A program made the position numbers and the translations under genes. Shown here piece after piece: positions 1 through 64,000 of a DNA stretch of 64,000 nucleotides. Below the pieces are notes generated by a model, which had not been told where the DNA came from, searched no databases, and saw only the letters and a list, made by a program, of their open reading frames with translations. Position 1 is the first letter of the stretch, and every line of letters starts with the position of its first letter. The DNA comes from a virus, in IMG/VR virus record IMGVR_UViG_3300044712_000822, positions 1 through 64,000 of that record, one strand, 5' to 3'.

Positions 1-1
1 C

Positions 2-247
2 ATGGCAGCAGGCAAAGAAAACAATTCAGAACGAAATCTCTGGGCGCCTGGAATCCCCTACGACAAGTGGCTGATGATGCAGAAGCATTGCACGCCGGCC
101 GAACTTGAAGAGTATAGGAAGGAGCAAGAACGTGCCAGAATCACCGAATCTTCTAAACGCGATGTTCGGAAGAAATCAATGCGAGGACGACCAGTCGATC
201 CCCAACTCCCAATACATGGGGCCGACCGCACGCTGGGTTCTGAATAA
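2..247 (+). CDS. hypothetical protein, possibly missing its 5' end
   Basis: An 81-residue, very basic and charged product whose first ATG lies at the window edge. The frame is open to the edge, so the real start may lie outside. No known domain is recognised. Its 3' end overlaps the next reading frame, as in the rest of this compact early operon. The helicase-led operon at the other end of the window runs in the same direction, so if the genome is circular or permuted the two could be continuous; that is inference. Confidence 0.5.
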   Translation: MAAGKENNSERNLWAPGIPYDKWLMMQKHCTPAELEEYRKEQERARITESSKRDVRKKSMRGRPVDPQLPIHGADRTLGSE

Positions 248-428
248 AACACCAACGCCCCGCCGCTTCCCCGTCGCCATCCAGCCGCGGCGGATCATGC
301 AGGTGCAAGCGCAGGTCAGACGGAAGAAGAAAATAGAAGAAGACAGGAAAAAGCGCATCGCGGAGTGGTTAGCAATAGAGATGTTCGGAGAGCCCGGCCG
401 GTGCCCCTGGTGGCGGAGGTGGCTATGA
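162..428 (+). CDS. small basic hypothetical protein
   Basis: The product is Arg/Lys-rich (88 residues from ATG 162; a shorter 70-residue form could start at ATG 216). The central part, about residues 45-70, is a highly charged helix with QAQVRRKKKIEEDRKK, and the C-terminus is Trp/Arg-rich. No Shine-Dalgarno decides between the starts. It ends in an ATGA overlap with the next gene, which supports translation of this frame. Function unknown; nucleic-acid binding is possible from the charge but not shown. Confidence 0.45.
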   Translation: MFGRNQCEDDQSIPNSQYMGPTARWVLNKTPTPRRFPVAIQPRRIMQVQAQVRRKKKIEEDRKKRIAEWLAIEMFGEPGRCPWWRRWL

Positions 429-655
429 ATAGCCCATCCGCACCTCGTTTTACCTGGAAGACGAAAAAAGACACGCGAGTTCTATACTCCACCAGCAAAA
501 AACAGCTTGGTGCCGTATGCCACGATCGCGCCTCATTCTACTTGATTGCCTATGTCGGGAGGAGAGATCTCTACATCGGGAGTTATCCGACAGAAAATCG
601 AGCCCGAGCCGCACTCATCCGGTGGTGGCTGAGGATCGTGAGGACTGAACTATGA
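425..655 (+). CDS. hypothetical protein
   Basis: A 76-residue basic protein starting in an ATGA overlap with the previous stop and ending in an ATGA overlap with the next gene. The pattern of short beta-like stretches (TRVLYSTSKKQLGAVCHD, FYLIAYVGRRDLYIGSY) followed by a helix suggests a small alpha/beta fold. No family is recognised. The stop/start coupling on both sides makes it a credible gene of the operon. Confidence 0.6.
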   Translation: MNSPSAPRFTWKTKKDTRVLYSTSKKQLGAVCHDRASFYLIAYVGRRDLYIGSYPTENRARAALIRWWLRIVRTEL

Positions 656-918
656 GCGAAAGCATCACCTTCACCATCATCTACGACAGCTTCACCTGCC
701 CGTTCTGCATGGCCAGCGTCAAAACTCCGCACAGCGGGAGGCTCCACACATGCTCGCGTTGCGGTGAGGCGTTCTGGCGCGGCGGCGTGCCTGACACCAC
801 TCAGCCCCCCGCCTGCGACAACTGCCTCTTCGCCCGCGGCTACTCCTGCTGCGCGCACCCCACCACCATCCCATTCTCGGAGCGTCGGTGGTGCGGAGAG
901 TGGAGGGCAGCGCGATGA
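652..918 (+). CDS. small zinc-ribbon protein
   Basis: 88 residues with two CxxC knuckles near the N-terminus (CPFC at 17-20 and CSRC at 34-37) and further Cys pairs (CDNC, CC) later. This is the layout of a zinc ribbon. It may bind nucleic acid or protein, but no specific family is recognised. The start is fixed by an ATGA overlap, and the stop overlaps the next start in the same way. Confidence 0.6.
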   Translation: MSESITFTIIYDSFTCPFCMASVKTPHSGRLHTCSRCGEAFWRGGVPDTTQPPACDNCLFARGYSCCAHPTTIPFSERRWCGEWRAAR

Positions 919-1136
919 CCCCCTCCTGCACCTGCGGCCACTGCCGCCGCTGCATCGCCCGCGAGTACCAGAAACGCCGCGGCCGTACCGTCCTGCCCAC
1001 CACGTTCGAGCAGGCCGTCGAAGCACGCAAACACTCAGCCGGCCTGCTGATGTGGCCGCATATCAGCCAGTCCATCCGGACGCTGGAGGATTCCTTCCCG
1101 CATCTGCGCAATACTCAGATAGGGGACCCATGCTGA
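915..1136 (+). CDS. small Cys-rich hypothetical protein
   Basis: 73 residues from the ATG at 915, which sits in an ATGA overlap with the upstream stop. A longer GTG start at 888 is possible but would overlap more. The N-terminus has clustered cysteines (CTCGHCRRC), which could form a zinc site, followed by a helical segment with HISQSIRTLEDSF. Function unknown. Confidence 0.55.
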   Translation: MTPSCTCGHCRRCIAREYQKRRGRTVLPTTFEQAVEARKHSAGLLMWPHISQSIRTLEDSFPHLRNTQIGDPC

Positions 1137-1294
1137 AACTCATCATCGAGATCCCAGCCCTCGACCGGCTCCTCGACTACCTCGAAGGCCGGGAAATTTC
1201 AACCCTCACTGCGGAGATCATCCGTCTCACCGCAAAACTCGCAACGTCCGAATCCACTCTCAAGGAGTCTATCTCAAATGGCCAACTTCGCTGA
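1130..1294 (+). CDS. small helical hypothetical protein
   Basis: A 54-residue, Leu/Ile-rich amphipathic protein that looks like one long coiled-coil helix. The ATG overlaps the previous gene by 7 nt, and the stop lies inside the start of the next gene. No family is recognised. It could pair with the equally helical product of the next gene, but that is inference. Confidence 0.5.
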   Translation: MLKLIIEIPALDRLLDYLEGREISTLTAEIIRLTAKLATSESTLKESISNGQLR

Positions 1295-1541
1295 ACTCGC
1301 CGCGGCAGTCGCCGCCCTCTCTGAACAGGTCGCCGCCACCGAAGGCACTGAAGCCTCCGCCGTCGCCCTCATCAACGGCTTCGCAACCCAGGTCACCACC
1401 GCCGTCGAAGCCGCCCTCACCGCCGACAACGCCGCCGATGACGCCTCCATCGCCGCCGCCAAACAGGCCATCGTCGACGTTACCGCCCGCTTCAACGCCT
1501 CGGCCGCGGTGCTTGGCGCTGCCGTGGCGAGCAACCAGTAG
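1278..1541 (+). CDS. Ala-rich helical small phage protein
   Basis: 87 residues, strongly Ala/Val-rich, predicted as two or three helices with heptad spacing (FAELAAAVAALSEQV; SIAAAKQAIVDVTARF). Small Ala-rich helical proteins of this kind are frequent in phage genomes and have no assigned role. It is the last gene of the leftmost operon and is followed 20 nt later by a clear intrinsic terminator. Confidence 0.6.
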   Translation: MANFAELAAAVAALSEQVAATEGTEASAVALINGFATQVTTAVEAALTADNAADDASIAAAKQAIVDVTARFNASAAVLGAAVASNQ

Positions 1542-1561
1542 ATTAAAACCGTATCATCTGA

Positions 1562-1591
1562 AACCGGGGGCTGAAAAGCTCCCGGTTTTTT
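1562..1591 (+). terminator. rho-independent terminator
   Basis: An inverted repeat AACCGGGGGC / GCTCCCGGTT with a TGAAAA loop, one mismatched pair, and a run of six T directly after the stem. It lies 20 nt after the stop of the Ala-rich gene and just before the promoter of the next unit, so it closes the leftmost operon. Confidence 0.85.
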
Positions 1592-1592
1592 G

Positions 1593-1622
1593 TTGACATT
1601 GAGTCCTCTATTCTAATAGAGT
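1593..1622 (+). promoter_or_regulatory. sigma70-type promoter giving a leaderless mRNA
   Basis: TTGACA at 1593-1598, an 18-bp spacer, and TAGAGT at 1617-1622 (4 of 6 to TATAAT). Six bases separate the -10 from the ATG at 1629, so transcription should start at or next to the start codon. No Shine-Dalgarno is present before that ATG. The same geometry recurs at four other well-supported sites in the window. Confidence 0.65.
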
Positions 1623-1628
1623 ATCCTC

Positions 1629-1799
1629 ATGACTACCAGCCTAGCCTCCCCTCGGCAAGCAGCAGAGCACCTCGCACTCAACAAAAACACTGTCTATAAA
1701 ATGATCCGCGACAAGCGTATCCCCTCCGTCAAAATCGGCAAGGCCGTCCGCATTCCCTGGCGTTGGCTCCACGCACAGGCGGAGGCGGCCGGGAAATGA
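1629..1799 (+). CDS. excisionase-like helix-turn-helix DNA-binding protein
   Basis: A 56-residue protein made of one winged helix-turn-helix of the HTH_17/excisionase type: SPRQAAEHLALNKNTVYKMI followed by RDKRIPSVKIGKAVRIPW, the recognition helix and wing typical of Xis and MerR-like DNA-binding domains. With the integrase at 9.4 kb it could direct excision, or it may simply regulate this promoter. It is expressed from what looks like a leaderless promoter and overlaps the next gene by ATGA. Confidence 0.75.
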   Translation: MTTSLASPRQAAEHLALNKNTVYKMIRDKRIPSVKIGKAVRIPWRWLHAQAEAAGK

Positions 1800-2188
1800 A
1801 AATCAAACGGCCCGCCTACTACGACCTCGACTTCGCCAGCGAACTCGAAGCTCGATGGTTCGTTCTCTTCGCGGAGCAGGGCACGAAGATCATCCTGCAC
1901 CCAGACTCCCCTGAAGGATGGGAGAAATTCCCAACACAGCCTTCATTCTTGATCGACGACATATGGTGCTACGCTCTCGTCGTGCCGCAAGGCAAGTCTC
2001 CATCAAAGAAAGTCCTGGCCGATTTCAAGGAGTGGGACGGCGAAGGGGCATCGGGCCTCTGGGTCTTTGAGGGCCCTCCGGCCGACAAACTCTACGATGG
2101 CGTCCACCCTAGCCTCTACTGGAAGAATATTCCAACCCCGGAATTCGAACGCGCACTCAAGATCGCCCTTTCCATCCAGTTCGAGTAG
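1796..2188 (+). CDS. degenerate PD-(D/E)XK-nuclease-like phage protein
   Basis: 130 residues. The N-terminal motif FASELEARWFVLFAEQG matches the start of a common phage nuclease-like family (usual form FRSxLEARWAxFFDxLG). In that family it is followed by a PDF motif and an E-V-K-G motif that form the PD-(D/E)XK site. Here the corresponding places read QPSFLIDD and VVPQGK, so the expected catalytic Asp and Glu/Lys are not seen. It may be an inactive, structural or regulatory homologue. Start is ATG 1796 in an ATGA overlap. Confidence 0.5.
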   Translation: MKIKRPAYYDLDFASELEARWFVLFAEQGTKIILHPDSPEGWEKFPTQPSFLIDDIWCYALVVPQGKSPSKKVLADFKEWDGEGASGLWVFEGPPADKLYDGVHPSLYWKNIPTPEFERALKIALSIQFE

Positions 2189-2196
2189 TCACCACC

Positions 2197-4188
2197 ATGA
2201 CAGCCATGCCCTCCCACTCATCCTCCCCCATGCTCGAATGGGCCCTCCGCTACGCCGCCATGGGCTGGCCCGTCTTCCGGCTTCAGGGGAAAAAACCCGT
2301 CAAGGACACCCACGGATTCAAGGACGCCACGACCGATCCCGACCAGATCCGCGACTGGTGGCGCGTCAACTACAACATCGGGATCCACTGCAGTCAGTTC
2401 TGGGTCCTCGACGTCGATCCCGCGAAGGGTGGCTTCACATCTCTCCAATCCTTCCCTGAAAAACTCGATACCCTCACCCAGATCACGGGCTCCGGCGGCC
2501 GGCACTACCTCTTCCAGAACCCCGGCTTCCACGTCAGCAACTCATCCGAATCCATCGCCCCTGGCGTCGACGTTCGAGGATCGGACGGCTACATCGTCGC
2601 CTGCCCCTCCATCCACCCGGATACCCGCAAACCCTACGAATGGTACGGGACCAAGGACCCCACTCCCCAGGACATCAAACCCGCCCCTCAGTGGCTCCTC
2701 GACAAACTGACGAAACCAGCCCCGCCGGCGCCCATCACCATTTCCGAGAAAATCTCCAAGGGCCAGCGCCACAAAACCCTCACCTCTCTCGCCGGCACCA
2801 TGCGACGCCGCGGCTGCACTCCCGAGGAAATCCTCGCAGCTATCCGCGTCACCAACTCCACCCGCTGTGACCCGCCCTACAACGACAAACACCTCCAGCA
2901 GATCGCCAACAGCATGGAGAAATACGCACCGGCTTTATCCCCCGCGGAAACGCCGGTCGAGGTCTCAACCCTCCCCGACTGGACCAAAATGCTCCAGCGC
3001 AATGACAAGGGCAAACCCATCCCCAACGTCGTCAACGCCTCTCTCCCCCTCAACTTCGACCCCGCCTTCGCCGACGCCATCCGCTTCAACCTCCTCCGAT
3101 CCTCCATCGAAATCTCCCGCAACATCCCCGAGATGCTCGTCTACAACGCCCCCTGCGAATGGGCCGACAAACACGACATCGCCTACGCCGCATGGTGCCA
3201 AACCAAGGGAATCCAGATCGCCCCCACCACCGCAGCCCACGCCGCCATCCTTATCTCCAACCTCAGATCCTTTCACCCCGTCCAGGAATACCTGAACTCT
3301 CTCGTCTGGGACGGCGTTCCGCGGATCACCACCTGGCTCAACGCCTACTGCGGCGTCGAGGACAACCTCTATACCCAGACCGTCGGCCGCAAATGGCTTA
3401 TCTCCGCCGTCAACCGCGCCCTCCACCCCGGATGCAAGGTCGACTCCTGCCTCATCCTCGAAGGCAAACAGAACATCGGCAAATCCCGGGCCCTCAACAT
3501 CCTCGGCGGAGACTGGTACACCGACCAGATCAAGGATCTCGACTCCAACGACGCCGCCCTCCAGGCTTCCCGCGTCTGGATCGTCGAAATCGGCGAGCTC
3601 GACGCCTTCCGCAAATCCGAAACTACCGCCTTCAAGGCCTTCCTCTCACGCCAAATCGACCAGTTCCGACCCGCCTACGGCCGCCACGTCCAAACATTCC
3701 CCCGCCAGTGCGTCTTCGCCGGCACCACCAACCAGGATCAGTACCTCCACGACGAAACAGGGAATAGGCGTTTCTGGCCCGTACGCTGCCACCAGATCCT
3801 CCAGGACGCCCTCGCCACCGATAGGGACCAACTCTGGGCCGAGGCCGTCGTAGCGGCCAATTCCGGCGAACCCTGCTGGATCGAGGACGCCGACGTCATC
3901 ACCGCCGCCACCGGCGAAGCCAATATCCGCTTCATCGACGACGCCTGGGCCGAAAAACTTATCCCTTGGATGGTCGACCGCTTCGCCATGGGCGACAGAT
4001 TCGTCACCACCTCTCAACTCCTCGAATCCTGCCTCGACATGCGCACCAAGGACTGGACCCAGCGCGATCAGGACCGCGTGGCTAAAATCCTACGCCAACT
4101 CCACTTCGCGCGCCGCAAATTCCGCTCCGGTCAATCAGTCGTCTGGGGATGGCATCCAACCTCAGACTCCACCTCCCCATTCGACTAG
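2197..4188 (+). CDS. primase-helicase (prim-pol N-terminal domain plus VirE-type ATPase)
   Basis: 663 residues. Residues about 10-170 match a bifunctional primase/polymerase domain: AMGWPVFRLQGKKP, the catalytic-type VLDVDPAKGG, and TGSGGRHYLF. Residues about 185-245 form a primase C-terminal helical region. Residues about 330-620 match a virulence-associated-E (VirE/D5-like) helicase: Walker A LEGKQNIGKS, a later W.VEIGELDAF Walker-B-like segment and AGTTNQDQYLHDETGNRRFWPV. Such proteins prime and unwind DNA at phage origins. It is followed directly by a repeat-rich non-coding region, the likely origin. Confidence 0.88.
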   Translation: MTAMPSHSSSPMLEWALRYAAMGWPVFRLQGKKPVKDTHGFKDATTDPDQIRDWWRVNYNIGIHCSQFWVLDVDPAKGGFTSLQSFPEKLDTLTQITGSGGRHYLFQNPGFHVSNSSESIAPGVDVRGSDGYIVACPSIHPDTRKPYEWYGTKDPTPQDIKPAPQWLLDKLTKPAPPAPITISEKISKGQRHKTLTSLAGTMRRRGCTPEEILAAIRVTNSTRCDPPYNDKHLQQIANSMEKYAPALSPAETPVEVSTLPDWTKMLQRNDKGKPIPNVVNASLPLNFDPAFADAIRFNLLRSSIEISRNIPEMLVYNAPCEWADKHDIAYAAWCQTKGIQIAPTTAAHAAILISNLRSFHPVQEYLNSLVWDGVPRITTWLNAYCGVEDNLYTQTVGRKWLISAVNRALHPGCKVDSCLILEGKQNIGKSRALNILGGDWYTDQIKDLDSNDAALQASRVWIVEIGELDAFRKSETTAFKAFLSRQIDQFRPAYGRHVQTFPRQCVFAGTTNQDQYLHDETGNRRFWPVRCHQILQDALATDRDQLWAEAVVAANSGEPCWIEDADVITAATGEANIRFIDDAWAEKLIPWMVDRFAMGDRFVTTSQLLESCLDMRTKDWTQRDQDRVAKILRQLHFARRKFRSGQSVVWGWHPTSDSTSPFD

Positions 4189-4476
4189 AGGCCAAGAGGC
4201 CAAGAGGCCAAGAGGAACATGAGGAACATTTGTTACCCTCCGCAAGTCATTGATTCATTACCTATGTACCCTATGTTCCTCTTGTTCCCCCTATATACTG
4301 ATACATTATACATATCGTATACCGCCTACGGTACACCACCACCCCCCCCCCTGTTCCCCACGCCTCTAGGGAAATGGGTGCAACATAGAGGAACGGAGGA
4401 ACAAATCTCGCAACCTCCAAAGAATCAATTAGATACAGACTGCAGGCAAAGAGGAACATCTGTTCCCCGTTCCTCT
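4187..4476. repeat. iteron-like repeat cluster, candidate replication origin
   Basis: Starts with three tandem copies of the octamer AGAGGCCA, then GAGGAAC at 4212, 4221, 4388, 4396 and 4451, and its complement GTTCCTC at 4275 and 4469. Related GTTCCCC occurs at 4284, 4353 and 4462. AGAGGAAC (4450-4457) and GTTCCTCT (4469-4476) form an exact inverted repeat. Between them lies an AT-rich patch (about 4240-4325) in otherwise GC-rich DNA. Position right after the primase-helicase suggests an origin. The open frame across it is not convincing as a gene. Confidence 0.6.
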
Positions 4477-4717
4477 CAAATAGGGGACCCATCGCCAAAA
4501 TGGACCAGGCAGTACCCAGTCCGTCGTACCTCCGCCCAGGCAGGCCTAGCTAAAACGCGCGCAAGGGGACCCGTGCACGCGCGGGGGTAGGGGGAGGGGG
4601 TGGTCTCGCGCGCAGGACATTGCCCTAGTCTTGGACATGTCCTGGACTACAGACAGAGCAGGACTACAGTCAAGACACGAGACAAGACACGAGACCAGTC
4701 GGTTCCGATAATGGTGA
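4477..4717. other. non-coding stretch with G-tracts and short direct repeats
   Basis: No convincing gene. At 4583-4603 there are three runs of five G separated by one or two bases plus a GG, a possible G-quadruplex on the + strand. Further right, GGACTACAG occurs twice (about 4652 and 4671) and CAAGACACGAGA occurs twice in tandem (about 4679-4703), followed by the small inverted repeat GATAATGGTGATTATC. It adjoins the iteron cluster and could be part of the same origin or a packaging/regulatory site. Confidence 0.45.
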
Positions 4718-5431
4718 TTATCGGGCAGGTGGAGGCGGTGGCGGCGGGGCGAAGGGGTCGATGCCCTGGCCGATGAGCCTGATGGCCTGCTTGCGTTCGG
4801 CGGCACTCAACTTTTGAAGGAGCTGCATTCGGCTCGGCGGCTTTGGCGGCTTCGGTTGCCGCTTGACGGGCGGTGGCAGCTCGGCAACCGGTTCAGGGTC
4901 AGGCTCAGGTGCCGGCAACGCCTCAACCTCAACCACCTGGCCCTGGTCCTGCTCCTGGCCCTCATCCAGGACCTGCGGAGTGTAGACCAGCATCTGAACG
5001 GTGGTCTGCGAGTGAACCTGGTTCACCTCGCCTCGAAGCTGGGCCTGGAGCTGAAGTGCTGCCGTTTCAGCACGATCCACGGACGCCCACCCGGAAACGT
5101 CCTTGTCCTTCTCCGCGAGATCCAGTATCCGGTCATAGCGGGCGAGCTTCTTCGCCACGAGGTCGGCGGTACTGGTTTGAGCGATCAGCGCCGGTAGCAC
5201 GTTTTTAGTCATTCGTGCTACGCCGGCAGCGTCCTTGTTAACTTGAGACCGGGTATTGGGATAGTTTCCGAGGGCGGCTGGTCTAACGATACGTTGCTTA
5301 AAACGGCTGAGGGTTTGGCAGGTGAGGCCAAAATCGGATGCTATCGACCTGAGCGTATCTCCCGCTAAGATTCTGGAAATAATAGCCTTAGACTCCGGGT
5401 GCGATGCGATCTTGGAGGAAAAGTTGCTCAC
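4718..5431 (-). CDS. helix-turn-helix protein, candidate small terminase subunit
   Basis: 237 residues from a GTG start (no ATG available; no Shine-Dalgarno). Residues about 18-46 form a helix-turn-helix (ILAGDTLRSIASDFGLTCQT, SRFKQR). Residues about 85-140 are a helical region ending in AETAALQLQAQLRGEVNQ, a layout seen in small-terminase-like phage proteins. The C-terminal 90 residues are Pro/Glu-rich and end in polyproline. It shares the strand of the late genes but lies apart from the large terminase. A transcriptional regulator is the main alternative. Confidence 0.45.
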   Translation of the reverse strand: MSNFSSKIASHPESKAIISRILAGDTLRSIASDFGLTCQTLSRFKQRIVRPAALGNYPNTRSQVNKDAAGVARMTKNVLPALIAQTSTADLVAKKLARYDRILDLAEKDKDVSGWASVDRAETAALQLQAQLRGEVNQVHSQTTVQMLVYTPQVLDEGQEQDQGQVVEVEALPAPEPDPEPVAELPPPVKRQPKPPKPPSRMQLLQKLSAAERKQAIRLIGQGIDPFAPPPPPPPAR

Positions 5432-5474
5432 AATCCGATTTTGGGCGGGTGAAAGTGCGTTTTCGCTCGGCTTG

Positions 5475-5494
5475 GAGTCGGTTTGAGTCGGTTT
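5475..5494. promoter_or_regulatory. 10-bp tandem repeat in divergent intergenic region
   Basis: GAGTCGGTTT occurs twice in perfect tandem. It lies between the helix-turn-helix gene transcribed leftward and the accessory operon transcribed rightward. A repeated site in a divergent intergenic region is a candidate operator, perhaps for the adjacent helix-turn-helix protein. There is no direct evidence of binding. Confidence 0.35.
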
Positions 5495-5582
5495 TTGGGG
5501 GCCGAACGGCGGTAAAGCTGCCCGCTAAAAAGAATATTTCGTTTATTTTCAGTAGTTTAAGGCGCCATAGGATTCATCCTAG

Positions 5583-5611
5583 TTGTTTCGTACAGAGTTC
5601 CGATATCAAAT
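5583..5611 (+). promoter_or_regulatory. weak candidate leaderless promoter of the accessory operon
   Basis: TTGTTT at 5583-5588, a 17-bp spacer, TCAAAT at 5606-5611 (4 of 6 to consensus), then six bases to ATG 5618. The hexamers are poor, but the spacing matches the better leaderless promoters of this window and no Shine-Dalgarno precedes the ATG. Confidence 0.35.
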
Positions 5612-5617
5612 GAACAC

Positions 5618-5767
5618 ATGACGCCGACACAAGGAATTTGGAGAGCGAAAACGGCGGCGATAGGTGCGGCGAGCCCGTACCGGGCGGCGTTGCGGTCGTT
5701 GTTGGCTGATGGATGCCCGCGCCGGTTGGCGGGGCAGATAGCGAGGAAAATATGCGCGGGCAGTTAG
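5618..5767 (+). CDS. short basic hypothetical protein
   Basis: A 49-residue Ala/Arg-rich frame that opens the accessory operon and overlaps the start of the next gene at 5752. Its first codon sits six bases after a weak -10 element. The product is basic (RAALRSLL, RRLAGQIARK) and resembles no known family. It is supported by position and overlap only, so it could be spurious. Confidence 0.4.
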   Translation: MTPTQGIWRAKTAAIGAASPYRAALRSLLADGCPRRLAGQIARKICAGS

Positions 5768-5973
5768 ATGTTCTGCGGGAAATAGCGCACGCGGCGGGGT
5801 TCGTGGCGTATACGGTGGAACTGGACGCGGGCGAAGTGCTGGAAGTCAGCATGGAACGCGATAACGGCGACCACCTGAAGATTATAGGCCGGTGGTGGTA
5901 TTACACGCCATGGGGCGCGACACTACCGACGATTGGGATGGACCAGGCGACGTTGAAGGCGGTGACGAAATGA
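5752..5973 (+). CDS. small hypothetical protein
   Basis: 73 residues from ATG 5752, which has GAGGAA just upstream; an in-frame ATG at 5713 would add 13 residues. A small alpha/beta pattern is visible: an N-terminal helix (QLDVLREIAHAAGF), then strands (VAYTVELDAGEVLEVSME, HLKIIGRWWYYTP). It ends in an ATGA overlap with the next gene. Function unknown. Confidence 0.55.
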   Translation: MRGQLDVLREIAHAAGFVAYTVELDAGEVLEVSMERDNGDHLKIIGRWWYYTPWGATLPTIGMDQATLKAVTK

Positions 5974-6194
5974 AGGGGCAACTAGAGATTCTTCACGGCC
6001 TCTGGGCGATCCGCTGGGAAGGGGGCCGGGTGGATTTCACCCGGTTCCCGCCGACAGTGAAAGCAGAGCGTGTGCTGCGGGCGGTTCAAGCGGAGTTTAA
6101 GGGATTTGAAATAACCGGTCCGGCAGAGCCGGGCTGGTTATTTGATGAGATGTGGGAAGTAACGCCGTTGTTTGCGGCGGAAGGAGAGAAATGA
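5970..6194 (+). CDS. small hypothetical protein
   Basis: 74 residues starting in an ATGA overlap. It opens with MKGQLEILHGLWAIRWEG, similar in rhythm to the MRGQLDVLREI start of the previous gene, so the two may be distant duplicates. The rest contains a helix (AERVLRAVQAEF) and a Trp-containing acidic tail. No family recognised. Confidence 0.55.
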   Translation: MKGQLEILHGLWAIRWEGGRVDFTRFPPTVKAERVLRAVQAEFKGFEITGPAEPGWLFDEMWEVTPLFAAEGEK

Positions 6195-6355
6195 GAAACG
6201 TAACGTTGTACCGGAGCGCGGGCGGTGTGCTGGTCACCCGCCGACGCGTGAGAGATGCTCGGGCGGATCTGAGGATTCACCCGGAGCTGTGGATGCCGGT
6301 TTATGACCCGACGCCGTTACTGGCAGTGGGGGAATCACTGGAGGTGCGGCGCTGA
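6191..6355 (+). CDS. small basic hypothetical protein
   Basis: 54 residues from an ATGA-overlapped ATG with GGAGAGAA as Shine-Dalgarno. Arg-rich (VTRRRVRDARADLR) with beta-like ends. No family recognised. It is followed by a 70-nt gap that holds two hairpins. Confidence 0.5.
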   Translation: MRNVTLYRSAGGVLVTRRRVRDARADLRIHPELWMPVYDPTPLLAVGESLEVRR

Positions 6356-6366
6356 GCAACCGATCG

Positions 6367-6410
6367 TGCCGCCGGTTTGGATCGGCGGCAGTGTCGGGGG
6401 TTCAGCCCCG
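6367..6410 (+). other. two intergenic hairpins
   Basis: TGCCGCCG (6367-6374) pairs perfectly with CGGCGGCA (6383-6390) over an 8-nt loop, and CGGGG (6395-6399) pairs with CCCCG (6406-6410). No T-run follows, so this is not a standard terminator. It lies in one of only three sizeable gaps of the operon, all of which hold hairpins, and ends shortly before the Shine-Dalgarno of the next gene. RNA processing or stability is a guess. Confidence 0.5.
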
Positions 6411-6425
6411 GGAAGGAATGAGGAA

Positions 6426-6614
6426 ATGAGAATCAGACCATGGCCGAACGGGCGCGGGTGCGATGTGGGCCTGACAGAGGTCCACTACGGCGAGCACCTG
6501 AGCGTATGGCATCACACGGAAGGCGGGCGCGTGAAACATCTGACGGCGCCGGCGAGTATGGGAGTTTTGGAAGCCGTCCGGCTGTGCCGGGCGAGAGGGG
6601 AGAGGGTGAGATGA
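6426..6614 (+). CDS. small hypothetical protein
   Basis: 62 residues from ATG 6426, which has AAGGAATGAGGAA upstream. Contains a short beta region (CDVGLTEVHYGEHLSVWHH) and a C-terminal helix (VLEAVRLCRAR). It ends in an ATGA overlap with the next gene. No family recognised. Confidence 0.55.
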   Translation: MRIRPWPNGRGCDVGLTEVHYGEHLSVWHHTEGGRVKHLTAPASMGVLEAVRLCRARGERVR

Positions 6615-7024
6615 CGAAGAAGATGAAAGAACGCATGATCGCCATCGGCGAATTGAAAGCACTGCTGAAGCCGGGCGATACCGTGTACACGATTCTGAGG
6701 CATTGCAGCCGATCAGGGATGAGCCGGGTTATTGATCTCCAGGTGATGGTGAACAATGAGCCGCGATTCATCGGCTGGACTGCGGCGGTTGCCATGGGCG
6801 ACCGCTACGACGACAAGCGGGGAGGGATCGTCATCGGCGGCTGCGGGATGGATATGGGGTTTGCTCTGGTTTATAACCTCGCCTCCGTGGTGTTCGCTGA
6901 CGGATTCACCTGCCCGGGGCCTGGCTGCCCGTCTGCCGATCACTCGAACGGCGACCGGAATTATGAACCGCACGAGCACGCGGGCGTTGCTGGCGGGTAC
7001 GCGCTGCGGCAGAGGTGGCTGTAA
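6611..7024 (+). CDS. hypothetical phage protein with Cys/His-rich C-terminal half
   Basis: 137 residues. It begins MTKKMKERMIAIGELKALLKPGDTVYTILRHCSRSGMSRVIDL, a layout I have seen in uncharacterised phage proteins. A glycine-rich middle (RGGIVIGGCGMDMGFALVYNL) precedes FTCPGPGCPSADHSN, a possible metal site with two Cys and a His. Starts in an ATGA overlap and shares one base with the next ATG. Role unknown. Confidence 0.6.
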   Translation: MTKKMKERMIAIGELKALLKPGDTVYTILRHCSRSGMSRVIDLQVMVNNEPRFIGWTAAVAMGDRYDDKRGGIVIGGCGMDMGFALVYNLASVVFADGFTCPGPGCPSADHSNGDRNYEPHEHAGVAGGYALRQRWL

Positions 7025-7149
7025 TGGAACTCACCCTATCTCAGTTGGTTTTGATCGCGGGATGCGGGCTCATCCTGCTGGTCTGCGGGATTGTGGACGC
7101 GCGGGATTATGCGCGGCGGAAGCGGATTATCCGGAGGTGCATGGAATGA
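7024..7149 (+). CDS. one-pass membrane microprotein
   Basis: 41 residues: a short N-terminus, one hydrophobic helix (about residues 7-23, LVLIAGCGLILLVCGIV) and a very basic C-terminal tail (ARRKRIIRR). By the positive-inside rule the tail is cytoplasmic. It overlaps its neighbours on both sides (TAATG upstream, ATGA downstream). Too short for homology; holin-like or regulatory roles are possible. Confidence 0.5.
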   Translation: MELTLSQLVLIAGCGLILLVCGIVDARDYARRKRIIRRCME

Positions 7150-7355
7150 AACCCTGCGAGTGCGGCAGTGTTGAGTTTGAAATTGAGGCGGTATATGCGG
7201 CGAAGGACCGCATCCGTCTGGATCGGGGAAGCAATGATTTCGATATCACCGACACCCACTACGGCGATGGCGAGTGGGAAGACTGGGAAGCGGTCACGTG
7301 CTGCGAGTGCGGGAAAACGATGACGTATTCGGAATGGAGCAATCAGGATGAGTAA
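7146..7355 (+). CDS. small zinc-ribbon-like acidic protein
   Basis: 69 residues with CECG near the N-terminus and CCECGKTMTY near the C-terminus, two half-sites that can form one zinc ribbon enclosing an acidic loop (GDGEWEDWEAV). The start is in an ATGA overlap. No defined family. Confidence 0.6.
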   Translation: MKPCECGSVEFEIEAVYAAKDRIRLDRGSNDFDITDTHYGDGEWEDWEAVTCCECGKTMTYSEWSNQDE

Positions 7356-7527
7356 TCACTACGTTGTCACCTGGGAGATGGATATCGACGCGGGCACGCC
7401 TGAAGAGGCGGCCCGCCAGGCGTGGGAGGCGATGCGACGGCCTGAGAGCACTGCCAACGTGTTCGATGTGCTGGACACTGAGGGCGGGTGTACGAGGGTG
7501 GACCTGATGGAGGGGGGAGATAACTAA
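7348..7527 (+). CDS. small hypothetical protein
   Basis: 59 residues overlapping the previous stop by 8 nt. It reads as strand-helix-strand: NHYVVTWEMDIDA, then PEEAARQAWEAMRR, then ANVFDVLD. Small proteins of this shape (often V-x-W-x-I-D-x-x-A followed by E-A-A) are common in phages without assigned function. Confidence 0.6.
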   Translation: MSNHYVVTWEMDIDAGTPEEAARQAWEAMRRPESTANVFDVLDTEGGCTRVDLMEGGDN

Positions 7528-7528
7528 A

Positions 7529-8002
7529 ATGTGTTGCTGCGAGAAACCAAATATCAACGGAGAGATGGGCTACTCATGGGACGGGGAAAGCATAGGCGTG
7601 CGTCCAGCTTCCGCCCCGGAGGTAGCCGAACGGGATGTGATTTTGTTTGATGAGCCCGGCAGATGTGGGGGGATGGATAGCCACTGCCACCACTACAGGC
7701 TAGTGAAGAACGTGGGCACTTACCTACTGGTTCGGAACGGTGGGGGAGACCAGCGCTTGCGCGTTTCTCTTCCTCGCGGATTCTCCCTCGAATTTATGGA
7801 TTCCAATACTCGGTATTGGATACTGAACGCGATCTACCACGCCCATTCAGACGGGATTAGCGAGGCGCGCACTAATACCGCTGCCGAGTTCCGGAAGGCG
7901 TTTGCGGAGGGCAGGCTCAAGAAGCGCAAGCTACGGGGGAGCAACTCCGTAAAGGTTTGGATTGAGGATCGGCTGAGAACACCAGAGCAACCGGGGGAGT
8001 AA
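7529..8002 (+). CDS. hypothetical protein
   Basis: 157 residues beginning with a Cys cluster (CCCEK). The middle contains HCHHYRLVKN and alternating strands, and the C-terminal third is helical and basic (LKKRKLRGSN). A metal site is possible from the Cys and His clusters. No family recognised. The stop codon itself sits in the loop of a perfect GGGGGA/TCCCCC hairpin. Confidence 0.5.
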   Translation: MCCCEKPNINGEMGYSWDGESIGVRPASAPEVAERDVILFDEPGRCGGMDSHCHHYRLVKNVGTYLLVRNGGGDQRLRVSLPRGFSLEFMDSNTRYWILNAIYHAHSDGISEARTNTAAEFRKAFAEGRLKKRKLRGSNSVKVWIEDRLRTPEQPGE

Positions 8003-8045
8003 TCCCCCATGGCCCGCAGGGTTGACGCCTCCACGTGGCGCGGGC
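7993..8045 (+). other. two intergenic hairpins, first with a GNRA-type loop
   Basis: GGGGGA (7993-7998) and TCCCCC (8003-8008) pair around GTAA, a GNRA-type tetraloop in RNA that contains the stop codon of the upstream gene. A second stem pairs GCCCGC (8012-8017) with GCGGGC (8040-8045). No T-run follows. It precedes a good AAGGAG Shine-Dalgarno for the next gene. Confidence 0.5.
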
Positions 8046-8085
8046 TGGATTCGACAGAGAGCAACCGGGAAGGAACAAGGAGAAC

Positions 8086-8319
8086 ATGACACCACTGGAA
8101 GCATTGATTCACCGCTACGGAGCGGACCGGTCAATGGAATACACCGGCGACATCTGGGGGAATCTGGATATCACATTGACGCCTGCCGAAGTGCTGGCAC
8201 TGCACCAGGCGCAGGGGTGGGATGAGGACGGCTACGCTGTTCGCAACGGAGACCGGCGCGGGGACGCCACGCTGGTGCACGAGCCGAGCGGAATCACGAT
8301 TCTGAGGCTCGCGCAATGA
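8086..8319 (+). CDS. small hypothetical protein
   Basis: 77 residues from ATG 8086 with CAAGGAGAAC as Shine-Dalgarno. The N-terminus is helical (PLEALIHRYGADRSMEY), followed by a short helix with PAEVLALHQAQGW and a beta-rich end. Ends in an ATGA overlap. No family recognised. Confidence 0.55.
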   Translation: MTPLEALIHRYGADRSMEYTGDIWGNLDITLTPAEVLALHQAQGWDEDGYAVRNGDRRGDATLVHEPSGITILRLAQ

Positions 8320-8774
8320 CCCAATCCGCCCTATTCGAAATCCCAGTAGCCACTGAGCGGAACTTCTACCGCTGCGGGGACTGCCTGTCGGTAGTGGCCG
8401 TCGACGGTCGCCGGCAACGGCTGAGTTGCCAGTGCGGCGGCACGCTGGAGCACATGGGCCGGGTCGAGGGTGACCGGCTGACGAAAACGCAGTACCTCTG
8501 CCCGTGCGACGGCCGGTGCACGGGCGCCCTAGGGCCGAACTGCGACTGCCAGTGCGGCGGGGCGAACCACGGGAGCGGGCGGGTGGTGGAGGTCCAGGTG
8601 GACGCCGGGCGGGCCGTGGTGAAGCCGCAGAACTGGGGGCAGGCTCAGCGAATAGCCGAGGAGTACCGACGAGCCGTGAACACTGCCAGGGCGCGGGGCG
8701 TGTCGCTGTGGCGACTGAACGCGGCGGCGGCGCTGAAGACACACGGGAAACGGATGGAGATGCTGACGAAGTAG
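8316..8774 (+). CDS. multi-Cys zinc-binding protein
   Basis: 152 residues with three Cys clusters: CGDC and CQCGG in the first third, then CPCDGRCTGALGPNCDCQCGG in the middle, which resembles a cysteine-dense metal knot. The C-terminal 60 residues are helical and basic. The domain order (zinc ribbon, Cys knot, helix) is not one I can name. The start overlaps the previous gene by ATGA. Confidence 0.55.
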   Translation: MTQSALFEIPVATERNFYRCGDCLSVVAVDGRRQRLSCQCGGTLEHMGRVEGDRLTKTQYLCPCDGRCTGALGPNCDCQCGGANHGSGRVVEVQVDAGRAVVKPQNWGQAQRIAEEYRRAVNTARARGVSLWRLNAAAALKTHGKRMEMLTK

Positions 8775-8815
8775 GGCGCGTCCTGCGCCCCTGCCCTCGC
8801 GAGTCGGGGGCAGGG
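8774..8815 (+). other. two overlapping intergenic hairpins
   Basis: GGGCGC (8774-8779) pairs with GCGCCC (8785-8790). CCCTGCCC (8789-8796) pairs exactly with GGGCAGGG (8808-8815). The two stems share two bases, so they may be alternative folds. No T-run follows. It is the third hairpin pair found in a gap of this operon. Confidence 0.5.
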
Positions 8816-8840
8816 AGGGAGGACGAACCAAAAGAGAACC

Positions 8841-9074
8841 ATGAACAGAATGAGCGTGAGGGGAATACACACAGGGCGCGTTGTCCTGTCGTGGGACGAT
8901 CGACAGGTGGCAACCCTGGTCAAAGGGATTGACGCCAGTTCAAGGAGGCACCACTGGCACGTTATCTTGCGAAGCGGCCAGTACCCCGTGGGGCCGACTA
9001 GCCCATGCCTTCTCATTGCCTGCCGACAGGTGATCCGGCACTACTGGACGACATTCCAGGGCGGGGGGATTTAG
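8841..9074 (+). CDS. small hypothetical protein
   Basis: 77 residues, basic, with an N-terminal beta pattern (GRVVLSWDDRQVATLVKGI) and a His/Arg-rich middle. The start is ATG 8841 after a purine-rich AAAAGAGAACC. No family recognised. Confidence 0.45.
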   Translation: MNRMSVRGIHTGRVVLSWDDRQVATLVKGIDASSRRHHWHVILRSGQYPVGPTSPCLLIACRQVIRHYWTTFQGGGI

Positions 9075-9082
9075 GAGAGACG

Positions 9083-9394
9083 ATGAAGACACCACCAGCG
9101 CCTGCCTGTAAAGGCTCCCTGCGTGATCTGTGCAACGCGGGGCTTGATGGTTTCGCCATATCAGAACTAGCTGCATCTGAAGAGTTTTTTGTAATTAGGG
9201 GGAGTCGGCTGCCGATATTCATCGCCTCGGCTGACGGTGTGTTTATGGGTGATGACGTAGCCCCCGCCAATGCGTGGGAGCGGGTGTGGTGCCATGTGTG
9301 CTGGCAACTCAGCTATACGGATGCCGAAGTTGAGGAGTACAGGGGTTACTTCGAGTTGATTGAAGCGTGGATTGAGGGAGAAACCAGTGAATGA
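9083..9394 (+). CDS. hypothetical protein
   Basis: 103 residues from ATG 9083 with TTAGGAGAGA as Shine-Dalgarno. Acidic, with a beta-rich centre (EFFVIRGSRLPIFIASADGVF) and helical acidic end. Its 3' end overlaps the integrase start by 8 nt. No family recognised. Confidence 0.55.
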   Translation: MKTPPAPACKGSLRDLCNAGLDGFAISELAASEEFFVIRGSRLPIFIASADGVFMGDDVAPANAWERVWCHVCWQLSYTDAEVEEYRGYFELIEAWIEGETSE

Positions 9395-10220
9395 TCTTGC
9401 TCTCCATCGCCCTGATTTGGGCGCTATTGCGCGTCTGGCAGTCGACGCGCAACGAAACGAGAACACTGCACGGGCGTATGCCAGAGCCATCAACCGATAC
9501 GTCGAGTGGCACGTCCAGCAGCCGGAGCCGTTCAGCCGGCGAACTGTGATGGCGTGGATGAAAGAGACGGGCGCCGGCAACCAGGAGTTGTCGGCGCTTC
9601 GCACGTTGGCGCGGGAAGCCTACCAGAACGGGCTGATCGACGACGCCACCACGTACGGCATCACGATGATTCCGGGGGTGCGGCACGAGGGCCGGCGGTC
9701 GGGGAACTGGCTGGACCGCGCCAACCTGGCGAAACTGCTGGAGGTCGCCGCGGATCGGCCGCGGGATCTCGCAATGATTCACCTGCTGACGTACGGGGCG
9801 TTGAGGAGAGAAGAGGTGGTGGGCTTGGACTGTGAGCAGCTGGTCCAGCGGTCGGGCCGGTGGGTGCTGCTGGACGTCAAGCGGAAACGGAATCGAATCC
9901 AGACGATCCCACTACTGGAGAGCACTGCCTGGGTGGTGGGGTCCTGGATCAAAGGAAAGACCGGGAAGATGTTCCCAATCACCAGCCGAAGACTGTACGA
10001 CATCGTGCGGGAACTGGCCGGACTGGCAGGGATTGAGGATTTGGGATGCCATGATCTGAGACGGACGGGTGCAGCGCTGATGCGATCTGCGGGCGCGCCG
10101 CTGGAGAAGATCCAGAAACACCTGGGACACGCCAGCATCATGACGACCACGATTTATTTGCAGGATGTGGACGACCTCAGCGATTCCGCTATTGACTATT
10201 TACCAAAAAATAGTGGATAA
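9387..10220 (+). CDS. int: tyrosine recombinase / phage integrase
   Basis: 277 residues from GTG 9387 (a TTG at 9360 is possible). An N-terminal SAM-like core-binding domain (NTARAYARAINRYVEWH) is followed by a catalytic domain with all expected residues: Arg in LLTYGALRREEV, Lys in VKRKRN, HDLRR, HLGH and the nucleophile Tyr in TTTIYLQ near residue 260. It would integrate and excise the genome or resolve multimers. The -35/-10 of the next gene lies inside its last 30 bases. Confidence 0.92.
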   Translation: MNDLALHRPDLGAIARLAVDAQRNENTARAYARAINRYVEWHVQQPEPFSRRTVMAWMKETGAGNQELSALRTLAREAYQNGLIDDATTYGITMIPGVRHEGRRSGNWLDRANLAKLLEVAADRPRDLAMIHLLTYGALRREEVVGLDCEQLVQRSGRWVLLDVKRKRNRIQTIPLLESTAWVVGSWIKGKTGKMFPITSRRLYDIVRELAGLAGIEDLGCHDLRRTGAALMRSAGAPLEKIQKHLGHASIMTTTIYLQDVDDLSDSAIDYLPKNSG

Positions 10221-10221
10221 T
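10192..10221 (+). promoter_or_regulatory. sigma70-type promoter giving a leaderless mRNA
   Basis: TTGACT at 10192-10197, 18-bp spacer, GATAAT at 10216-10221, then six bases to GTG 10228. Both hexamers match consensus at five of six positions. It lies within the integrase stop region and no Shine-Dalgarno precedes the GTG. Confidence 0.65.
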
Positions 10222-10227
10222 ACACCA

Positions 10228-10362
10228 GTGAAGAAGATTCAGACGTTCGTGACCGATAAAGGGTTCGCCAAGCTGAAGGCGCTGGCGAAGCGGCATGGGG
10301 TTTCCATGGGGCGGATTATCGACAGGTTGCTGGAGAAGCTGGAGGTTCCGGAGCCGAAATGA
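10228..10362 (+). CDS. ribbon-helix-helix DNA-binding protein
   Basis: 44 residues from GTG: a short strand (KKIQTFVTDKGF) and two helices (AKLKALAKRHGV, SMGRIIDRLLEKL), the layout of Arc/CopG repressors, which act as dimers. Adjacent to the integrase and read from what looks like a leaderless promoter, it may control integration or its own operon. It overlaps the next ATG. Confidence 0.7.
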   Translation: MKKIQTFVTDKGFAKLKALAKRHGVSMGRIIDRLLEKLEVPEPK

Positions 10363-10442
10363 GAGCCATTATTGATTCGATTCTCATCATCGCGGCAGCC
10401 TGGCTGATCGTGTATTTGTTCACGCCGACGAGGGGGGACTGA
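10359..10442 (+). CDS. 27-residue one-pass membrane microprotein
   Basis: Reads MRAIIDSILIIAAAWLIVYL plus a short basic-acidic tail: one hydrophobic helix of about 17 residues. ATGA overlap with the ribbon-helix-helix gene upstream and TGATG overlap with the next microprotein. Existence rests on the double overlap and hydrophobic composition. Confidence 0.45.
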   Translation: MRAIIDSILIIAAAWLIVYLFTPTRGD

Positions 10443-10573
10443 TGCGGGTTTATCAGGACAACGAAGGACCAGTCTACATCGAGGACCGAATGAGAACACT
10501 GCGTGTAATTCGTATTGTTCTGGCTGCTGAACTGATCGCGCTGGTTGCGCTGATCGCGTGGTGTTTCCGATGA
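10442..10573 (+). CDS. 43-residue one-pass membrane microprotein
   Basis: About 18 soluble, charged residues followed by a membrane helix (RIVLAAELIALVALIAWCF). Coupled to both neighbours by TGATG/ATGA overlaps. Second of three tandem membrane microproteins; function unknown. Confidence 0.5.
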   Translation: MRVYQDNEGPVYIEDRMRTLRVIRIVLAAELIALVALIAWCFR

Positions 10574-10713
10574 TCGCCTGGGGCGAAGGTCGCCGGCCGC
10601 GTCCGCAGTCGATGGAGGAGCGGCTCCGGCGCACGCTCCTGTGGATGACGGCGATTGCCGTGCTGCTGGCTGCGGCGGTAGCGGGTTTGTTGGTTTCCTT
10701 GATCCGAGGATGA
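10570..10713 (+). CDS. 47-residue one-pass membrane microprotein
   Basis: A basic N-terminal half (RRPRPQSMEERLRRT) followed by a membrane helix (MTAIAVLLAAAVAGLLVSLI), so the N-terminus should be cytoplasmic. Third of three coupled membrane microproteins, followed 11 nt later by a terminator. Function unknown; subversion of a host membrane process or lysis timing are possible. Confidence 0.5.
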   Translation: MIAWGEGRRPRPQSMEERLRRTLLWMTAIAVLLAAAVAGLLVSLIRG

Positions 10714-10723
10714 ATGCAGGATT

Positions 10724-10754
10724 GGGGGCTGGATGAGGACGGCTCCCGTTTTTT
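10724..10754 (+). terminator. probable rho-independent terminator
   Basis: GGGGGC (10724-10729) pairs with GCTCCC (10742-10747) including one G-U pair; a G and six T follow. The stem bases match those of the 1562 terminator. It separates the membrane microproteins from the Tad2-like gene. Confidence 0.55.
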
Positions 10755-10771
10755 CATTTGAAGGGAGAATT

Positions 10772-10975
10772 ATGCAAGGTTTTGACTGGGCACTGCAACA
10801 GATGCAGGCTCACGCGATTGTCCGCCGCCAGGCCTGGGCCGAGAAGGGCATGGTGGTTTTGCTGGTCTCATTTGGCGGCGAGTTGCGCCTGTGCAAGAAG
10901 CTGAAGACCGGGAGCATCGGTATCTGGGCAGCCACGCAGGATGACCTGCTGGCGCAGGACTGGGAGGCAGTGTGA
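10772..10975 (+). CDS. DUF2829 / Tad2-like protein, candidate anti-Thoeris sponge
   Basis: 67 residues from ATG 10772 with AAGGGAG as Shine-Dalgarno. The order of motifs is that of DUF2829: an N-terminal F-x-x-AL helix (GFDWALQQMQ), VRRQAWAEKGMVV, a beta strand, then WAATQDDLLAQDWEAV. Members of this family include Tad2, which binds cyclic-ADP-ribose-type signals and blocks Thoeris; some also bind CBASS signals. Family match is from remembered motifs. Other DUF2829 proteins have no known role, so activity is inferred. The following gene starts in a GTGA overlap. Confidence 0.72.
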   Translation: MQGFDWALQQMQAHAIVRRQAWAEKGMVVLLVSFGGELRLCKKLKTGSIGIWAATQDDLLAQDWEAV

Positions 10976-11214
10976 GGATTGACCTCTCTCCCGAGCGCAG
11001 CACCGCGCTGAAGTTCTTCGCCCACGAGGGCGGCATCACCACGCTGGGGTTCTCGAATGCGGAGTACGATTACGAGGACCCCGAGGGGGTGCACTTCGAG
11101 AACCTAAAGGCAGCCGAGAGGCCGACGAGTTATTTCAAGACCGGCGCGATGGGCCCGCATGTGGGGAAGCGGCCGGTGGAGAAAAAAGGAGAGAAGGATG
11201 CGAAAGAAGAGTAA
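10972..11214 (+). CDS. hypothetical protein coupled to the Tad2-like gene
   Basis: 80 residues from GTG 10972, overlapping the Tad2-like stop by four bases. A beta-rich N-terminal half (LKFFAHEGGITTLGFSNAEYDY) is followed by a highly charged Lys/Glu tail (KRPVEKKGEKDAKEE). No family recognised; translational coupling suggests a related role. Confidence 0.5.
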   Translation: MRIDLSPERSTALKFFAHEGGITTLGFSNAEYDYEDPEGVHFENLKAAERPTSYFKTGAMGPHVGKRPVEKKGEKDAKEE

Positions 11215-11491
11215 CTACAAGATCGTCCGCACCTACAGCGCGGGCGTATTCGCGGGGGAGGTTCTCTCGCGCAACGGGAAAGAGGTGGAGATGGCCAACG
11301 CCCGCCGCCTCTGGTATTGGAGTGGGGCTGCGAGCCTCAGCGAGTTGGCAATGAGCGGCACGAAAGACCCGAAGAACTGCAAATTCCCCACTGCGGTTGG
11401 CCGGGTGGTACTGACGGAAGCGATCGAGATTTTGGATGTTACGGCTGAAGCGCAAGCATCCATCGAGGCTGTCCCGGTATGGCGCGCGTAG
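11198..11491 (+). CDS. DUF6948-like phage protein
   Basis: 97 residues from ATG 11198 with AAAGGAGAG as Shine-Dalgarno. The sequence follows a conserved small phage family: YKIVRTYSAGVFAGEVLSRN, NARRLWYWSGAASLSELA, GTKDPKNCKFPTAV, and VVLTEAIEIL, ending in VPVWRA. Function is unknown. In related loci a Gly-rich repeat frame often follows, as here, with the stop overlapped by the repeat gene. Confidence 0.7.
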   Translation: MRKKSNYKIVRTYSAGVFAGEVLSRNGKEVEMANARRLWYWSGAASLSELAMSGTKDPKNCKFPTAVGRVVLTEAIEILDVTAEAQASIEAVPVWRA

Positions 11492-11904
11492 GCTCCGGCT
11501 ACGGCTCCGGCGACGGCTCCGGCTACGGCTCCGGCTCCGGCTACGGCTACGGCTCCGGCTCCGGCTACGGCGACGGCTCCGGCTACGGCTACGGCGACGG
11601 CTACGGCGACGGCTCCGGCTACGGCTACGGCGACGGCTCCGGCTACGGCTACGGCTACGGCTCCGGCGACGGCTCCGGCTCCGGCTCCGGCTACGGCGAC
11701 GGCTACGGCTCCGGCGACGGCTCCGGCTACGGCTACGGCTACGGCTCCGGCTACGGCTCCGGCGACGGCTACGGCGACGGCTCCGGCTACGGCTCCGGCT
11801 ACGGCTACGGCGACGGCTCCGGCGACGGCTCCGGCGACGGCTCCGGCTACGGCGACGGCTCCGGCGACGGCTCCGGCTCCGGCTACGGCTACGGCTCCGG
11901 CTAA
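11479..11904 (+). CDS. Gly-[Tyr/Ser/Asp] dipeptide-repeat protein
   Basis: 141 residues. After MARV every second residue is Gly, and the others are only Tyr, Ser or Asp, for about 68 dipeptides. The ATG overlaps the end of the DUF6948 gene by 13 nt, so translation is coupled. Such a sequence is predicted disordered and may phase-separate, bind calcium through Asp, or act as an adhesive or linker; none of this is shown. It has no signal peptide. Confidence 0.6.
   Translation: MARVGSGYGSGDGSGYGSGSGYGYGSGSGYGDGSGYGYGDGYGDGSGYGYGDGSGYGYGYGSGDGSGSGSGYGDGYGSGDGSGYGYGYGSGYGSGDGYGDGSGYGSGYGYGDGSGDGSGDGSGYGDGSGDGSGSGYGYGSG
11494..11903. repeat. hexanucleotide tandem array GGC-(TAC/TCC/GAC)
   Basis: About 68 uninterrupted 6-bp units, each GGC followed by TAC, TCC or GAC. 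Variation is confined to the first two bases of the second codon and always gives Tyr, Ser or Asp. Every codon ends in C. The array is fully in frame and would be prone to slippage in whole units. The antisense Ser-Arg and Ala-Val open frames are by-products. Confidence 0.9.
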
Positions 11905-12014
11905 TCCAAGCCAAACAATTTCGCTGGGCGCCAACGAGGCAACAACTTAGGCGTTCCGTGCGGAGGAGCCGGTGCACCTGAGAACTGGCCGGCTCCAGAA
12001 ACGAAGGGGAGACT

Positions 12015-12200
12015 ATGCCAGCAGGACGGCCCCCGGTCTATCCGGGGATAGCAAAAAAGATGAAGAAGGGCGAGCAGGTGATCGTGCCCTCAAAGGCAAT
12101 CGACTTGTCATCGCACACGTTATGCAAGGAGCTGCGGAAGCTGGGGCGAACACCCCAATTCAAGCGGCTGCGCGGGAAGGCGGCTATCTGGTGGGTGTAG
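12015..12200 (+). CDS. small basic protein with GRPP motif
   Basis: 61 residues from ATG 12015 with AAGGGGAGA upstream. Begins MPAGRPPVYPGIAKKMKKGE; GRPP resembles an AT-hook. The remainder is basic and helical, ending in AAIWWV. It overlaps the start of the nuclease gene. DNA binding is plausible, not shown. Confidence 0.5.
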   Translation: MPAGRPPVYPGIAKKMKKGEQVIVPSKAIDLSSHTLCKELRKLGRTPQFKRLRGKAAIWWV

Positions 12201-12754
12201 CCCTAACGCGCGACGAGAGCCACGTCTACCGGCTGGGCGCCGAGGTCCTGCCGAGCATCACGCAGGTGCTGCAGGACGTCGGCATTGTCGACTACGGATT
12301 CCTGGCTCCGGAGGAGCGCGATGCCGCGATGGCGAAGGGGCGTCTGATTCACCTCCAGACGGAGTTGGATGATCGCGGAGCCCTGGATGAATCCCTGGCT
12401 GACATGGGATACGTGGATGGGTGGCGGGCGTTCAGACGCGATTACGAGTTCACGCCGGCGCACAGGGAGAAGATGGTTTACCATCCGGTGTTCTTCTATG
12501 CTGGGACACCAGACGCAGTGAACGCCGACACGGTGGTGGAAATCAAAACCGGAGTGCCTCAGTCGTGGGTGAAGTACCAGCTTGCAGCCCAAGCCATGCT
12601 TTGCAACGTGCGGCGGCGGGTGTGTGTCGAGTTGCCAGGGAACGGGAGGTACCGCGCGTACGATTTCAAGGCCGCTGATTTACGTCGAGACTTTGACGTT
12701 TTTCTGTCGGCACTGACAGTGTATCGAGTGAGGAGAGAGGACAAGAATCTATGA
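12191..12754 (+). CDS. PD-(D/E)XK family nuclease
   Basis: 187 residues from GTG 12191 (an alternative GTG lies 6 nt downstream). Features: PSITQVLQDVGI near the N-terminus, GRLIHLQTELDD (a conserved His of RecB/Cas4-like nucleases), GTPDAVNADTVVEIKTG giving the D...E-x-K site, and YQLAAQAM, the Q-containing motif IV. It heads a recombination cluster and probably trims DNA ends for single-strand annealing. ATGA overlap with the next gene. Confidence 0.8.
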   Translation: MGVALTRDESHVYRLGAEVLPSITQVLQDVGIVDYGFLAPEERDAAMAKGRLIHLQTELDDRGALDESLADMGYVDGWRAFRRDYEFTPAHREKMVYHPVFFYAGTPDAVNADTVVEIKTGVPQSWVKYQLAAQAMLCNVRRRVCVELPGNGRYRAYDFKAADLRRDFDVFLSALTVYRVRREDKNL

Positions 12755-13545
12755 GTCAGGAACTTCAGATGAGGGCGCTTACCCTCGTCGAACAGGCGAA
12801 GGCCCTGGTGGTGAACGACCAACAGAGTTACGCCGCGGCTGTTGAGTTGGCCGAAGGGTGCGGCAAGCTGATCGACACTGCGGAGCAGGCCCTGCGCCCG
12901 TCGGTGAAGAAGGCGTACGACGCGTACAAGTCGATGCTGGGCGTTCTCCAGGGGGTGATTGACCCCGCCGGCGAGGCGAAGAAGCTGGCCGGCGGGAAAG
13001 CCGCCACGTGGAAACGGGAGGAGGAGCGCAAGTCCGCAGAGGAACGCCTCCGCAGGGAGGAAGCAGCACGGCAGGAGCACCTGCTACGTCTGCGCGAAGC
13101 GGAGGAGGAGCGGCGCCGGATGCAGGCCCTGGCCGACGCTGAGGCAGCCGAGGCGGCGAAAGCAGCCGCGGCGAAGCTGGCGGCTGAGATCTCCTACGCA
13201 ACGCAGCAGGGCGCCACGCAGGACGAACTGCTGGCCATCGTGGAGACCCCCCTGGATGTCCCGCCGCCGGTCCAGGTTTATGTCCCGCCGCCCCGGTTCG
13301 TTCCGCCCCCGCCGCCGCCGAAGCCGGTCAGTGTCGGAGGCGAATCGGGCCGGGTCACCTGGAAGGCCGAAGTGGTGGACGAGTTCGCCCTCATCAAGGC
13401 CGTTGCCGCCGGGACGGTGGACCGGTCGGTATTGTCGGTGAACCTGTCGGCACTGAATAAATTGGTGTCGATCACCAAAGAGCGCACGAATATCCCCGGC
13501 GTGCGCGCGTTCGAAGACATTTCATTCGTGAGAGGAAGGAAGTAA
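12751..13545 (+). CDS. coiled-coil protein of the recombination module
   Basis: 264 residues. Residues 5-85 are helical; 85-150 form a strongly charged coiled coil (KREEERKSAEERLRREEAAR); 165-195 are Pro-rich with polyproline; the C-terminal domain (VTWKAEVVDEFALIKAVAAG, SALNKLVSITKE, IPGVRAFED) recurs in phage proteins next to RecT-like genes. No enzyme motif seen. Possibly a partner or scaffold for the annealing protein. Confidence 0.65.
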   Translation: MSQELQMRALTLVEQAKALVVNDQQSYAAAVELAEGCGKLIDTAEQALRPSVKKAYDAYKSMLGVLQGVIDPAGEAKKLAGGKAATWKREEERKSAEERLRREEAARQEHLLRLREAEEERRRMQALADAEAAEAAKAAAAKLAAEISYATQQGATQDELLAIVETPLDVPPPVQVYVPPPRFVPPPPPPKPVSVGGESGRVTWKAEVVDEFALIKAVAAGTVDRSVLSVNLSALNKLVSITKERTNIPGVRAFEDISFVRGRK

Positions 13546-13547
13546 AC

Positions 13548-14276
13548 ATGGCAGAACCGAAACCAGTCCCGCCACCGCCAGCGCCGGCGCACCCCCAGGT
13601 GAATGCCGCGCCGCCGCCGCCGTCCTTGGTCGACCAGATGCTGGCCGCTGGCGATAACGCGGAAATTAAGCAGTACGTCGCCGACGAGGACCTGAGCCGG
13701 AAAATCGCTGGCAGCGCGTACTACTCGGACCTCACCAACAGCGCGCAAGCGATGGTGAAAATCCAACTGGGCCGCGACCTAGACATCAAGCCGATGGTCG
13801 CGATCCAGAGCATCTCCGTAGCCAACAACAAGGTGTCTATCAGCGCCGAGCTTCAGGCCGCGATGCTGAAGCGCGCCGGCTACTCCTGGAGGTTCATCCA
13901 GAACGATCTGGATGGCACGGAGATTGCGGTGTATTTCCAGGGGAAGCCGATCATGGACCTGAACCCCGATGGCACCGATCGGCCCGCGACGGTGCGCTGG
14001 GACCGGACGGATAGCGAACGGGCGCGGTTGCTGGAGCCCCGCGGCGCGAGCAAGATGCCCAGCGTCCATGAGTTGTATCCGAAGGACATGTGCTACTGGC
14101 GCTGCATCACCAGGTTCATGCGGAAGTATGCGCCGGAAGTGAGCAAGGGCATGACGCTGCTTACGCCTGACGAGATGTACGAGATCTCGACCCAGGACGT
14201 CGGCATTGATTACGAAGCGCGGACAGCCGAACTGCTGGCGGCCGCCGCGGAAAAGGAGAAGGCGAATGCCGGTTGA
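13548..14276 (+). CDS. RecT-like single-strand annealing protein
   Basis: 242 residues. A Pro-rich N-terminus precedes a core with NSAQAMVKIQLGRDLDIKPM, NKVSISAELQAAMLKRAGYSW, a beta region around EIAVYFQGKP, and ELYPKDMCYWRCITRFMRKYAPEV. These correspond to a divergent RecT/Redbeta-like phage family. It would anneal complementary strands in phage recombination. The nuclease upstream and SSB-like gene downstream support the role. Confidence 0.65.
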   Translation: MAEPKPVPPPPAPAHPQVNAAPPPPSLVDQMLAAGDNAEIKQYVADEDLSRKIAGSAYYSDLTNSAQAMVKIQLGRDLDIKPMVAIQSISVANNKVSISAELQAAMLKRAGYSWRFIQNDLDGTEIAVYFQGKPIMDLNPDGTDRPATVRWDRTDSERARLLEPRGASKMPSVHELYPKDMCYWRCITRFMRKYAPEVSKGMTLLTPDEMYEISTQDVGIDYEARTAELLAAAAEKEKANAG

Positions 14277-14736
14277 GGCAGATCGGAAGTACAAGGGAAA
14301 AATCGTGGAGGCGTTCGTCCCCGATGTGGGCAACGGCAAGCCCTGCCTCCACGTCGAAATCGAGACAGCCGTCGGCAACATCACGCATCGCATGTACCTG
14401 TCCCCGGCGGCACGGCAGTACACCGAAAAGGTGCTGCTGGAACTGGGGCTGGAGAACGCCCACCTCTCCAGCGAGGAATTCTGGGAGGACCCGATCCGGT
14501 GGATGCGGGACCTGGAGTGCAATATCGAGACGGAGTTGCACTCATACCAGGACGATAACGGCAACGACAGAGACGTGGTTCGGGTGAAGTGGCTCAACGG
14601 CCCGCGGCGCGAGATCCTGCGGGCCCCAGTCGCGAAAGCGCGCGGGCTGGCCGGCCTGTTCCAACGGCCGAATTACGAGACGTCGGCAGCGCCACCACCG
14701 CCGCCGACGGGAGGTGATGATGACTTGCCATTTTGA
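14266..14736 (+). CDS. single-stranded-DNA-binding-like protein with acidic C-tail
   Basis: 156 residues from ATG 14266 with AAAAGGAGAA. A beta-rich core (YKGKIVEAFVP, PCLHVEIETAV, ITHRMYLSP, VVRVKWL) resembles OB-fold phage proteins of the DUF669 type. A Pro-rich linker leads to DDDLPF, the classic acidic/hydrophobic tail of SSB proteins that recruits partners. It overlaps the RecT-like gene by 11 nt. Confidence 0.65.
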   Translation: MPVEADRKYKGKIVEAFVPDVGNGKPCLHVEIETAVGNITHRMYLSPAARQYTEKVLLELGLENAHLSSEEFWEDPIRWMRDLECNIETELHSYQDDNGNDRDVVRVKWLNGPRREILRAPVAKARGLAGLFQRPNYETSAAPPPPPTGGDDDLPF

Positions 14737-15487
14737 GCACCTTGAGGTGAAGTTTACCGACGCCGAGAAGTTGGAGATGGGGCGGGACGTTGCGCGCCTG
14801 AACCAGGAGAAACGGCGCCTGGACCAGAAGCTGACGGAGATCAAGAAACAGTTGACGGGCGAGATCTCCGGGAAAGAAACAGAGATCGACCGGCTGATGG
14901 ACCTGTTATCGAACGGGTACGAGTATCGGCAGGTAGAATGTCGGATCGAATTGGACGTGCCAAGCCAGGGGAAGGCAAGCATTATCCGGATGGACACCAA
15001 TGAAGTGGTCCGCGTTCGCCGGATGACCGACGAGGAGATGCAGATCCCCTTGCCGCTGGCCGAAGCCGCGCCTGTCGAGGAGCCCACTGTCGAGGAGCCC
15101 GAGCCCGAGCCGGAACCGGAGCCGGAGGCCCCGCCCGTGGAGGTCGTCGAGGCGGAAATCGTGTGCGAGGTAGCCGGGCCGCTCCGCGAGTACTCGCACT
15201 CGAAAAATGGCGGCTCATGCTCGCTGATCGTCCACCAGGTCGACGGCGAGATCCGGATGAACTGGGTGGCCGACGCCGAAGGCGAGCATGCCGAGCAGTC
15301 CGGAGCCGGGAAAGCCTATCCTTCTGTCGTCGCCGCGGCGAAAGACGGGATGATCGCGATCTGGAACTGGGCGTATGCCCTCATCAATGCGACGACGAAC
15401 CCGACGAAGCGGGCGGCGCTGCTGTCCGTGGTTGGGTTTGCATCGGACGGGGTGACAGCCCTCCGAAAAGAGGAGCCCCCGGAGTGA
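14720..15487 (+). CDS. hypothetical protein with coiled coil and Pro-Glu repeats
   Basis: 255 residues from ATG 14720, six bases after GGGAGG; ATG 14717 and GTG 14714 are alternatives. Residues 10-65 are coiled coil, 70-105 beta-like, 115-150 an acidic Pro-Glu repeat, and the C-terminal 100 residues a separate domain (YSHSKNGGSCSLIVHQ, NPTKRAALLSVVGFASDG). No family recognised. Confidence 0.5.
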   Translation: MTCHFEHLEVKFTDAEKLEMGRDVARLNQEKRRLDQKLTEIKKQLTGEISGKETEIDRLMDLLSNGYEYRQVECRIELDVPSQGKASIIRMDTNEVVRVRRMTDEEMQIPLPLAEAAPVEEPTVEEPEPEPEPEPEAPPVEVVEAEIVCEVAGPLREYSHSKNGGSCSLIVHQVDGEIRMNWVADAEGEHAEQSGAGKAYPSVVAAAKDGMIAIWNWAYALINATTNPTKRAALLSVVGFASDGVTALRKEEPPE

Positions 15488-15729
15488 CATCGGACCTCAC
15501 TCGCGGGTTTGCCAGTGGCGTTCTCGTGGCGATGCTGGTGTTTTCCAGTATCTGGTATCTCGCAGACCGCGCGCGGGGAGGCCAACGCCTCCCCGCTGAC
15601 TGGCTGATATCGGCGCTGCATGCCATCGCGATGATGGCGAAAGCCGTGGCTGATGGCTTCGAATCAGCAGTGAAGGATTACCGCTACATGCGGAAACACT
15701 TTGGGAAGGAGTCGGGCCATGCCATGTAA
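15484..15729 (+). CDS. small membrane protein
   Basis: 81 residues from GTG 15484 in a GTGA overlap. One membrane helix (about residues 8-26, GFASGVLVAMLVFSSIWYLA), then a helical domain (ISALHAIAMMAKAVADGFESAV) with a basic end. Function unknown. Confidence 0.5.
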   Translation: MTSDLTRGFASGVLVAMLVFSSIWYLADRARGGQRLPADWLISALHAIAMMAKAVADGFESAVKDYRYMRKHFGKESGHAM

Positions 15730-15964
15730 CCTAAAGCCGCTACCAGGCGGAGGCCATGCCATCGTTTGCACGCGCGGGCGACGGCCCATCGTGTGCGTTA
15801 CGTGTCGCCGTCCTGGCAACATCTTGTGCGACTATCCGGTGACACGCGACGGGAAACCCGGCACGTGTGACCGGCCATGCTGCCGCCAGCATGCGGTATC
15901 AGTTGGGCCGAATCGCGATTACTGCTTGGCGCATGCGAATCTTTCGGAGGCTGCCAATGGCTGA
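15719..15964 (+). CDS. Cys-rich zinc-binding protein
   Basis: 81 residues with eight cysteines after the first four residues: CTRG, CVTCRRPG, CDYPV, CDRPCCRQH and CLAH. The CxxC plus Cys/His spacing suggests a two-zinc finger. It ends 8 nt inside the DUF5131 gene. Function unknown. Confidence 0.6.
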   Translation: MPCNLKPLPGGGHAIVCTRGRRPIVCVTCRRPGNILCDYPVTRDGKPGTCDRPCCRQHAVSVGPNRDYCLAHANLSEAANG

Positions 15965-16877
15965 CAAGTCCTCTATTGAGTGGACCGACGCGACATGGTC
16001 CCCCTTCCGCGGCTGCACCCGGATCTCCCCTGGCTGCCAGAACTGCTATGCCGAGCGCATGGCAGCGCGCAATTTGCTAGGGCACAGATCACCCACGACG
16101 GGCAATCCGTTCGCCAACATGACGCAGGGTGGGCCGCGCTGGACGGGCAAGGTGGAGTTGATCGAGAGCCAGATGAATGCGCCCCTTCGCTGGCGCAGGC
16201 CGCGCCGGATATTTGTCAATTCGATGAGCGATACGTTCCACGAGCGCGTGTCCGTTGAGTGGATTGAACGCGTTTTCGCGGTGGCGTCAGTGTGCCAGCA
16301 GCACACGTTCATTATGCTCACGAAAAGGTCAAAGCGCCTGCGCGAGTATCACGCCGAAGATCTCATGGGGCGCGGGGCAAGGCATCGCGTCTATAACCGC
16401 GCGTACGCCCTCGGGGCAATCTGGCAGCGGAGTCCCTCCGTAGGCTGGCCGCTCCGCAATATCCACATGGGCATCTCCGCTGAGGATCAACCGCGCTTCG
16501 ATGAGCGAGTTGAAGATCTGCGCGCAACGCCCGCCGCCGTCCGCTGGCTCTCAATGGAGCCGCTACTTGGCCCCATTGATCTGGCTGGCCGGCTGGACGG
16601 CATCCACTGGGTTGTCGTCGGCGGCGAGTCTGGACCGGGCGCGCGGCCAGTCCAAAAGGATTGGGTGCGATCCATCCGGAACGCGTGCGTTGAGGCTGGC
16701 GTGCCGTTTTTCTTCAAGCAGTGGGGAGAATATCTCCCTCCAATGACGGATGGCGCGATCACAGATAACGGGCAGGTCCTGAACTGCTCCGATGTGCCAG
16801 TGCGTATCGGAAAGTCTCGCGCTGGGGCATCGCTTGATGGGCGCGAGTGGCGCGAACTGCCGGAGGCTGCGCGATGA
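15957..16877 (+). CDS. DUF5131 (phage Gp37/Gp68 family) protein
   Basis: 306 residues from ATG 15957 with CGGAGG upstream. The family signature is complete: SIEWTDATWSPFRGCTRISP, then CQNCYAE giving three Cys (C-x6-C-x2-C) like an iron-sulfur site, IFVNSMSDTFHERV, FIMLTKRSKRL, HMGISAEDQ, MEPLLGPIDL, HWVVVGGESGPGARP and FFKQWGE. The three-Cys motif resembles radical-SAM proteins, but biochemical function is not established. The usual three-Cys-motif partner (TcmP) is not seen nearby. Confidence 0.85.
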   Translation: MADKSSIEWTDATWSPFRGCTRISPGCQNCYAERMAARNLLGHRSPTTGNPFANMTQGGPRWTGKVELIESQMNAPLRWRRPRRIFVNSMSDTFHERVSVEWIERVFAVASVCQQHTFIMLTKRSKRLREYHAEDLMGRGARHRVYNRAYALGAIWQRSPSVGWPLRNIHMGISAEDQPRFDERVEDLRATPAAVRWLSMEPLLGPIDLAGRLDGIHWVVVGGESGPGARPVQKDWVRSIRNACVEAGVPFFFKQWGEYLPPMTDGAITDNGQVLNCSDVPVRIGKSRAGASLDGREWRELPEAAR

Positions 16878-17620
16878 GCCCCCGCCAACGTGCCGAGGCC
16901 ATCATGGCCATCTCGCCCCGGCCCGCCTGCTTCAATGAGGCGTGGTGGGTGGAGCAGATCACCAGCGCCATCCAGGCGGCCATCAAGGATCTACTCGCCT
17001 CCGTAGTCGTGGGGGCCACCATGGACGGCAATGTGCGCGTGCGGGTGGGCGACTATGAGCAGGTAGTTGAGATCCGAACTGCGCAGCAACAGGCCCTCGC
17101 CGCCGCGCTGGAAGACCTCGCCGCCGTGACTGCCGAGCGGGACGGGTTAGCCGACGAACTACGCAAGACGCACAAACTCCTGGGCGAGACGCAGGAGCGG
17201 TACGAAGCCGCGCTGGAGGAGAAGCGGGCGGAACTGGCGAAGGTAACCAAAGAGCGCGACGAACTGCGCGCGGAACTCGACACTTGCCCCGACTGCGAGG
17301 GCGAGGGGTACATCGAGAGCATCGGGTCCGACAATTACCCGGAGTCGGTTAGATGCGAGCATAAGGGGCTCAAGGCGGCGGAACTGGCGGCGGTCGCGCG
17401 GGAGCGGGACGGGCTTGCGGCGGCGCTGGCAACAGCTCTCCATCGCATGTCGTGTACCGTAAATCACTGCAAAGAGTGCTATGCCTACAGATTGTACAGC
17501 AGGCCGTCTGATGTCCTCGCCGCCCACGACCGCGCAGTCGCGGCGCGGGTGCTGCGGAGAGAAGCCGAGGGGCATTTTAAGGATGAGGGCTATTCGGATC
17601 TGAGTGTAGGTGTTCGCTAG
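16874..17620 (+). CDS. coiled-coil protein with DnaJ-like zinc motif
   Basis: 248 residues in an ATGA overlap with DUF5131. Residues 65-145 are a long coiled coil (QALAAALEDLAAVTAERDGL). At about 146 is CPDCEGEGYIE, a half zinc finger of DnaJ type, with CEHKG later, then a second coiled segment and CKECYAY. It resembles the product of 20691 in plan. No function assigned. Confidence 0.55.
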   Translation: MSPRQRAEAIMAISPRPACFNEAWWVEQITSAIQAAIKDLLASVVVGATMDGNVRVRVGDYEQVVEIRTAQQQALAAALEDLAAVTAERDGLADELRKTHKLLGETQERYEAALEEKRAELAKVTKERDELRAELDTCPDCEGEGYIESIGSDNYPESVRCEHKGLKAAELAAVARERDGLAAALATALHRMSCTVNHCKECYAYRLYSRPSDVLAAHDRAVAARVLRREAEGHFKDEGYSDLSVGVR

Positions 17621-17664
17621 GTGTTCGCTAATGATGCAACAGCGTCAAACTTCGGATTTGAGTG

Positions 17665-17693
17665 TTGACAACCACACTGGAATCCGATATTGT
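17665..17693 (+). promoter_or_regulatory. sigma70-type promoter giving a leaderless mRNA
   Basis: TTGACA at 17665-17670, 17-bp spacer, TATTGT at 17688-17693, then six bases to ATG 17700; no Shine-Dalgarno. A tandem GGTGTTCGCTA repeat (about 17608-17629) lies just upstream. Confidence 0.7.
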
Positions 17694-17699
17694 AAAAGC

Positions 17700-17978
17700 A
17701 TGACAAGTACAAGGATCGACGCCAAAACGATGAAAGGTGAGATCCGAGTTCGCCGTGGCTACGACATTCGGGTTGACTCGAAGACTGGACAGAAGACGGA
17801 GGTTTCCCCCGTCGTTTGTATGTGCTGCCAGAAGGACATCTTTCACGTCTCTGAACTTATCAATGGCGACATCGTTGGACCGGGATGCGACGGACTCATT
17901 GCCTGTCCGGTGTATCGGATTGGCCGCACGCTCAACAGGAAGCAAGCCGCATACGCTTCATCAAGGGGGTTGCTATGA
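17700..17978 (+). CDS. hypothetical protein with Cys pairs, head of an operon
   Basis: 92 residues. Basic N-terminus (TRIDAKTMKGEIRVRRGYDI), then CMCC and two later Cys (GPGCDGLIAC) that could form a zinc site. The start is chosen at ATG 17700 because it lies at the predicted transcription start. ATGA overlap with the next gene. Confidence 0.6.
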   Translation: MTSTRIDAKTMKGEIRVRRGYDIRVDSKTGQKTEVSPVVCMCCQKDIFHVSELINGDIVGPGCDGLIACPVYRIGRTLNRKQAAYASSRGLL

Positions 17979-18142
17979 CCGAGCAGGAAGTCGAGCTGAT
18001 TATAGACAAATTGCGGGAAGCCGAGAGCATGGTGATCTCGGCCCTCTTGGACGACAGGAAGCGGGATAGCTGGGGGGCGTTGGACGAGTGTAAAGTTCTG
18101 ATTTGGAAGGCAATGGACCAAGCGGGAGACGCAGCACGATGA
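17975..18142 (+). CDS. small helical protein
   Basis: 55 residues, almost all helical and acidic (EQEVELIIDKLREAESMVIS, ALDECKVLIWKAMDQA). Starts and ends in ATGA overlaps. Function unknown. Confidence 0.55.
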   Translation: MTEQEVELIIDKLREAESMVISALLDDRKRDSWGALDECKVLIWKAMDQAGDAAR

Positions 18143-18318
18143 GTTGGGAAGCGTGGGGCAGCGGCCCGGAACCATTCGACGTTGACAAACTGTATCGGGA
18201 AGGGTGGGATTGCGATGAGAGTTGTGTGGTGTGGTTCAAGGAGGAGGAGCCGGAGAAAGTCTACACACTGGATGAGGCAATCCAAATCTATGAGGATTGG
18301 CTATCAAATGAGGAGTAA
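18139..18318 (+). CDS. small acidic protein
   Basis: 59 residues, rich in Trp and Glu (MSWEAWGSG, EEEPEKVYTLDEAIQIYEDW). The helical end and high negative charge recall DNA-mimic-like small phage proteins, but this is only a composition argument. Starts in an ATGA overlap. Confidence 0.55.
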   Translation: MSWEAWGSGPEPFDVDKLYREGWDCDESCVVWFKEEEPEKVYTLDEAIQIYEDWLSNEE

Positions 18319-18322
18319 CTCT

Positions 18323-18661
18323 ATGACGAGAGTCGTCGAGGTAAAGCCGGGTATTGAGATGCGGATTCGTGGCCTCCGATGGGATGACGGCTGGAGGTAC
18401 GGCTCCCCGGTGGCACTCATAGACCCCGTTCTGAAAGTGTACGAGGACGGACGGAGCCTAGAAAGGGCAATCGAAGACCTGTGTATTGATGCGTGTGTTT
18501 GCGGCGTACTGAAAGATGAGGAAGCATGGCGATGGGAAGCGGCTCCGGGTGGGTCCTTGGCCTACCTCAGACGCAAGTTTTACCGCACGCATGTCCAGCG
18601 AGTTGATTGTAAGGTGCGGTTCATTGTTGACGACGACGGAGAGTTGTGGTGGGAGGCGTAA
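18323..18661 (+). CDS. hypothetical protein
   Basis: 112 residues from ATG 18323 with GAGGAG upstream (an in-frame ATG at 18308 lies inside that Shine-Dalgarno). Mixed alpha/beta: TRVVEVKPGIEMRIRG, SLERAIEDLCID, VRFIVDDDGELWW. No family recognised. Confidence 0.5.
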   Translation: MTRVVEVKPGIEMRIRGLRWDDGWRYGSPVALIDPVLKVYEDGRSLERAIEDLCIDACVCGVLKDEEAWRWEAAPGGSLAYLRRKFYRTHVQRVDCKVRFIVDDDGELWWEA

Positions 18662-19065
18662 TGGGTATGTTTGCGCCGGGTAGAAGCGAGACGGTGAACT
18701 ACCACTATTGGCCGATCCGATTCGGCTGGTCTAGTGGGCCATACCAGCAAACACTTTGGCGGTGGGTTAGAAGGGCTATCGACAGCAGGCGGTGGACCCT
18801 CGATTACCCACACCGATACACTTGCCTGTCGTCGCTGGAAATTCACAGGGCTGCTGCCCGTCGAATGTGGCACGGTTGGCCCATCGGGGGCAGTTCAAGG
18901 GAGTATGGCTGGACGCTTCACCTTGGACGGTTTAAGGTGTACTTCGGAGATCCGGACACCACACGGCAATCCGAAATCAGTACTAATGGTCCATCCACAC
19001 CGCAATCCGAAGTTGGTAAACTGGCTTCATGCCAAACAGACTCGGACTCAAGGACTGGAAAGTGA
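18661..19065 (+). CDS. hypothetical protein, C-terminus possibly altered by transposon junction
   Basis: 134 residues. The first 100 are Trp/Tyr-rich and basic and look like one domain, ending near LGRFKVYFGD. The last 30 residues are Ser/Thr-rich and overlap the start of the ISL3 transposase by 37 nt. The original gene may have ended earlier, with a read-through tail created by the transposon. No family recognised. Confidence 0.45.
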   Translation: MGMFAPGRSETVNYHYWPIRFGWSSGPYQQTLWRWVRRAIDSRRWTLDYPHRYTCLSSLEIHRAAARRMWHGWPIGGSSREYGWTLHLGRFKVYFGDPDTTRQSEISTNGPSTPQSEVGKLASCQTDSDSRTGK

Positions 19066-20351
19066 CGAACGTCGAAGAAAGCACAACAGACATGAGGGTG
19101 ACGGCAGAGTACACGCCGCCACCCACGGCCTGCCCTCGCTGTGGGTTGGCCGACCAGCCGCTCTACAAGCACGATGTCCGCACTCAGGAGTTCATGGATA
19201 CCCCGCTCCACGGAAAGCGGGTCCATTTGATCGTGAGACGCCAGCGGTACGTCTGCCAAGGGTGCGAGAAAACCTTCCAGCAGATCCTTCCTGATATGGA
19301 GGAAGACCGCACGATGACGAAGCGACTGGTGTCGTACATCAAGCGTCTATCGCTGGAAAAGAAGTTCACTGAGATTGCTGATGAGGTTGGAGTCAACGAG
19401 AAGACCGTCCGCAACCTATTCAAAGAGCACGTCGAAAGGCTCGATTCCGAGCGGGTCATCACGGCCCCGGAGTGGCTTGGCGTGGATGAGCTTCACATAT
19501 TGGGTGACTTTCGGGCGATGCTCACAGCCCCCGGCGAGAAGAAGATTCTTGACCTTCTGGAGAAACGAGACAAGGCTACCGTTCTCAAGTGGATGCTGGC
19601 CCTGCCCAACCGGAAGAACGTCAAGGTGGTGACGATGGACATGCACCGCCCGTACCGGGAAGCTGCGTTGGCAGCGTTTCCGAATGCCGCCTGTGTGGTG
19701 GATGTATTCCACGTCGTCAGGATGGCAAACAAAGCGGCGGATTCGCTCCGCATCGCACTCAAGGATGAACTGGACCCGAAGGTACGCCGGAAGATCAAGC
19801 GTGATCGGTGGATCATTCAGGCACGTCGCAGGAACCTGAAGGCTGGCGACGTAATCATGCTGCATTCGTGGGATCGGGTAGTTCCGATGCTCTCGGCAGC
19901 ATACCGGGCAAAGGAAGACTTCTACGACATCTACGAAAAGGCCAAGGACCGGGCGGAAGCTCTTGAACTGTGGGACTTGTGGCTGGAGATGTTGGAGCCG
20001 GAACTGAAGAAGCCCTTCAGTGAACTGATCCGGGCTGTGACGAACTGGAAGCCCGAAATCTTCAACTTCTTCGACTACCGGGGCAAGACCAACGCCTACA
20101 CGGAAGCGATCAATAGCGTCATTCGAGCCATCAACCGTGCTGGTCGTGGCTATAGCCTCGACGCCATCAGAGCCAAGGTGTTGTACGGCGGCAAGAAGCG
20201 GCAGACGGACACCGAGTACCAGAAGGTCGCCTTGTCGATGAAGATCAAGCGGCCCAAGGTGGACACAACTTATCGGGTGGACCCGGAGACAGTGCTCCAT
20301 GTGGACAAACCACCCAAACCAAAGAAGAAGACAAGAAAGTATGAGAAATGA
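19029..20351 (+). CDS. ISL3 family transposase
   Basis: 440 residues, full length for the family. N-terminal zinc-finger ACPRCG...YVCQGCEKTF, a helix-turn-helix (FTEIADEVGVNEKTVRNLF), then the DDE catalytic domain: D in WLGVDELHI, D in VVDVFHVVRMA, and E in YTEAINSVIRAINR, followed by the C-terminal G.RAKVL-like segment. I cannot find clear terminal inverted repeats. The 9-mer CAATCCGAA occurs at 18967, 19003 and 20364, flanking the gene, but is too short to call. It is either a degenerate insertion sequence or a captured transposase. Confidence 0.85.
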   Translation: MPNRLGLKDWKVTNVEESTTDMRVTAEYTPPPTACPRCGLADQPLYKHDVRTQEFMDTPLHGKRVHLIVRRQRYVCQGCEKTFQQILPDMEEDRTMTKRLVSYIKRLSLEKKFTEIADEVGVNEKTVRNLFKEHVERLDSERVITAPEWLGVDELHILGDFRAMLTAPGEKKILDLLEKRDKATVLKWMLALPNRKNVKVVTMDMHRPYREAALAAFPNAACVVDVFHVVRMANKAADSLRIALKDELDPKVRRKIKRDRWIIQARRRNLKAGDVIMLHSWDRVVPMLSAAYRAKEDFYDIYEKAKDRAEALELWDLWLEMLEPELKKPFSELIRAVTNWKPEIFNFFDYRGKTNAYTEAINSVIRAINRAGRGYSLDAIRAKVLYGGKKRQTDTEYQKVALSMKIKRPKVDTTYRVDPETVLHVDKPPKPKKKTRKYEK

Positions 20352-20484
20352 ATGTCAACACTACAATCCGAATACCCAGGATGAGGTCTTTGGCTGGCAT
20401 ATCTCATCCGCCACAGTTGGAAAAGAGTTGAGACGTCTTGCCGCCCAGTACGAGGCCGGCGAGCGGGAGGTGCCGGGTGAGTAG
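20341..20484 (+). CDS. short hypothetical protein
   Basis: 47 residues from ATG 20341, overlapping the transposase end. Contains a helix (TVGKELRRLAAQYEAGERE) and ends in GEREVPGE, the same eight residues that end the next gene, because the last bases belong to a 29-bp repeat. Confidence 0.45.
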   Translation: MRNECQHYNPNTQDEVFGWHISSATVGKELRRLAAQYEAGEREVPGE

Positions 20485-20485
20485 T
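20457..20485 (+). repeat. 29-bp gene-junction repeat, copy 1
   Basis: Matches 20671-20699 with a single mismatch (G for A at the 16th base). It carries the end of one coding frame, a strong GGAGGT Shine-Dalgarno, a GTG start and an overlapping TAG stop. Confidence 0.85.
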
Positions 20486-20698
20486 CCGAATTTCAGGCGG
20501 CTACTGGCCGCACAAATCGAGCCACATCTGATCAGAATCCACGGTTTGCTGGGGAGTGACTACAAGCTGACGCTCATCGCCAGGAACGCAACGATGGAGA
20601 CCGCCGACGTGATTCTGACGGCTGACAACCTCGACCTCGCGATTGCGGCGGCGAAGAGGACACGCCAGAACGGCGAGCGGGAGGTACCGGGTGAGTAG
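20477..20698 (+). CDS. small hypothetical protein between two junction repeats
   Basis: 73 residues from GTG 20477, five bases after GGAGGT. Helical N-terminus (FRRLLAAQIEPHLIRIHGLL), strand KLTLIARN, helix DLAIAAAKRT, ending GEREVPGE. Flanked exactly by the two copies of the 29-bp repeat, so it looks like a cassette that could be gained or lost by recombination. Confidence 0.5.
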   Translation: MSSPNFRRLLAAQIEPHLIRIHGLLGSDYKLTLIARNATMETADVILTADNLDLAIAAAKRTRQNGEREVPGE

Positions 20699-20699
20699 T
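20671..20699 (+). repeat. 29-bp gene-junction repeat, copy 2
   Basis: Second copy, 214 bp after the first. It supplies the Shine-Dalgarno GGAGGT and the GTG of the gene at 20691, as the first copy does for 20477. Confidence 0.85.
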
Positions 20700-21461
20700 T
20701 TCGAGTCCGAGTTTTATAGACTACGCGCTACCCTTGTCGACGTGCGGAATGCGGCGATGAGTCAGATTTCGCCGCCAGCGCCGCAGGAGATGGACCGAGA
20801 GGCCCTCGTCAATATCGCGGAGACGGCCGAGGCAGGCCTCGCTGTGGACGTCCAGGCGCTGCATAAGCATACCGCGATGAGCAAGGCGGCGCAGGAAGAT
20901 CGACCCTTGGTGCCAAGCCGAGTGCGCATCTACAGTTATCAGCACGAAGCGTACTGGCGCCCGAATGCGGGTGGCTACACGAGAGAGAAAGAAGAGGCGT
21001 GGGTCCTATCGCGAGCTGAAGCCGAGCGCATAACCAAGCACTGTGGTCCGGAAAAGAGGATCGAGTTAGAACTCGTGCCGAGCAGGTGGAAATCGCGAGC
21101 AGAGTTGGAAACTGAGAATGAGCGGCGCGCGAATGAGGCCCGCAACTGGCAGAGCACCGCAGAGCAGCATTGTCGCAATGAGCAGTATTACCGAGGGATG
21201 CTGGCCCAAATTGGAGAGACCCTCGGGCAGGCGGTCAAAACCTGTGACGACGGAACCACCGTGCCAGATGTTTTGGTGGCCAAGGTGGTGGAGGTCACAC
21301 TGGCGCGCATCTCGGGGCTGGAGGCGGAGAACGCCCGGCTGCGGGCGGCGATCTTGGCGGCCCCACACGGGATGCTTTGCCAAGAGTATGCGCACTGGGA
21401 GAACGAAAAGTGTGACTGCTGGAAGCAGGCCGCGCTGGCCGGGGAGGATTCCAATGGCTGA
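20691..21461 (+). CDS. coiled-coil hypothetical protein
   Basis: 256 residues from GTG 20691. N-terminal helix, a middle with IYSYQHEAYWRPNAGGYTRE, then a long coiled coil (SRAELETENERRANEARNWQ; ISGLEAENARLRAAI) and a final Cys motif (CQEYAHWENEKCDCW). Plan resembles the 16874 product. Possible metal site at the end; no known role. Confidence 0.5.
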   Translation: MSSFESEFYRLRATLVDVRNAAMSQISPPAPQEMDREALVNIAETAEAGLAVDVQALHKHTAMSKAAQEDRPLVPSRVRIYSYQHEAYWRPNAGGYTREKEEAWVLSRAEAERITKHCGPEKRIELELVPSRWKSRAELETENERRANEARNWQSTAEQHCRNEQYYRGMLAQIGETLGQAVKTCDDGTTVPDVLVAKVVEVTLARISGLEAENARLRAAILAAPHGMLCQEYAHWENEKCDCWKQAALAGEDSNG

Positions 21462-21798
21462 ATTCTTTACCTCGACCACGGCACTCAAACTCTACGAGGA
21501 GCAGATCGCTGTCCGCGACCGCCACATTGCGGAGTTGGAGGTGGCACTTCTGGGCTTCTACGCCGGCCACCAGGGCGGCAGTGACCCGAAACAGGATGAC
21601 TGCCAATGCCTGAATTGCCGCTCATACCGCGCGTACCGGGCGGGGAATACAATCTTGCTCAACGACATGCTCGCCGGGGCGAAACGGATGGCGCTAGAGG
21701 AGGCGGCAAGGCACTTCGGCGTTGAGCCAACAGCCTCCTATCAGGGATCGACTGTCGAGGGGTTTCTGCTGAGCAAGGCGCGGGAGCCCCGTCCATGA
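21454..21798 (+). CDS. coiled-coil protein with Cys motif
   Basis: 114 residues from ATG 21454 with GGGGAGG upstream. Helix (YEEQIAVRDRHIAELEVALL), a Cys motif DDCQCLNCRSY, then a helical end with FGVEPTASYQGSTVEGFLL. Similar organisation to the upstream coiled-coil genes, which suggests these arose by duplication of modules. Function unknown. Confidence 0.5.
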   Translation: MAEFFTSTTALKLYEEQIAVRDRHIAELEVALLGFYAGHQGGSDPKQDDCQCLNCRSYRAYRAGNTILLNDMLAGAKRMALEEAARHFGVEPTASYQGSTVEGFLLSKAREPRP

Positions 21799-22163
21799 GC
21801 ATCCGAGTCGCCTGCCGCCGCGACCTCCACTACGACTACACCTATCAATGGCGGCCTGGCCTCCACGTGACCGACAGCGGCCCCGCCACCTGCGCCTGGT
21901 GCGGCGGCCAGTGGGCATCCACTCACCGCCTCCAGTACTCGCCCTGCTGCGGCTCTTCGCGCGTGCAGCCGGGCGCCGTGAGCCTGATGCGCCTCTCGCG
22001 GCATCCGAAGCTGCGGCCGATCTTCGGGGATGTCTTCCGGTGGCGGGGGCTGCGCTGTTGTGCGGCCATCGAGGGCGACAGCGTCCTGGTGGACGGCTTC
22101 TGGCGCGTTCCGGTGAAGCTGTGGCTGCGTGAGGCGCGGATAGCACGGAGGGGCGACGTATGA
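21795..22163 (+). CDS. zinc-ribbon-containing hypothetical protein
   Basis: 122 residues in an ATGA overlap. Contains CAWCGG and CCGSSR, which form one four-Cys zinc site, then a beta-rich, Trp/Arg-rich half ending with VKLWLREARI. Function unknown. Confidence 0.5.
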   Translation: MSIRVACRRDLHYDYTYQWRPGLHVTDSGPATCAWCGGQWASTHRLQYSPCCGSSRVQPGAVSLMRLSRHPKLRPIFGDVFRWRGLRCCAAIEGDSVLVDGFWRVPVKLWLREARIARRGDV

Positions 22164-22330
22164 TTGCCATCCGCGCGTTCATGTTGATCGCCGACGATGA
22201 GCCGAGCCTGCAGGATATTCGGTTCACGCGGGAGGAGATCGAGAACCTCGCTGATGTCGATTGGTGGCTGGCGCACGGTGGCCGGATCGTTGAAGTAGAG
22301 ATTCGGGAGGTCCGCGATGGAACCACCTAA
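22160..22330 (+). CDS. small acidic hypothetical protein
   Basis: 56 residues, strand-helix-strand: AIRAFMLIADDEP, FTREEIENLADVDWW, GRIVEVEIREV. Starts in an ATGA overlap and overlaps the next gene by 14 nt. No family recognised. Confidence 0.55.
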   Translation: MIAIRAFMLIADDEPSLQDIRFTREEIENLADVDWWLAHGGRIVEVEIREVRDGTT

Positions 22331-22586
22331 AGCCGGCGACCAAGTGAGGGTTCGCCGGCGCGTGTTCACTGTCATCTGGGCCGCGGCGAATCACGTGATT
22401 TATGTTGTCGACGGCGGCTACATGGGGCACGTGGTCAGCATGTCAGACTGGCGGAGACTCACTGCTTCGCCCGCATCGGCACCCGGCGACCGTCAGAAAA
22501 CACCATCCAGTCCCGGGTCCAAATCCGGCCGTCGTGGTAGACGCCCCGCTCCACCTCAATCCACCAGTCCTGATCGTCCAGCCTAA
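22317..22586 (+). CDS. hypothetical protein with read-through C-terminus
   Basis: 89 residues. Residues 1-48 look like a compact beta domain (GDQVRVRRRVFTVIWA, HVIYVVDGGYM, MSDWRRL). Residues 49-89 are low-complexity Ser/Pro/Arg and lie antisense to a better-looking gene on the other strand (22459-22626). The true C-terminus was probably lost at the module boundary. Confidence 0.45.
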   Translation: MEPPKAGDQVRVRRRVFTVIWAAANHVIYVVDGGYMGHVVSMSDWRRLTASPASAPGDRQKTPSSPGSKSGRRGRRPAPPQSTSPDRPA

Positions 22587-22626
22587 CGAACACCTCATCG
22601 GCCGTCTCAGTGATCGTCCCGTTCAC
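22459..22626 (-). CDS. small acidic protein hidden antisense, last gene of the late operon
   Basis: 55 residues from GTG 22626, just after the stop of the fibronectin-like gene. Sequence is protein-like: TITETADEVFVRLDDQDWWI, then VERGVYHDGRIWTRDWMVFS. Beta-rich with paired Trp. It overlaps the convergent + strand gene by 128 nt, and its composition is far more natural than the antisense tail. No family recognised. Confidence 0.55.
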   Translation of the reverse strand: MNGTITETADEVFVRLDDQDWWIEVERGVYHDGRIWTRDWMVFSDGRRVPMRAKQ

Positions 22627-22635
22627 GACGCGCCC

Positions 22636-22971
22636 CTACCTGACCACGATACTTAGGCCGCTTGGGGCGTCGGTAGGGACCGGTGCGCCGGCCTGATTAC
22701 TGGGACCTGACTCCACGCCGCCGAAGATCGCAGTCACCTGATAACAGTAGGCGCCCGGCTGGACAGTGGTATCGACGTAGGTTTTCACTGCCACCGCGGA
22801 AGCAATTTTGGTGAACGTCGGGGATGCGCTACAGAGCCCTGAAGCCCGGTAGACGCTGTAAGTGGTGCCGGCGGGGTTGGAGGTATCCGTCCAGGCCAGT
22901 GTCGCGCTGTGGGTGGATGTCTGCGCCAGGGCGGCGACAGCCAAAAACAAAAGGATGATGATGTGTTTCAT
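22636..22971 (-). CDS. exported single-domain fibronectin type III protein
   Basis: 111 residues from ATG 22971. Signal peptide MKHIIILLFLAVAALAQ with cleavage expected before Gln. The remainder is one FnIII domain (SATLAWTDTSNPAGTTYSVY ... YCYQVTAIFGGVESGPSN) with one Cys pair (GLC...AYC) that can form a disulfide. It probably acts outside the cytoplasm, as a binding module. Shorter than usual phage FnIII proteins. Confidence 0.7.
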   Translation of the reverse strand: MKHIIILLFLAVAALAQTSTHSATLAWTDTSNPAGTTYSVYRASGLCSASPTFTKIASAVAVKTYVDTTVQPGAYCYQVTAIFGGVESGPSNQAGAPVPTDAPSGLSIVVR

Positions 22972-22973
22972 GG

Positions 22974-23270
22974 TTATTCCCAATCAGGCAAGTCCACCGT
23001 TTGCCCTGCTAATTCGTGGTGGCAGTCCGACAGGAACTGGATTCGCCCATCAGTGACAAATGAGTGGCAAACGAAATCCGTCCCCTGGTTGCACAGAAGA
23101 GACGGGGTGAACGTCGGACGATCCATTGAGCCATTCCAGGCCCAGCCGCGCTCTTGGCATTCAATCTCAAAAGGGTGCGCATGCCCGCACCCAGGGCAAT
23201 GGAAGAGATACATCTTCCCACCGCGCGATCCTCGGTTCGAATCACCTAAATAGTGGAGTTTGTTTGCCAT
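22974..23270 (-). CDS. DUF6527-like protein
   Basis: 98 residues. CPGCGHAHPF zinc half-site, then ERGWAWNGS, PTFTPSLLC, CHSFVTDGRIQFLSDC and HHELAGQTVDLPDW, the ordered motifs of a small phage/prophage family (DUF6527). Function unknown; zinc binding expected. No signal peptide, unlike its neighbours on both sides. Confidence 0.65.
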   Translation of the reverse strand: MANKLHYLGDSNRGSRGGKMYLFHCPGCGHAHPFEIECQERGWAWNGSMDRPTFTPSLLCNQGTDFVCHSFVTDGRIQFLSDCHHELAGQTVDLPDWE

Positions 23271-26200
23271 CTAGTTCACCGTCGCTGTCCCGGACACGCG
23301 TGCCGTGCCACACGTGACTCGGTAGTACACAGTGCCGGCGCTGAGGCCGCTGGCTGAGTAGCTGTGTGCTCGCCCCGCGGCCGAGGAGTTGGGATCCGAA
23401 GCATCGTCAGAGGATGCCGGCGCGCCGCTGCCAACCAGGACTTTGCAGGCCGCCGGGCTCGGCCCGATCCAACTCAACACTAGAGTTCCCGTTCCAGGGA
23501 TAGCTCGGAGGTCGGTGATGCGATCCCGCGGCACGAGGGCATACTCAGGCGCCGTCATGCGCAGATTCAGCCCGCTCAAACTGCCCATTACTCGCTCCCA
23601 GGCCCTGCGCCCTGTCCCGGTACTGGTCGAGTATTCCTCCGCCAGCGCGACCGATGACGCGTAGAGATTCGGGTACGAGTGGCCGTAGCCGACGCCGTTC
23701 CACTGGACCCGATCCCACGTCCATGTTGCGCCCGCCGAATGGCTCGCCGCGGTTGTCCCGTACATTCCGCGCCCGCCAGTGCAGACCGTGAGCGTGGACT
23801 GCCCGGCGATGGGTGAGTCAACGGCGGATGAGCAGATATTGATCCACTCGCTTTCTATCCGCACAATGGTCGGCTCAAACCAGTCAATGCCGATATTGGC
23901 GTTGGAGGTACGCTTGTCAATCACGATGGACGTGGCGCTGTTCGTGATGGTATTCACCAGCGCCGCCGTCCGCGGGAACGTAGAGGCCTGCTCTGCCCAC
24001 GTCTGCGGAATGACATTGGTTGCCCCAACAACAAACGGAGCGACGTACCAGTCATAGAAATGTGCGTTTGAGTCGGGGTGAATCGCGGAATTGATGAGGT
24101 ATTTCGAGTATTCCTCGTGCGTGTAGCGGAACAACGGTTGCCCAGTGGTGGCGTGCAGCCATGCACCGGTCTGCGCCGCCCATCCGATTATGTGGGCGAT
24201 GTAGTTCAGCATGAAACTCTGTGTGTAGTTGCCCTCGCTCCAGACCGGCAAGCGCAATGGATTGGACATTCCCTTCATTTGCAGGTGCCTTCCGGAGCAC
24301 CAGGGCGATACGACGGACGTGTAGTGGTAGGAGATGACTACCGTGCTGCCGGCGCCCACTGCCGCCGCTCCGTCGTCCTGGAATACGGTGAATCCACCAG
24401 GGTAGTAATACCAGTCCCTGCCGGTATCCACGCCGCGCACGCCAATCGTCTTTGCCGCTCCGTCAACCGTGATGCCCGTCACCGAATAAAGCGGATGGGC
24501 GACACCCAGCACTTTGGTCGTGCCATTCAGTTTGTAGACAGACCAGCCATTCCAATCATTGGTGCTGCTGGAGGTGTGCGTGACACTATTGCTTCCAAGA
24601 TCACTCCCACGGCAGAAATTGGTGGCGGTGGTCACCCCGGCATTCCCGCCGCTGATGCCATACGCGCCCTCCCACATTTCATCGTTTTTCTCTAAAATCC
24701 GCCTGAAGTACTCGCGTTCCGGCCACGCGGAAGGAGCGAGCAGCGCACCGTAGGCGATCTCCCGTAGACTCCATGCCGAACTGCGCCAGTTCCCCCAATC
24801 CTGCTTCAATCCCCAGTCGCCGCATCGCGTGTGGTAGTAGTAGCAGGCGTAATTTGTGCCGCTGGCCATCCACCCAGACAGTGCCATCTGCCCTCGCAAA
24901 TAGGCGTAGCGCCCGGTCAGGATGTACGGCATCGCGAATGCGGCGGGCATGTGACTGGTATCGAACACCCAGCCCTTCGTGTAGGCAGCGTCAGCGCCTC
25001 TGGCCCCGTCACAAGGGGTAGCCGTGCAGACCGGGACGACGGCGTCTGCTCCGTCGCTACCCTCGCCGCTCTGCGCCGCCTTCCAGTCAGGCCGCGCCGA
25101 AATACTGGCGATGCGCCCGAATGCGGGCGTCGTCTGCGCGGTGTCGAAGTAATACTTCTGGCCGTCAGCGGGAGAATCGCGCACCGTCGAATTGTCGCTC
25201 TCCCATTCCCAGACGGGCAGCGTCATCGCGGCGTCTGCGTTGCCCACTAGGAGCTTATCGAAGATCTCTTTTCGCTGCGCGACGGTGAATTGCGAAGTGT
25301 CGCCCATGGCAAAAATCTGTGTCACATACCAGCGTGGGTGAACACCGATGTCCCCCCTTCCGCCCGTGCCGGGAATGTACTGCTGCCAATTCCCGCAGCG
25401 CCCCGCGCCTGGATCGCAATCCTGGATGTCGGCCGCCCCTTTGTTTGCGTCGAATTGCGCAACGTCTGTAGCGCCACTCCACTGCTGTGAGTAGCTATAG
25501 GGCGGCAGAATGCGAGAATGCACCATGTAGCGGAGGTTCCAGTCCGTCTGGATTGCAGCGGGCGCGCTGCCATCCCAGAAGTAGCGCGAGAAAGCAGACC
25601 GCGCAGGCAGGTCAAACGCGGTCTTGCTGTACACAGATGCCCCGCTGGTTTTCGTCACCGACAAATCGAACACCTGCCGCTGAAGCCGCGTCGTGGCGCC
25701 GTTGATGGCAAGGACCTCCACCTCCACGCCAGCCCAGCCCGCGTAGAACGAGGCAACGAAAACAGGATGGACGCTCTTGTAGGTGTCGCTCGACGGCGCC
25801 TGCCAACTCCCGCCGCTGTACTGCCAACCGAAATCATAGAGCGGGTTCGGGCGGGTAACGTCCTCGAACACCGCCTGCGTCACGAAAGGCCCGCGCAGCC
25901 TATACGTCCACGCACCCGCCGCCAGCATTGTGCGCGCATTTGCAGAATAGGTTATGAAATCAGCCGTGCCCGATAGCACCGCGCCCCAGGCCGCTCCGTT
26001 AAAATTGAGCATCTGCTGCTGAGTCAGTGCGGCGGCCGCGCATGTCGCCAGATTCCCAAGATGACAGGGGTTGCTATCGGGAACGAAATCCACCACTGCT
26101 GAACCGTTGGCCGTGATCGACACGGGGAGGCTGACGAACGCAGCCATCACCGACAGGTCTGGCCAAACGCTCTCAACGTCCACCTGCCAATTGGCGGGGA

Positions 26201-26378
26201 CGCTACCACCCACGCGCGGCTTGGGGTAGTAGCCTGATGGGAACTCCCCTTGCGCGAAGTATCTATGGATCGTGCGCGGTTGGCTCGTCTGGGTGCTACC
26301 AGAGGCGTCGTAGAGACGGACGCCATTGTTGAACTGCGCAATCAATGGAAATGCCAGCAAAATCAACAGATATTTCAT
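23271..26378 (-). CDS. large exported protein, candidate polysaccharide-active enzyme or spike
   Basis: 1035 residues from ATG 26378. Signal peptide MKYLLILLAFPLIAQ. The N-terminal half is beta-rich. Residues about 420-800 are helical and Trp-rich (DWGLKQDWGNWRSSAWSLRE, PEREYFRRILEKNDEMWEGA), recalling alpha/alpha-barrel glycosidases or lyases. The end is a fibronectin type III domain. All 14 mature Cys fall in close pairs (for example CTATPC, CYYYHTRC), suggesting disulfides. A secreted depolymerase is my best guess; no catalytic motif identified. Confidence 0.6.
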   Translation of the reverse strand: MKYLLILLAFPLIAQFNNGVRLYDASGSTQTSQPRTIHRYFAQGEFPSGYYPKPRVGGSVPANWQVDVESVWPDLSVMAAFVSLPVSITANGSAVVDFVPDSNPCHLGNLATCAAAALTQQQMLNFNGAAWGAVLSGTADFITYSANARTMLAAGAWTYRLRGPFVTQAVFEDVTRPNPLYDFGWQYSGGSWQAPSSDTYKSVHPVFVASFYAGWAGVEVEVLAINGATTRLQRQVFDLSVTKTSGASVYSKTAFDLPARSAFSRYFWDGSAPAAIQTDWNLRYMVHSRILPPYSYSQQWSGATDVAQFDANKGAADIQDCDPGAGRCGNWQQYIPGTGGRGDIGVHPRWYVTQIFAMGDTSQFTVAQRKEIFDKLLVGNADAAMTLPVWEWESDNSTVRDSPADGQKYYFDTAQTTPAFGRIASISARPDWKAAQSGEGSDGADAVVPVCTATPCDGARGADAAYTKGWVFDTSHMPAAFAMPYILTGRYAYLRGQMALSGWMASGTNYACYYYHTRCGDWGLKQDWGNWRSSAWSLREIAYGALLAPSAWPEREYFRRILEKNDEMWEGAYGISGGNAGVTTATNFCRGSDLGSNSVTHTSSSTNDWNGWSVYKLNGTTKVLGVAHPLYSVTGITVDGAAKTIGVRGVDTGRDWYYYPGGFTVFQDDGAAAVGAGSTVVISYHYTSVVSPWCSGRHLQMKGMSNPLRLPVWSEGNYTQSFMLNYIAHIIGWAAQTGAWLHATTGQPLFRYTHEEYSKYLINSAIHPDSNAHFYDWYVAPFVVGATNVIPQTWAEQASTFPRTAALVNTITNSATSIVIDKRTSNANIGIDWFEPTIVRIESEWINICSSAVDSPIAGQSTLTVCTGGRGMYGTTAASHSAGATWTWDRVQWNGVGYGHSYPNLYASSVALAEEYSTSTGTGRRAWERVMGSLSGLNLRMTAPEYALVPRDRITDLRAIPGTGTLVLSWIGPSPAACKVLVGSGAPASSDDASDPNSSAAGRAHSYSASGLSAGTVYYRVTCGTARVSGTATVN

Positions 26379-27337
26379 CGGTTCAGCCCCGTCATTTTGA
26401 ATTTCGCCCAATCTACATACAAATTCTTATCCGTTGTGTTGCTAGTGCCGATGATGGCGGCTGGCCCGACCGCGTTGCCCGCTGTAGCAACCAACTGCGT
26501 GTTGCTGTCGCAACCGCTGGCGCAGATGGTTTTGCTGGTGCCGTCAATCGTGAAGGTGAGTTTGTTGCCGGTGGCTTCGTGCTTGATTGTGAACCGATGC
26601 CACGAGAGATCCTGCCCGACGTTCATCGTCACCGTCGCGCCTCCGGTGTCGCCGCAGTTGTTTTGAGAACCACACCACTGCGCAACCCATGAGCCGGTGG
26701 TGTTTTTTGTGTTGTCTGCGTATGCCGCGTCCTCGTCGTATCGGAGCCAGATGTGAGCCTCTGTGCCATCTCCAGCCACTGTATTTGCACCAGACATACC
26801 CAACCGCGCCCGTGCTCCACTGGTACTCAGTGCGAGCCGCGCGATGTAGGATACGGTCCAATCTTTACCGGTCAAATCCGCGTTGGGGATTTGGTTTCCT
26901 GAGTAATTGTTCTTCAGCGACAGCACCGCTGCGCCGCCAATTGTGGTGTTTGGATAAAGCAACAAAACGCCTGAATGGTTGGAGGGTGGTGACCCGAGCC
27001 AGATGAATCCACCAGAGCCAGCAGTCTCGATCCTCCATCCATGTGTGCCGATGATTCCGCTGTTGTTGTAGCCGGCGATGAAATCCTCAACGATGCAGAT
27101 CTGCGTAGGGTCGGACTGATCGCAGTCCACAGAGGACCCGCCACCCGCCCCAATCTCCGTCTCCGTGCCTGCGGAGGTGAGCGAGTAGAGTTTGTTGTCC
27201 GATTTGAAATACAGTTTGTTCGAGCCGCTGGCCGGGTTTGTAGGCGTAGCGATCTGCAGCATCACCAGGCCGCCGGAGATGATACCAGCCAGCGCCAGAG
27301 TGGCAATGCAAAACAAAATTGCGAGTGTTCGTTTCAT
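26375..27337 (-). CDS. exported or membrane-anchored LamG/concanavalin-like protein
   Basis: 320 residues with GGAGAATT before ATG 27337. Hydrophobic N-terminus MKRTLAILFCIATLALAGII, either a signal peptide or an anchor. A short linker (PASGSNKLYFKSDNKLYSLT, a tail-fibre-like segment) leads to a jelly-roll/lectin-like domain (residues about 90-320: FIAGYNNSGIIG, SWHRFTIKHEATGNKLTFTI, AAIIGTSNTT). Six mature Cys in pairs. A carbohydrate-binding role is inferred from fold type. Confidence 0.6.
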   Translation of the reverse strand: MKRTLAILFCIATLALAGIISGGLVMLQIATPTNPASGSNKLYFKSDNKLYSLTSAGTETEIGAGGGSSVDCDQSDPTQICIVEDFIAGYNNSGIIGTHGWRIETAGSGGFIWLGSPPSNHSGVLLLYPNTTIGGAAVLSLKNNYSGNQIPNADLTGKDWTVSYIARLALSTSGARARLGMSGANTVAGDGTEAHIWLRYDEDAAYADNTKNTTGSWVAQWCGSQNNCGDTGGATVTMNVGQDLSWHRFTIKHEATGNKLTFTIDGTSKTICASGCDSNTQLVATAGNAVGPAAIIGTSNTTDKNLYVDWAKFKMTGLNR

Positions 27338-27344
27338 AATTCTC

Positions 27345-28760
27345 CTATCGAACTGTTGCGTTTCCGCTGACGCGGCCAGCGCCGCTGAATGTGGCGGGGG
27401 TGGTGTACTGGTAGGCCCCGATGTCCCAGGGGCCGATGGGCCGAATTACCCCGGATATATCAGTGGTAAACGCGGAGGATAAATCTACGCCTTGGCCACG
27501 GGCATATCCGTTAGACTTAAGCCTGAAATCGTAGGACGCCGGATCAACGAAAGCGGTTGCCGACCCGTTGACTTGCCCGGTTTCAGCCGAAGGGACGATG
27601 CCCGTATTGCCGAAATACCCGTTATTTGAAAGCGTAGTACCCACCCCGCCGTTGACCGCCGTAAAATGGCCACTCTCGAAGAGGTTATTTTCCACAATAA
27701 CGTTGGTAGACCCTGGGGCATCCATACGTATTTGAGCCAGCACGCCAGGAACAGCGATGCTCCCATAGCCATAAATGGTATTGTTCGCTATTAAAGCATT
27801 GGTCATCACCCCACTTAACCCACCGCCCGAGCCATCCCGGCTCCAGATGACTCCTGGGCTAATGACGTCGTAGGTTGCAAGGTCCGTGATGTAGAAGATA
27901 TTGTTGTAAATCAAAGTATTGGACCACGCACCAGTAGCGCCCAAAAATGAAATGGCTCCGGAGCCTTTGTTGTTTCTGAAGATGCTGTTGCGAATGATCG
28001 TATAATTGGACCCGGTTCCATAGTACATAATGCCTTGTCCGTGCGCCCCGCTTGTGGTCCCGCCAGTTTCGGAGATAACGGAGTTTTCGATCAATGCTCC
28101 GTAGTCTGAATAACTTGATCCGTTGGCGTCGTCCACCGATAGACCATTTTCACTGGTATCATGTATCCAGCAGTTTGCCAAACGCCATCTGGATGTTCCT
28201 GAGAGATGAACGCCTCGCGAATAACATGCGTAGTTCCCTGAGTCGTTGCAGGTGTCCATGTATCCAGGCCCCTGAATTTCTAGGTGGGATATATCCAGCG
28301 AAGCATTTCCCAAAAAACTCGCATCTATGACGATGACTCTGGCGGATACCGTGGGCTGGTCTGATCGGTAAATCTTGATTCCGTGTCCGCTCATACCCGA
28401 ACCCGTCACCCCGTCAATGACAAGATAGGACGTGCTGAGATTTAGAGTCCCATCGATGATCGCCTGCCCTGTCGCATAGGCATCATTCCATCCGGTCTCT
28501 GCGCCATGCGCGCCCGCCGTCGCCTTTTTGATAGTTATCGGCGTCGCCCCACTTGGAGACGTGGATATAGTGACCGTGCCCGCGTATGTCCCGCTGGCGA
28601 TGTAATAGGTGTCGCCGCGTACCCATGTCCTGCCAGCAATCGCGGTCCATGCGTTTGTCCAGTCCGATCCGTTGTTTGCGCCCGTCGCTCCCGCGCGGAT
28701 GTAATGGTCTGCCCCAAGCGCAAACGAGGATAGGTAGATCAACGCAAGTGCAGGTCTCAT
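27345..28760 (-). CDS. exported right-handed beta-helix protein
   Basis: 471 residues from ATG 28760. Signal peptide MRPALALIYLSSFALGA, then a right-handed beta-helix with repeated short coils (VIVENNLFESG, YTIIRNSIFRNNKGSGAISF, IENSVISETGG), as in pectate lyases and tail spikes. DHYIRAGATGANNGSDWTNAW at the N-terminus is typical of secreted bacterial beta-helix proteins. It ends in VSGNATVR, close to VSGTATVN of the 23271 protein. Polysaccharide binding or cleavage is inferred. Confidence 0.7.
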   Translation of the reverse strand: MRPALALIYLSSFALGADHYIRAGATGANNGSDWTNAWTAIAGRTWVRGDTYYIASGTYAGTVTISTSPSGATPITIKKATAGAHGAETGWNDAYATGQAIIDGTLNLSTSYLVIDGVTGSGMSGHGIKIYRSDQPTVSARVIVIDASFLGNASLDISHLEIQGPGYMDTCNDSGNYACYSRGVHLSGTSRWRLANCWIHDTSENGLSVDDANGSSYSDYGALIENSVISETGGTTSGAHGQGIMYYGTGSNYTIIRNSIFRNNKGSGAISFLGATGAWSNTLIYNNIFYITDLATYDVISPGVIWSRDGSGGGLSGVMTNALIANNTIYGYGSIAVPGVLAQIRMDAPGSTNVIVENNLFESGHFTAVNGGVGTTLSNNGYFGNTGIVPSAETGQVNGSATAFVDPASYDFRLKSNGYARGQGVDLSSAFTTDISGVIRPIGPWDIGAYQYTTPATFSGAGRVSGNATVR

Positions 28761-29434
28761 TTGATCCCCGCGAGCACCGCCGACCAAGGCGATGGCACCG
28801 TTGCCGTTTTGTCTCCGCTAGCGCCGCTGGACACGGGCGCGGTGTACCCGCAGGCAATCCCCTCGTTGGCCCCGCCGTTGATTGTTCCACAGGATGTCCA
28901 TCCAGCAGGAATACCAACGGCCCCGCTTCCATCGGTACTGCCAAAATAGAGCAATATATCTGCTGTTCCGGTGGTTGTGATCGACGTAGCGGTTGCCGTT
29001 GTTCCGGTCCCCTTGTTTACAGTCCCGCAGACATCGGGGGTGGAGGCCGCGCCACTCATCTGCACGATCACGCCAGAGGAGTACTGTGCCCCACCGAACG
29101 TAAACGTGTAATTCCCGCCTTCCGATGAAGCGATCTTGTAGTATGTTGCTACAGATTGCTGGCTGGCTGCTTTCGCGGAACAAACCGACCAGCCAGCGGG
29201 GGGCGTCACCGATGTCGCACTTGAGTTCATCGCTATCCCAGCAAAAAGCATATTCCCGTCTACAATGGAACCCGGTGGGGTTAGAACCAAGGTTGTCGAA
29301 TTGGCGGAACCAACCGGGCTGGAGCTGTTGACGAATGCGGGGCCGCCCGCAGCCGCCCGCCGCCCCACCCGCCGCACCGTCATATCCTGCCCTAGTAGGG
29401 TGGGGATAATCGCCAGAAAAATCAGGAACCTCAC
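28757..29434 (-). CDS. exported fibre-like beta-sandwich protein
   Basis: 225 residues. Signal peptide MRFLIFLAIIPTLLGQ. The rest matches a beta-sandwich module of phage and secreted proteins: SIVDGNMLFAGIAMNSSATS, VTPPAGWSVCS, YKIASSEGGNYTFTF, VGIPAGWTSCG. Four Cys that can form two disulfides. ATGA overlap with both neighbours, so it is made together with them. Confidence 0.65.
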   Translation of the reverse strand: MRFLIFLAIIPTLLGQDMTVRRVGRRAAAGGPAFVNSSSPVGSANSTTLVLTPPGSIVDGNMLFAGIAMNSSATSVTPPAGWSVCSAKAASQQSVATYYKIASSEGGNYTFTFGGAQYSSGVIVQMSGAASTPDVCGTVNKGTGTTATATSITTTGTADILLYFGSTDGSGAVGIPAGWTSCGTINGGANEGIACGYTAPVSSGASGDKTATVPSPWSAVLAGIK

Positions 29435-30792
29435 ATTGCCCTCCTCGTTGTAACCTCGACGCCGACCAACGAAACAACGCCAGTGATCGTGTCCGAGGCA
29501 TGGCCCCTATCTCTCATGACCTTGAGGTGCATCAGTTCGCCTGCCGCGCATCCGGTCATTGTGATTCCCGTGATGCTGGCCGTGTTGAGTTGCAACGTCG
29601 TGCCCTTGGCTGCGTCGGTAACTGTATTCGCCGTGTTGTACGCTGCGTCGTTGACCTCGGCGTCGGCGCGGCAAGATGTTGCAACCTGCCAAACTACGTC
29701 TCCAGTGGTGGCCGCCGCTTGCCACAGGAATTTCACGTCAACGTTGCCGGCCCAGTCGTCGGGCAGCATGATGATCTGCTGGAGCGAGTAGGTATTGTCG
29801 CTGTCCGGGAAATCAGCAGTCCCCCTCATCATGGTCGTTTCAGTGGACCCCGCCGCGCACGTTGCTGTAGGGGCGTTGGATGCCAGCGTATCCCACATCA
29901 GCGTGCCCGTCGTGCCAGCGCAGCCAGCGGCGGGTAGCCAGATCTTGGAACTGAGCGTGATGACGTTCCCAGTGCCCTCGGCGTCGATGGTCTTGTTGGT
30001 GAACGTATCGCTGGTTGAGGTTGTCACGGCAGCCGTGCAGGACTCAGCCGCGCCGCTCGCATCCACGCCCAACGGGAACGAGCCAGCCGAGCAGTTGGAG
30101 CCGTTGGCAGCGAGCGCCGTGGCTGTCGCCGCGTTGCCCGTCGTGCTCTGATTCAGCGTCGGCACATCCGCAGCCTGAATTGCCGCCGTGGCGGGAATGC
30201 CGGTGCTCGGGATGTGGGTGACAAACTGATTCGCCGTGCGAGTGGCACTCGGAACGACGGTGGTGGATTTCACGCCATTTTCGTTGATCGCATAGAGCGT
30301 GAGGCTCGTACTGTCGAACCACATGCCCATCGTGCTCGCGGCAGGCGTACTCAGCGCCGCGCCCGTCGTGCCCGTGGCGGCAAACTGGCCAGTGCCGGAG
30401 GTGGAGAGGACTTTCTGCCAGCCGGAAGCCGAATCGCAGAACCAGAGGACTTTTGGCGTGGTATCGGTGCGCAACTGCCACTGCTGGCCAGCGGTGCAGG
30501 CGCCGGAGGGGTCTGCGGTCACAGAGGTGACGGCCATGTTGCCGCTACCTGCCGAAGCCTCATCCGCCCAGGTGTTCGTGCCGGTACACAACCGCCCCTT
30601 GTGAGTCGTGGTGTTGTAGTAGCGCATCCCTTCCGTGCAGGTCCCAGGATCGGAGGACTTCTCCGGAACAGGCCGAGAACTGAGAGCCGCGCTCATGTCG
30701 ATCTTCGTGGCCGCATTCGCGGTGTGGCCGTAGGTTTCAGTCTGCGCCCATGCCGCGGACGCCAGAACCAGGAGAGAAATCAGGTATCTCAT
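29431..30792 (-). CDS. exported modular fibre-like protein with Cys-pair modules
   Basis: 453 residues. Signal peptide MRYLISLLVLASAAWAQ. Contains tail-fibre-type stretches (GTGQFAATGTTGAALS, QAADVPTLNQSTTGNAATAT, DTFTNKTIDAEGTGN) and ten mature Cys in five close pairs, including two copies of a CTxG...C module followed by W. The C-terminal 150 residues form a beta-rich domain. It looks like a fibre that has gained a Sec signal. Confidence 0.65.
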   Translation of the reverse strand: MRYLISLLVLASAAWAQTETYGHTANAATKIDMSAALSSRPVPEKSSDPGTCTEGMRYYNTTTHKGRLCTGTNTWADEASAGSGNMAVTSVTADPSGACTAGQQWQLRTDTTPKVLWFCDSASGWQKVLSTSGTGQFAATGTTGAALSTPAASTMGMWFDSTSLTLYAINENGVKSTTVVPSATRTANQFVTHIPSTGIPATAAIQAADVPTLNQSTTGNAATATALAANGSNCSAGSFPLGVDASGAAESCTAAVTTSTSDTFTNKTIDAEGTGNVITLSSKIWLPAAGCAGTTGTLMWDTLASNAPTATCAAGSTETTMMRGTADFPDSDNTYSLQQIIMLPDDWAGNVDVKFLWQAAATTGDVVWQVATSCRADAEVNDAAYNTANTVTDAAKGTTLQLNTASITGITMTGCAAGELMHLKVMRDRGHASDTITGVVSLVGVEVTTRRAM

Positions 30793-32030
30793 TAGAATGA
30801 CCTCACAATCGTGGCTCGGAACGTTTGGGCGGAAATCGTAGCCGTTCCCGCGATGCGGCAGACCCGCAACGTGACGGTGTTCGCACTGCTGACGTAGGCA
30901 GACCAGAGCAGGCCAGCACCTAGCCCGGTGGGTGCGCCGATCATCACCTCATCGCCGGTTGCCGCGCCGGTGACGGTGATGCTGCCTTCCTCGCAGGAGT
31001 TGGTGAATGTGGACATGCTGAGGGAGGCTGTTCCAGTGATCCGCGTTGGCACGATGGCCGGGTCCATCAGGATCAGCGAGCCACTCGGAGGCCCGCCGAC
31101 GTAGCAGGAGCCCGTGTACGCGCTGCCCGCCGCCGGGTTGATCGTCACATCGCCGCTGCTGTTCGTGGTGTAGGCCACGCCGCTCGCCCAGACGCCATCT
31201 GACGTTCGGCGGCAGCCTAGGAATACCGGAGTCGTCCCTAGTCCGTGCGTGGCCGCTGTGACCGTCCTGGACGTCTCGCCCGCAAATGCGATCAGGTAGG
31301 GCGAGGCGGAGCCCGTGCCCTCACCCGCAGGTCCAGTCGCTCCGGTAGCACCCGTGGCACCGGTCGCCCCGGCAACTCCCTGGATGCCCTGAGAGCCTGT
31401 CGCGCCAGTGGCGCCGGTTGCGCCTGTCGGGCCAGTCGGCCCCGTGGGCCCAGCCGTTCCAGAGCCGCCGCTGCCGCCGCCGCCCGTGGTGGTCCAGCAG
31501 GTGCCCGTCTCGGCAGGCGAGAATCCCACCGTAACCGAGTTCAGACCGAACACGGGAGCAATCGGCGTGATCTCCGTGTCGTCGCTGGCCCTTCGGCATG
31601 TGATCGTGACGGCCTTGGTATTCCAGTTGTGGGTGACGGTCGCACTGGTAGCGGAGGAGAATGACTGTTCAGCCACTGAGCCAACCGGTCCAGTTGGTCC
31701 TGTCGGCCCCGATGGCCCCGTGCTCCCGGTCGCTCCACTGGGCCCCGTCGGGCCCGTTGGCCCTGCCGGTCCAGTTGCACCCGCGGCTCCGGCTGTTCCT
31801 GTTGGTCCTGTCGGACCCGTTGGACCGATGCTGCCGGCGCCGGCGGCGACCCAGGTGTCGGGCGGGACGGCGCAGTTATAGAGGCCGGCGCTGGCTCCGG
31901 TTTTCTGGAAGAGGTCGCCAAGGTTGCACTTCGCCGGGAGCGTTCCCCCTTGGGGGGTCACCCGGCGCGCGCCGCCAAATTGGGCCATCAGCGGCAAGGA
32001 TAAAACCAAAACCGCCAGAACGTGTTTCAT
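30792..32030 (-). CDS. exported collagen-like fibre protein
   Basis: 412 residues. Signal peptide MKHVLAVLVLSLPLMAQ, a Cys-pair module (KCNLGDLFQKTG...LYNC...DTWVAAG), then two Gly-X-Y collagen-like blocks (residues about 68-118 and 195-245, rich in GPTGPTGPTG and GATGATGATG) separated by beta domains, and a beta-rich C-terminus. Eight mature Cys. Collagen-like stalks trimerise in phage fibres; export is suggested by the signal peptide. Confidence 0.7.
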   Translation of the reverse strand: MKHVLAVLVLSLPLMAQFGGARRVTPQGGTLPAKCNLGDLFQKTGASAGLYNCAVPPDTWVAAGAGSIGPTGPTGPTGTAGAAGATGPAGPTGPTGPSGATGSTGPSGPTGPTGPVGSVAEQSFSSATSATVTHNWNTKAVTITCRRASDDTEITPIAPVFGLNSVTVGFSPAETGTCWTTTGGGGSGGSGTAGPTGPTGPTGATGATGATGSQGIQGVAGATGATGATGATGPAGEGTGSASPYLIAFAGETSRTVTAATHGLGTTPVFLGCRRTSDGVWASGVAYTTNSSGDVTINPAAGSAYTGSCYVGGPPSGSLILMDPAIVPTRITGTASLSMSTFTNSCEEGSITVTGAATGDEVMIGAPTGLGAGLLWSAYVSSANTVTLRVCRIAGTATISAQTFRATIVRSF

Positions 32031-32335
32031 GATGTTCTCCTCGCTGCCGTCTGCTGAACGTGGCCGTCCAGCTTCTTCTCAATTTCGTCGACTCTCTCTG
32101 CGATGTTCTCGATCTTGTCGCCCTGGGCGTCCAACTGGGCGCCGACAGTGGCCGCTCTCATGAATGAGCCGTTTACCCATTCGCGCGTTTCCCTCTGCTG
32201 CAGGGCCATCGTGTCCTTGATTGCGAGTGAGAATTTGGCAAACTCGGCGCGGACTACATACATGACGATCCCTCCGAGAACGCCTGTCCCTGTCACGGTA
32301 GCGCCAATGGCTTCAGCAGTCATAGAAAAATCCAT
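32027..32335 (-). CDS. membrane-anchored coiled-coil protein, possible spanin or holin accessory
   Basis: 102 residues. An N-terminal membrane helix (GATVTGTGVLGGIVMYVV) is followed by a charged coiled coil (LDAQGDKIENIAERVDEIEK). This matches an inner-membrane spanin or an accessory lysis protein. It is the last gene of the lysis cassette and overlaps the exported collagen-like gene by ATGA. Confidence 0.5.
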   Translation of the reverse strand: MDFSMTAEAIGATVTGTGVLGGIVMYVVRAEFAKFSLAIKDTMALQQRETREWVNGSFMRAATVGAQLDAQGDKIENIAERVDEIEKKLDGHVQQTAARRTS

Positions 32336-32384
32336 TCGTGTGGCTCCAAGTTAATATTTGGGCGGATGACTGCCGCCCGTTATG

Positions 32385-32678
32385 TCACTGCCGCGGCTCA
32401 GTCGTAGTCGTCGTTGACGTTGGCGTGGTGACCGTCGTTGTGGTGACTGCGCCGTCGCCCCATTCGAGGCGGGGCAGTGGAGACTGCTTGACGTAGGTAG
32501 CGAAGTGGTAGAGGCTGGACAACGCCAGCATCTGCAGCATGTGCGGCAACCCCTTCGGGTCGAGGTTGAATTCGCCCGGGGCGATGAGCCATGCGGAGAG
32601 CGTGGTGGCGATACCTCCGATAAGGGCGCCGACCAACCCATAAATCCAGCCAATCAGCTTTTTCTGGTTGTTTGTCAT
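32385..32678 (-). CDS. candidate holin
   Basis: 97 residues. A membrane helix near the N-terminus (IGWIYGLVGALIGGIATTLSAWLI), a second weaker hydrophobic segment (MLQMLALSSLYHFATYV), and a Thr-rich hydrophilic tail. Size, topology and position in the lysis region fit a phage holin. Not assigned to a named family. Confidence 0.5.
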   Translation of the reverse strand: MTNNQKKLIGWIYGLVGALIGGIATTLSAWLIAPGEFNLDPKGLPHMLQMLALSSLYHFATYVKQSPLPRLEWGDGAVTTTTVTTPTSTTTTTEPRQ

Positions 32679-32687
32679 CGTGTCCTT

Positions 32688-32933
32688 TCAGGTGGGCGGC
32701 GCCGTTGCTCTCGCCGCATTGATCTCCGCGCGGATCTGCGCGCTGATTGCCAGGGCCTCGTCCGACGCCTTGATGGCGTTGTCGTCAATCTCCAGGATGG
32801 CAATCGGGAAATCCGGAGCTTGCTTCTTGATGAGGTTGTAGATCGTGCGCGCGGCCGTCGCTTCAATGGAAATCATCGGGATGCTCTGCCCGATCTGAAA
32901 CGTCATCTGGAGGATTTTGTCGATGGTGCTCAT
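32688..32933 (-). CDS. small helical protein in the lysis region
   Basis: 81 residues from ATG 32933, mostly helix: STIDKILQMTFQIGQSIPMI and NAIKASDEALAISAQIRAEI. ATGA overlap with the lipoprotein gene upstream. No family recognised. Confidence 0.55.
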   Translation of the reverse strand: MSTIDKILQMTFQIGQSIPMISIEATAARTIYNLIKKQAPDFPIAILEIDDNAIKASDEALAISAQIRAEINAARATAPPT

Positions 32934-33340
32934 CGTGCCTCCAGGATCATGGTCAGCGTTGAGGTCACGCCCGCGACCAGCCCCGCAACGGTGGGACTGC
33001 TGTACTCGGGGGGGAGACCCAACGATTTGATAAGCCCTTGGACCGCGGCGATTTTCGTAGTCGGGTCGCCGGAGCGTTGCAGGATGGCGATTGCGGCCTT
33101 CTGGGCGGCCGCCACGCGGTCGGTCCAGTCCAGGATGCTCAGCACCATGGCATCGCTGATCTGCCCGTCCTTGCGGGCCTGGGCCACGCGCTTGACCGCC
33201 GCCAGGTTCACCTCGGCCAGAATCCCGATTCCCTGGTGGACTCGGAACTCGACGGATTGCGGCGGTGCAGGGGTGCCGGGCGCGGGCTTGTTCCCGCACC
33301 CGACAATGAAGAGGCACAGCGCGACGAGGAGGGTTCGCAT
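32930..33340 (-). CDS. predicted lipoprotein, possible outer spanin
   Basis: 136 residues. Signal peptide with lipobox: MRTLLVALCLFIVGCGN, Cys at 15 as the lipidated residue. A Pro-rich linker (KPAPGTPAPPQ) and a helical domain follow. An outer-membrane lipoprotein next to a membrane coiled-coil protein suggests a two-part spanin, but it is long for one; superinfection-exclusion lipoprotein is the alternative. Confidence 0.55.
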   Translation of the reverse strand: MRTLLVALCLFIVGCGNKPAPGTPAPPQSVEFRVHQGIGILAEVNLAAVKRVAQARKDGQISDAMVLSILDWTDRVAAAQKAAIAILQRSGDPTTKIAAVQGLIKSLGLPPEYSSPTVAGLVAGVTSTLTMILEAR

Positions 33341-34020
33341 TACTTCACCACCCTCCAGCCCCAGGCTTCCTTCAGGTGCTTGACTCCCTTGGAGTCGGTG
33401 AAGATATCGCCCACGGCATAGCCGTCGGGCTGGGTCCTCAGTTCATGCTGCGCGGCGCTGATCCCGGAAACGCGCCCCAAGGGGCCTTCGCCCTCGGGGG
33501 TGGGCGCCTGCGTCGACACGGGGGCGGGGGGTGTGGGCGGGATCTCTGCGGCCGGGACCGGACCGGGGGCGGGGCGGGGAACTTCCAGTTCGTCTATCAG
33601 GTCCAGGTCGGACTCTACCGATACGCCGGCGCCGGCGTGGTAGTAGCGGTCGACGATGCCGGCAGCGTTCAATCGGCGCCCGTTGGGCAGGACCACGGAA
33701 TAGGTCAGCTTGTCGGCGTAGTAGATTCCACCTTCGATCCCACGGACAGCCTCAAGGGTGGCGCCGGGAACGAACAATTGGACCAAGCGGAGAGCTTCCT
33801 GCGCGCCGGAGGGGCTCGCGCTCTGTTTCGGGTTGACGTAATGGTTCACTTGCCCGTTCGTCGTGTTGTACACCGCGATGGCGTCAAACAACGCGTAATA
33901 GTCTGGGACGAAGGTGTAATCCGGCTCCGTTCCTTTCGGATGGAAATACGGGTTGTGTGCGGCTGGGCCAGCGTATCCCCAGTCATTGGGGAGGGGTGAG
34001 TTTCTGAGGGCGATATTCAT
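33340..34020 (-). CDS. hypothetical late protein
   Basis: 226 residues. The first 145 are a mixed domain (YALFDAIAVYNTTNGQVNHY, YADKLTYSVVLPNGRRLNAA); then a Pro-rich linker; then a small C-terminal domain (YAVGDIFTDSKGVKHLKEAW). ATGA overlap with the amidase. No family recognised; perhaps part of lysis or virion entry. Confidence 0.5.
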   Translation of the reverse strand: MNIALRNSPLPNDWGYAGPAAHNPYFHPKGTEPDYTFVPDYYALFDAIAVYNTTNGQVNHYVNPKQSASPSGAQEALRLVQLFVPGATLEAVRGIEGGIYYADKLTYSVVLPNGRRLNAAGIVDRYYHAGAGVSVESDLDLIDELEVPRPAPGPVPAAEIPPTPPAPVSTQAPTPEGEGPLGRVSGISAAQHELRTQPDGYAVGDIFTDSKGVKHLKEAWGWRVVK

Positions 34021-34499
34021 TCAGGCAATCCTTTCGACTGGGCCCATGCGCGATAATCCGCATCTCTGGGCCACACGAGAGACGGACATTCGGTTGCCCG
34101 CACCTGACGGTGCAGGAGGATTTTCGTAATCGGGTGCCGCGCCATGATCCAGCGGATGACGGCAATCAGGGTTTCATCCTGTTCTTGGGTGAGCCCTTCC
34201 TTCTCGCCCTGGGGCAATGGGCGATAGGCTTCAATTTCAATCCCGATGGAGGAGTGGTTGATGTCGCGGTTGCCAGCATGCCAGGCAGCATCCTTTTCGT
34301 CGACGCATTGGATAACGGCGCCGCCCCTGGTGATAACGTAGTGCGCGCTGACCTGTGATTTCGCATCCTGGAACCACTTCACCGCGCCCGCTGCCTTGCC
34401 AGACGTGTTGTGCAGCACGATGGCAGAGATCTCTTTTTCGCGCGGCGACCGATTGGGCGACCGCGCGAATGAGATCGCAAAGTGCAGCGCATTATCCAA
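34017..34499 (-). CDS. N-acetylmuramoyl-L-alanine amidase (endolysin)
   Basis: 160 residues from TTG 34499, chosen because it overlaps the upstream stop by 8 nt; an open frame extends further but inside the previous gene. Amidase_2 motifs: AIVLHNTSG (zinc His), SAHYVITRGG, CVDEKDAAWHAG, SSIGIEIEAY, and LLHRQVRATECPS, giving the second His and the Cys zinc ligand. It cleaves peptidoglycan at lysis. Single-domain, T7-lysozyme size. Confidence 0.85.
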   Translation of the reverse strand: MDNALHFAISFARSPNRSPREKEISAIVLHNTSGKAAGAVKWFQDAKSQVSAHYVITRGGAVIQCVDEKDAAWHAGNRDINHSSIGIEIEAYRPLPQGEKEGLTQEQDETLIAVIRWIMARHPITKILLHRQVRATECPSLVWPRDADYRAWAQSKGLPE

Positions 34500-34896
34500 G
34501 GTACGGCCTCGAAACGACGAAGAAACTCCGGTCGGCCGTCTGGACAACCGGCGACGTCCCATCGTGCGAGATGAGTTGGATGAACCGGCCGGCGGCGAAA
34601 TCGCCTCCAACCAGCGTCATGAAGCTGCTCGCCGGGCCGGCAGTGTACTCGACAGGAGCCCCGCCGACATCGTAGACGGGCGCCCATCCAGCGTCGTTGT
34701 AGGCTGGCACGTCGTTGGGATAGGCGAGCCCGCGGCCGTGGTGGACGTTGAGCCTGATCTTGGTCGCTCCCGCATCCCAGGCGGCGGGCATGAAGATGCC
34801 GACCAGCGCCTGCCCGTGGAGGGGGATCGGCTGGCTCACAGACCGGCCAGAAACGAAGCTGGCCGGAATCTCCTGCTGTTGGTAAAACTCGCTCAT
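34492..34896 (-). CDS. hypothetical virion-associated beta protein
   Basis: 134 residues, beta-rich (QPIPLHGQALVGIFMPAAWD, KIRLNVHHGRG, RFIQLISHDGTSPVVQ). It sits between the polyvalent internal protein and the amidase, where podoviruses often carry small virion proteins. ATGA overlap with the upstream gene. No family recognised. Confidence 0.5.
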   Translation of the reverse strand: MSEFYQQQEIPASFVSGRSVSQPIPLHGQALVGIFMPAAWDAGATKIRLNVHHGRGLAYPNDVPAYNDAGWAPVYDVGGAPVEYTAGPASSFMTLVGGDFAAGRFIQLISHDGTSPVVQTADRSFFVVSRPYLG

Positions 34897-37800
34897 TCAG
34901 GTAGTCTCCTTAGGAATTCTTTCATGATTTCGACCTTGCGTTCTGGGGTAGCCGTGCGGATTGACTTTCCGCCCTCAGCCTTGATGACAGATTGGCGTGC
35001 CTGGTTTGCCGCGGAGTTGATGGCCCTCTTCTTCTGCTGCTCATCGAACGCATCAAATGCCGGGTTCGCCCTGATTCGCTTGATAGCCGCCCGCGCTGCC
35101 TTTTCCTGCGCCTCGCGCCGGAGGGTGTAGTAGGAATTCTCCTGCGCACCGCCGGCGGCAGACGTGAATCTCTTCAGCACCGCGGTGGGCAGCGTCTCTC
35201 CGCCGATCTCTTCGGGCTTGATCGCGCCCGCCGCTGCCGCTGCTGTGTCGGCGAGGTTCAGCAGTTGCGGCGTCCAGCCCCCGAGCGTGGATTTCACGAA
35301 CTGCTCCACCTTGATGGGAGGAGCGTTCAGTGCGCCGGCCAGCTTCTTCATCGTCCCGCTGGTATTCGGCGCCACCTGCTCCTCCACCGGCAGGTCCTGC
35401 AGCCGCTGGTTCACGATGGGCTTCTGGCGGAAGGTGTCGAAGTTCGTTGCGTACTCTGTCGACGGCTTCGCGGCCTGCGGCAGGAGCCCCGCCCACATCC
35501 CGCGCGGGCTTGGATCGAACGGCAACACGGACCCGGCAATCGGCCGTGCCACGTCCTGCAGCGGGTTCACCTTCTCCCCGCCCATCTGCGCTTCAATGGC
35601 GCGCCGAACAGGAGTGGCGATGGCGCCGATATCCGGAGCCATTTTCATTTTGAACACGCCATCGTACCGGCCGGTCTTTTCGTTCTTCACCGCGCCCGGC
35701 GCGATGTAGATCATGTACCCCTCTTTTTCGTATTCGGGGATATCCCTGTAGATGGCCCTGCGCTTTTCGTCGTACATATTGGCGACGGTGAGCATCGCCA
35801 TGGGAGCATACACCCCCACCATGATCTTCGTTGCGGTCTGGACGGGCCGATCCTGGAATGCTGACACGAACGACCTGGCGCCCTGGACGCGGGCGTTCAG
35901 GTAGAGGATGGCACCGCCTAGGCCGTTGGTGACATCGCCATGCCGCCGATAGTTTGGGAGCTCATTATTGGCCGCATGGACGCCGGCGGCCTCAGCTTCA
36001 GCCGGAGTTGCCCCCCGCCGGAGATTCGCCCGCTCTGTCCCGAGGAACAGACGCGCCCGGCCAAACTGCTCGCCCCGGTTGTTGAAGTCCTCAATCGCGC
36101 GGATCAGACCGGCGGCGCGCTTTACGGGGATGCCGACAGCCCACTTGACCTTGTTGCCCTTGAACCCTTCGGCGTCGACCAAGTGCTTGGCGTAGTCCTT
36201 GGCACTGCGAAACTTCCGCATGCCGCCGACAGTCTGCGGCATCGTCTCACGGAACAGGTCCAGCGAAGTGAACCCGGCCCCGGTTTTCTCGATTCGGCTC
36301 CAGGTCTGGTTATGGAAGTAGGCCGCGGCGAACGCCTGCCCAAACACCTTCGGGTTTAGGGACGTGTCCCGGTATTCCTTCGAATTCACCAGGGTGGTGA
36401 ACCAGTCTCCCACCGGGTTAGCAAAACCGAATGCGATGTTCGCCCCCGTCGTGCCCATCCGCGCCAAGCGCGCCGGCCCGTTCATGATGAGAGCCAGGGT
36501 CTTGTTCATCTGCTGGGCGTTGAGACATTTCGCCGCCGCCGCGATCTCCGGCGTGGTCTGGATGACGACCTTCTTGCCGTCGCGCAGATAGGTGAACGAC
36601 GTTTTCGAGTCTGCCTCGCTGACCTCCTGCAGGAGCCCCTGCATTCCCGGCTTGTTGGCGTAGCTGGCCAGGAGCGCCGCCGCCTTGTTTTTCTCGCCCT
36701 GCTCGAATGCCTTCCGGGTCCTATCAAGCATCGTCTCAAGCGGGTTTTCGATGGCGCGCTCACTGCCGACACGCTTCTGGTAGACGCTCTGGGCGGAGAG
36801 GGATGCCGTCGCCTTCGTGCCAGACATGTTGGCGGATGCGTCTTCAATGGCGCCCATAATGCGGCTGAGAGGAACATGCTCTGTGCCGTATTGCTGCCGC
36901 CAGACGCCGGCGATCTGCTGGCTCACCAGCCCTGACTTGACGCTATAATCCAGGAGCCTGTCACCAGCCAGCCCCACCTCTTTGGCGAGTTGCCCGTAGG
37001 TGATGCCGGATTCATTGGCCGGCATGTTCACATACTTGTTGTAAATTGCCTTCGCTCCGGCCAGGTCAACGCCGGTAGCCCGGTCTTTGCCCTGCGACTC
37101 GCGGATGGCTTCCTTGGCCACAAGGAAATCGTTGAGGGCCTGGTAGTCGTCCGCGGCCTGAATCGCGCGCATGAGCCCGCCGTCGCGGATCTCGCGCTCT
37201 GCAAGCTCACGGCTGCCGAGCGATCGGTCGGCAGCGTTGCTGAAGTCCCGGCGCGATGAATCGTTGTTCTTCGCGAGCACGTCGAGGATCGGGGAGAGGT
37301 TGTCGACGAACTCCGCCTTCCGCTTGGTGAGTTTCTCTAGGAGCGAGTACTCCTTGCCCTTGCGCGCCGCTTCCCGCTTGGCCGCGAGGGTTGCCCGCGC
37401 CTGCTCTGCCGCGTCCATCGGCGGTGCCGGCTGCTTGCCTGGGATCGTGAGGAAGCCGCCCTGGTCGGCTAGGCGGCGGGGGGAGACTCCAGAGGGGGCG
37501 TCGAAGAGTCCGGGACCTTCTGACGGACCACTGGCCACTCCTCCGCCAGGCTCCGCAGGAACGCCGCCTTCTCCTCCGCGGACAGCCTTGGATACCTCGG
37601 CTCTGACGATTCCGTAGAGTTGATCTGCGACCTGTTTGCGGGGCTTTCCATCGGCAACCTCTCGGGCTGCCTGGGCGATGGCGTCGGCGATTGGACCGGA
37701 TTTATCCTGGAGGGCATCGAATACTCCCAGCGCCTCGCCAGCTTCTCCAGCGATCTGCGCGTTTCGTTCCGCCTCTATTTTATTCCCAGCGCCGGCCAAA

Positions 37801-40800
37801 CGCGAGGCCGCGTTTTCGTTGCCGACGACGGAGAACAACCGCTTCTCTTGACCGAGCCGCGCCTTGATGTCGGCGACAAGGTGCGCTTCTTCGTTGAAGA
37901 GGCTCTCCTCGTAGGCATTCGTCCCGAACAGGGATTCCTGCTCAACCTGCTTGGATCCAGCCTTGCCTGCCCGGCGAACGACCTCTTCCAGCGCACCCTC
38001 TCGCATATTGGGATGGCCAGCCATGAACTTCGCGACAGCGATCTGCGCCGCCTCGCTGAGGTTGCCCTTGCCGATGATGGCGCCCTGTCGGTGGGTGAGC
38101 CCGCCTCGCACAACGTCGTCGAACAGCACGCCGGTCAACTTCGAGAGAGCGAGGCCGTCTTCGGCCACCTTCCCCTTCATCGAAATTCCGTTCGCGGCGA
38201 GTTCTTCCGGGGTGAGTCCACTGTCCCTGAATACCTTGGCTGCGTCAACAGCCGTGCCCTTGCCATCACCGATGTTGATGAGCGCGCCCTTCAGCCGGGC
38301 CTGTGCTGCGTTGGGGGCATCGACATACCGGACAGACATACTGTCCTCGCCGAGGCGTGCGGCCATCTCGTAGCGGTGGTGACCGTTGACAACGTAGGTC
38401 TTGCCGTCGGCAGGGTCGCGCCAGACCGCGATGGTTCCGGCCTTGTCCCTGTCGAACTTCGTGACGCCTTTGTACTCGTCGGTCACACCACCTTTGAGGT
38501 AGGCGTCCATCTTGTACTGGAACCGCTGCGGGTCGACGTGGAGATCCTCGATCGGAACGCGTATCTCCTTCGGATCGGCAACGACGCGCTGCTGCGCAGG
38601 GGCGGCCTGCGCTCCGCCGAGAGGGATATCCACTTGGCTACCATCTCGCTTGCTAAACGAAATGTGATCCAGTGTAATCTCCTGCCCATCCAGCGCCTTG
38701 TTGCCAGCGAACTTCGTGCCCTCGCCGGGCTTCACGTAGGCCAGCGTTACATGCGGCCGGTATGTCGGATGAGTATCGGTGTGTGGCAGGGCATCCGCGA
38801 TAGCCTTGTTGATCCGATGAAGATCAGGTGATTCAACGTCGACCTTCACGACGTCAGATCCGCTGGCGTTCTTGGCGGGGAAGATACTAGTTTCCCCGAG
38901 GCGAGCACGAACCGGATGCTCCCGCGACAACACTTCGCGTATTTTTTCAATTGCTGCCGGAGAGTCATCATGCAGCCCGTACTTCACGGTGACATGCGGC
39001 TGGCTCTCCCTGCCATCTTCCGCCAGCACGAAATCTGGGATTCTCAGGGATTCCTGCTTTACCTTGTCTGCGACTGGACCAGATAGGTTGGCCTGCGTAG
39101 ATGCAAATTCGTGCGCAGGGGCGGCCTGCTCCGCCCCTGCTGGTGCTGCCTTCGGTTGGATCACCTCCTCTCTCGGGGGTTCCGACTTGAGTGCAGGCAT
39201 GAGATCGTCGACGTGAATTTGAGCGCTGCCCGGGACGCCTACTGGTTGTAGTCCCTCGCGTCCGGAGGGGGGAATTTCTTGCCGGGATGGTCCTTCTGGA
39301 ACTGCTCCTTGTTTTTGAAAAACTGGACCTGCTTCTCCCGGTGCTGCGCTTGGCTCTGCGACTGGTACGTTCCCAGGTTCTTGCCCTTGCCTGATACCAG
39401 CCGGAACTTGTTGCCCACTTTCTCGATCATTGGGGACCTCCAGGTCGTCGACAGTGAATACTTTCGCGGACTTCAGCGGGGTAGCCGGCTCGAATAGTGG
39501 CTTCGCTGGGGCAGGGGGTGCAGGGGCCTCAACAGCAGGCGGCTGTCGGGTTTCGTTATCTATGAACGTCTGGGCCGCATCCTGCGCTGACCGGGGTGCT
39601 TCGAACACGGCAGCGGATTCTGCGGCCGACTTGAACGGTGTGGCCGGCAGCGCTGTGTCTGGCCGCGCCTGCCAGGAATATTCCCATGGCAGCCTGGTGG
39701 AATCTTCGGGGTGAACGTCGGCATAGCCCTGCTGATACGCGGCATCTTGGGCGGCCTTGGTGCGGTCGCCGTACCGTTCGAGCAACTGCTCTTTCCTGGA
39801 TTTAGTAGGCTGGGCTACGGGCTGTTCTGTTTTCGGAACAGACGGCGGCATAATCTCCACCGGCTGCTCATTCGGTGCCGTCTCGCGTGTTCCGAAGTAA
39901 TCGCCAGGGCGTTTCGCCTGCGCCGCGTGCTCCCGCCGCAACTGCTCCAGTTCGATGTTCGCGCGCTGCTCGCCGAGCCGGGCACCCTTGAAGGACGTCC
40001 CATTCGCACCGGGTGCAGCCAGCCCAGCGCCTGTCAGGAAAGCGGCTGCGGTGTCTGTGGGAGATCCGCCACCGATGGCGGTCTCCGCGCCCATCGCTGT
40101 GCCCATGCCAGCCATCCTGGTGGCGGTGCGCGCCGGAGCCATGACGTGCCCTAGGGAGCCGAGCGCGGCACCCTTCGCTCCAGCCAGAGCAGCATGCCCG
40201 AATCCCTTGTCGGCTTCAGATGCGGCGTCGACGGCCGCCATGCCGAGAGGACCACCCAGCACCGCCGTAGCCACGCCATACTTCGCCAGATCGACAGGAG
40301 CCTGTCCGATGGCCTCATACAGGGGCTTCGCCAGCCCCGTGGCCCCCTGCCCTTCGAGTTTGTTCGCCTCTCCCTGGTAGAACTCCTCCACTGGAGTATA
40401 CGGGTTTGCGTTCTCCGTGCCGGCTACGTGGTAGGTAGTCGCCCCGCGAAGCCCAAGATTCGCCGCCCGTGATGCGTCGGCGGCGATCTCATCGCGCCAC
40501 CCCTTGCCAGGCGAGGCAGGAACAGAGGAGGGGACAGGCAGATCTGGCGCGACGGCGGGCTTCGACATATAGGGGTTGCCCGCCATGTCGGCGCCCATCT
40601 GCGCCAAGTTCCCGCCGAGTTTTGCCGTCTTCGCGACAGCGCGATTGTAGCCCTGCTGAATCGACCGCGCCGGCCGGATGATGCTCTCGCTGATGAGGTT
40701 CATCCCGGTTGCGCCGGGCGTCTCCTCCATCTTCACCTTCGGAGCGGCGATGCCCTTGAGAGGGATACCGGCCGCTTGCGATGCCTGCTCGTTGAGATCT

Positions 40801-40856
40801 GGAGGGACCAGATCGTCGACCGAAACCACGAGATCATCTACAGAGTATTTGGGCAT
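34893..40856 (-). CDS. large polyvalent internal virion protein with 2H-phosphoesterase and ParB-like domains
   Basis: 1987 residues. N-terminal 300 residues hydrophobic/Ala-Gly rich. Residues about 590-745 form a 2H phosphoesterase (HVTV at 621 and HVTL at 702, with YRP before the second). Residues about 765-930 are ParB/sulfiredoxin-like (IRVPIEDLHVDPQRF, TYVVNGHHRYEMA, LTHRQGAIIGKG). The C-terminal third resembles LPD38-type polyvalent regions (GANIAFGFANPVGDW, NARVQGARSFVSAFQDRP). Such proteins are packaged and ejected with DNA. Catalysis by the 2H domain is inferred from its motifs. Confidence 0.75.
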   Translation of the reverse strand: MPKYSVDDLVVSVDDLVPPDLNEQASQAAGIPLKGIAAPKVKMEETPGATGMNLISESIIRPARSIQQGYNRAVAKTAKLGGNLAQMGADMAGNPYMSKPAVAPDLPVPSSVPASPGKGWRDEIAADASRAANLGLRGATTYHVAGTENANPYTPVEEFYQGEANKLEGQGATGLAKPLYEAIGQAPVDLAKYGVATAVLGGPLGMAAVDAASEADKGFGHAALAGAKGAALGSLGHVMAPARTATRMAGMGTAMGAETAIGGGSPTDTAAAFLTGAGLAAPGANGTSFKGARLGEQRANIELEQLRREHAAQAKRPGDYFGTRETAPNEQPVEIMPPSVPKTEQPVAQPTKSRKEQLLERYGDRTKAAQDAAYQQGYADVHPEDSTRLPWEYSWQARPDTALPATPFKSAAESAAVFEAPRSAQDAAQTFIDNETRQPPAVEAPAPPAPAKPLFEPATPLKSAKVFTVDDLEVPNDRESGQQVPAGIRQGQEPGNVPVAEPSAAPGEAGPVFQKQGAVPEGPSRQEIPPSGREGLQPVGVPGSAQIHVDDLMPALKSEPPREEVIQPKAAPAGAEQAAPAHEFASTQANLSGPVADKVKQESLRIPDFVLAEDGRESQPHVTVKYGLHDDSPAAIEKIREVLSREHPVRARLGETSIFPAKNASGSDVVKVDVESPDLHRINKAIADALPHTDTHPTYRPHVTLAYVKPGEGTKFAGNKALDGQEITLDHISFSKRDGSQVDIPLGGAQAAPAQQRVVADPKEIRVPIEDLHVDPQRFQYKMDAYLKGGVTDEYKGVTKFDRDKAGTIAVWRDPADGKTYVVNGHHRYEMAARLGEDSMSVRYVDAPNAAQARLKGALINIGDGKGTAVDAAKVFRDSGLTPEELAANGISMKGKVAEDGLALSKLTGVLFDDVVRGGLTHRQGAIIGKGNLSEAAQIAVAKFMAGHPNMREGALEEVVRRAGKAGSKQVEQESLFGTNAYEESLFNEEAHLVADIKARLGQEKRLFSVVGNENAASRLAGAGNKIEAERNAQIAGEAGEALGVFDALQDKSGPIADAIAQAAREVADGKPRKQVADQLYGIVRAEVSKAVRGGEGGVPAEPGGGVASGPSEGPGLFDAPSGVSPRRLADQGGFLTIPGKQPAPPMDAAEQARATLAAKREAARKGKEYSLLEKLTKRKAEFVDNLSPILDVLAKNNDSSRRDFSNAADRSLGSRELAEREIRDGGLMRAIQAADDYQALNDFLVAKEAIRESQGKDRATGVDLAGAKAIYNKYVNMPANESGITYGQLAKEVGLAGDRLLDYSVKSGLVSQQIAGVWRQQYGTEHVPLSRIMGAIEDASANMSGTKATASLSAQSVYQKRVGSERAIENPLETMLDRTRKAFEQGEKNKAAALLASYANKPGMQGLLQEVSEADSKTSFTYLRDGKKVVIQTTPEIAAAAKCLNAQQMNKTLALIMNGPARLARMGTTGANIAFGFANPVGDWFTTLVNSKEYRDTSLNPKVFGQAFAAAYFHNQTWSRIEKTGAGFTSLDLFRETMPQTVGGMRKFRSAKDYAKHLVDAEGFKGNKVKWAVGIPVKRAAGLIRAIEDFNNRGEQFGRARLFLGTERANLRRGATPAEAEAAGVHAANNELPNYRRHGDVTNGLGGAILYLNARVQGARSFVSAFQDRPVQTATKIMVGVYAPMAMLTVANMYDEKRRAIYRDIPEYEKEGYMIYIAPGAVKNEKTGRYDGVFKMKMAPDIGAIATPVRRAIEAQMGGEKVNPLQDVARPIAGSVLPFDPSPRGMWAGLLPQAAKPSTEYATNFDTFRQKPIVNQRLQDLPVEEQVAPNTSGTMKKLAGALNAPPIKVEQFVKSTLGGWTPQLLNLADTAAAAAGAIKPEEIGGETLPTAVLKRFTSAAGGAQENSYYTLRREAQEKAARAAIKRIRANPAFDAFDEQQKKRAINSAANQARQSVIKAEGGKSIRTATPERKVEIMKEFLRRLPE

Positions 40857-40863
40857 TTATTGC

Positions 40864-42141
40864 CTACTCGAAAACCACTGAGCCGTCCGGATTGAATCCC
40901 TTGATAATCGCCTCTTTGCCGTCTTTTGTTTTTGCTCGCTGCCCAGCCCTGAACACATGCCCTGAAGAGCTCTTGAATTCAGGGAGCAGCTTCTGCCCGG
41001 CTGCTGGCTTCGGCGGCGCAGGCGGCTTAGGAGGCGCTTGGCCGACTCCCTGTAATACCGGGGCGCGCTCCTGCGTAATGCTCCCTCCCAGGTTCACGAT
41101 CTCCTGGAGATAGGACTCCTGGATCTGCTCCTTCTTTTTGTTGAGCCGGTCCTGGATTTCCTTCTTTGCCGGCTCCAGCAGGGTGTAGTCGATGGCAATT
41201 TTCCCGTCAGGGCCCTTTTTCTGGTAGGGGTTGGTAAGCCCTGCGGTCAACTCTGCTGTCTCCTTTGCGGCCTCTTCTTCTGCCGCCGCCAGTCGGCTCG
41301 CCTTGACCCGCTCCGCCATCTGGAATTGGCCGGGCTTCCCTCTCTCGTCGCCGCTTCCGGCTCCACCAACCTTCGGAGGCCGGATTACATTCTTGCCCGC
41401 GATGTAATTGATCCGGTCTGGCCCCTTCAGCCCCATCTGGTTAGCTTCTTTCATCCGGCGAGCCGTGGCGGCTTCGTCCATCTCTTCCCTCGTGGGAGCC
41501 ATCGGCTTCATCGGCCCACCCTCGCCGATCACCCTCCCAGTCAGAGGGTCAATCGCCCGGGCGCCTGGTGACAGGACTGTCGGCGCGGGCTGTTTCGGGT
41601 GACGCATCTCATAGTCAATCTGCGCCTGCTTGCGGTCCTCCGTCTCTCCCTGCCTCGCCCACAATCCGCCCTGCGCCTCGGCCTGCGCCTGCCGCCGCTG
41701 CTGCTCTGCCTGGTTCGCGGCGATCTTCGCGCGGGCTTCCGCAGCACCGACGTCCTGCCCGTACTCATTCATTTGCCGGGTGTACTTCGGATGAATTACC
41801 GCCGGATTCAGGAACATCTCCCCGACAGTCTGCAGTGCGCCCTTCCAGCCCTTCGCGGGTTGGAGTTGCGGGCGATTCGCGATGGTCTGCTTCAGTTCCT
41901 CGTCGGCATTCATGGCGGCGCGCGTACTCTCGCGAGCATCGTCTGCCGTGCGCCATGCCGGCATCTGCGGGCTGGCTGACTGCGCCGGCATCTGCGGGGG
42001 AGCCTCGACCGGCGGCGGCTCCTGGGCGAGACGCGGAGGCGGCGGAGGGATGTACTTCAGCTTCCGAGGGTCGAGCGGGTCGAGGGCCTCATCGTACTTC
42101 GGCTTGTTCGGGTCATTGAGATATTCCAAGGGATCGTACAT
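40864..42141 (-). CDS. internal virion protein candidate
   Basis: 425 residues, mostly helical and charged. Pro-rich N-terminus, then coiled coil with Gln/Arg (KIAANQAEQQRRQAQAEAQG), and a small C-terminal beta domain (SGHVFRAGQRAKTKDGKEAI). It lies between two other likely internal proteins, so it probably belongs to the podovirus ejection apparatus. No named family. Confidence 0.5.
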   Translation of the reverse strand: MYDPLEYLNDPNKPKYDEALDPLDPRKLKYIPPPPPRLAQEPPPVEAPPQMPAQSASPQMPAWRTADDARESTRAAMNADEELKQTIANRPQLQPAKGWKGALQTVGEMFLNPAVIHPKYTRQMNEYGQDVGAAEARAKIAANQAEQQRRQAQAEAQGGLWARQGETEDRKQAQIDYEMRHPKQPAPTVLSPGARAIDPLTGRVIGEGGPMKPMAPTREEMDEAATARRMKEANQMGLKGPDRINYIAGKNVIRPPKVGGAGSGDERGKPGQFQMAERVKASRLAAAEEEAAKETAELTAGLTNPYQKKGPDGKIAIDYTLLEPAKKEIQDRLNKKKEQIQESYLQEIVNLGGSITQERAPVLQGVGQAPPKPPAPPKPAAGQKLLPEFKSSSGHVFRAGQRAKTKDGKEAIIKGFNPDGSVVFE

Positions 42142-42143
42142 CG

Positions 42144-43898
42144 TTACCCCCCAAATGCTTTTTTCGTGGCGGCGCTGGCAACTCCGCCTACAACGCCCTT
42201 GAGGACGCTACCCCAGCCACTCGCATCCTTCGCCGTCTGGTAGTTCTGGTTGTTCCGGGTCGCGGTGTTCGCCGCCCCCGTCATCGTGCCGTAGTTCTCG
42301 ATCCGCTGGGCGTTGGCGGTGTTCACGTTATTGCTGGCTTGGGACTGCTGGCCGGTGAGGAATCCGCGGCCCTCAGCCTCTTCCGCTTTCTTCTGGTTCG
42401 CTACCGTCGTCGCGTTCGCCGTCGACCGATCCGCAACGCCAAATCCCTGGTTGGCCTTCTGCTGCTGGGCGAACTGGGTCGCCCCCTGGCGGTTCGTGGC
42501 CACCGTGCCGGCGCGCTGCGTCCCGGCTGCGTCAATCTGCTGCTGCAGGGCGATGCCGGTATTCTGGTTCGCCTGGTTCGCCGCCTGCTTCCGCGCCGCC
42601 AGTTCCAGTTCGGTCGAAACCCCCACGTCCTGCTTGTTCTTCTCAGCCGCCAGCCGCTGCGCCGCGATGTTTTTCTCGGCATCCGAGAGATATCCCGTGA
42701 GGGATTGTTCCGCCCCGAGGCGGGTTTTCTCGGAACTCAGCGCAGAATTCACGCCGAGGTCGGCAAGCGAGAGTTCCGCGTTGCTGCGGAGGCCGGCGTA
42801 GTTGTTGGCGCCCTGCATCCGGAGCCCTTCGGCGTCCATTAGGGTTTTCCGCTGCGCGGCGTCGGCGCCCACTTCGGCATTCGCCCGGGCGTCGGCACTG
42901 TCCACCGCGGATTGCTGATCGAGGCGCGCGCGAGCTGCGGCAACGGCCAGGGGTGAGGCGTTCCCGGAGGCAGCCGCGCGCATCTGGAGGTCCTGTTGCG
43001 CCGCCCGGTACTGGTTTCCGACCTGGCGCTGGCTCTTGTTGATGATGGCCTCGCGCTGCGCGTCCGTCATCCGCATGCCCGTGGTGTCGGCATGCAGGTC
43101 GTTGTAGTTGATGGCGTCCCGAACGTTCGTGCCGGCCGTCCCCACGGTGCGATTCACACCAGCCGCAACGCCCCTGTCCATCTTCAGGGCTGTCGGGTCG
43201 ATGGCCCCGCGCTGGGATGCGGCAACTTCGCCGGTCATGTTCTGGAGCGCATCATTGCCGGCGTCCCGCTCTGCGCGGACGTATCTGCCTGCGTCGTTCT
43301 CGATTTGGTCGGTGGTGGAGGGGTCGTAATAGGCACGGGCCTTCTCGGGGTCGCCGAGCATCGCCGCCTGTTCGTCGCCGGTCAGTTGCAGTTCTTGCGC
43401 CTGCTCCGGGGTATATTCCAGACCCTTCAGCCGCTCGTCATTGAGGATTCGCTTGGTGGTGTCGGCGTCGTATCCGCCCTGCCCGGAAAGGATCGGGTTG
43501 TACTGGTCGATGGCCTTCTTCTGGAAATACCCTTCGTCGAGCCCTGCCTGGTTCGCCCGGTTCTGCAAACTGCCGGCAATGGCGCCGCCCTCGGCATAGG
43601 CCATCTGCCGGTCCTGGAGCGCCATCCCGCCGGGGTCCTTGTCGCTCACCGCCGCCGGGTTGTAGGTGCTGGTTGCCGGCGCGCCGCTGCGCGAGTAGTC
43701 GCCGAGAACATTCGGGCCACCGTAGGATTCGTCTCCGCCCGTGCTGTAGATGACGCCGGGGGGAGGACCCCCAGGTGTAGTGGGGCGGTTGACATCGGCA
43801 GTTTCCCCCATGCCGCCATAGGCCGCCAGATCCTGGGGGCTCAGTAGTCTATCCGTAGCCGTCGACCCGAAGCGTTTTTTGGAGTCGGTGAATGTCAT
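42144..43898 (-). CDS. internal virion protein candidate, Ala/Gln-rich helical
   Basis: 584 residues. After a Gly/Pro N-terminus, residues 180-570 are long helices rich in Ala, Gln and Asn (RQVGNQYRAAQQDLQMRAAA, IAAQRLAAEKNKQD, RAGTVATNRQGATQFAQQQK), with a hydrophobic C-terminus (WGSVLKGVVGGVASAATKK). Composition and position match podovirus internal core or ejection proteins. Confidence 0.55.
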   Translation of the reverse strand: MTFTDSKKRFGSTATDRLLSPQDLAAYGGMGETADVNRPTTPGGPPPGVIYSTGGDESYGGPNVLGDYSRSGAPATSTYNPAAVSDKDPGGMALQDRQMAYAEGGAIAGSLQNRANQAGLDEGYFQKKAIDQYNPILSGQGGYDADTTKRILNDERLKGLEYTPEQAQELQLTGDEQAAMLGDPEKARAYYDPSTTDQIENDAGRYVRAERDAGNDALQNMTGEVAASQRGAIDPTALKMDRGVAAGVNRTVGTAGTNVRDAINYNDLHADTTGMRMTDAQREAIINKSQRQVGNQYRAAQQDLQMRAAASGNASPLAVAAARARLDQQSAVDSADARANAEVGADAAQRKTLMDAEGLRMQGANNYAGLRSNAELSLADLGVNSALSSEKTRLGAEQSLTGYLSDAEKNIAAQRLAAEKNKQDVGVSTELELAARKQAANQANQNTGIALQQQIDAAGTQRAGTVATNRQGATQFAQQQKANQGFGVADRSTANATTVANQKKAEEAEGRGFLTGQQSQASNNVNTANAQRIENYGTMTGAANTATRNNQNYQTAKDASGWGSVLKGVVGGVASAATKKAFGG

Positions 43899-43907
43899 GA
43901 TGCCTCC

Positions 43908-44873
43908 TTAGACTGGCGGGCTGGTGATGCCCATCGGGATGGTGTGCGTGTGGTTGTCGGCGCCGCCGGGATCTGTCGTCGTGCTGGACCCTGCGTAATA
44001 GTGGGCGTGGTTCCCGGTGGAGAAATAGGCAGCCACCAGCGCGGCCAGCGAGGCGACAGACATGGAAGCGAGGGTGGAACCGTTCCAGTAGAGCACCAGC
44101 CCAGAAGTGAGGCCCGTTCCGGCCACATCCGCCGCCGCGCCCAGGTCGATTTTCGCGGTTTTGAGTTTCTTCGACGCGTCGAGTTTCAGGGGCATCGACG
44201 CGGACAAACCAGACGCGGAGAACTGGGCGTTCCCGGACTCCAGGACAACCGCCTCGCCGGGGCCGCTGTAAACCTCCAGCCGCCCTGGCGTGGCGCGGGT
44301 GTATTTCCCCGTCGCCGGGTCGTAAACCGTGATGCGCCCGCTGCCTGAGCCGTTCGCCACTTCGGCGATGACGCTGGCCTCGGCATCGTTCCACACATAC
44401 AGGCCGCTGTCACCCATCGCCGCCTTGAACCCGCTGACGTCGTTCTTGACCTGGATGCCCATTGTCCCATTGGGGTCGATGTAGTTCCCGAGGGTGGTGG
44501 TGGCGCCATCCTTCTGGACGATGATGATAGCGTTCCGGATGTTCAGCGTACCGGTATTGTCGACGAAGAGGTTCGCGGTGTCAGGGCCAGTACCGCCGAT
44601 GTAGACCTGCGCGAAAAACGCGCCGATGTATTTGTCCTGCGCCCCGATCCAGGCGATGAGGTTACCGTCCTGGTCGGTGACGACAATCGGGTCCTGCGCC
44701 TCTGGCGTGGACTGCAGGGTTTTGTAGATGCGCTCGAAATGCTGCTGGACGAGAGAAAGAGCCTGCGCCGTCTCGGGGCTTACCCTTCTGAATGCGTCTG
44801 CGAGTTGTAGGAGCGATGGGGGTGTCTTCTCATCTTTTGAAAGAAGGGGCTTTATGATGCCCGACTGAATCAC
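43908..44873 (-). CDS. tail fibre or spike candidate with HxH tip
   Basis: 321 residues without signal peptide. Helical N-terminus (ALSLVQQHFERIYKTLQ), then repeated fibre-like beta segments (AQDPIVVTDQDGNLIAWIGA, GSGRITVYDPATGKYTRATP), ending in GNHAHYYAG and DNHTHTIPMG. HxH pairs near the end recall metal-threaded fibre tips such as T4 gp37. Adjacent to the nozzle gene, so likely a virion fibre. Confidence 0.6.
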   Translation of the reverse strand: MIQSGIIKPLLSKDEKTPPSLLQLADAFRRVSPETAQALSLVQQHFERIYKTLQSTPEAQDPIVVTDQDGNLIAWIGAQDKYIGAFFAQVYIGGTGPDTANLFVDNTGTLNIRNAIIIVQKDGATTTLGNYIDPNGTMGIQVKNDVSGFKAAMGDSGLYVWNDAEASVIAEVANGSGSGRITVYDPATGKYTRATPGRLEVYSGPGEAVVLESGNAQFSASGLSASMPLKLDASKKLKTAKIDLGAAADVAGTGLTSGLVLYWNGSTLASMSVASLAALVAAYFSTGNHAHYYAGSSTTTDPGGADNHTHTIPMGITSPPV

Positions 44874-44876
44874 AAT

Positions 44877-46793
44877 CTACCTCCGGGTCAGATGTGCGCT
44901 GTAGTAAACGCGAACTGCTGACAAGAGGAAATAGCCATTCAGCTCTTCCACTCTGATGCGGAGCGATTCCTGCTCCGAGCTCAAAAACCATTGTCGCAGA
45001 GGTTCCTTCCCAGGGGAAGACTCCAATGCGATTGGCAAAGCAGAAACTTGCTTTACCCGTCCCATCCCGTAGGCTGTCAAATACAGAGATCCCGCCCCCT
45101 TCACCCGGAAGTGGGCGCCGTGGAACTGTCTCACCTGCCCCGGCGTCGTCTTCGGCGGGAGGAGTGAGGTTTCAAACTGTGACCGGATAGCCAGGCCGTC
45201 GTCGTTGTACGGCTGCGCGTCTTGCGCGTTCTTCTGGCGGTAGATCTTCGTGCCGCTGGCCTCCCAGACCTCCTGCAGGCTGGTCGTCGGGTTCGTGCCG
45301 ATGCAGCCGGCACCGATGGCCCGGCCGTCGTACCAGGAGTCAGGAGAGAACGCGATCTCTTCGGGGGAGGTGCCGTTCGTGTAGTCGAACGTGAACCGGT
45401 AGTTCGCCTGGGTCGCGCCGTCGAGCGGCACCCACACGCGGACTTTCTGGTTTTTCGCGTCGTCCACCACTACGATTTCAGCGGCCGCGTTCCAGTTGAT
45501 GCGCGCCCACCAGTCTGCTACATAATAGCTGACCGGCTTGTCCGGATACGCTCCGCCCTGGAACAGGTAGAGCCCGCCCGTGTGCGCCACCCAGGCGTAA
45601 CCCTGCGAGGGATTCGCGGACACGCACCGCGGCGCCAGAACGCCGATCCGGCCGTCTACCAGTTGCATCGTCGGCCACTGAACCGGAACCAGCCCGTTGT
45701 CGGAGGTGTAGTAGGTCCAGTTCGGGCCCAGGATATAGAGCCCGTTCGGCATCATGAACGCCGTGACCATCCGCCGGAATCCGGGCAGGGAAAGAACATG
45801 CTGATCGGCGGTGATGTGCTGCGGCTTCTCCGGCTCGCTCACCCACATTTGGGAGAGGCCGTTGAGTTCCGCGATGTACCCGATCCGGTTACCGATTTCC
45901 ACCACCACGCTGGGATTGAAGGGGCCATTGCCCGTGATGTCCTGGCTGAACAGAGAGAGGTTCTCTGTGACATCCGTACCCGTGGCCTCCAGGTCTGCGT
46001 CGGAGATATCAGCCAACGCGCCCACCACAAACGAGGACCCGCCGGGGACGGCCGCGCCCAGGCTGGGGACCAAATACCATCGGTTCAGATTCTTGGTGGT
46101 GGTGATGACTGGGTAAACCTTCGTCACCTCAACCGGCCAGGTTGTCGTCGGCGCAATCGAGAACACGAGTTGCTTGTCGCCGGCGGCGGTAAAATCGACA
46201 ATCCCTGAGATTGTGCCCTGATACCCGGTCCTGGTTTCGGCGATGAAGCCAAGCCGGTGGAGCCCCGCCGTGATGTTCCCCGTGGAGAGTTCGGACGGCG
46301 TGATTGTCGCCGCCACACGCCCCAGGAATGCGCGGTCCACCTCCAGCGCCGAGCCGTTGACGTTCACGATGCGGCAGGGGCCAGCGCCGCGGCCGCTGGA
46401 ATTCTGACAGGCGATATAAACCCGGTTGCCGCCAGACACGATGCTGGCCGACACCATGGCCGCCTGAGTGAACAGCGTATACGGCTCAACCCCGCTGGGC
46501 GAGCCGATGCTGAAATAGCATTTCGCCACTCCGGCAGCGTTCACGTAGAACAGGTAATTGCCCGCGAGGCTGACAGCATCGGGGGTTTTCACCCAATTGA
46601 AGAGGCTCCGTACGGCCTCGTTAGGGTTCAGCAGTTGACCGAATCCGAAACGAGTCCGTACGGCTCCCGGCTGGTATTCCACATTCTCGGCAAACCGGCT
46701 CCCCTCCATCGGCACGTCGGACTCCTCCATGGCTGTCCAGGGCCCACGGAAAGTCGTGATGTCGACGTAAGGGTAGCCGGAGATCAGCGACAT
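44877..46793 (-). CDS. tail nozzle-like protein (beta-propeller)
   Basis: 638 residues. N-terminal RFAENVEYQPGAVRTRFGFG is typical of podovirus tail nozzle/tubular-B-like proteins, followed by repeated beta blades (RVYIACQN, NRIGYIAELNGLSQMWVSEP, MVTAFMMPNGLYILGPNW, WVAHTGGLYLFQGGAY). It would form the distal tail tube through which DNA leaves. Sits between adaptor-type genes and the fibre. Confidence 0.65.
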   Translation of the reverse strand: MSLISGYPYVDITTFRGPWTAMEESDVPMEGSRFAENVEYQPGAVRTRFGFGQLLNPNEAVRSLFNWVKTPDAVSLAGNYLFYVNAAGVAKCYFSIGSPSGVEPYTLFTQAAMVSASIVSGGNRVYIACQNSSGRGAGPCRIVNVNGSALEVDRAFLGRVAATITPSELSTGNITAGLHRLGFIAETRTGYQGTISGIVDFTAAGDKQLVFSIAPTTTWPVEVTKVYPVITTTKNLNRWYLVPSLGAAVPGGSSFVVGALADISDADLEATGTDVTENLSLFSQDITGNGPFNPSVVVEIGNRIGYIAELNGLSQMWVSEPEKPQHITADQHVLSLPGFRRMVTAFMMPNGLYILGPNWTYYTSDNGLVPVQWPTMQLVDGRIGVLAPRCVSANPSQGYAWVAHTGGLYLFQGGAYPDKPVSYYVADWWARINWNAAAEIVVVDDAKNQKVRVWVPLDGATQANYRFTFDYTNGTSPEEIAFSPDSWYDGRAIGAGCIGTNPTTSLQEVWEASGTKIYRQKNAQDAQPYNDDGLAIRSQFETSLLPPKTTPGQVRQFHGAHFRVKGAGSLYLTAYGMGRVKQVSALPIALESSPGKEPLRQWFLSSEQESLRIRVEELNGYFLLSAVRVYYSAHLTRR

Positions 46794-46798
46794 GACGC

Positions 46799-47323
46799 CT
46801 AGCTGACGACCTCAAACGGAATTTCGATAGTGCCGTTCAGGGCGGCGGAGGCGTGGATGTTCGTGATTTCGATATCCACAGTGCCGGCACCGGGGATCAC
46901 CTTCGTGACGTAGGGGATGCCCGTCGTGGCCGCGCCAACGCCGGCCGCTCGCCGCGCGTTACAGACCACCACGGATGCCGCGGTGATTTTGGTATTGGTC
47001 AGGGTGACCGTGTGCGTTCCGGCCGCGGCCGTGGTCAGCGCGGCAGAGGTCAAGAGCCCCGTCTTCTTCGACAGGGTGGCCGTGCCGGTGGCGCCGGTCC
47101 CCGTGATGGCAGCCGTGCCGCTGTCACGCGGGCCGAGTTCGACCTGGTTGGATGCGTTGACAGTGATGCCGGCGATTGTTGCCGTGCCTGCCGCGTTGTC
47201 CCAGATGAGGGAGCGATTGTTCGGGAAAGCGTAGTCAATGCCATCGCCGGCCGTCGACGGAACCCCGCCCTTGCCAGCGAACAACGCCCTCCAAGCTGCT
47301 TCGAGATTGAAAAAACCAGCCAT
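46799..47323 (-). CDS. small structural beta protein
   Basis: 174 residues. After an N-terminal helix (MAGFFNLEAAWRALFAGKGG) it is beta-rich and Ala/Thr/Val-dominated. Possible head decoration or tail component by position between adaptor and nozzle. No family recognised. Confidence 0.5.
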   Translation of the reverse strand: MAGFFNLEAAWRALFAGKGGVPSTAGDGIDYAFPNNRSLIWDNAAGTATIAGITVNASNQVELGPRDSGTAAITGTGATGTATLSKKTGLLTSAALTTAAAGTHTVTLTNTKITAASVVVCNARRAAGVGAATTGIPYVTKVIPGAGTVDIEITNIHASAALNGTIEIPFEVVS

Positions 47324-47324
47324 G

Positions 47325-48014
47325 TTAGTAGATCATCCTTTCCATCAGACGGCGCGACCGGAATCTGCCGGGTCGCTTCGGCCTTTTCTGTTTTTCCAGG
47401 AGCATGGGATGGATTAGGCCACGAAGAAGCCCACCTGACCCATCTGCCTCCATATTCGGCCCCAACGCTTCGCGCTTCAGCCGATCAGCCTCACCCGGCC
47501 CCATGTTGCGGCCAGCCAGCCACGAGGCTGTCCGCGTTGCCAGAAAACTCAAACTGTTGTCGATGCCAACGGGTCCGGACGTAGGGCAGGACCCGCTGGC
47601 GATGTAATCGACCTTCAGGTAACGGATGCTGGTCGAGGGCACGAACAGGAGAGTGTCTCCCTCGTAAGCCCACAGGCCGAGGACGGAGCGCGGGGTCGGG
47701 TCGGGCAGGAAATCCACTGGGCGCATGTGCGCCCATGGTTCAGCCGAGGAGCCTCGCTCCCAGAGATTCTCGGGCTCTCCCCAGTCTGAAACTCCCATCG
47801 TTGCCGGGGTGAGCGATGACGTGTTCGCCGGCAGCGTGTAATACACCGTCCGGTTGACCTTCTGCAGGTCCCACTGCATCATGAGGTCCCAGAATTCCCG
47901 ATACGCCAACCCGATAAACGGTCGCTGGGTGGCCGCGTCGAATACCTCCAGCAGAGGGTCGCCGAGGAGTTGGCCCACCAGGTCGTTGATTTCGGCAATC
48001 GTCGTATCGGCCAT
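47325..48014 (-). CDS. head-tail adaptor-like protein
   Basis: 229 residues from ATG 48014. Helical N-terminus (TIAEINDLVGQLLGDPLLEV, QRPFIGLAYREFWDLMMQWD), a beta insertion, and a C-terminal helix (LSFLATRTASWLAGRNMGPG). This order is common in phage gp6/gp4-like adaptors that join portal and tail. The basic C-terminal tail would face DNA or the nozzle. Confidence 0.55.
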   Translation of the reverse strand: MADTTIAEINDLVGQLLGDPLLEVFDAATQRPFIGLAYREFWDLMMQWDLQKVNRTVYYTLPANTSSLTPATMGVSDWGEPENLWERGSSAEPWAHMRPVDFLPDPTPRSVLGLWAYEGDTLLFVPSTSIRYLKVDYIASGSCPTSGPVGIDNSLSFLATRTASWLAGRNMGPGEADRLKREALGPNMEADGSGGLLRGLIHPMLLEKQKRPKRPGRFRSRRLMERMIY

Positions 48015-48016
48015 GG

Positions 48017-48745
48017 TTAACCTTTCTTCGGGGGAGGCGGCGGGGGCGAAGAGAACAAGTCTCCGACCGGCAGGCCCTTCTCCCGCTTCGCCTTGTTCAG
48101 CATCTCCTGCAGTTCCGCCTTCTGGAGGTGGATCTGGACCCAACGGCTGTAGTCCATGACGTTCTCGCAGTAGGGGCAGGACAGCACGGAACTTTCGACC
48201 AGCCGACCGCACATTGAGCAGGGAACCATTTTCAGGTCCTGCGGCGGCCGCATCCACTCGTAGTTGGTGTCACCCAGCCAAGTGGCGGCGCCGCGGTGCA
48301 GGTCGGACACGTCCAACTTCTGCCCGGCCGCCCAGAGGTCCTGAGCCTCCAGCACCAGCACCCGGGCCCAGCGCGCCTGCCGGGCCTCAGCCGCGGCCAG
48401 TTCGGCGCTGGTCGGTTCCGGTCCCTCGCAGATAAACACGCCAGGCGAGCCAACCTCAGAGTGCAGATGGTTCGTCGTGAACGACTCGACAATGGACTGC
48501 GCCCACTCCAACGAGGAGTACGGCACGTCCATGCTGTTGTCGGCGCTCATGTGCGTGTTCTGGAAGAACGGCGGGACGCGCACCACGCAGTATTCGCCGC
48601 GCTTCTGCGCCGGGAATCTGATCGTGGTACGCCAGCCCCCCTGCCCGATTTGGGGCTTGTAGGGCTGCGTGTTCTCCAGGTCCATGAAATGGATGGAGCA
48701 CACCGTCGTGAACATGGAAGAGATGTCGGGGATGGTAGATGTCAT
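48017..48745 (-). CDS. zinc-ribbon structural or assembly protein
   Basis: 242 residues. Beta-rich N-terminal half, a helical centre (SAELAAAEARQARWARVLVL), a four-Cys zinc ribbon (CSMCG ... CPYCEN at about 183-203) and a helical end with polyproline. Conserved in position among head-completion genes of related phages in my memory, but unnamed. Zinc binding is likely. Confidence 0.55.
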   Translation of the reverse strand: MTSTIPDISSMFTTVCSIHFMDLENTQPYKPQIGQGGWRTTIRFPAQKRGEYCVVRVPPFFQNTHMSADNSMDVPYSSLEWAQSIVESFTTNHLHSEVGSPGVFICEGPEPTSAELAAAEARQARWARVLVLEAQDLWAAGQKLDVSDLHRGAATWLGDTNYEWMRPPQDLKMVPCSMCGRLVESSVLSCPYCENVMDYSRWVQIHLQKAELQEMLNKAKREKGLPVGDLFSSPPPPPPKKG

Positions 48746-49275
48746 TGAGTCTTTCCGGGGTAACTGATGTGGCCCTTCGAGCCAGGTACAGTGTTAGTCC
48801 ATCGGTCGTTCACCAAGTCCTCAGCCTTGGCGTCGAAATCTCGCTCTTTCTTGTCGCGCGCGACGGAGATTTTCTCCGTCAATTGGGCAAGTGTCTGGGC
48901 GTCCGTCTCCCGAATCTGGTTAATCACCCAGTAGGTGAGCTCATCCGTGGGGAGTTTCCCCTCAAAAAGGAGGACGTCGGTTGCCCGGTATCGGCCATTT
49001 GCCGGGTACGGGATCAGCTTCCCGATCTGCGCCTGCCACTCTGACAGCGGGGGTGGCTTGAGCCACTGGGCCAACGTCCAGACGTTCCCATCAACTTGGT
49101 TCGCCCTGATCGTGGGGCCCAGTGGATCCGGTTTCACGAACACGGACAGGTCAGGACCCCAGATCCATTTGAATCGCTGGTCGCCCGATGGGGACGTGCC
49201 CAGCGCGTCTCTGAGTCTTTGGTTGCAGCGGGCCACTACTGCCGCAACGATGGGGTCCTGCCGTGTCTCAATCAT
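48742..49275 (-). CDS. head-completion-type hypothetical protein
   Basis: 177 residues starting ATG 49275 after AAAGGACTTGC. Helix (QDPIVAAVVARCNQRLRDAL), beta section with WIWGPDLSVFVKPDP, then a helical end (QIRETDAQTLAQLTEKISVA). Located directly after the capsid gene. No named family. Confidence 0.5.
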   Translation of the reverse strand: MIETRQDPIVAAVVARCNQRLRDALGTSPSGDQRFKWIWGPDLSVFVKPDPLGPTIRANQVDGNVWTLAQWLKPPPLSEWQAQIGKLIPYPANGRYRATDVLLFEGKLPTDELTYWVINQIRETDAQTLAQLTEKISVARDKKERDFDAKAEDLVNDRWTNTVPGSKGHISYPGKTQ

Positions 49276-49308
49276 GCAAGTCCTTTGTTTTCAGTCAAAA
49301 AATAACCG

Positions 49309-50628
49309 TTAGTACCCAGCAGGAATGCTCAGCCCGGTGATGAAGCCTTCCCATCCCAGGTCGACGTTGTAGAAGTTCTCGACAACGTACAGGAACATGG
49401 ACCAGGAAGCCGTCACACCGCCGCTGGAGTTGCGACCTTCGAAGAAATACGTCCCGTTGCCGGGGTTCTTCCACCAGTCGAGCTCCTGCGCGTACACGCG
49501 GCCCCAATTCTTCAGAGCCAGCCAGTCGATTTTCGATTTCGACTGATGCACGTCGATCTTGTGTTTGATGCCCCACAGCGTCACTTCGTCCGCAGTGGAG
49601 GGCATCAGATCGACGAGGCCCTGGGCAGCGCCGGGGGTCCGATCCTGCTTCATGATGGCCATGTTGAGCTTCTTCATCTGGCCGACCTGCGCATCATGCA
49701 CGATGCCGGTCAGATCCGTCGGCAGGGAACCGCGGCGCTGGCGGATGCGCGACTTCAGGATGTCGCCCATCTCCGGCACGAGGTAGCCGCTCTGCGCGTC
49801 GTACCAGTTCGGCCGGATCTCGGCGTAGTTGGCGAGCGACAGGCCCAGCAGGTTGCCAGAAACGGCGGTGGAGTGGAAATACCGCAGGGTATTCATCCAG
49901 GCCGGCGCGGTGAACACGCTGGTGGAGCTGCCACTGGTCACGCCGGGGAAGGCGAGGTAGTCAGTGGCGGCGGGCGAAACCGAGCCCAGGTTGGTGATGT
50001 GGGCGGTGCCGGCCTGCTTGTTGATGTTGTCGATGTACGGCATCGTGTCACCAACCGCGAGGCCGTAGGTCTTCCAGGTAGCCAGCGTGGAGTCGAAGAT
50101 CTCGACCGGCTGGCCGACCTGCAGGTGATTGGCGCCGAACTCCGTATCGAAGGTGAACGTGCCACCGGAGTAGCCCGTCGCCTTCGCTACCAAGCCCTGA
50201 GCGCCGCCCTGGTTCAGGAAGGACGTGTTGCAGTACCGGAGCATGTTCGGCATCGCCTTGGCCGTGTTGCGCTTCAGGACGTTCACCCGGCTCTGCTCGC
50301 TGGTCTGCGTGGCCAGGATGCTGTCCTGATCCATCGACACGGCGAGACGAACAGGGTAGTAGCCCTGGTACTGCTGCTTCATTTTGAAGCCCTGGCCCTG
50401 ACCGAGAGCGCCGTTGGCCAGGTTGAAGCCGGCGAAGTTGCCCGTGGGCTGGATCTCCAGCGGGATGCGGAAGTCCTTGCCGTCTTCGGTTTTGGAGATC
50501 TTGGTGGCGTCGGTCTGCTTCTTCAGCAGATTGTAGGTGGTGCCGCCATTCTCGTAGAGTTCGCGCAGTTCCTTGCGCACGACCTGCAGATTTGCCTCGT
50601 AGACGTCTGCAATTGCTTGAACCGACAT
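49309..50628 (-). CDS. major capsid protein
   Basis: 439 residues. Position between scaffold and completion genes is decisive. The protein has an N-terminal helix (ANLQVVRKELRELYENG), an E-loop-like beta region (GKDFRIPLEIQPTGNFAGFN), and a mixed core (LANYAEIRPNWYDAQSGYLV, SKIDWLALKNWGRVYAQELD). Length fits an HK97-fold capsid. One Cys only. Forms the icosahedral head. Confidence 0.8.
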   Translation of the reverse strand: MSVQAIADVYEANLQVVRKELRELYENGGTTYNLLKKQTDATKISKTEDGKDFRIPLEIQPTGNFAGFNLANGALGQGQGFKMKQQYQGYYPVRLAVSMDQDSILATQTSEQSRVNVLKRNTAKAMPNMLRYCNTSFLNQGGAQGLVAKATGYSGGTFTFDTEFGANHLQVGQPVEIFDSTLATWKTYGLAVGDTMPYIDNINKQAGTAHITNLGSVSPAATDYLAFPGVTSGSSTSVFTAPAWMNTLRYFHSTAVSGNLLGLSLANYAEIRPNWYDAQSGYLVPEMGDILKSRIRQRRGSLPTDLTGIVHDAQVGQMKKLNMAIMKQDRTPGAAQGLVDLMPSTADEVTLWGIKHKIDVHQSKSKIDWLALKNWGRVYAQELDWWKNPGNGTYFFEGRNSSGGVTASWSMFLYVVENFYNVDLGWEGFITGLSIPAGY

Positions 50629-50631
50629 TTT

Positions 50632-51852
50632 TTATCCCTCGCTGAATCGCCGCAACTGCTCGTCGAAGGGAACCCCCTCCGCCTTCCATTGCGCGATTCG
50701 GTTACTGTTGGGCGAAGCCGTACCGGACAAGCCGGCTGGTTCGCGCCGTGCCTGCAATTTCGCCTGTGTCTGATGCACTTTGGCGTTGGCTGCAACGGCG
50801 GTTGCCGCGAATTTGTCGATGATGGGCTTCGCCCGTCTCGCTAGAACATCGGCGGCAAACCTGCGCACGGTCGCATCCACGATGCCCCGCGTCTGTTCCG
50901 ACGGCGAGGTTTTCGCGTTGCGTAAATCTCTCATCAACTCAGCTCGGCGGATGGGGTTGTTATTCAACGCCCCATCAATCTCAGATTTCAGCAGGAGGTT
51001 CAACTGGTTCCATTCCGGCTTGCCTCGGTAGGCATCGGCGACTTCCTTCGGAATCATCTTCTCGATCTCCGCGGACTTCGCCTGCTCGACCTGCGTATCA
51101 ATCTGCTGGGCGAGGGACTGGTAGTGCTGCTGCTGCTGCGCCTGCTCCCTCGCCCGGTAGGCGTTCAACTGTTCCTGTAGTGAATTGTATTGCTGGGCCT
51201 GCGGGTCCGGAGCCTGGAAATCAGTCTCCGTCCGGAACCGGCCGGTCAACGCCAGTTCCATGTTCTGACAAGCCTTGAACAGGTTCGCATCCCCGGTCTG
51301 GATGGAATGCTGGTACACGCTGTCCAGCATCTGATTCTGGACCTGCCCCGTGATCTGTTGGTACGCTTCCGGCGCCACTTGCGGCAGCATCTCCAGCGCG
51401 CGCTCAGCCAAGTGCGAGATGGTCGCCGGCGGCGCCTTCAGCAGCATGAAGTCCGCGGCGCGCTTCACGCTGTCAGGTTCACCGCTGTTCCAGTCGTCGA
51501 GCAACGCCTGCGAGCCGAGGCTGCGCTTCCAGTGCTCCTGGATCACCTCAACTGACGGGTTCGGGCCCACCGCCTCTTCCAGCGACCGCTTGAACTTGTC
51601 GCTGCCCCACATCCTGTCCCACTTCGTCTTTGAACAGGAGTAGAGTTTCCCATTCTCGTCTACCTTGTCGGGGGTGACGTCTCCGAACGGGTCATCTTCG
51701 ACAACCTCGGGGGTCTCCGGCGCGGCCGTCTCTACTGCATCGGGTGCCGGGGTGGCATCAACTGCGGGGGCCGTCTCAACGGCCGGCGTGTCTGCAACTG
51801 GAGCGACAGCTTCCGTCGTCGCGGGAGTGTCGAGAGTGGCGATATCGTCCAT
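50632..51852 (-). CDS. scaffolding protein
   Basis: 406 residues. Acidic, Ala/Pro/Thr-rich disordered N-terminus (first 65 residues), a central globular helical part, a Gln-rich coiled coil (LNAYRAREQAQQQQHYQSLA), and a basic C-terminal tail (RIAQWKAEGVPFDEQLRRF) as scaffold proteins use to bind capsid. Lies between portal and capsid genes, the normal place. Confidence 0.7.
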   Translation of the reverse strand: MDDIATLDTPATTEAVAPVADTPAVETAPAVDATPAPDAVETAAPETPEVVEDDPFGDVTPDKVDENGKLYSCSKTKWDRMWGSDKFKRSLEEAVGPNPSVEVIQEHWKRSLGSQALLDDWNSGEPDSVKRAADFMLLKAPPATISHLAERALEMLPQVAPEAYQQITGQVQNQMLDSVYQHSIQTGDANLFKACQNMELALTGRFRTETDFQAPDPQAQQYNSLQEQLNAYRAREQAQQQQHYQSLAQQIDTQVEQAKSAEIEKMIPKEVADAYRGKPEWNQLNLLLKSEIDGALNNNPIRRAELMRDLRNAKTSPSEQTRGIVDATVRRFAADVLARRAKPIIDKFAATAVAANAKVHQTQAKLQARREPAGLSGTASPNSNRIAQWKAEGVPFDEQLRRFSEG

Positions 51853-51859
51853 GGGGCTC

Positions 51860-54112
51860 CTACTGTACTGGAAGTTCCGGCCCTATCCCCTGTTCCGGGG
51901 GGTTGGGTGATTCCGGTTTCGGTTTCTCTGGCTGTCCTTCTTCTGGCGGTGGCATCGGGGGCGGCTGGCCTGCTGCCAATTGCGCCATTCCGTGCGCGAC
52001 GACATTTGCGAACCCATTCGGGTTTTCATTTGCCGCCTTTAACCCGCTTTCGTCGTTGCACCATTGCTGAATCAATGAAGCAAAAACAAGATTATCATCA
52101 ACGAACGGCTGCACAGGAATAGTGGGGACCATCGAGCCATCAGGCCCCATCGTGGGCGAGCCCTTCAGCAGCTTCTGAATCCGCTCATTCACCGCGCGCT
52201 GATAATTCTCATTCGAGCTCTTGAAGTCAACCATGCCAGGCAGCAGGTAATCCTGCAGCGCCGCGGCATTGTAGGGCTTGTCCAGATCGAGTGCCGCCGC
52301 CACCTCCGGATTCTGCTTGATGATCGACGAGAGCATGTCCGTCTTTTCGGCCCAGGACATCGGCACGCCGACTTCAGCCTCAAACCGGAACCGGCCACCT
52401 TTCAGCTTCGCCACATCGAACATCGGGACCGGCCCATCGGGCGTTTCCTTCACCGGCAGGCCGTCGCCATGTTCGGCCACCAGCTTGACGCACTTGGTCA
52501 CGATGACGACCCAGCCCTGCGCCGTCAGTTCACCGATAGGCGCGTTCTGCATGAGCGCCTGCTGGATGCGGAGGCGAGCGCCTTCGGCTGTGGGGTCTTT
52601 CTCATTGGCGCCGAATACCGGCGGCGTCAGCCCCGTGTGCTGCTGAACCGTGCCGTCGATCTTGTCTATCAGGGGCAGGTATTCAGCCAGCGCGCCTTGC
52701 GGCGTCGAGACGGTATGGAACCCGTCCTGGAGCCGCTGGCCGGCGGCGGCCTTCGCCTCAATGATCTCCGTCGGCAGCGTCCCGCGATTATTCAACTGCT
52801 CCAAATCGAGCCAGCCGGCCGACACAACCGTCATCGGGAGCTTCCGCTCAGACAACGCAAATAGCAGGTTGTAGAAATCGTTGATGAGGTCCTGTTGACC
52901 CAGGATGCCCCAGCAGAACGGGTCATTGTAGAGGTAGTCCGATGGCTCCACCTGTATGGCGGTCCACACGTCGGAGAGTTTCTCCTCGTCGATCCCGACC
53001 AGCCGGCCCGCCACGCGGGAAATTCGGATGCCGTTCGGGAATTTCTCCTTCAGGTATTTCCGCTTCTCTTCGGACTGGAACATCTCGTACATCGGCGGCG
53101 TGAGCCACACGCGCGAGTGAATCCAGCGTTGCTTCTCGCCGATGCGCGTCATACCCGAGAGCGACTGTGCCTGCGCCCGGGTGATGGACCCCTGCTGCTG
53201 CGCTACCGTCTCGCCCTGCATGCCGCCCGTCGCCGGGTCCAGATGCTCGCGGAGTTTCTGCCCGTAGAGTTGCAGGAGAATTCCAGGATGCTCATCGTAC
53301 TCATAGACGAGGAAGGGGCAATGGTCCAGCGTCTTCGCGTCGAACGGGACAGTGACCTCCATGCCGGTGCAGATCCGAAACATCGGCCCGCTATTGGCGT
53401 AGGTCTGCTCTCCCACCTGCTGCGGGACAGATACCATCGTCGGCGGCTGCTCGATCATCGGGACGAGGCACTGCGGGCAGACGCCATCGGCGGATTCAGT
53501 CTGGCCGCACGTCGGGCAGACCGGGCCGCCGGTTCCCGGCTGCGGAACCTGCATGGGTTCCAGAATCGGTTCCGTGCGTGAGCCAAACAGATCTTCGTCT
53601 GGAGTGAACGGATGGTAGATGTAGCGGGTGCCGCTCTTGAACGCATGGTAAAACAACTCAACATTGCGGAGCCGTGCGTTCCAGGCCTTCAGGAGCCACT
53701 GGTAAACCTTGTCGGCCTCCTCGCGCGCCATGCGGTCGGCCTCAGAGGCATTGTCCTCAGCCAGACACTTCATGTTGTAATACGCGCGAGTGCCCATGCT
53801 GCCGACGAATTTCCGGCAGTAGCCCTTGATGATGTCGATGTTGTAGTCCAGCAGGCCGGAGGCTTCCACATTCGGATCACCGGACATCCCCGAGGTGTTC
53901 TGGCCGACGGCCATGTAATCGAGAGAACCGCCCGGCCCCAGAACGGGGGCAAGGTATTGCAGTCCGCGGAGGTACAGGTCACACTTCCGCAGCCGCATGA
54001 ACTGCCACGTCTTTTCCTGTTGGATCTCAGCATCGACGTGCCGGGACAGAACGCCGTTCAGTTCATCCTTGAGGAATTCAACCGGGTCAATCTCTGGGAG
54101 TTGCGGATTCAC
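51860..54112 (-). CDS. portal protein with zinc-ribbon insertion
   Basis: 750 residues, in the size range of podovirus portals. Helical N-terminus (EIQQEKTWQFMRLRKCDLYL), YNIDIIKGYCRKFVGSM, FYHAFKSGTRYIYHP, PFLVYEYDEHPG, TPPMYEMFQSEEKRKYLKEK, then stem-type helices and a Pro-rich tail. An unusual insertion at about 196-218 has CxxC twice (199-202, 212-215), a zinc ribbon. The portal forms the DNA entry ring. Confidence 0.8.
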   Translation of the reverse strand: MNPQLPEIDPVEFLKDELNGVLSRHVDAEIQQEKTWQFMRLRKCDLYLRGLQYLAPVLGPGGSLDYMAVGQNTSGMSGDPNVEASGLLDYNIDIIKGYCRKFVGSMGTRAYYNMKCLAEDNASEADRMAREEADKVYQWLLKAWNARLRNVELFYHAFKSGTRYIYHPFTPDEDLFGSRTEPILEPMQVPQPGTGGPVCPTCGQTESADGVCPQCLVPMIEQPPTMVSVPQQVGEQTYANSGPMFRICTGMEVTVPFDAKTLDHCPFLVYEYDEHPGILLQLYGQKLREHLDPATGGMQGETVAQQQGSITRAQAQSLSGMTRIGEKQRWIHSRVWLTPPMYEMFQSEEKRKYLKEKFPNGIRISRVAGRLVGIDEEKLSDVWTAIQVEPSDYLYNDPFCWGILGQQDLINDFYNLLFALSERKLPMTVVSAGWLDLEQLNNRGTLPTEIIEAKAAAGQRLQDGFHTVSTPQGALAEYLPLIDKIDGTVQQHTGLTPPVFGANEKDPTAEGARLRIQQALMQNAPIGELTAQGWVVIVTKCVKLVAEHGDGLPVKETPDGPVPMFDVAKLKGGRFRFEAEVGVPMSWAEKTDMLSSIIKQNPEVAAALDLDKPYNAAALQDYLLPGMVDFKSSNENYQRAVNERIQKLLKGSPTMGPDGSMVPTIPVQPFVDDNLVFASLIQQWCNDESGLKAANENPNGFANVVAHGMAQLAAGQPPPMPPPEEGQPEKPKPESPNPPEQGIGPELPVQ

Positions 54113-54420
54113 GCCAAATTCCTCATCGCCTTATTGAACTCTTCGTGCTGCTTGCGGACCAGATCACGGGCGAATACCCGCGAGGGGATCATGGAGGATG
54201 GAGCCTCTGCTACCGGAACCTCTTCCTCGGGAGCGGCGCTGAAAATCCGGCGCCCCGTGGCTCTCATTGCCATGGCGTCTGCGACCCTCTGCAGGTCGTC
54301 GATCCGCGCATCCTTCGTGTCAACTTCCCGCTGTAGCGAATCGCACTCCAGACGCAGGGCTTCCACCCGTGCCTGGAGGACGGCGTACTGCGGGAACATC
54401 GACAGGAAAAACTCGATCAT
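54109..54420 (-). CDS. small coiled-coil protein before portal
   Basis: 103 residues, coiled coil in the first half (LQARVEALRLECDSLQREVD), Pro/Glu linker, basic helix at the end (VFARDLVRKQHEEFNKAMRN). ATGA overlaps with both neighbours. Such small proteins next to portal are common; role unknown. Confidence 0.55.
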   Translation of the reverse strand: MIEFFLSMFPQYAVLQARVEALRLECDSLQREVDTKDARIDDLQRVADAMAMRATGRRIFSAAPEEEVPVAEAPSSMIPSRVFARDLVRKQHEEFNKAMRNLA

Positions 54421-54737
54421 TCAGATTCCTTCTCGCCAAATAGAGAGCAGTGGCCCTCGTCATCAACTTGGAATCCCAGCCAAGTACAGCCGTCTTCCGT
54501 GTTGTACTCGCAGACGCCGCACTTCTCGCTGCCGTCGTGGTATCCAACGGATTCAGGCGGGACGTATTTGCCGTCCATGGAGTGCTCCGCAGCTTCCTGC
54601 TTGGGGGACTCCATTTTCTCCTCGTCCTCTTCCTCTACTTCCTTCTCGCGCGGACCGCGCACGGCCGGGCCCTGGACAGGCGGGCCGGGCTTTTTCTTGC
54701 TGGCCGCGATCATGATTGCGAACCCTGACTTCTTCAT
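54417..54737 (-). CDS. HiPIP-like four-cysteine phage protein
   Basis: 106 residues from ATG 54737. Basic N-terminus, charged linker (EVEEEDEEKMESPKQEA), then YVPPESVGYHDGSEKCGVCE, CTWLGFQVDDEGHCSLFGEK: four Cys spaced like high-potential iron-sulfur proteins and like a phage family found next to portal genes. Iron or zinc binding is likely. Not assigned beyond this. Confidence 0.5.
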   Translation of the reverse strand: MKKSGFAIMIAASKKKPGPPVQGPAVRGPREKEVEEEDEEKMESPKQEAAEHSMDGKYVPPESVGYHDGSEKCGVCEYNTEDGCTWLGFQVDDEGHCSLFGEKESE

Positions 54738-54740
54738 TAG

Positions 54741-54769
54741 TAGACCCCGTTCCAAGTGTATGCTATGGT
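54741..54769 (+). promoter_or_regulatory. promoter for the HNH gene, leaderless type
   Basis: TAGACC (54741-54746), 17-bp spacer, TATGGT (54764-54769), six bases to ATG 54776. Each hexamer matches consensus at four positions. No Shine-Dalgarno. The endonuclease gene would thus carry its own promoter against the direction of the late genes. Confidence 0.5.
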
Positions 54770-54775
54770 TTTCTC

Positions 54776-55651
54776 ATGAGCCTTTGTGAATGCGGATGTG
54801 GTGGGCAAACCAACAACGGTCGACGGTTTATCAAGCCGCACCAAGTCAAGCTGATGCAGGAAAGAAATACCGGAAGACAATACACGAGAGAGCATCTTGA
54901 GAAACTTTGGGCTGGTCGGCGCGCAAACCCGCCAACCAAAAAACAACGGACCACGGAGACTATAAGCTGCGCGTGTGGATGCGGCGGCAGTCTTACCACC
55001 CCCGATGACAGGGGAAGACAGAGAAAATTTATACAGAATCATCAGACAAAGACGCTTGTCAGCCTCAGAGAAAGGCCGTACCCGCCATCTCCAGTTAAAG
55101 GCAGAAAAGCCAGCGAAGAGACAAGACGCAAGCTGAGCGAATCGCACAAGGGGAAGCAGTCCCAGTCCAAAGGCATAAAGAGGGGCCCATCTCCACTCAA
55201 GGGGATTAGCCGCGGATTTCGCCACTCCCTCGAAACGAAGAAGAAGATATCCGAAGCCAACAAGGGAGACAAAAGCCACCTGTGGAGAGGCGGCTCTCTC
55301 CCAGCCAGAGATGAGAGGACAAAAACGGTGGAATGGAAGCATCTGCGCCGCATAGTATATGAGAGAGACAAGTGGTGTTGCGTAGTATGCAGAGTCCATT
55401 GCAGAAATAGCGGAGGCAAGAACAAGACAATACAATGCCATCATATAGTGCCAGTGAGGTACGGAGGTAGCGACGACATCAGCAACCTCGCCTCTGTTTG
55501 CGTTAGTTGCCACAAAAGGCAGGAGTCGCTTTACGGTAAACCGTCCTACTTTTGGGGCAGCTACCACAGGGTCCTCCAGGAAAAAGAATCCCCCGCGTCT
55601 TTCCCGCAGACCTGCACAGAATCCTTCACTCCGGCCCCGCCGGCCAAATAG
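54776..55651 (+). CDS. HNH homing endonuclease with NUMOD3 repeats
   Basis: 291 residues. Two Cys clusters (CECGCGG, CACGCGG), then three NUMOD3-like DNA-binding repeats (KASEETRRKLSESHKGK, KGIKRGPSPLKG, HSLETKKKISEANKGD), and the HNH domain: CCVVCRVHC, CHHIVPVRYGGSDDISNLAS, CVSCHKRQE. Free-standing homing endonucleases cut related genomes lacking the gene. It lies on the opposite strand inside the late operon and its end overlaps the neighbouring gene by 91 nt. Confidence 0.88.
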   Translation: MSLCECGCGGQTNNGRRFIKPHQVKLMQERNTGRQYTREHLEKLWAGRRANPPTKKQRTTETISCACGCGGSLTTPDDRGRQRKFIQNHQTKTLVSLRERPYPPSPVKGRKASEETRRKLSESHKGKQSQSKGIKRGPSPLKGISRGFRHSLETKKKISEANKGDKSHLWRGGSLPARDERTKTVEWKHLRRIVYERDKWCCVVCRVHCRNSGGKNKTIQCHHIVPVRYGGSDDISNLASVCVSCHKRQESLYGKPSYFWGSYHRVLQEKESPASFPQTCTESFTPAPPAK

Positions 55652-57339
55652 TTAAACGTTCCTCGTGTCGTCGCGTCACACGTCGGCGCCGTTGCAGAGG
55701 AAAGCTGGGGCTGGTTGGCAAAAACAACGCGTGTCCCCGCGGCATTGAACACCGACCCGAGAACAATCTGGTCTGAAGAACTCGCCCCGATAAGAATCAT
55801 GTCTGAGGAGTTGGCGGCATTCCTCGTCCCAATGAACGTATTGTTATGAATCCTCAGCGGCATGTACCCAGCGGACACGGCCGCCGCATTGGAGAAATCA
55901 ATACCTACGCCATAGTCGATGATAGGAGTCCCCACGAAGTTGATACCGTACTGCTGAGGCTTGGCGAAGCTGAACTTCATCGTGTTCTTCACCTTGTGGT
56001 TCCAGATCCCGCCGAACAGGTCAACGGCGTTGATAATCCCAGGGGTTGCGTATGTCTGATCTCCCCCTGTGGTTTCGATCCAGTTCCATTGAGTGATATG
56101 GTTCCACGATTCGGACTGGAGATAATTCCTCCACTCGTATAGCCCGGTCGCCGTGAGCAAATACCCAAACCCGTTGTCCCATGCGCAGCCAAGCGCCGAA
56201 GCATAGCAGGCAGGAGTCCCCAACTCCAGCGACGTTGAGGCGACGGTATCGATCGCGTAGGACCCGTTTGCGATCGTGACTGGAATAGTGAACGTGTTCG
56301 AGCCGGTGGAGGTCGCCGGGAAATTCCCGCGCAGCGTGGTGTTCGCGCTGGTGATATAAACGCCTTGCTGCGAACGGAGATTGTGCGCCGTCGGCGTTGT
56401 TACCGTGCACACGTTCGAGGAGCAACTAGTGGACGACGTAGACAAGCTGTTGAGATCGCCGATTGTTGTGTCTGCAAAAGATGAGCTATCCAGGAATTGA
56501 GCGTATATGCCATGGTAGGGGGGCCTTGCATCAAACGAGATGAAGCCCTTGCCTGCCTTGATGGAACAGACGTCCTTGTTGCTGGTTCCCAGTATCATCC
56601 CGCCGCCGGCTGTGCCGCCCCAGATGACATAATTATCCAGCATGATCTGGCCGGAGCCGTCGCCGCACCTGGGCGTCGTGGTGATACCTGAACCTTCAAC
56701 CACCAGGCCATAGCCATTGGTGTGGTTGGCGATGGTGAAATAGTTCGCGACGAAGTTGTACGTGTCATACAGCCAAAGCCCGGTAGCGGCCCGGTTGTTG
56801 GCGTCGAAGGTGATTTTCTCCACGCTGGAGTTGAGTTGCGTGTACCCGCCGCTGCTGGAAAACTTAACGATAAATCCGCCGGCTGTTGCGCCAGAGGGAT
56901 ACTTCAACAGCGTCGAGCCCGTGTCGGAAGACCATGGAGTGCGGCTTCCCTGCCCGACCAAGTGAATATTGTTCTTCGTGATAACCAAGTTTGCAATCAT
57001 GGCCGTGCCAGCGGGGAACATGATCGTTCCGCCTGTCGACGGCAGCGCGCTGATGCAGGAAGACAGGGCCGAAGTGTCATCGGTTGAGCCATTGACAGCA
57101 AGCCCGCAATCCGTAGTGGCCCGCAGGAAGGGAATCGAAAAGGACCCAGGCGCAGCATAGTCTGTGCCGGAAACGGCTGCAGCCAAATGCCCGCTCCCGT
57201 CGATCTTCGTGATCGAGCCAGACGATGGCAATGACCCTCCGTTGATCGTTGTCAGTGTGGGCTTGTTCTTGATCTGGGTGTTGTAGTCAACCTGCTGGGC
57301 AGGGAGCAAAAGCGGCAGGAGAATCAGTAGTTTCTTCAT
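55561..57339 (-). CDS. exported pectate-lyase-like beta-helix spike
   Basis: 592 residues. Signal peptide MKKLLILLPLLLPAQQ, then a fibre-type linker (SGHLAAAVSGTDYAAPGSFS), a beta-helix of the pectate-lyase superfamily (NGSTDDTSALSSCISALPST, GTIMFPAGTAMIANLVITKN, IHLVGQGSRTPW) and a C-terminal Cys-pair module (PTCDATTRGTFNYLAGG...VCGKD...WRTLW). Ten mature Cys. Its 3' end overlaps the HNH gene. Candidate exported depolymerase. Confidence 0.7.
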   Translation of the reverse strand: MKKLLILLPLLLPAQQVDYNTQIKNKPTLTTINGGSLPSSGSITKIDGSGHLAAAVSGTDYAAPGSFSIPFLRATTDCGLAVNGSTDDTSALSSCISALPSTGGTIMFPAGTAMIANLVITKNNIHLVGQGSRTPWSSDTGSTLLKYPSGATAGGFIVKFSSSGGYTQLNSSVEKITFDANNRAATGLWLYDTYNFVANYFTIANHTNGYGLVVEGSGITTTPRCGDGSGQIMLDNYVIWGGTAGGGMILGTSNKDVCSIKAGKGFISFDARPPYHGIYAQFLDSSSFADTTIGDLNSLSTSSTSCSSNVCTVTTPTAHNLRSQQGVYITSANTTLRGNFPATSTGSNTFTIPVTIANGSYAIDTVASTSLELGTPACYASALGCAWDNGFGYLLTATGLYEWRNYLQSESWNHITQWNWIETTGGDQTYATPGIINAVDLFGGIWNHKVKNTMKFSFAKPQQYGINFVGTPIIDYGVGIDFSNAAAVSAGYMPLRIHNNTFIGTRNAANSSDMILIGASSSDQIVLGSVFNAAGTRVVFANQPQLSSATAPTCDATTRGTFNYLAGGAGVKDSVQVCGKDAGDSFSWRTLW

Positions 57340-59273
57340 CAGTAAATCGCCCTCACGTCGGCCCCGCTCTCCGGCGCCGCGGTAAATGTCACATTGGTCC
57401 CTGACCGGGTGTACCCCAGGCCTTCAAACATCATCACTCCATTCCAGAGGACAACCTTCGGTGTCTGGCTGAAGGCGAACGTGGTGGTGACTCCATTCGG
57501 CGACGTCGACGACGACACCAGCCTCATGTTCGGCGCCGTGCCGCATGTGATCGAACCATCCGTGTTCACCGATGAAACGAAATCACCCGTGCTGCAGGTC
57601 TGCGACAGCACTCCGCCCTTCACTGTCGAACTGGGGGCCGGCAGCCGGGCGCCGTTCAGCGTGCCGCTGGTGATATTCGTAGCGTTTGTGGTGTCCGTAG
57701 TGGCGCTGGGGGCGAATGACGGCCACGTGGATGGCGCTCCGGTGATGATCGGCTGTTTCGTCGCGTCGACGACCGTGATGTTTGCCGATCCGTCGAACAG
57801 GACCCCGTTGATTGTGCGCGCTGTCTGCAGCACGGTTGCGGATCCAGAGTTCCCAGTGATGGTGACGGCCAGGGTGCCACTCAGCGCGTCGGAGCCCCCT
57901 TGAATATGCGTACTCGCGTGGGCGGTCGGAGCCATGGATGTGGGCGCACCGCTAAGTTGCGAGTACCCGACCTGCGTACAGGTAGGAGATCCGGTTGTCG
58001 TTGCGGTTGCGTACTGGCCGGCGGTGCAGGCCCCGACTCCGGAGTAGGTTCCAGAGGCCTGTTTCGTAGCCAGTCCTGTATCGACATAGGTTTTGACGGC
58101 ATTCTGTGTGGGGTACAGGGCGTTGCTTGCGCCCAGGGCTGTGTTGGTGGACTTGTTCGCCACATTCTCAGCGGTGAACCCTAGCGTCGGCTCATATGGC
58201 AGGGCCGGGATATCGGCCGCGACCAGAGCCCGAAGGGTGGGGGCGCCAGAAACTCCATTCGGCGTGGCATACACGCGATTAGCCAGACCGGTTCCGATTG
58301 CCGCCTGGTAATCCGTGCCAGCAACTGCGGCCGAGAACCCGCCCGTGCCGTTTCCTTTCAGCAGATCCGCGCCAGATGTGGCTGGTGCATAGTCGGTGCC
58401 AGCGGCCGCCGAAGAAAAGCCTCCGGCTCCATTCCCTTTGAGAAGGGCGGAGCCGGAGGTTGCCGGTGCATAGTCAGTGCCGCTCGCTGCCGCCGAAAAG
58501 CCACCTGTACCGTTGCCTTTGAGAATCGCTGTACCCGAAGTCTGAGGCGCGTAGGAGAGCGCCGGGATGTCGCCTGCAACCAGAAGCCGCCACGCCGGAG
58601 CGCCGCCGCCGCTCGCCGGGCCGGCGAACACGTAGTTCTGAAGCGTCGAAGCCAGGCCAATGCCGCCCCGGGAGACAGCCAGCGTACCGGTCCAGCCGAG
58701 GGAGTGCGTTGTGCCCGTCGACGTCAGGGTCACGTTGGTGTCGTTCACGAACGTCTGGACCGGATCAGTCAAGCCGTTGAGGGAGGTAATGCCGGAACCG
58801 CCTGCCCCGGTCTGATCGGACCCGCAACTGAAGACGTGAGTAGTTGAGTTGTAGAGGAGTTTATCCGTGGTGCCATTGCTGCAACTTGGGAGGACCGACA
58901 GGCTGAACGCGCTTCCGTCGGCGATGGGGACGCCATTCGCAGTGACGCCCCCAAGGGCCGAACGGGCGCGGGCATCGGTGAAGTAGAGGCGAGTGCCTTC
59001 AGCGATATCGGTAGTCGAAGAGGGGATGGTGGGGAATGTGGCGAGGGATAAGTCTCCACGGAGATACTGGCTGGTGGACCCGGTAACAATGGTGCCCTGT
59101 TTTCCAGACAAGGCGTTATTCAGGTCCGTCTGGGCGGAGAGTGTCCCGGTGATTCCACCCCATGTCGCAGATCCCCCCCCACCACCGCCGCCAGTGACAC
59201 GGTTGGGACCGTCCACCTTGGTTTGCGCGGCGAGACCAAAACAAAAAACTACGACGAGTAGCCACCTCACCAT
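57339..59273 (-). CDS. exported repetitive tail-fibre-like protein
   Basis: 644 residues. Signal peptide MVRWLLVVVFCFGLAAQ, polyglycine, then fibre repeats: DLNNALSGKQGT, TRLYFTDARARSALGGV, and at least four tandem copies of a 22-residue unit (LLKGNGxGGFSxAxxGTDYA). C-terminal module SPNGVTTTFAFSQTPKVVLW and NGVMMFEGLGYTRSGTNVTF. Six mature Cys in pairs. The plan is a normal phage fibre with a Sec signal in front. Confidence 0.72.
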   Translation of the reverse strand: MVRWLLVVVFCFGLAAQTKVDGPNRVTGGGGGGGSATWGGITGTLSAQTDLNNALSGKQGTIVTGSTSQYLRGDLSLATFPTIPSSTTDIAEGTRLYFTDARARSALGGVTANGVPIADGSAFSLSVLPSCSNGTTDKLLYNSTTHVFSCGSDQTGAGGSGITSLNGLTDPVQTFVNDTNVTLTSTGTTHSLGWTGTLAVSRGGIGLASTLQNYVFAGPASGGGAPAWRLLVAGDIPALSYAPQTSGTAILKGNGTGGFSAAASGTDYAPATSGSALLKGNGAGGFSSAAAGTDYAPATSGADLLKGNGTGGFSAAVAGTDYQAAIGTGLANRVYATPNGVSGAPTLRALVAADIPALPYEPTLGFTAENVANKSTNTALGASNALYPTQNAVKTYVDTGLATKQASGTYSGVGACTAGQYATATTTGSPTCTQVGYSQLSGAPTSMAPTAHASTHIQGGSDALSGTLAVTITGNSGSATVLQTARTINGVLFDGSANITVVDATKQPIITGAPSTWPSFAPSATTDTTNATNITSGTLNGARLPAPSSTVKGGVLSQTCSTGDFVSSVNTDGSITCGTAPNMRLVSSSTSPNGVTTTFAFSQTPKVVLWNGVMMFEGLGYTRSGTNVTFTAAPESGADVRAIY

Positions 59274-59830
59274 ATCTCAGCCTCCAGCGTATCCCCAATC
59301 TGCGGGATGTAGCCAGGCTGCATGGTGATGAGCCCGCCTGAAAACGTATAGCCCGTGCCCTCCCGGAGCTTCAGGCCGTTCAGGAACAAGGACAGATGAA
59401 CCGTGGATGCCGTGACGCCGAACAGGTTGTTCACGCCGTTGATCGTCCCGCTGGGGACCGTCGTCGTGGGCGTCGTGCGCGCCTCTCCCGTGCCGATGCT
59501 TTGGCTGCCCACCACTGCGCGGATCACGGCGCCGGCCGGCGGAGCGATGCCGAATGTGATTGTGCCGGCCGTCGCGTCTCGGGTGTAGTCGATGACCTCA
59601 GTCATCAACAACCCGCCATTGAAGATCAGGCACTCAGGCAGGGGGGCGACGATGTAGAAGGTTTTGTTTACGCCGTCGATGGTGCCAGTGACGGAGAGGA
59701 TCTCAGACGAACCGCTATTGTCGGCAATCCAGGAGAGGTCGGTGTTTCGCGCGAACATCCCGAATGGAATTAGGTTTCGCTTCCGGCAGGCCGCCATGAA
59801 GTTCGCAAACGCAATCGGTCCATCAGGCAA
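59267..59830 (-). CDS. fibre-associated protein with two copies of a receptor-type module
   Basis: 187 residues, no signal peptide. Two tandem copies of a beta module: GTIDGVNKTFYIVAPLPECL...FNGGLL and GTINGVNNLFGVTASTVHLS...LNGLKLREGTGYTF. The same module ends the downstream fibre. Lies directly after the terminase. Probable fibre, baseplate or attachment component. Confidence 0.6.
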   Translation of the reverse strand: MPDGPIAFANFMAACRKRNLIPFGMFARNTDLSWIADNSGSSEILSVTGTIDGVNKTFYIVAPLPECLIFNGGLLMTEVIDYTRDATAGTITFGIAPPAGAVIRAVVGSQSIGTGEARTTPTTTVPSGTINGVNNLFGVTASTVHLSLFLNGLKLREGTGYTFSGGLITMQPGYIPQIGDTLEAEIW

Positions 59831-59833
59831 GTA

Positions 59834-61819
59834 TCAACTCCTCATCATCAGTAGCCGCTTTGCCTTTGATGCCAGCCTTGGGATATGCGTCACCCGACGG
59901 CCGACTTCCCGATCACGCGCCGCAGCTTCCGCTGCGCGATTCACCTGCACCATCGTACTCGCATTCGCGCCAGGATGGCAAGCCCTATATGCCTCTACCT
60001 TGTTTTGAATGAACACGTCACGAGGGAGGGCCTCTTCCGCGAACGCGAAATTATGGACCAGATGAACTGCACTATCCAGTACGTCATCACCGTCCTGCTT
60101 CGCCGCCTCTTCCGTGTTTCCGTCCTTCTCTACCGCCGCCTGAATCCCCTGGATCAGGTTCACGCACTCAGAGAAAATCTGCAGTACCGGCAGTACTTCC
60201 TGTTTTATCTCCTCGATTGAGCGCTTGTACTCGGCGTAGGCTGTCACCCCTTGGGTGTCGATCAGGTATCGCGCCACATTCTCGTCGTAAACCGGGGCCC
60301 CAGTCAGAGGCTGCCAGCGCATGTACTCCCGCATCAGGGTGTAGCCGTGCTTCCGTTTCGCGCCACCGCCGGCCGGAATCAGCGCCAGGGCCACCCTTGC
60401 GGAAACTGCCGCATACCGCGCCTGCAGGCTCTCCCATGCTTCCTTCGGCGTCATCCCCTGTTCATCATCGTTCGGGGCGAACGCGAACACCGTGCCGGAG
60501 CCGAGCACCGCCTCCATCCCACGCTTGATCTGATCCGCCTCTGATTCTCTACCATCCCGATGGAAACAGTCGTGAGACAGGTAGACACTCATCGCATGTG
60601 ATGGCAACGCCTGGAGATCCTTGTACGCCAACTCCGCAACGTGCGCGCCGGCCTCCATCGTCGATAGCCCGCGGAATTTAGATTCCTTATAGAACACGAG
60701 TTGCTTATTCGGTTTCCAACATGCCAGCGTTACGCCGGAGTCATGGCTGTAGCCCCAGTCGAACCCGATCGCCCGCGGCCACCACGGCGCCAGATAGCAG
60801 GGGTCGATGACGTGGACGGCGTTCTCCGGCTCGCTAGCGTGCCGTGTCTTCCGGAACGTCCTGAAGAATGAGCCAGCCACCACGTCGAAATCGCCCAAGC
60901 CCATGCGCTTGTACTCGATCTCGTCGAACGTCTTCATCGACTCCAGGTTCTGGATGTACTGGCTGTTCTCTTCCAGGAAGTATGGATTGTCCCAAGCTGT
61001 CGAGTGGATGGCCAGCCGCTTCGTACCGGTGATTGGGCAAACGTAGGGCTTACCGTACGGCCATGGCTCAGCGCCACCGTGCGCGTAGCGGAACCGCTTG
61101 TTGATCCAGGGGACGCCCGGGCCGTTCGGGTTCAGTGTCAGCATGACTTGGCAACGCATCTCCCGTCCGTACTTCGTGCGGTTGCGTTGCTTCAGTCGGA
61201 CGTACAGCAGCTCCGTCTCGATGTGGCTGGCTTCCTCGATCACGATCCGAACGAACTGCTTGCCCATGTACTTCTGGTAGGAGTTCGGATCTGCCAGGTG
61301 GCCGAAGTACACAGCCGCCCCAGACGGGAACTCCACCATCATTGGGTTCTCTTTGCAGTCGGCGCCGAGCTTCTTCGCGATGTCGCTGAACCGGCGGTAG
61401 TAGTCGTCGAGGTCGGTGGCGTTCTTGCGGAGCACCAGCGCCTCGTACTTCGGATGGGCGCAGTACGACACGTCGGCCGGTGTGTCGCCGACTGGGCGGA
61501 GGTTCCCCCTCAATAGAAAACCAAAGGTTGCTTCCGTCTTCGCCGACCCAGCTCCGCCGAACAGCGCGATCTCGTCGGCATCCGACGTCAACGCCTGCGC
61601 CTGCGGGCCAGGCTTGCAGCGGCAGGGGATTTTGTGCTGGTGGTGGAAGACCCGCTTGCCATCGGGCCCGATGTCGTATCCGGCGCACTTCACGTACCGC
61701 CAGGCGATCAGGTCCTCGTCCTGCGCGGCAACGTGCTGCGCGTACTCCTCGCCTTTGAGGTTGGCAAAGAGGACCTGCGGGGGCGGTGCCTTCTTGACCT
61801 TCGAGGAAATGCGGGCCAT
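59834..61819 (-). CDS. terL: terminase large subunit
   Basis: 661 residues. Walker A LFGGAGSAKT (about 87-95), ATPase core with VRIVIEEASHIE (Walker B plus catalytic Glu) and VMLTLNPNGP (coupling motif), then an RNase-H-like nuclease with AIGFDWGYSHDSG and later YLSHDC and DDVLDSAVHLVHNF acidic residues. It pumps and cuts DNA during packaging. First gene of the leftward late operon; TATGCT lies seven bases before its ATG, but without a good -35. Confidence 0.9.
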   Translation of the reverse strand: MARISSKVKKAPPPQVLFANLKGEEYAQHVAAQDEDLIAWRYVKCAGYDIGPDGKRVFHHQHKIPCRCKPGPQAQALTSDADEIALFGGAGSAKTEATFGFLLRGNLRPVGDTPADVSYCAHPKYEALVLRKNATDLDDYYRRFSDIAKKLGADCKENPMMVEFPSGAAVYFGHLADPNSYQKYMGKQFVRIVIEEASHIETELLYVRLKQRNRTKYGREMRCQVMLTLNPNGPGVPWINKRFRYAHGGAEPWPYGKPYVCPITGTKRLAIHSTAWDNPYFLEENSQYIQNLESMKTFDEIEYKRMGLGDFDVVAGSFFRTFRKTRHASEPENAVHVIDPCYLAPWWPRAIGFDWGYSHDSGVTLACWKPNKQLVFYKESKFRGLSTMEAGAHVAELAYKDLQALPSHAMSVYLSHDCFHRDGRESEADQIKRGMEAVLGSGTVFAFAPNDDEQGMTPKEAWESLQARYAAVSARVALALIPAGGGAKRKHGYTLMREYMRWQPLTGAPVYDENVARYLIDTQGVTAYAEYKRSIEEIKQEVLPVLQIFSECVNLIQGIQAAVEKDGNTEEAAKQDGDDVLDSAVHLVHNFAFAEEALPRDVFIQNKVEAYRACHPGANASTMVQVNRAAEAAARDREVGRRVTHIPRLASKAKRLLMMRS

Positions 61820-61852
61820 TGCCTACAGCATACACCCAGATCAAATACTCTC

Positions 61853-61882
61853 TTGACTGTGCATATCATATACGAGTATCAT
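61853..61882 (+). promoter_or_regulatory. sigma70-type promoter giving a leaderless mRNA
   Basis: TTGACT at 61853-61858, 18-bp spacer, TATCAT at 61877-61882, then seven bases to ATG 61890; no Shine-Dalgarno. It sits in the 70-bp divergent gap shared with the terminase gene. Confidence 0.65.
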
Positions 61883-61889
61883 AGTAGCC

Positions 61890-62039
61890 ATGAAATGCTT
61901 ACGGTGCGGGCACCAGTGGGTCAAGCGGGTAAAGAACCCGGTGACCTGCCCGAAATGTCGAACTCCCTACTGGCAAAAGCCAAAAAAAGAGAGTACAGTG
62001 GGGACAGTTCTCTCCTCCTCCAGGGGAGGCGGTAAATGA
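61890..62039 (+). CDS. small zinc-ribbon regulator-like protein
   Basis: 49 residues: MKCLRCGHQWVKRV, PVTCPKCRTPYWQKPKK. Two CxxC knuckles form one zinc ribbon; the CPKC-x-x-PYW motif is known from small bacterial and phage zinc-ribbon proteins, some linked to toxin-antitoxin operons. It leads the right-hand early operon and overlaps the nuclease gene by ATGA. Confidence 0.65.
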   Translation: MKCLRCGHQWVKRVKNPVTCPKCRTPYWQKPKKESTVGTVLSSSRGGGK

Positions 62040-62383
62040 GCAGACCGTCTCCCCCTTCCCTCCACACCAGCGAAAACAAAGTCGAACGCGACATCATCTG
62101 CTTCCTCCAGCAGCAGACTCCCAACTGGATCATCGACCGGAACCACGTCGGGCTGTTCTTCAACCGCATGGGTACGCCGGTCAAGATCGGTCGGAAAGGC
62201 CAGTGCGATTGGCGAGCGATGCGCGCTGGGCAGTACTTCGAGTTCGAGGTGAAGGCGCCGGGGGAGAAGCCGAAGCCGGCACAGTACGAGTACATGGCGC
62301 TGCGCACCCACCAGGGGATTTTGGTGACGTGGGCCGATTCGCTGGAGATGTTTGAACGGTGGTATAAGGCGGTGGCACTGTGA
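62036..62383 (+). CDS. VRR-NUC type endonuclease
   Basis: 115 residues. SENKVERDIICFLQQQ, FFNRMGTPVKIGRKGQCDWR, and YFEFEVKAPGEKPKPAQYEY give the VRR-NUC pattern: catalytic Asp (CDW), E-x-K (FEVK) and Gln (AQYEY). These PD-(D/E)XK enzymes cut branched or other DNA structures. Between a zinc ribbon and a helicase gene cluster. Confidence 0.8.
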   Translation: MSRPSPPSLHTSENKVERDIICFLQQQTPNWIIDRNHVGLFFNRMGTPVKIGRKGQCDWRAMRAGQYFEFEVKAPGEKPKPAQYEYMALRTHQGILVTWADSLEMFERWYKAVAL

Positions 62384-62799
62384 CAAGAAAATGGTTCCTC
62401 GGCTTGATAGGCCTCGGGGCGGCAGGGCAGACGACAGTCACAATCTACGCGCCCAAGGATAGGCTCTCTACAGAAAAACCAGTGGACCTGCCCGGAGCCA
62501 GTTTGTTCGAGCGCAACAACGTGACCATCCCGTATCACACGGTCGAACATCAGCCGTACAAGCCCGCCAACGGCGAGTGCCCGGTCTGCGGGACGATGGC
62601 GCCGACGTACAGGCGGATGATGGTCAGTATGGGATTCATGGCCAAATGCAAGCCAACCCCGGGTTATCGCGCGGACGATGTAAGGACTTGGGTTGTGCAG
62701 TGCGAGGAGGTTAAGGATTGGGACGGGCCGCAGTCTCGCACTGTTCGCTGCGCCCACTGCTCGGCGGCGTTCTGGCAGGACGCGGAGGACGTGAAATGA
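62380..62799 (+). CDS. hypothetical protein with two zinc knuckles
   Basis: 139 residues from GTG 62380 in a GTGA overlap. A hydrophobic N-terminus (WFLGLIGLGAAGQT) resembles a weak signal or anchor. CPVCGTM and VRCAHCSAAFW form a zinc ribbon. Role unknown. Confidence 0.5.
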   Translation: MTRKWFLGLIGLGAAGQTTVTIYAPKDRLSTEKPVDLPGASLFERNNVTIPYHTVEHQPYKPANGECPVCGTMAPTYRRMMVSMGFMAKCKPTPGYRADDVRTWVVQCEEVKDWDGPQSRTVRCAHCSAAFWQDAEDVK

Positions 62800-63056
62800 G
62801 TAATCAGAATGGAGTGTTCCAGTGGCACCCCGGCACAGAGGATGACGGCGGCCACATCGAATGCCGTTCGTCTAGCGGCACAGTGCTGGGGCGAGTCCGC
62901 AAGATCCCTAGCCTCTGCAAGTGGGAGGATATCCCGCACGTCGGCGAGGCGTGGGTGACGCTCCACAAGCTGCACTGGGCCGAGGAAGAGGCAGTGGAGG
63001 CAATGGAGCAGTTCTGGCGCGATGCCGTTGCGACAGTAAAGGAGATGGGCCTATGA
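62796..63056 (+). CDS. small hypothetical protein
   Basis: 86 residues in an ATGA overlap. Beta-rich start (GVFQWHPGTEDDGGHIECRS) and a helical end (AEEEAVEAMEQFWRDAVATV). No family recognised. Confidence 0.55.
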   Translation: MSNQNGVFQWHPGTEDDGGHIECRSSSGTVLGRVRKIPSLCKWEDIPHVGEAWVTLHKLHWAEEEAVEAMEQFWRDAVATVKEMGL

Positions 63057-63262
63057 CGCACCATCTCACCTGCAACTGCGGGCGCGTGCTGCATGTGCGC
63101 ACCTGCTGCGCTGCCTGCCCTACGTGCCAGATCGTCTACAGGATAACCATTATTTCCCGCCCAATGACGGCACCCGAGCGAGCCGTCGCCGCCGCACAGT
63201 TGCGAGGCGAGCGGCTGCCGGAGCCGGAGCCGACCGTCACGGCGATGGAGGGGCTGCGGTGA
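63053..63262 (+). CDS. small Cys-rich zinc protein
   Basis: 69 residues in an ATGA overlap. CNCGRVLHVRTCCAACPTC gives a dense Cys cluster able to hold zinc, then YRITIISRP and a helix. No family recognised. Confidence 0.55.
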   Translation: MTHHLTCNCGRVLHVRTCCAACPTCQIVYRITIISRPMTAPERAVAAAQLRGERLPEPEPTVTAMEGLR

Positions 63263-63411
63263 CCCGCACACCCCTAGCCCCACTCGATGAACGCCCGATC
63301 CGCGTCTGGGCGCTGGTGCAAGCGATGGTGGACCTGTGCCGGCGCCGGAAGCTGAAGCTGCCGGGGAGGCCGGCGGCGGTAAAGGAGCCATGGAGGGTAG
63401 CCAAATGGTAA
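63259..63411 (+). CDS. short basic protein
   Basis: 50 residues from GTG 63259 in a GTGA overlap. Helical, basic (ALVQAMVDLCRRRKLKLPGR). Ends 7 nt inside the helicase gene. Function unknown. Confidence 0.5.
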   Translation: MTRTPLAPLDERPIRVWALVQAMVDLCRRRKLKLPGRPAAVKEPWRVAKW

Positions 63412-64000
63412 CCCTCCGCCCCTACCAGCAGCAGGCAATCGACGGACTCCGCGCCGCCGTGCGGATCGGGCAGCGCCGACCGATCCTGGTGGCTCCAACC
63501 GGCAGCGGCAAGACTGTCATCGCTGCATCGCTCATCCAGGGCGCCCAGCAGCGCGGCTCGCAGATCCTGTTCATCGCCCATCGACGCGAACTCATCGCGC
63601 AGACGTCGCAGAAACTCGACGACATCGGCGCCGATCACGGCATCATCCAGGCGGGGAATACAAGAACCAACACCCTCCCCATCCAGGTAGCATCCGTGCA
63701 GACCATGAACCGCCGGGCATCGTGGTTCACGCCGCAGATCATCATCATAGATGAAGCGCACAGAGCACCCTCGGATAGCTATCAAAAGATAGTCAACGAA
63801 TTCCCCTCCGCCGTCGTCATCGGCCTGACCGCCACCCCCTGCCGTACTGACGGCCGCGGCCTGGGGACGTTCTTCAACGCGATCGTCGAGTGCCCCGGTG
63901 TCGGCGAGCTCACCCGTATGGGGTTCCTCGTGCCGGCCGTCACCTACAGCCAGGCGCCGCCGAATCTCAAGGGAGTACACAAGCTGGCCGGCGACTACAA
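63405..64000 (+). CDS. DEAD/DEAH-box helicase, truncated by the window end
   Basis: The first 198 residues, from ATG 63405. RPYQQQAIDGLRAAV (Q-motif-like), APTGSGKTVIAASL (Walker A), LFIAHRRELIAQT (motif Ia), QVASVQTMNRR, IIIDEAHRAPS (DEAH), and VIGLTATPCRTDGRGL (motif III) place it in superfamily 2, of the type III restriction/phage-replication kind. It continues beyond base 64000. Confidence 0.88.
   Translation, partial: MVTLRPYQQQAIDGLRAAVRIGQRRPILVAPTGSGKTVIAASLIQGAQQRGSQILFIAHRRELIAQTSQKLDDIGADHGIIQAGNTRTNTLPIQVASVQTMNRRASWFTPQIIIIDEAHRAPSDSYQKIVNEFPSAVVIGLTATPCRTDGRGLGTFFNAIVECPGVGELTRMGFLVPAVTYSQAPPNLKGVHKLAGDY

Follow-up and report, generated by a model that had tools for sequence, protein, structure and literature searches.

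Nine late genes in the window, by which we mean the whole stretch of 64,000 nucleotides analyzed here (positions 1 to 64,000 of IMG/VR record IMGVR_UViG_3300044712_000822), encode products with signal peptides (SPs). On balance, these seem to be Sec-exported, disulfide-bonded proteins of adhesin- or depolymerase-like character, which would be synthesized late and act extracellularly at about the time of lysis. The general part of the original prediction, namely that these are exported, disulfide-forming proteins resembling fibres or depolymerases, finds good support at the sequence level in the anatomy of the signals, in the parity of the cysteines and their gain in the SP-bearing branch of a shared domain, and in the conservation of such sets in related and unrelated phages together with their rarity in control phages. 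As to the uses proposed for them at the time, that is, attack on the extracellular matrix, receptor masking, or fibre addition after export, the sequence cannot tell which applies.

Table 1. Signal-bearing products and other late genes of the window phage.
Coordinates	Strand	Product	Length (aa)	Signal	Signal coordinates	Residue after cut	Mature Cys	Features
22636..22971	-	SP protein	111	MKHIIILLFLAVAALA	22924-22971	Q	2	FnIII-like by eye
23271..26378	-	SP protein	1035	MKYLLILLAFPLIA	26337-26378	Q	14	large, enzyme-like
26375..27337	-	SP protein	320	MKRTLAILFCIATLALA	27287-27337	G	6	
27345..28760	-	SP protein	471	MRPALALIYLSSFALGA	28710-28760	D	3	right-handed beta-helix
28757..29434	-	SP protein	225	MRFLIFLAIIPTLLG	29390-29434	Q	4	GTG start
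29431..30792	-	SP protein	453	MRYLISLLVLASAAWA	30745-30792	Q	10	fibre, jelly-roll-like C-terminal domain
30792..32030	-	SP protein	412	MKHVLAVLVLSLPLMA	31983-32030	Q	8	collagen-like
55561..57339	-	SP protein	592	MKKLLILLPLLLPA	57298-57339	Q	10	pectate-lyase-like
57339..59273	-	SP protein	644	MVRWLLVVVFCFGLAA	59226-59273	Q	6	tail-fibre repeats
32027..32335	-	holin-like small protein						one hydrophobic segment by eye; no family match; directly upstream of SP cluster
34017..34610	-	amidase endolysin						Amidase_2
43908..44873	-	HxH fibre, candidate virion fibre						signal-less, Cys-free; homologue in G001
44877..46793	-	nozzle-like protein						without signal; 57% identical in G001; also in G014
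59834..61819	-	terminase large subunit						without signal

The nine open reading frames of the original prediction are all present on the minus strand (table 1), and each was called signal-bearing, with a score of at least 4.0, by a rule-based scorer to which signals and N-terminal membrane anchors look alike and which was calibrated on 50 kb of E. coli K-12, where it called most exported proteins and none of the 24 cytosolic ones. Every N-terminus is of Sec/SPase I type, with a positive n-region, a short hydrophobic h-region, and small residues at -3/-1, and a glutamine directly follows the predicted cut in 7/9. A second membrane-like segment is absent from all nine, the remainder of each protein being soluble, and the lipobox [LVI][ASTVI][GAS]C is likewise absent from all nine, which led us to reject a lipoprotein (signal peptidase II) reading. 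No other late gene of the window scored at least 4.0, in agreement with the claim that the capsid, the nozzle, and the HxH fibre lack signals. The small ORF 54417 scored 3.5, but its 7-residue hydrophobic stretch soon precedes a KKK and looks false; with this ORF counted, signals are found in nine of nine products versus 1 of 18 other late proteins (Fisher P = 2e-6).

Sets of SP-bearing fibre genes, sought in other phages, were found in relatives, in unrelated soil phages, and in cultured phages. Similar runs of signal-bearing late genes occur in G001 and G014, two relatives with homologous nozzles (the product at 55561 has a homologue at the equivalent place in G001), comparable ones in several soil phages with unrelated virions, and similar ones again in the cultured Acidobacteriota podoviruses Tunturi_1 and Tunturi_2 of Tunturiibacter psychrotolerans (PP887698, PP885685; PMC11924767). 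In the latter two, five SP-bearing late genes, like those of the window, lie within the virion module (gp12-14, 16, and 17) and are annotated as tail fiber, pectin lyase or tail spike, and virion structural protein; their products are rich in cysteine, the four large ones each having an even number, and their SPs are not mentioned in the paper that describes these phages (PMC11924767). No blastp match, except one marginal, links the late proteins of Tunturi_2 to those of the window, and no such SP set was found in Tunturi_3, a phage of the same host strain. Across the motif loci, an SP is present in 21 of 22 scorable cases versus none of five SP-less homologues (P 7e-5), the one exception being an ORF without signal whose N-terminus is uncertain (L030, 8081-11272), and SP-bearing soluble ORFs amount to 16% in motif phages versus 2.7% in control phages. 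A homologue of the 22636 product is present in one further locus, L027. That the hydrophobic N-termini merely reflect chance or wrongly chosen starts is thus hardly credible. In three of the nine genes, the signal does begin at an internal start downstream of the first one in the frame (ATG 22971, ATG 26378, and ATG 28760), but the start codons of the SP genes abut or overlap upstream stops, ATG 26378 and ATG 28760 each overlapping the stop of the preceding gene, and the signals are retained in orthologues and present in unrelated phages; it is on this conservation and on the Fisher test that we reject chance.

The mature cysteine counts match exactly those first reported. Their arrangement in close pairs has weak backing as a spacing statistic, the median nearest-neighbour distance being 17 residues versus 24.5 in shuffles (P = 0.07), and tight spacing was dropped as evidence; the strong signal is even parity instead. 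Even mature counts are found in 17 of 19 SP proteins (P 4e-4) and, in a second set from 22 other viral loci, in 34 of 39 (P 1e-6), signal-less ORFs providing the comparison with 54 even counts out of 103. Cysteine makes up 1.53% of the mature SP proteins versus 0.58% of the other late proteins in the window, 1.65% versus 0.53% in G001, and 2.07% versus 0.48% in Tunturi_2; it makes up 0.36% of the fibre and structural proteins of Tunturi_3, which is without such a set. Moreover, the C-terminal domain of the 29431 product holds three to four conserved cysteines in three SP-bearing proteins and none in three SP-less homologues, and the cysteine-motif region is present in Cys-free, SP-less form in Cellulophaga phi38:1 gp085. 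Parity and gain in the SP branch point to an oxidizing compartment, which also argues against the idea that the hydrophobic N-termini are uncut peptides docking fibres onto the virion or a membrane. Some phage receptor-binding proteins do have short docking peptides at the N-terminus, and the scorer is blind to the difference between a signal and an anchor, but the three-part anatomy with its small-residue cut site is found in each of the nine and, in most orthologue pairs, the signal is more divergent than the mature N-terminus behind it; we consider this idea very improbable.

Pfam bore out part of the domains initially proposed, with a beta-helix in 27345 (Beta_helix) and collagen in 30792, whereas FnIII in 22636 and LamG in 26375 were not found at threshold. 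It also confirmed a pectate-lyase-like domain in 55561 (Pect-lyase_RHGA_epim), and 27345 and 55561 are the only products in which depolymerase-type folds were recognized. For 23271, the AlphaFold2 model (pLDDT 27) gave no usable fold and profile searches of PDB sequences returned nothing significant. Fibre or tip modules among the nine comprise collagen, phage tail repeat, tail phrogs, and a jelly-roll-type tip. In 57339, the match to a tail profile starts at profile position 112 (protein residue 19), so that the protein lacks an N-terminal portion of the family. Several of the SP proteins resemble adhesins and have no enzyme domain (collagen, jelly-roll). Such members would suit exported proteins that act as binders and not as enzymes, masking or blocking either receptors or surface glycans so as to prevent superinfection or to keep progeny from sticking to debris, much as Llp of T5 is a receptor-blocking phage lipoprotein. 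We find this role unlikely for the set, as the beta-helix and pectate-lyase-like members suggest degradation, the number and size of the proteins far exceed the needs of known blockers, and a placement with the lysis genes (seven of the nine genes follow them, the other two lying between terminase and portal) is late for superinfection exclusion.

As a rule, phage tail fibres remain cytoplasmic, have no signal, and dock on the virion through their N-terminus. Collagen-like stalks, fibre repeats, beta-helices, and jelly-roll-type tips are shared by the SP proteins and the tail fibres or tailspike depolymerases that tailed phages carry, but in the SP proteins a signal peptide seems to take the place of the docking N-terminus. 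The SP proteins could be virion fibres that leave the cytoplasm through Sec, mature and become disulfide-bonded in the periplasm, and join the virions when the cell lyses or afterwards, their completion taking place outside the cytoplasm. This account, which we hold to be possible though doubtful, is favoured by the tail-fibre modules (collagen, phage tail repeat, tail phrogs) and by the position of the SP genes among virion and lysis genes, and in vitro attachment to particles is possible for the P22 tailspike and the long fibres of T4. However, no docking N-terminus common to all nine was seen, the mature N-termini directly behind the signals being nine unlike sequences in a comparison by eye. 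Besides, the window phage has an ordinary signal-less, Cys-free fibre (43908) that is conserved in G001, and G014 has a candidate signal-less fibre; the view that the virion of this lineage carries its own signal-less fibre is thus supported, which weakens virion mounting here and favours an action of the SP proteins apart from the virion, even if they could still attach later.

SP-bearing homologues also occur in the chromosomes of 3 of 396 Acidobacteriota genomes, with no phage genes recognized nearby, which again speaks against virion fibres; they sit beside glycosyltransferase-type genes in two of the three, and these rare copies may be former phage genes. We infer that the host of the window phage, a soil phage, belongs to Acidobacteriota. 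Prophage relatives were sought in the same 396 genomes with terminase profile A1, which gave no match in a search run without positive control; no close DNA relative was found among phage isolates and no known defence protein was detected. Two observations weigh against a purely extracellular role: the stalk-and-tip build, with collagen, fibre repeats, and a jelly-roll tip, is easiest to understand in a protein with an anchor point, possibly on the virion, and in Tunturi_1 and Tunturi_2 there is no obvious signal-less fibre apart from tail-tube-type proteins, the SP genes of Tunturi_2 holding the fibre position, so that the SP proteins could be receptor-binding proteins there.

A literature search found no report of exported tail fibres in tailed phages, nor of a tailed-phage equivalent of pIII and pVIII, the filamentous phage virion proteins that, like the SP set, are made with signal peptides but, unlike it, are assembled at the membrane during extrusion. 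Filamentous phage pIII contains disulfides. Carbohydrate-active auxiliary genes of soil viruses are known as single metabolic genes. Like the SP set, these genes, some of which are reviewed in PMC11924767, are phage-coded, polysaccharide-directed, and possibly secreted; the window differs in having up to nine fibre-type proteins in a late region. Host Sec export is also used by exported morons (Lom, Bor, Llp) and by SP-bearing lysis proteins such as T4 RI (PMC8385771), but these are small proteins that occur singly, are often lipoproteins or regulators of lysis, and form no fibre sets.

Under the preferred reading of exported adhesins and depolymerases, the late genes would give rise to nine such products, each of which the signal peptide would carry across the inner membrane before being cut off, mostly ahead of a glutamine. 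The mature chains would fold in the oxidizing periplasm, where their even-numbered cysteines could pair as disulfides, and would remain there, or use a host route across the outer membrane, until the holin and amidase lyse the cell. Once released, soluble or surface-bound, they may bind or loosen host exopolysaccharide and thereby help progeny to leave and spread, the virion presumably bearing its separate signal-less fibre (43908).

Tail fibres are the textbook case of proteins added to the virion in the cytoplasm, and the presence of export tags and paired cysteines throughout a set of fibre- and enzyme-like proteins suggests that these are sent out of the cytoplasm and not built onto virions inside it. 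As the set, with its signal peptides and disulfide-type cysteines, recurs in several phage lineages, including two cultured phages, either some tailed phages run an extracellular adhesin/depolymerase programme or their fibres are completed only once outside the cytoplasm. Both readings would alter the annotation of “tail fibre” genes in soil phages and their use in host prediction.

All nine late ORFs singled out in the original prediction, named here by coordinate, are present in the window (parent IMG/VR record, 66,309 bases), and all nine products scored positive for the Sec-type signals attributed to them. Signals were judged by a rule-based scorer; on its calibration set, 50 kb of E. coli K-12, it called 0 of 24 cytosolic genes and most exported ones, but also N-terminal membrane anchors. 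The signals of the nine proteins are short (14–17 aa) and carry K or R in the n-region, and seven of them have Q at +1 of the predicted cut. None of the nine has a further hydrophobic segment or a lipobox. The remaining late genes gave a single weak match, in the small ORF 54417. The true starts of three of these signal-peptide (SP) genes are the ATGs at 22971, 26378, and 28760, and in most genes of the cluster the start codon overlaps the stop upstream of it or lies immediately next to it, which makes the signal-bearing starts look like the coupled ones. A DUF6527 protein without signal lies inside this cluster (see table).

The predicted mature Cys counts match exactly, and Cys amounts to 1.53% of mature SP proteins versus 0.58% of other late proteins (P = 0.0015). 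As for the close pairs also invoked, spacing by itself is not decisive (P = 0.07). Unlike spacing, parity is the decisive pattern: Mature counts are even in 17/19 SP proteins of the window, its relative G001 (3300043177_000018), and the cultured Acidobacteriota podovirus Tunturi_2, and in 34/39 from 22 other viral loci (P = 1e-6; such P values are somewhat optimistic, homologues not being fully independent), compared with 54 of 103 signal-less ORFs having three or more Cys. The C-terminal domain of 29431, a beta-sandwich in the predicted model (pLDDT 78) that among predicted viral structures comes closest to phage and collagen-like proteins, holds three to four conserved Cys in three SP-bearing proteins (window, G001, and locus L041) and no such Cys in three SP-less phage homologues. 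The motif of the SP-bearing set, C..G..ffdtdAtaGqN.Y.CtatntW, has a Cys-free counterpart in gp085 of Cellulophaga phage phi38:1, a protein without signal. The 28 viral loci found with this query include 22 scorable ones that hold the Cys motif, and in 21 of these the motif ORF bears a signal; the four loci matching the Cys-free repeat only have one or two Cys and no signal (0/4).

When diverged pairs are pooled, signals are 27% identical and the opening 50 residues of the mature part 40%, a comparison biased by some chance alignments and by the choice of pairs on mature identity. Single orthologue pairs are better evidence: 8/15 in the signal versus 32/40 in the mature part for 29431 and its counterpart in contig L092, 5/13 versus 29/40 for 23271/L085, 2/13 versus 25/40 for 23271/L089, and, in Tunturi gp17, three changes in 22 signal residues versus none in 50 mature ones. 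Faster signal divergence was not seen in two pairs, 23271/L030 and 23271/L090. A signal varying more than the mature part is the usual behaviour of cleaved signals.

The set recurs in related and unrelated phages. G001 (terminase 55% and nozzle 57% identical) encodes four SP proteins at its late-region end. Its terminase and portal genes flank, as in the window, a homologue of 55561 that also bears an SP; the mature start QQVD[YW]..QIKNKP is kept, with a different signal before it. A second relative, G014, encodes a homologue of the nozzle (E = 2e-128) and shows the same gene order: nozzle, adjoining signal-less long protein, Cys-free long proteins, small one-segment hydrophobic gene, and SP cluster. 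L092 carries SP-bearing counterparts of 29431, 26375, and 23271 in conserved order, the last one shortened, with weaker counterparts of 28757 and 27345 between them. Further viral contigs hold 23271 homologues, each with an N-terminal signal; L085, L086, and L091 appear to represent a single phage. Since a homologous nozzle is absent from 17 of the 18 SP-set records searched (several being fragments), the set is not bound to any single virion module, and terminase-like matches in 9 of 23 viral records searched indicate that at least nine are tailed phages. At their C-termini, 23271 and 27345 have RVSG[TN]ATV[NR] in common, which may be a motif for sorting or a trimer end; the endings of SP proteins in L029 and L030 are somewhat alike.

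Features located in the window or in matched contigs
Feature	Location	Strand	Details
ISL3-family transposase	19029-20351	+	PF01610, 3.5e-52; between early genes and late region, inside phage genome
DUF6527 protein	22974-23270	-	PF20137
C-terminus of 23271	23271-23310	-	shared ending
C-terminus of 27345	27345-27384	-	shared ending
1987-aa late protein	34893-40856	-	2'-5' RNA-ligase-like (2H phosphoesterase) stretch 616-733; ParB-like stretch 761-888
23271 counterpart	L092:6001-6318		105 aa; signal and ~35 mature residues joined to C-terminal end (internal deletion)
Acidobacteriota chromosomal locus	L068:2397-10717		tandem pair of large proteins (1171 and 1258 aa) and SP motif protein, next to glycosyltransferase-type genes

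A transposase gene also lies in the phage genome. The 1987-aa late protein is probably internal to the virion and could bring enzymes into the host along with the DNA.

In a scan of 84,980 species genomes, the Cys motif matched at just two loci, each in Acidobacteriota; among 396 Acidobacteriota genomes, three encode motif proteins, all SP-bearing. No phage genes were recognised in the examined flanks of these three loci, two of which have flanking glycosyltransferase-type genes, by sequence resemblance only. The 1258-aa SP neighbour in L068 is 33% identical, over nearly its full length, to an SP protein of phage contig L032. As the cellular matches are Acidobacteriota, the window phage probably infects an acidobacterium. 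Tunturi_1 and Tunturi_2 have five SP late genes each (mature Cys in Tunturi_2: 20, 10, 20, 1, and 34), and the paper describing the Tunturi phages (PMC11924767) makes no mention of signal peptides. The set is lacking in Tunturi_3, from the same host strain, and in the examined parts of Tunturi_4 and Tunturi_5, and is therefore not imposed by the host.

The sequences themselves show the signals, the adjoining starts, the cysteine pattern, and the conservation; export, signal cleavage, and disulfide bonding, and also where and when the proteins act, are inferred. Both the window phage and G001 keep a signal-less HxH fibre beside the nozzle, so the receptor-binding apparatus of the virion need not consist of the SP set. 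The main rival reading, that SP proteins are loaded onto virions after export, is kept alive by Tunturi_2, which has no evident signal-less fibre besides tail-tube-type proteins. On the reading proposed here, the SP proteins would instead be a secreted set that acts on the matrix and is released at about the time of lysis.
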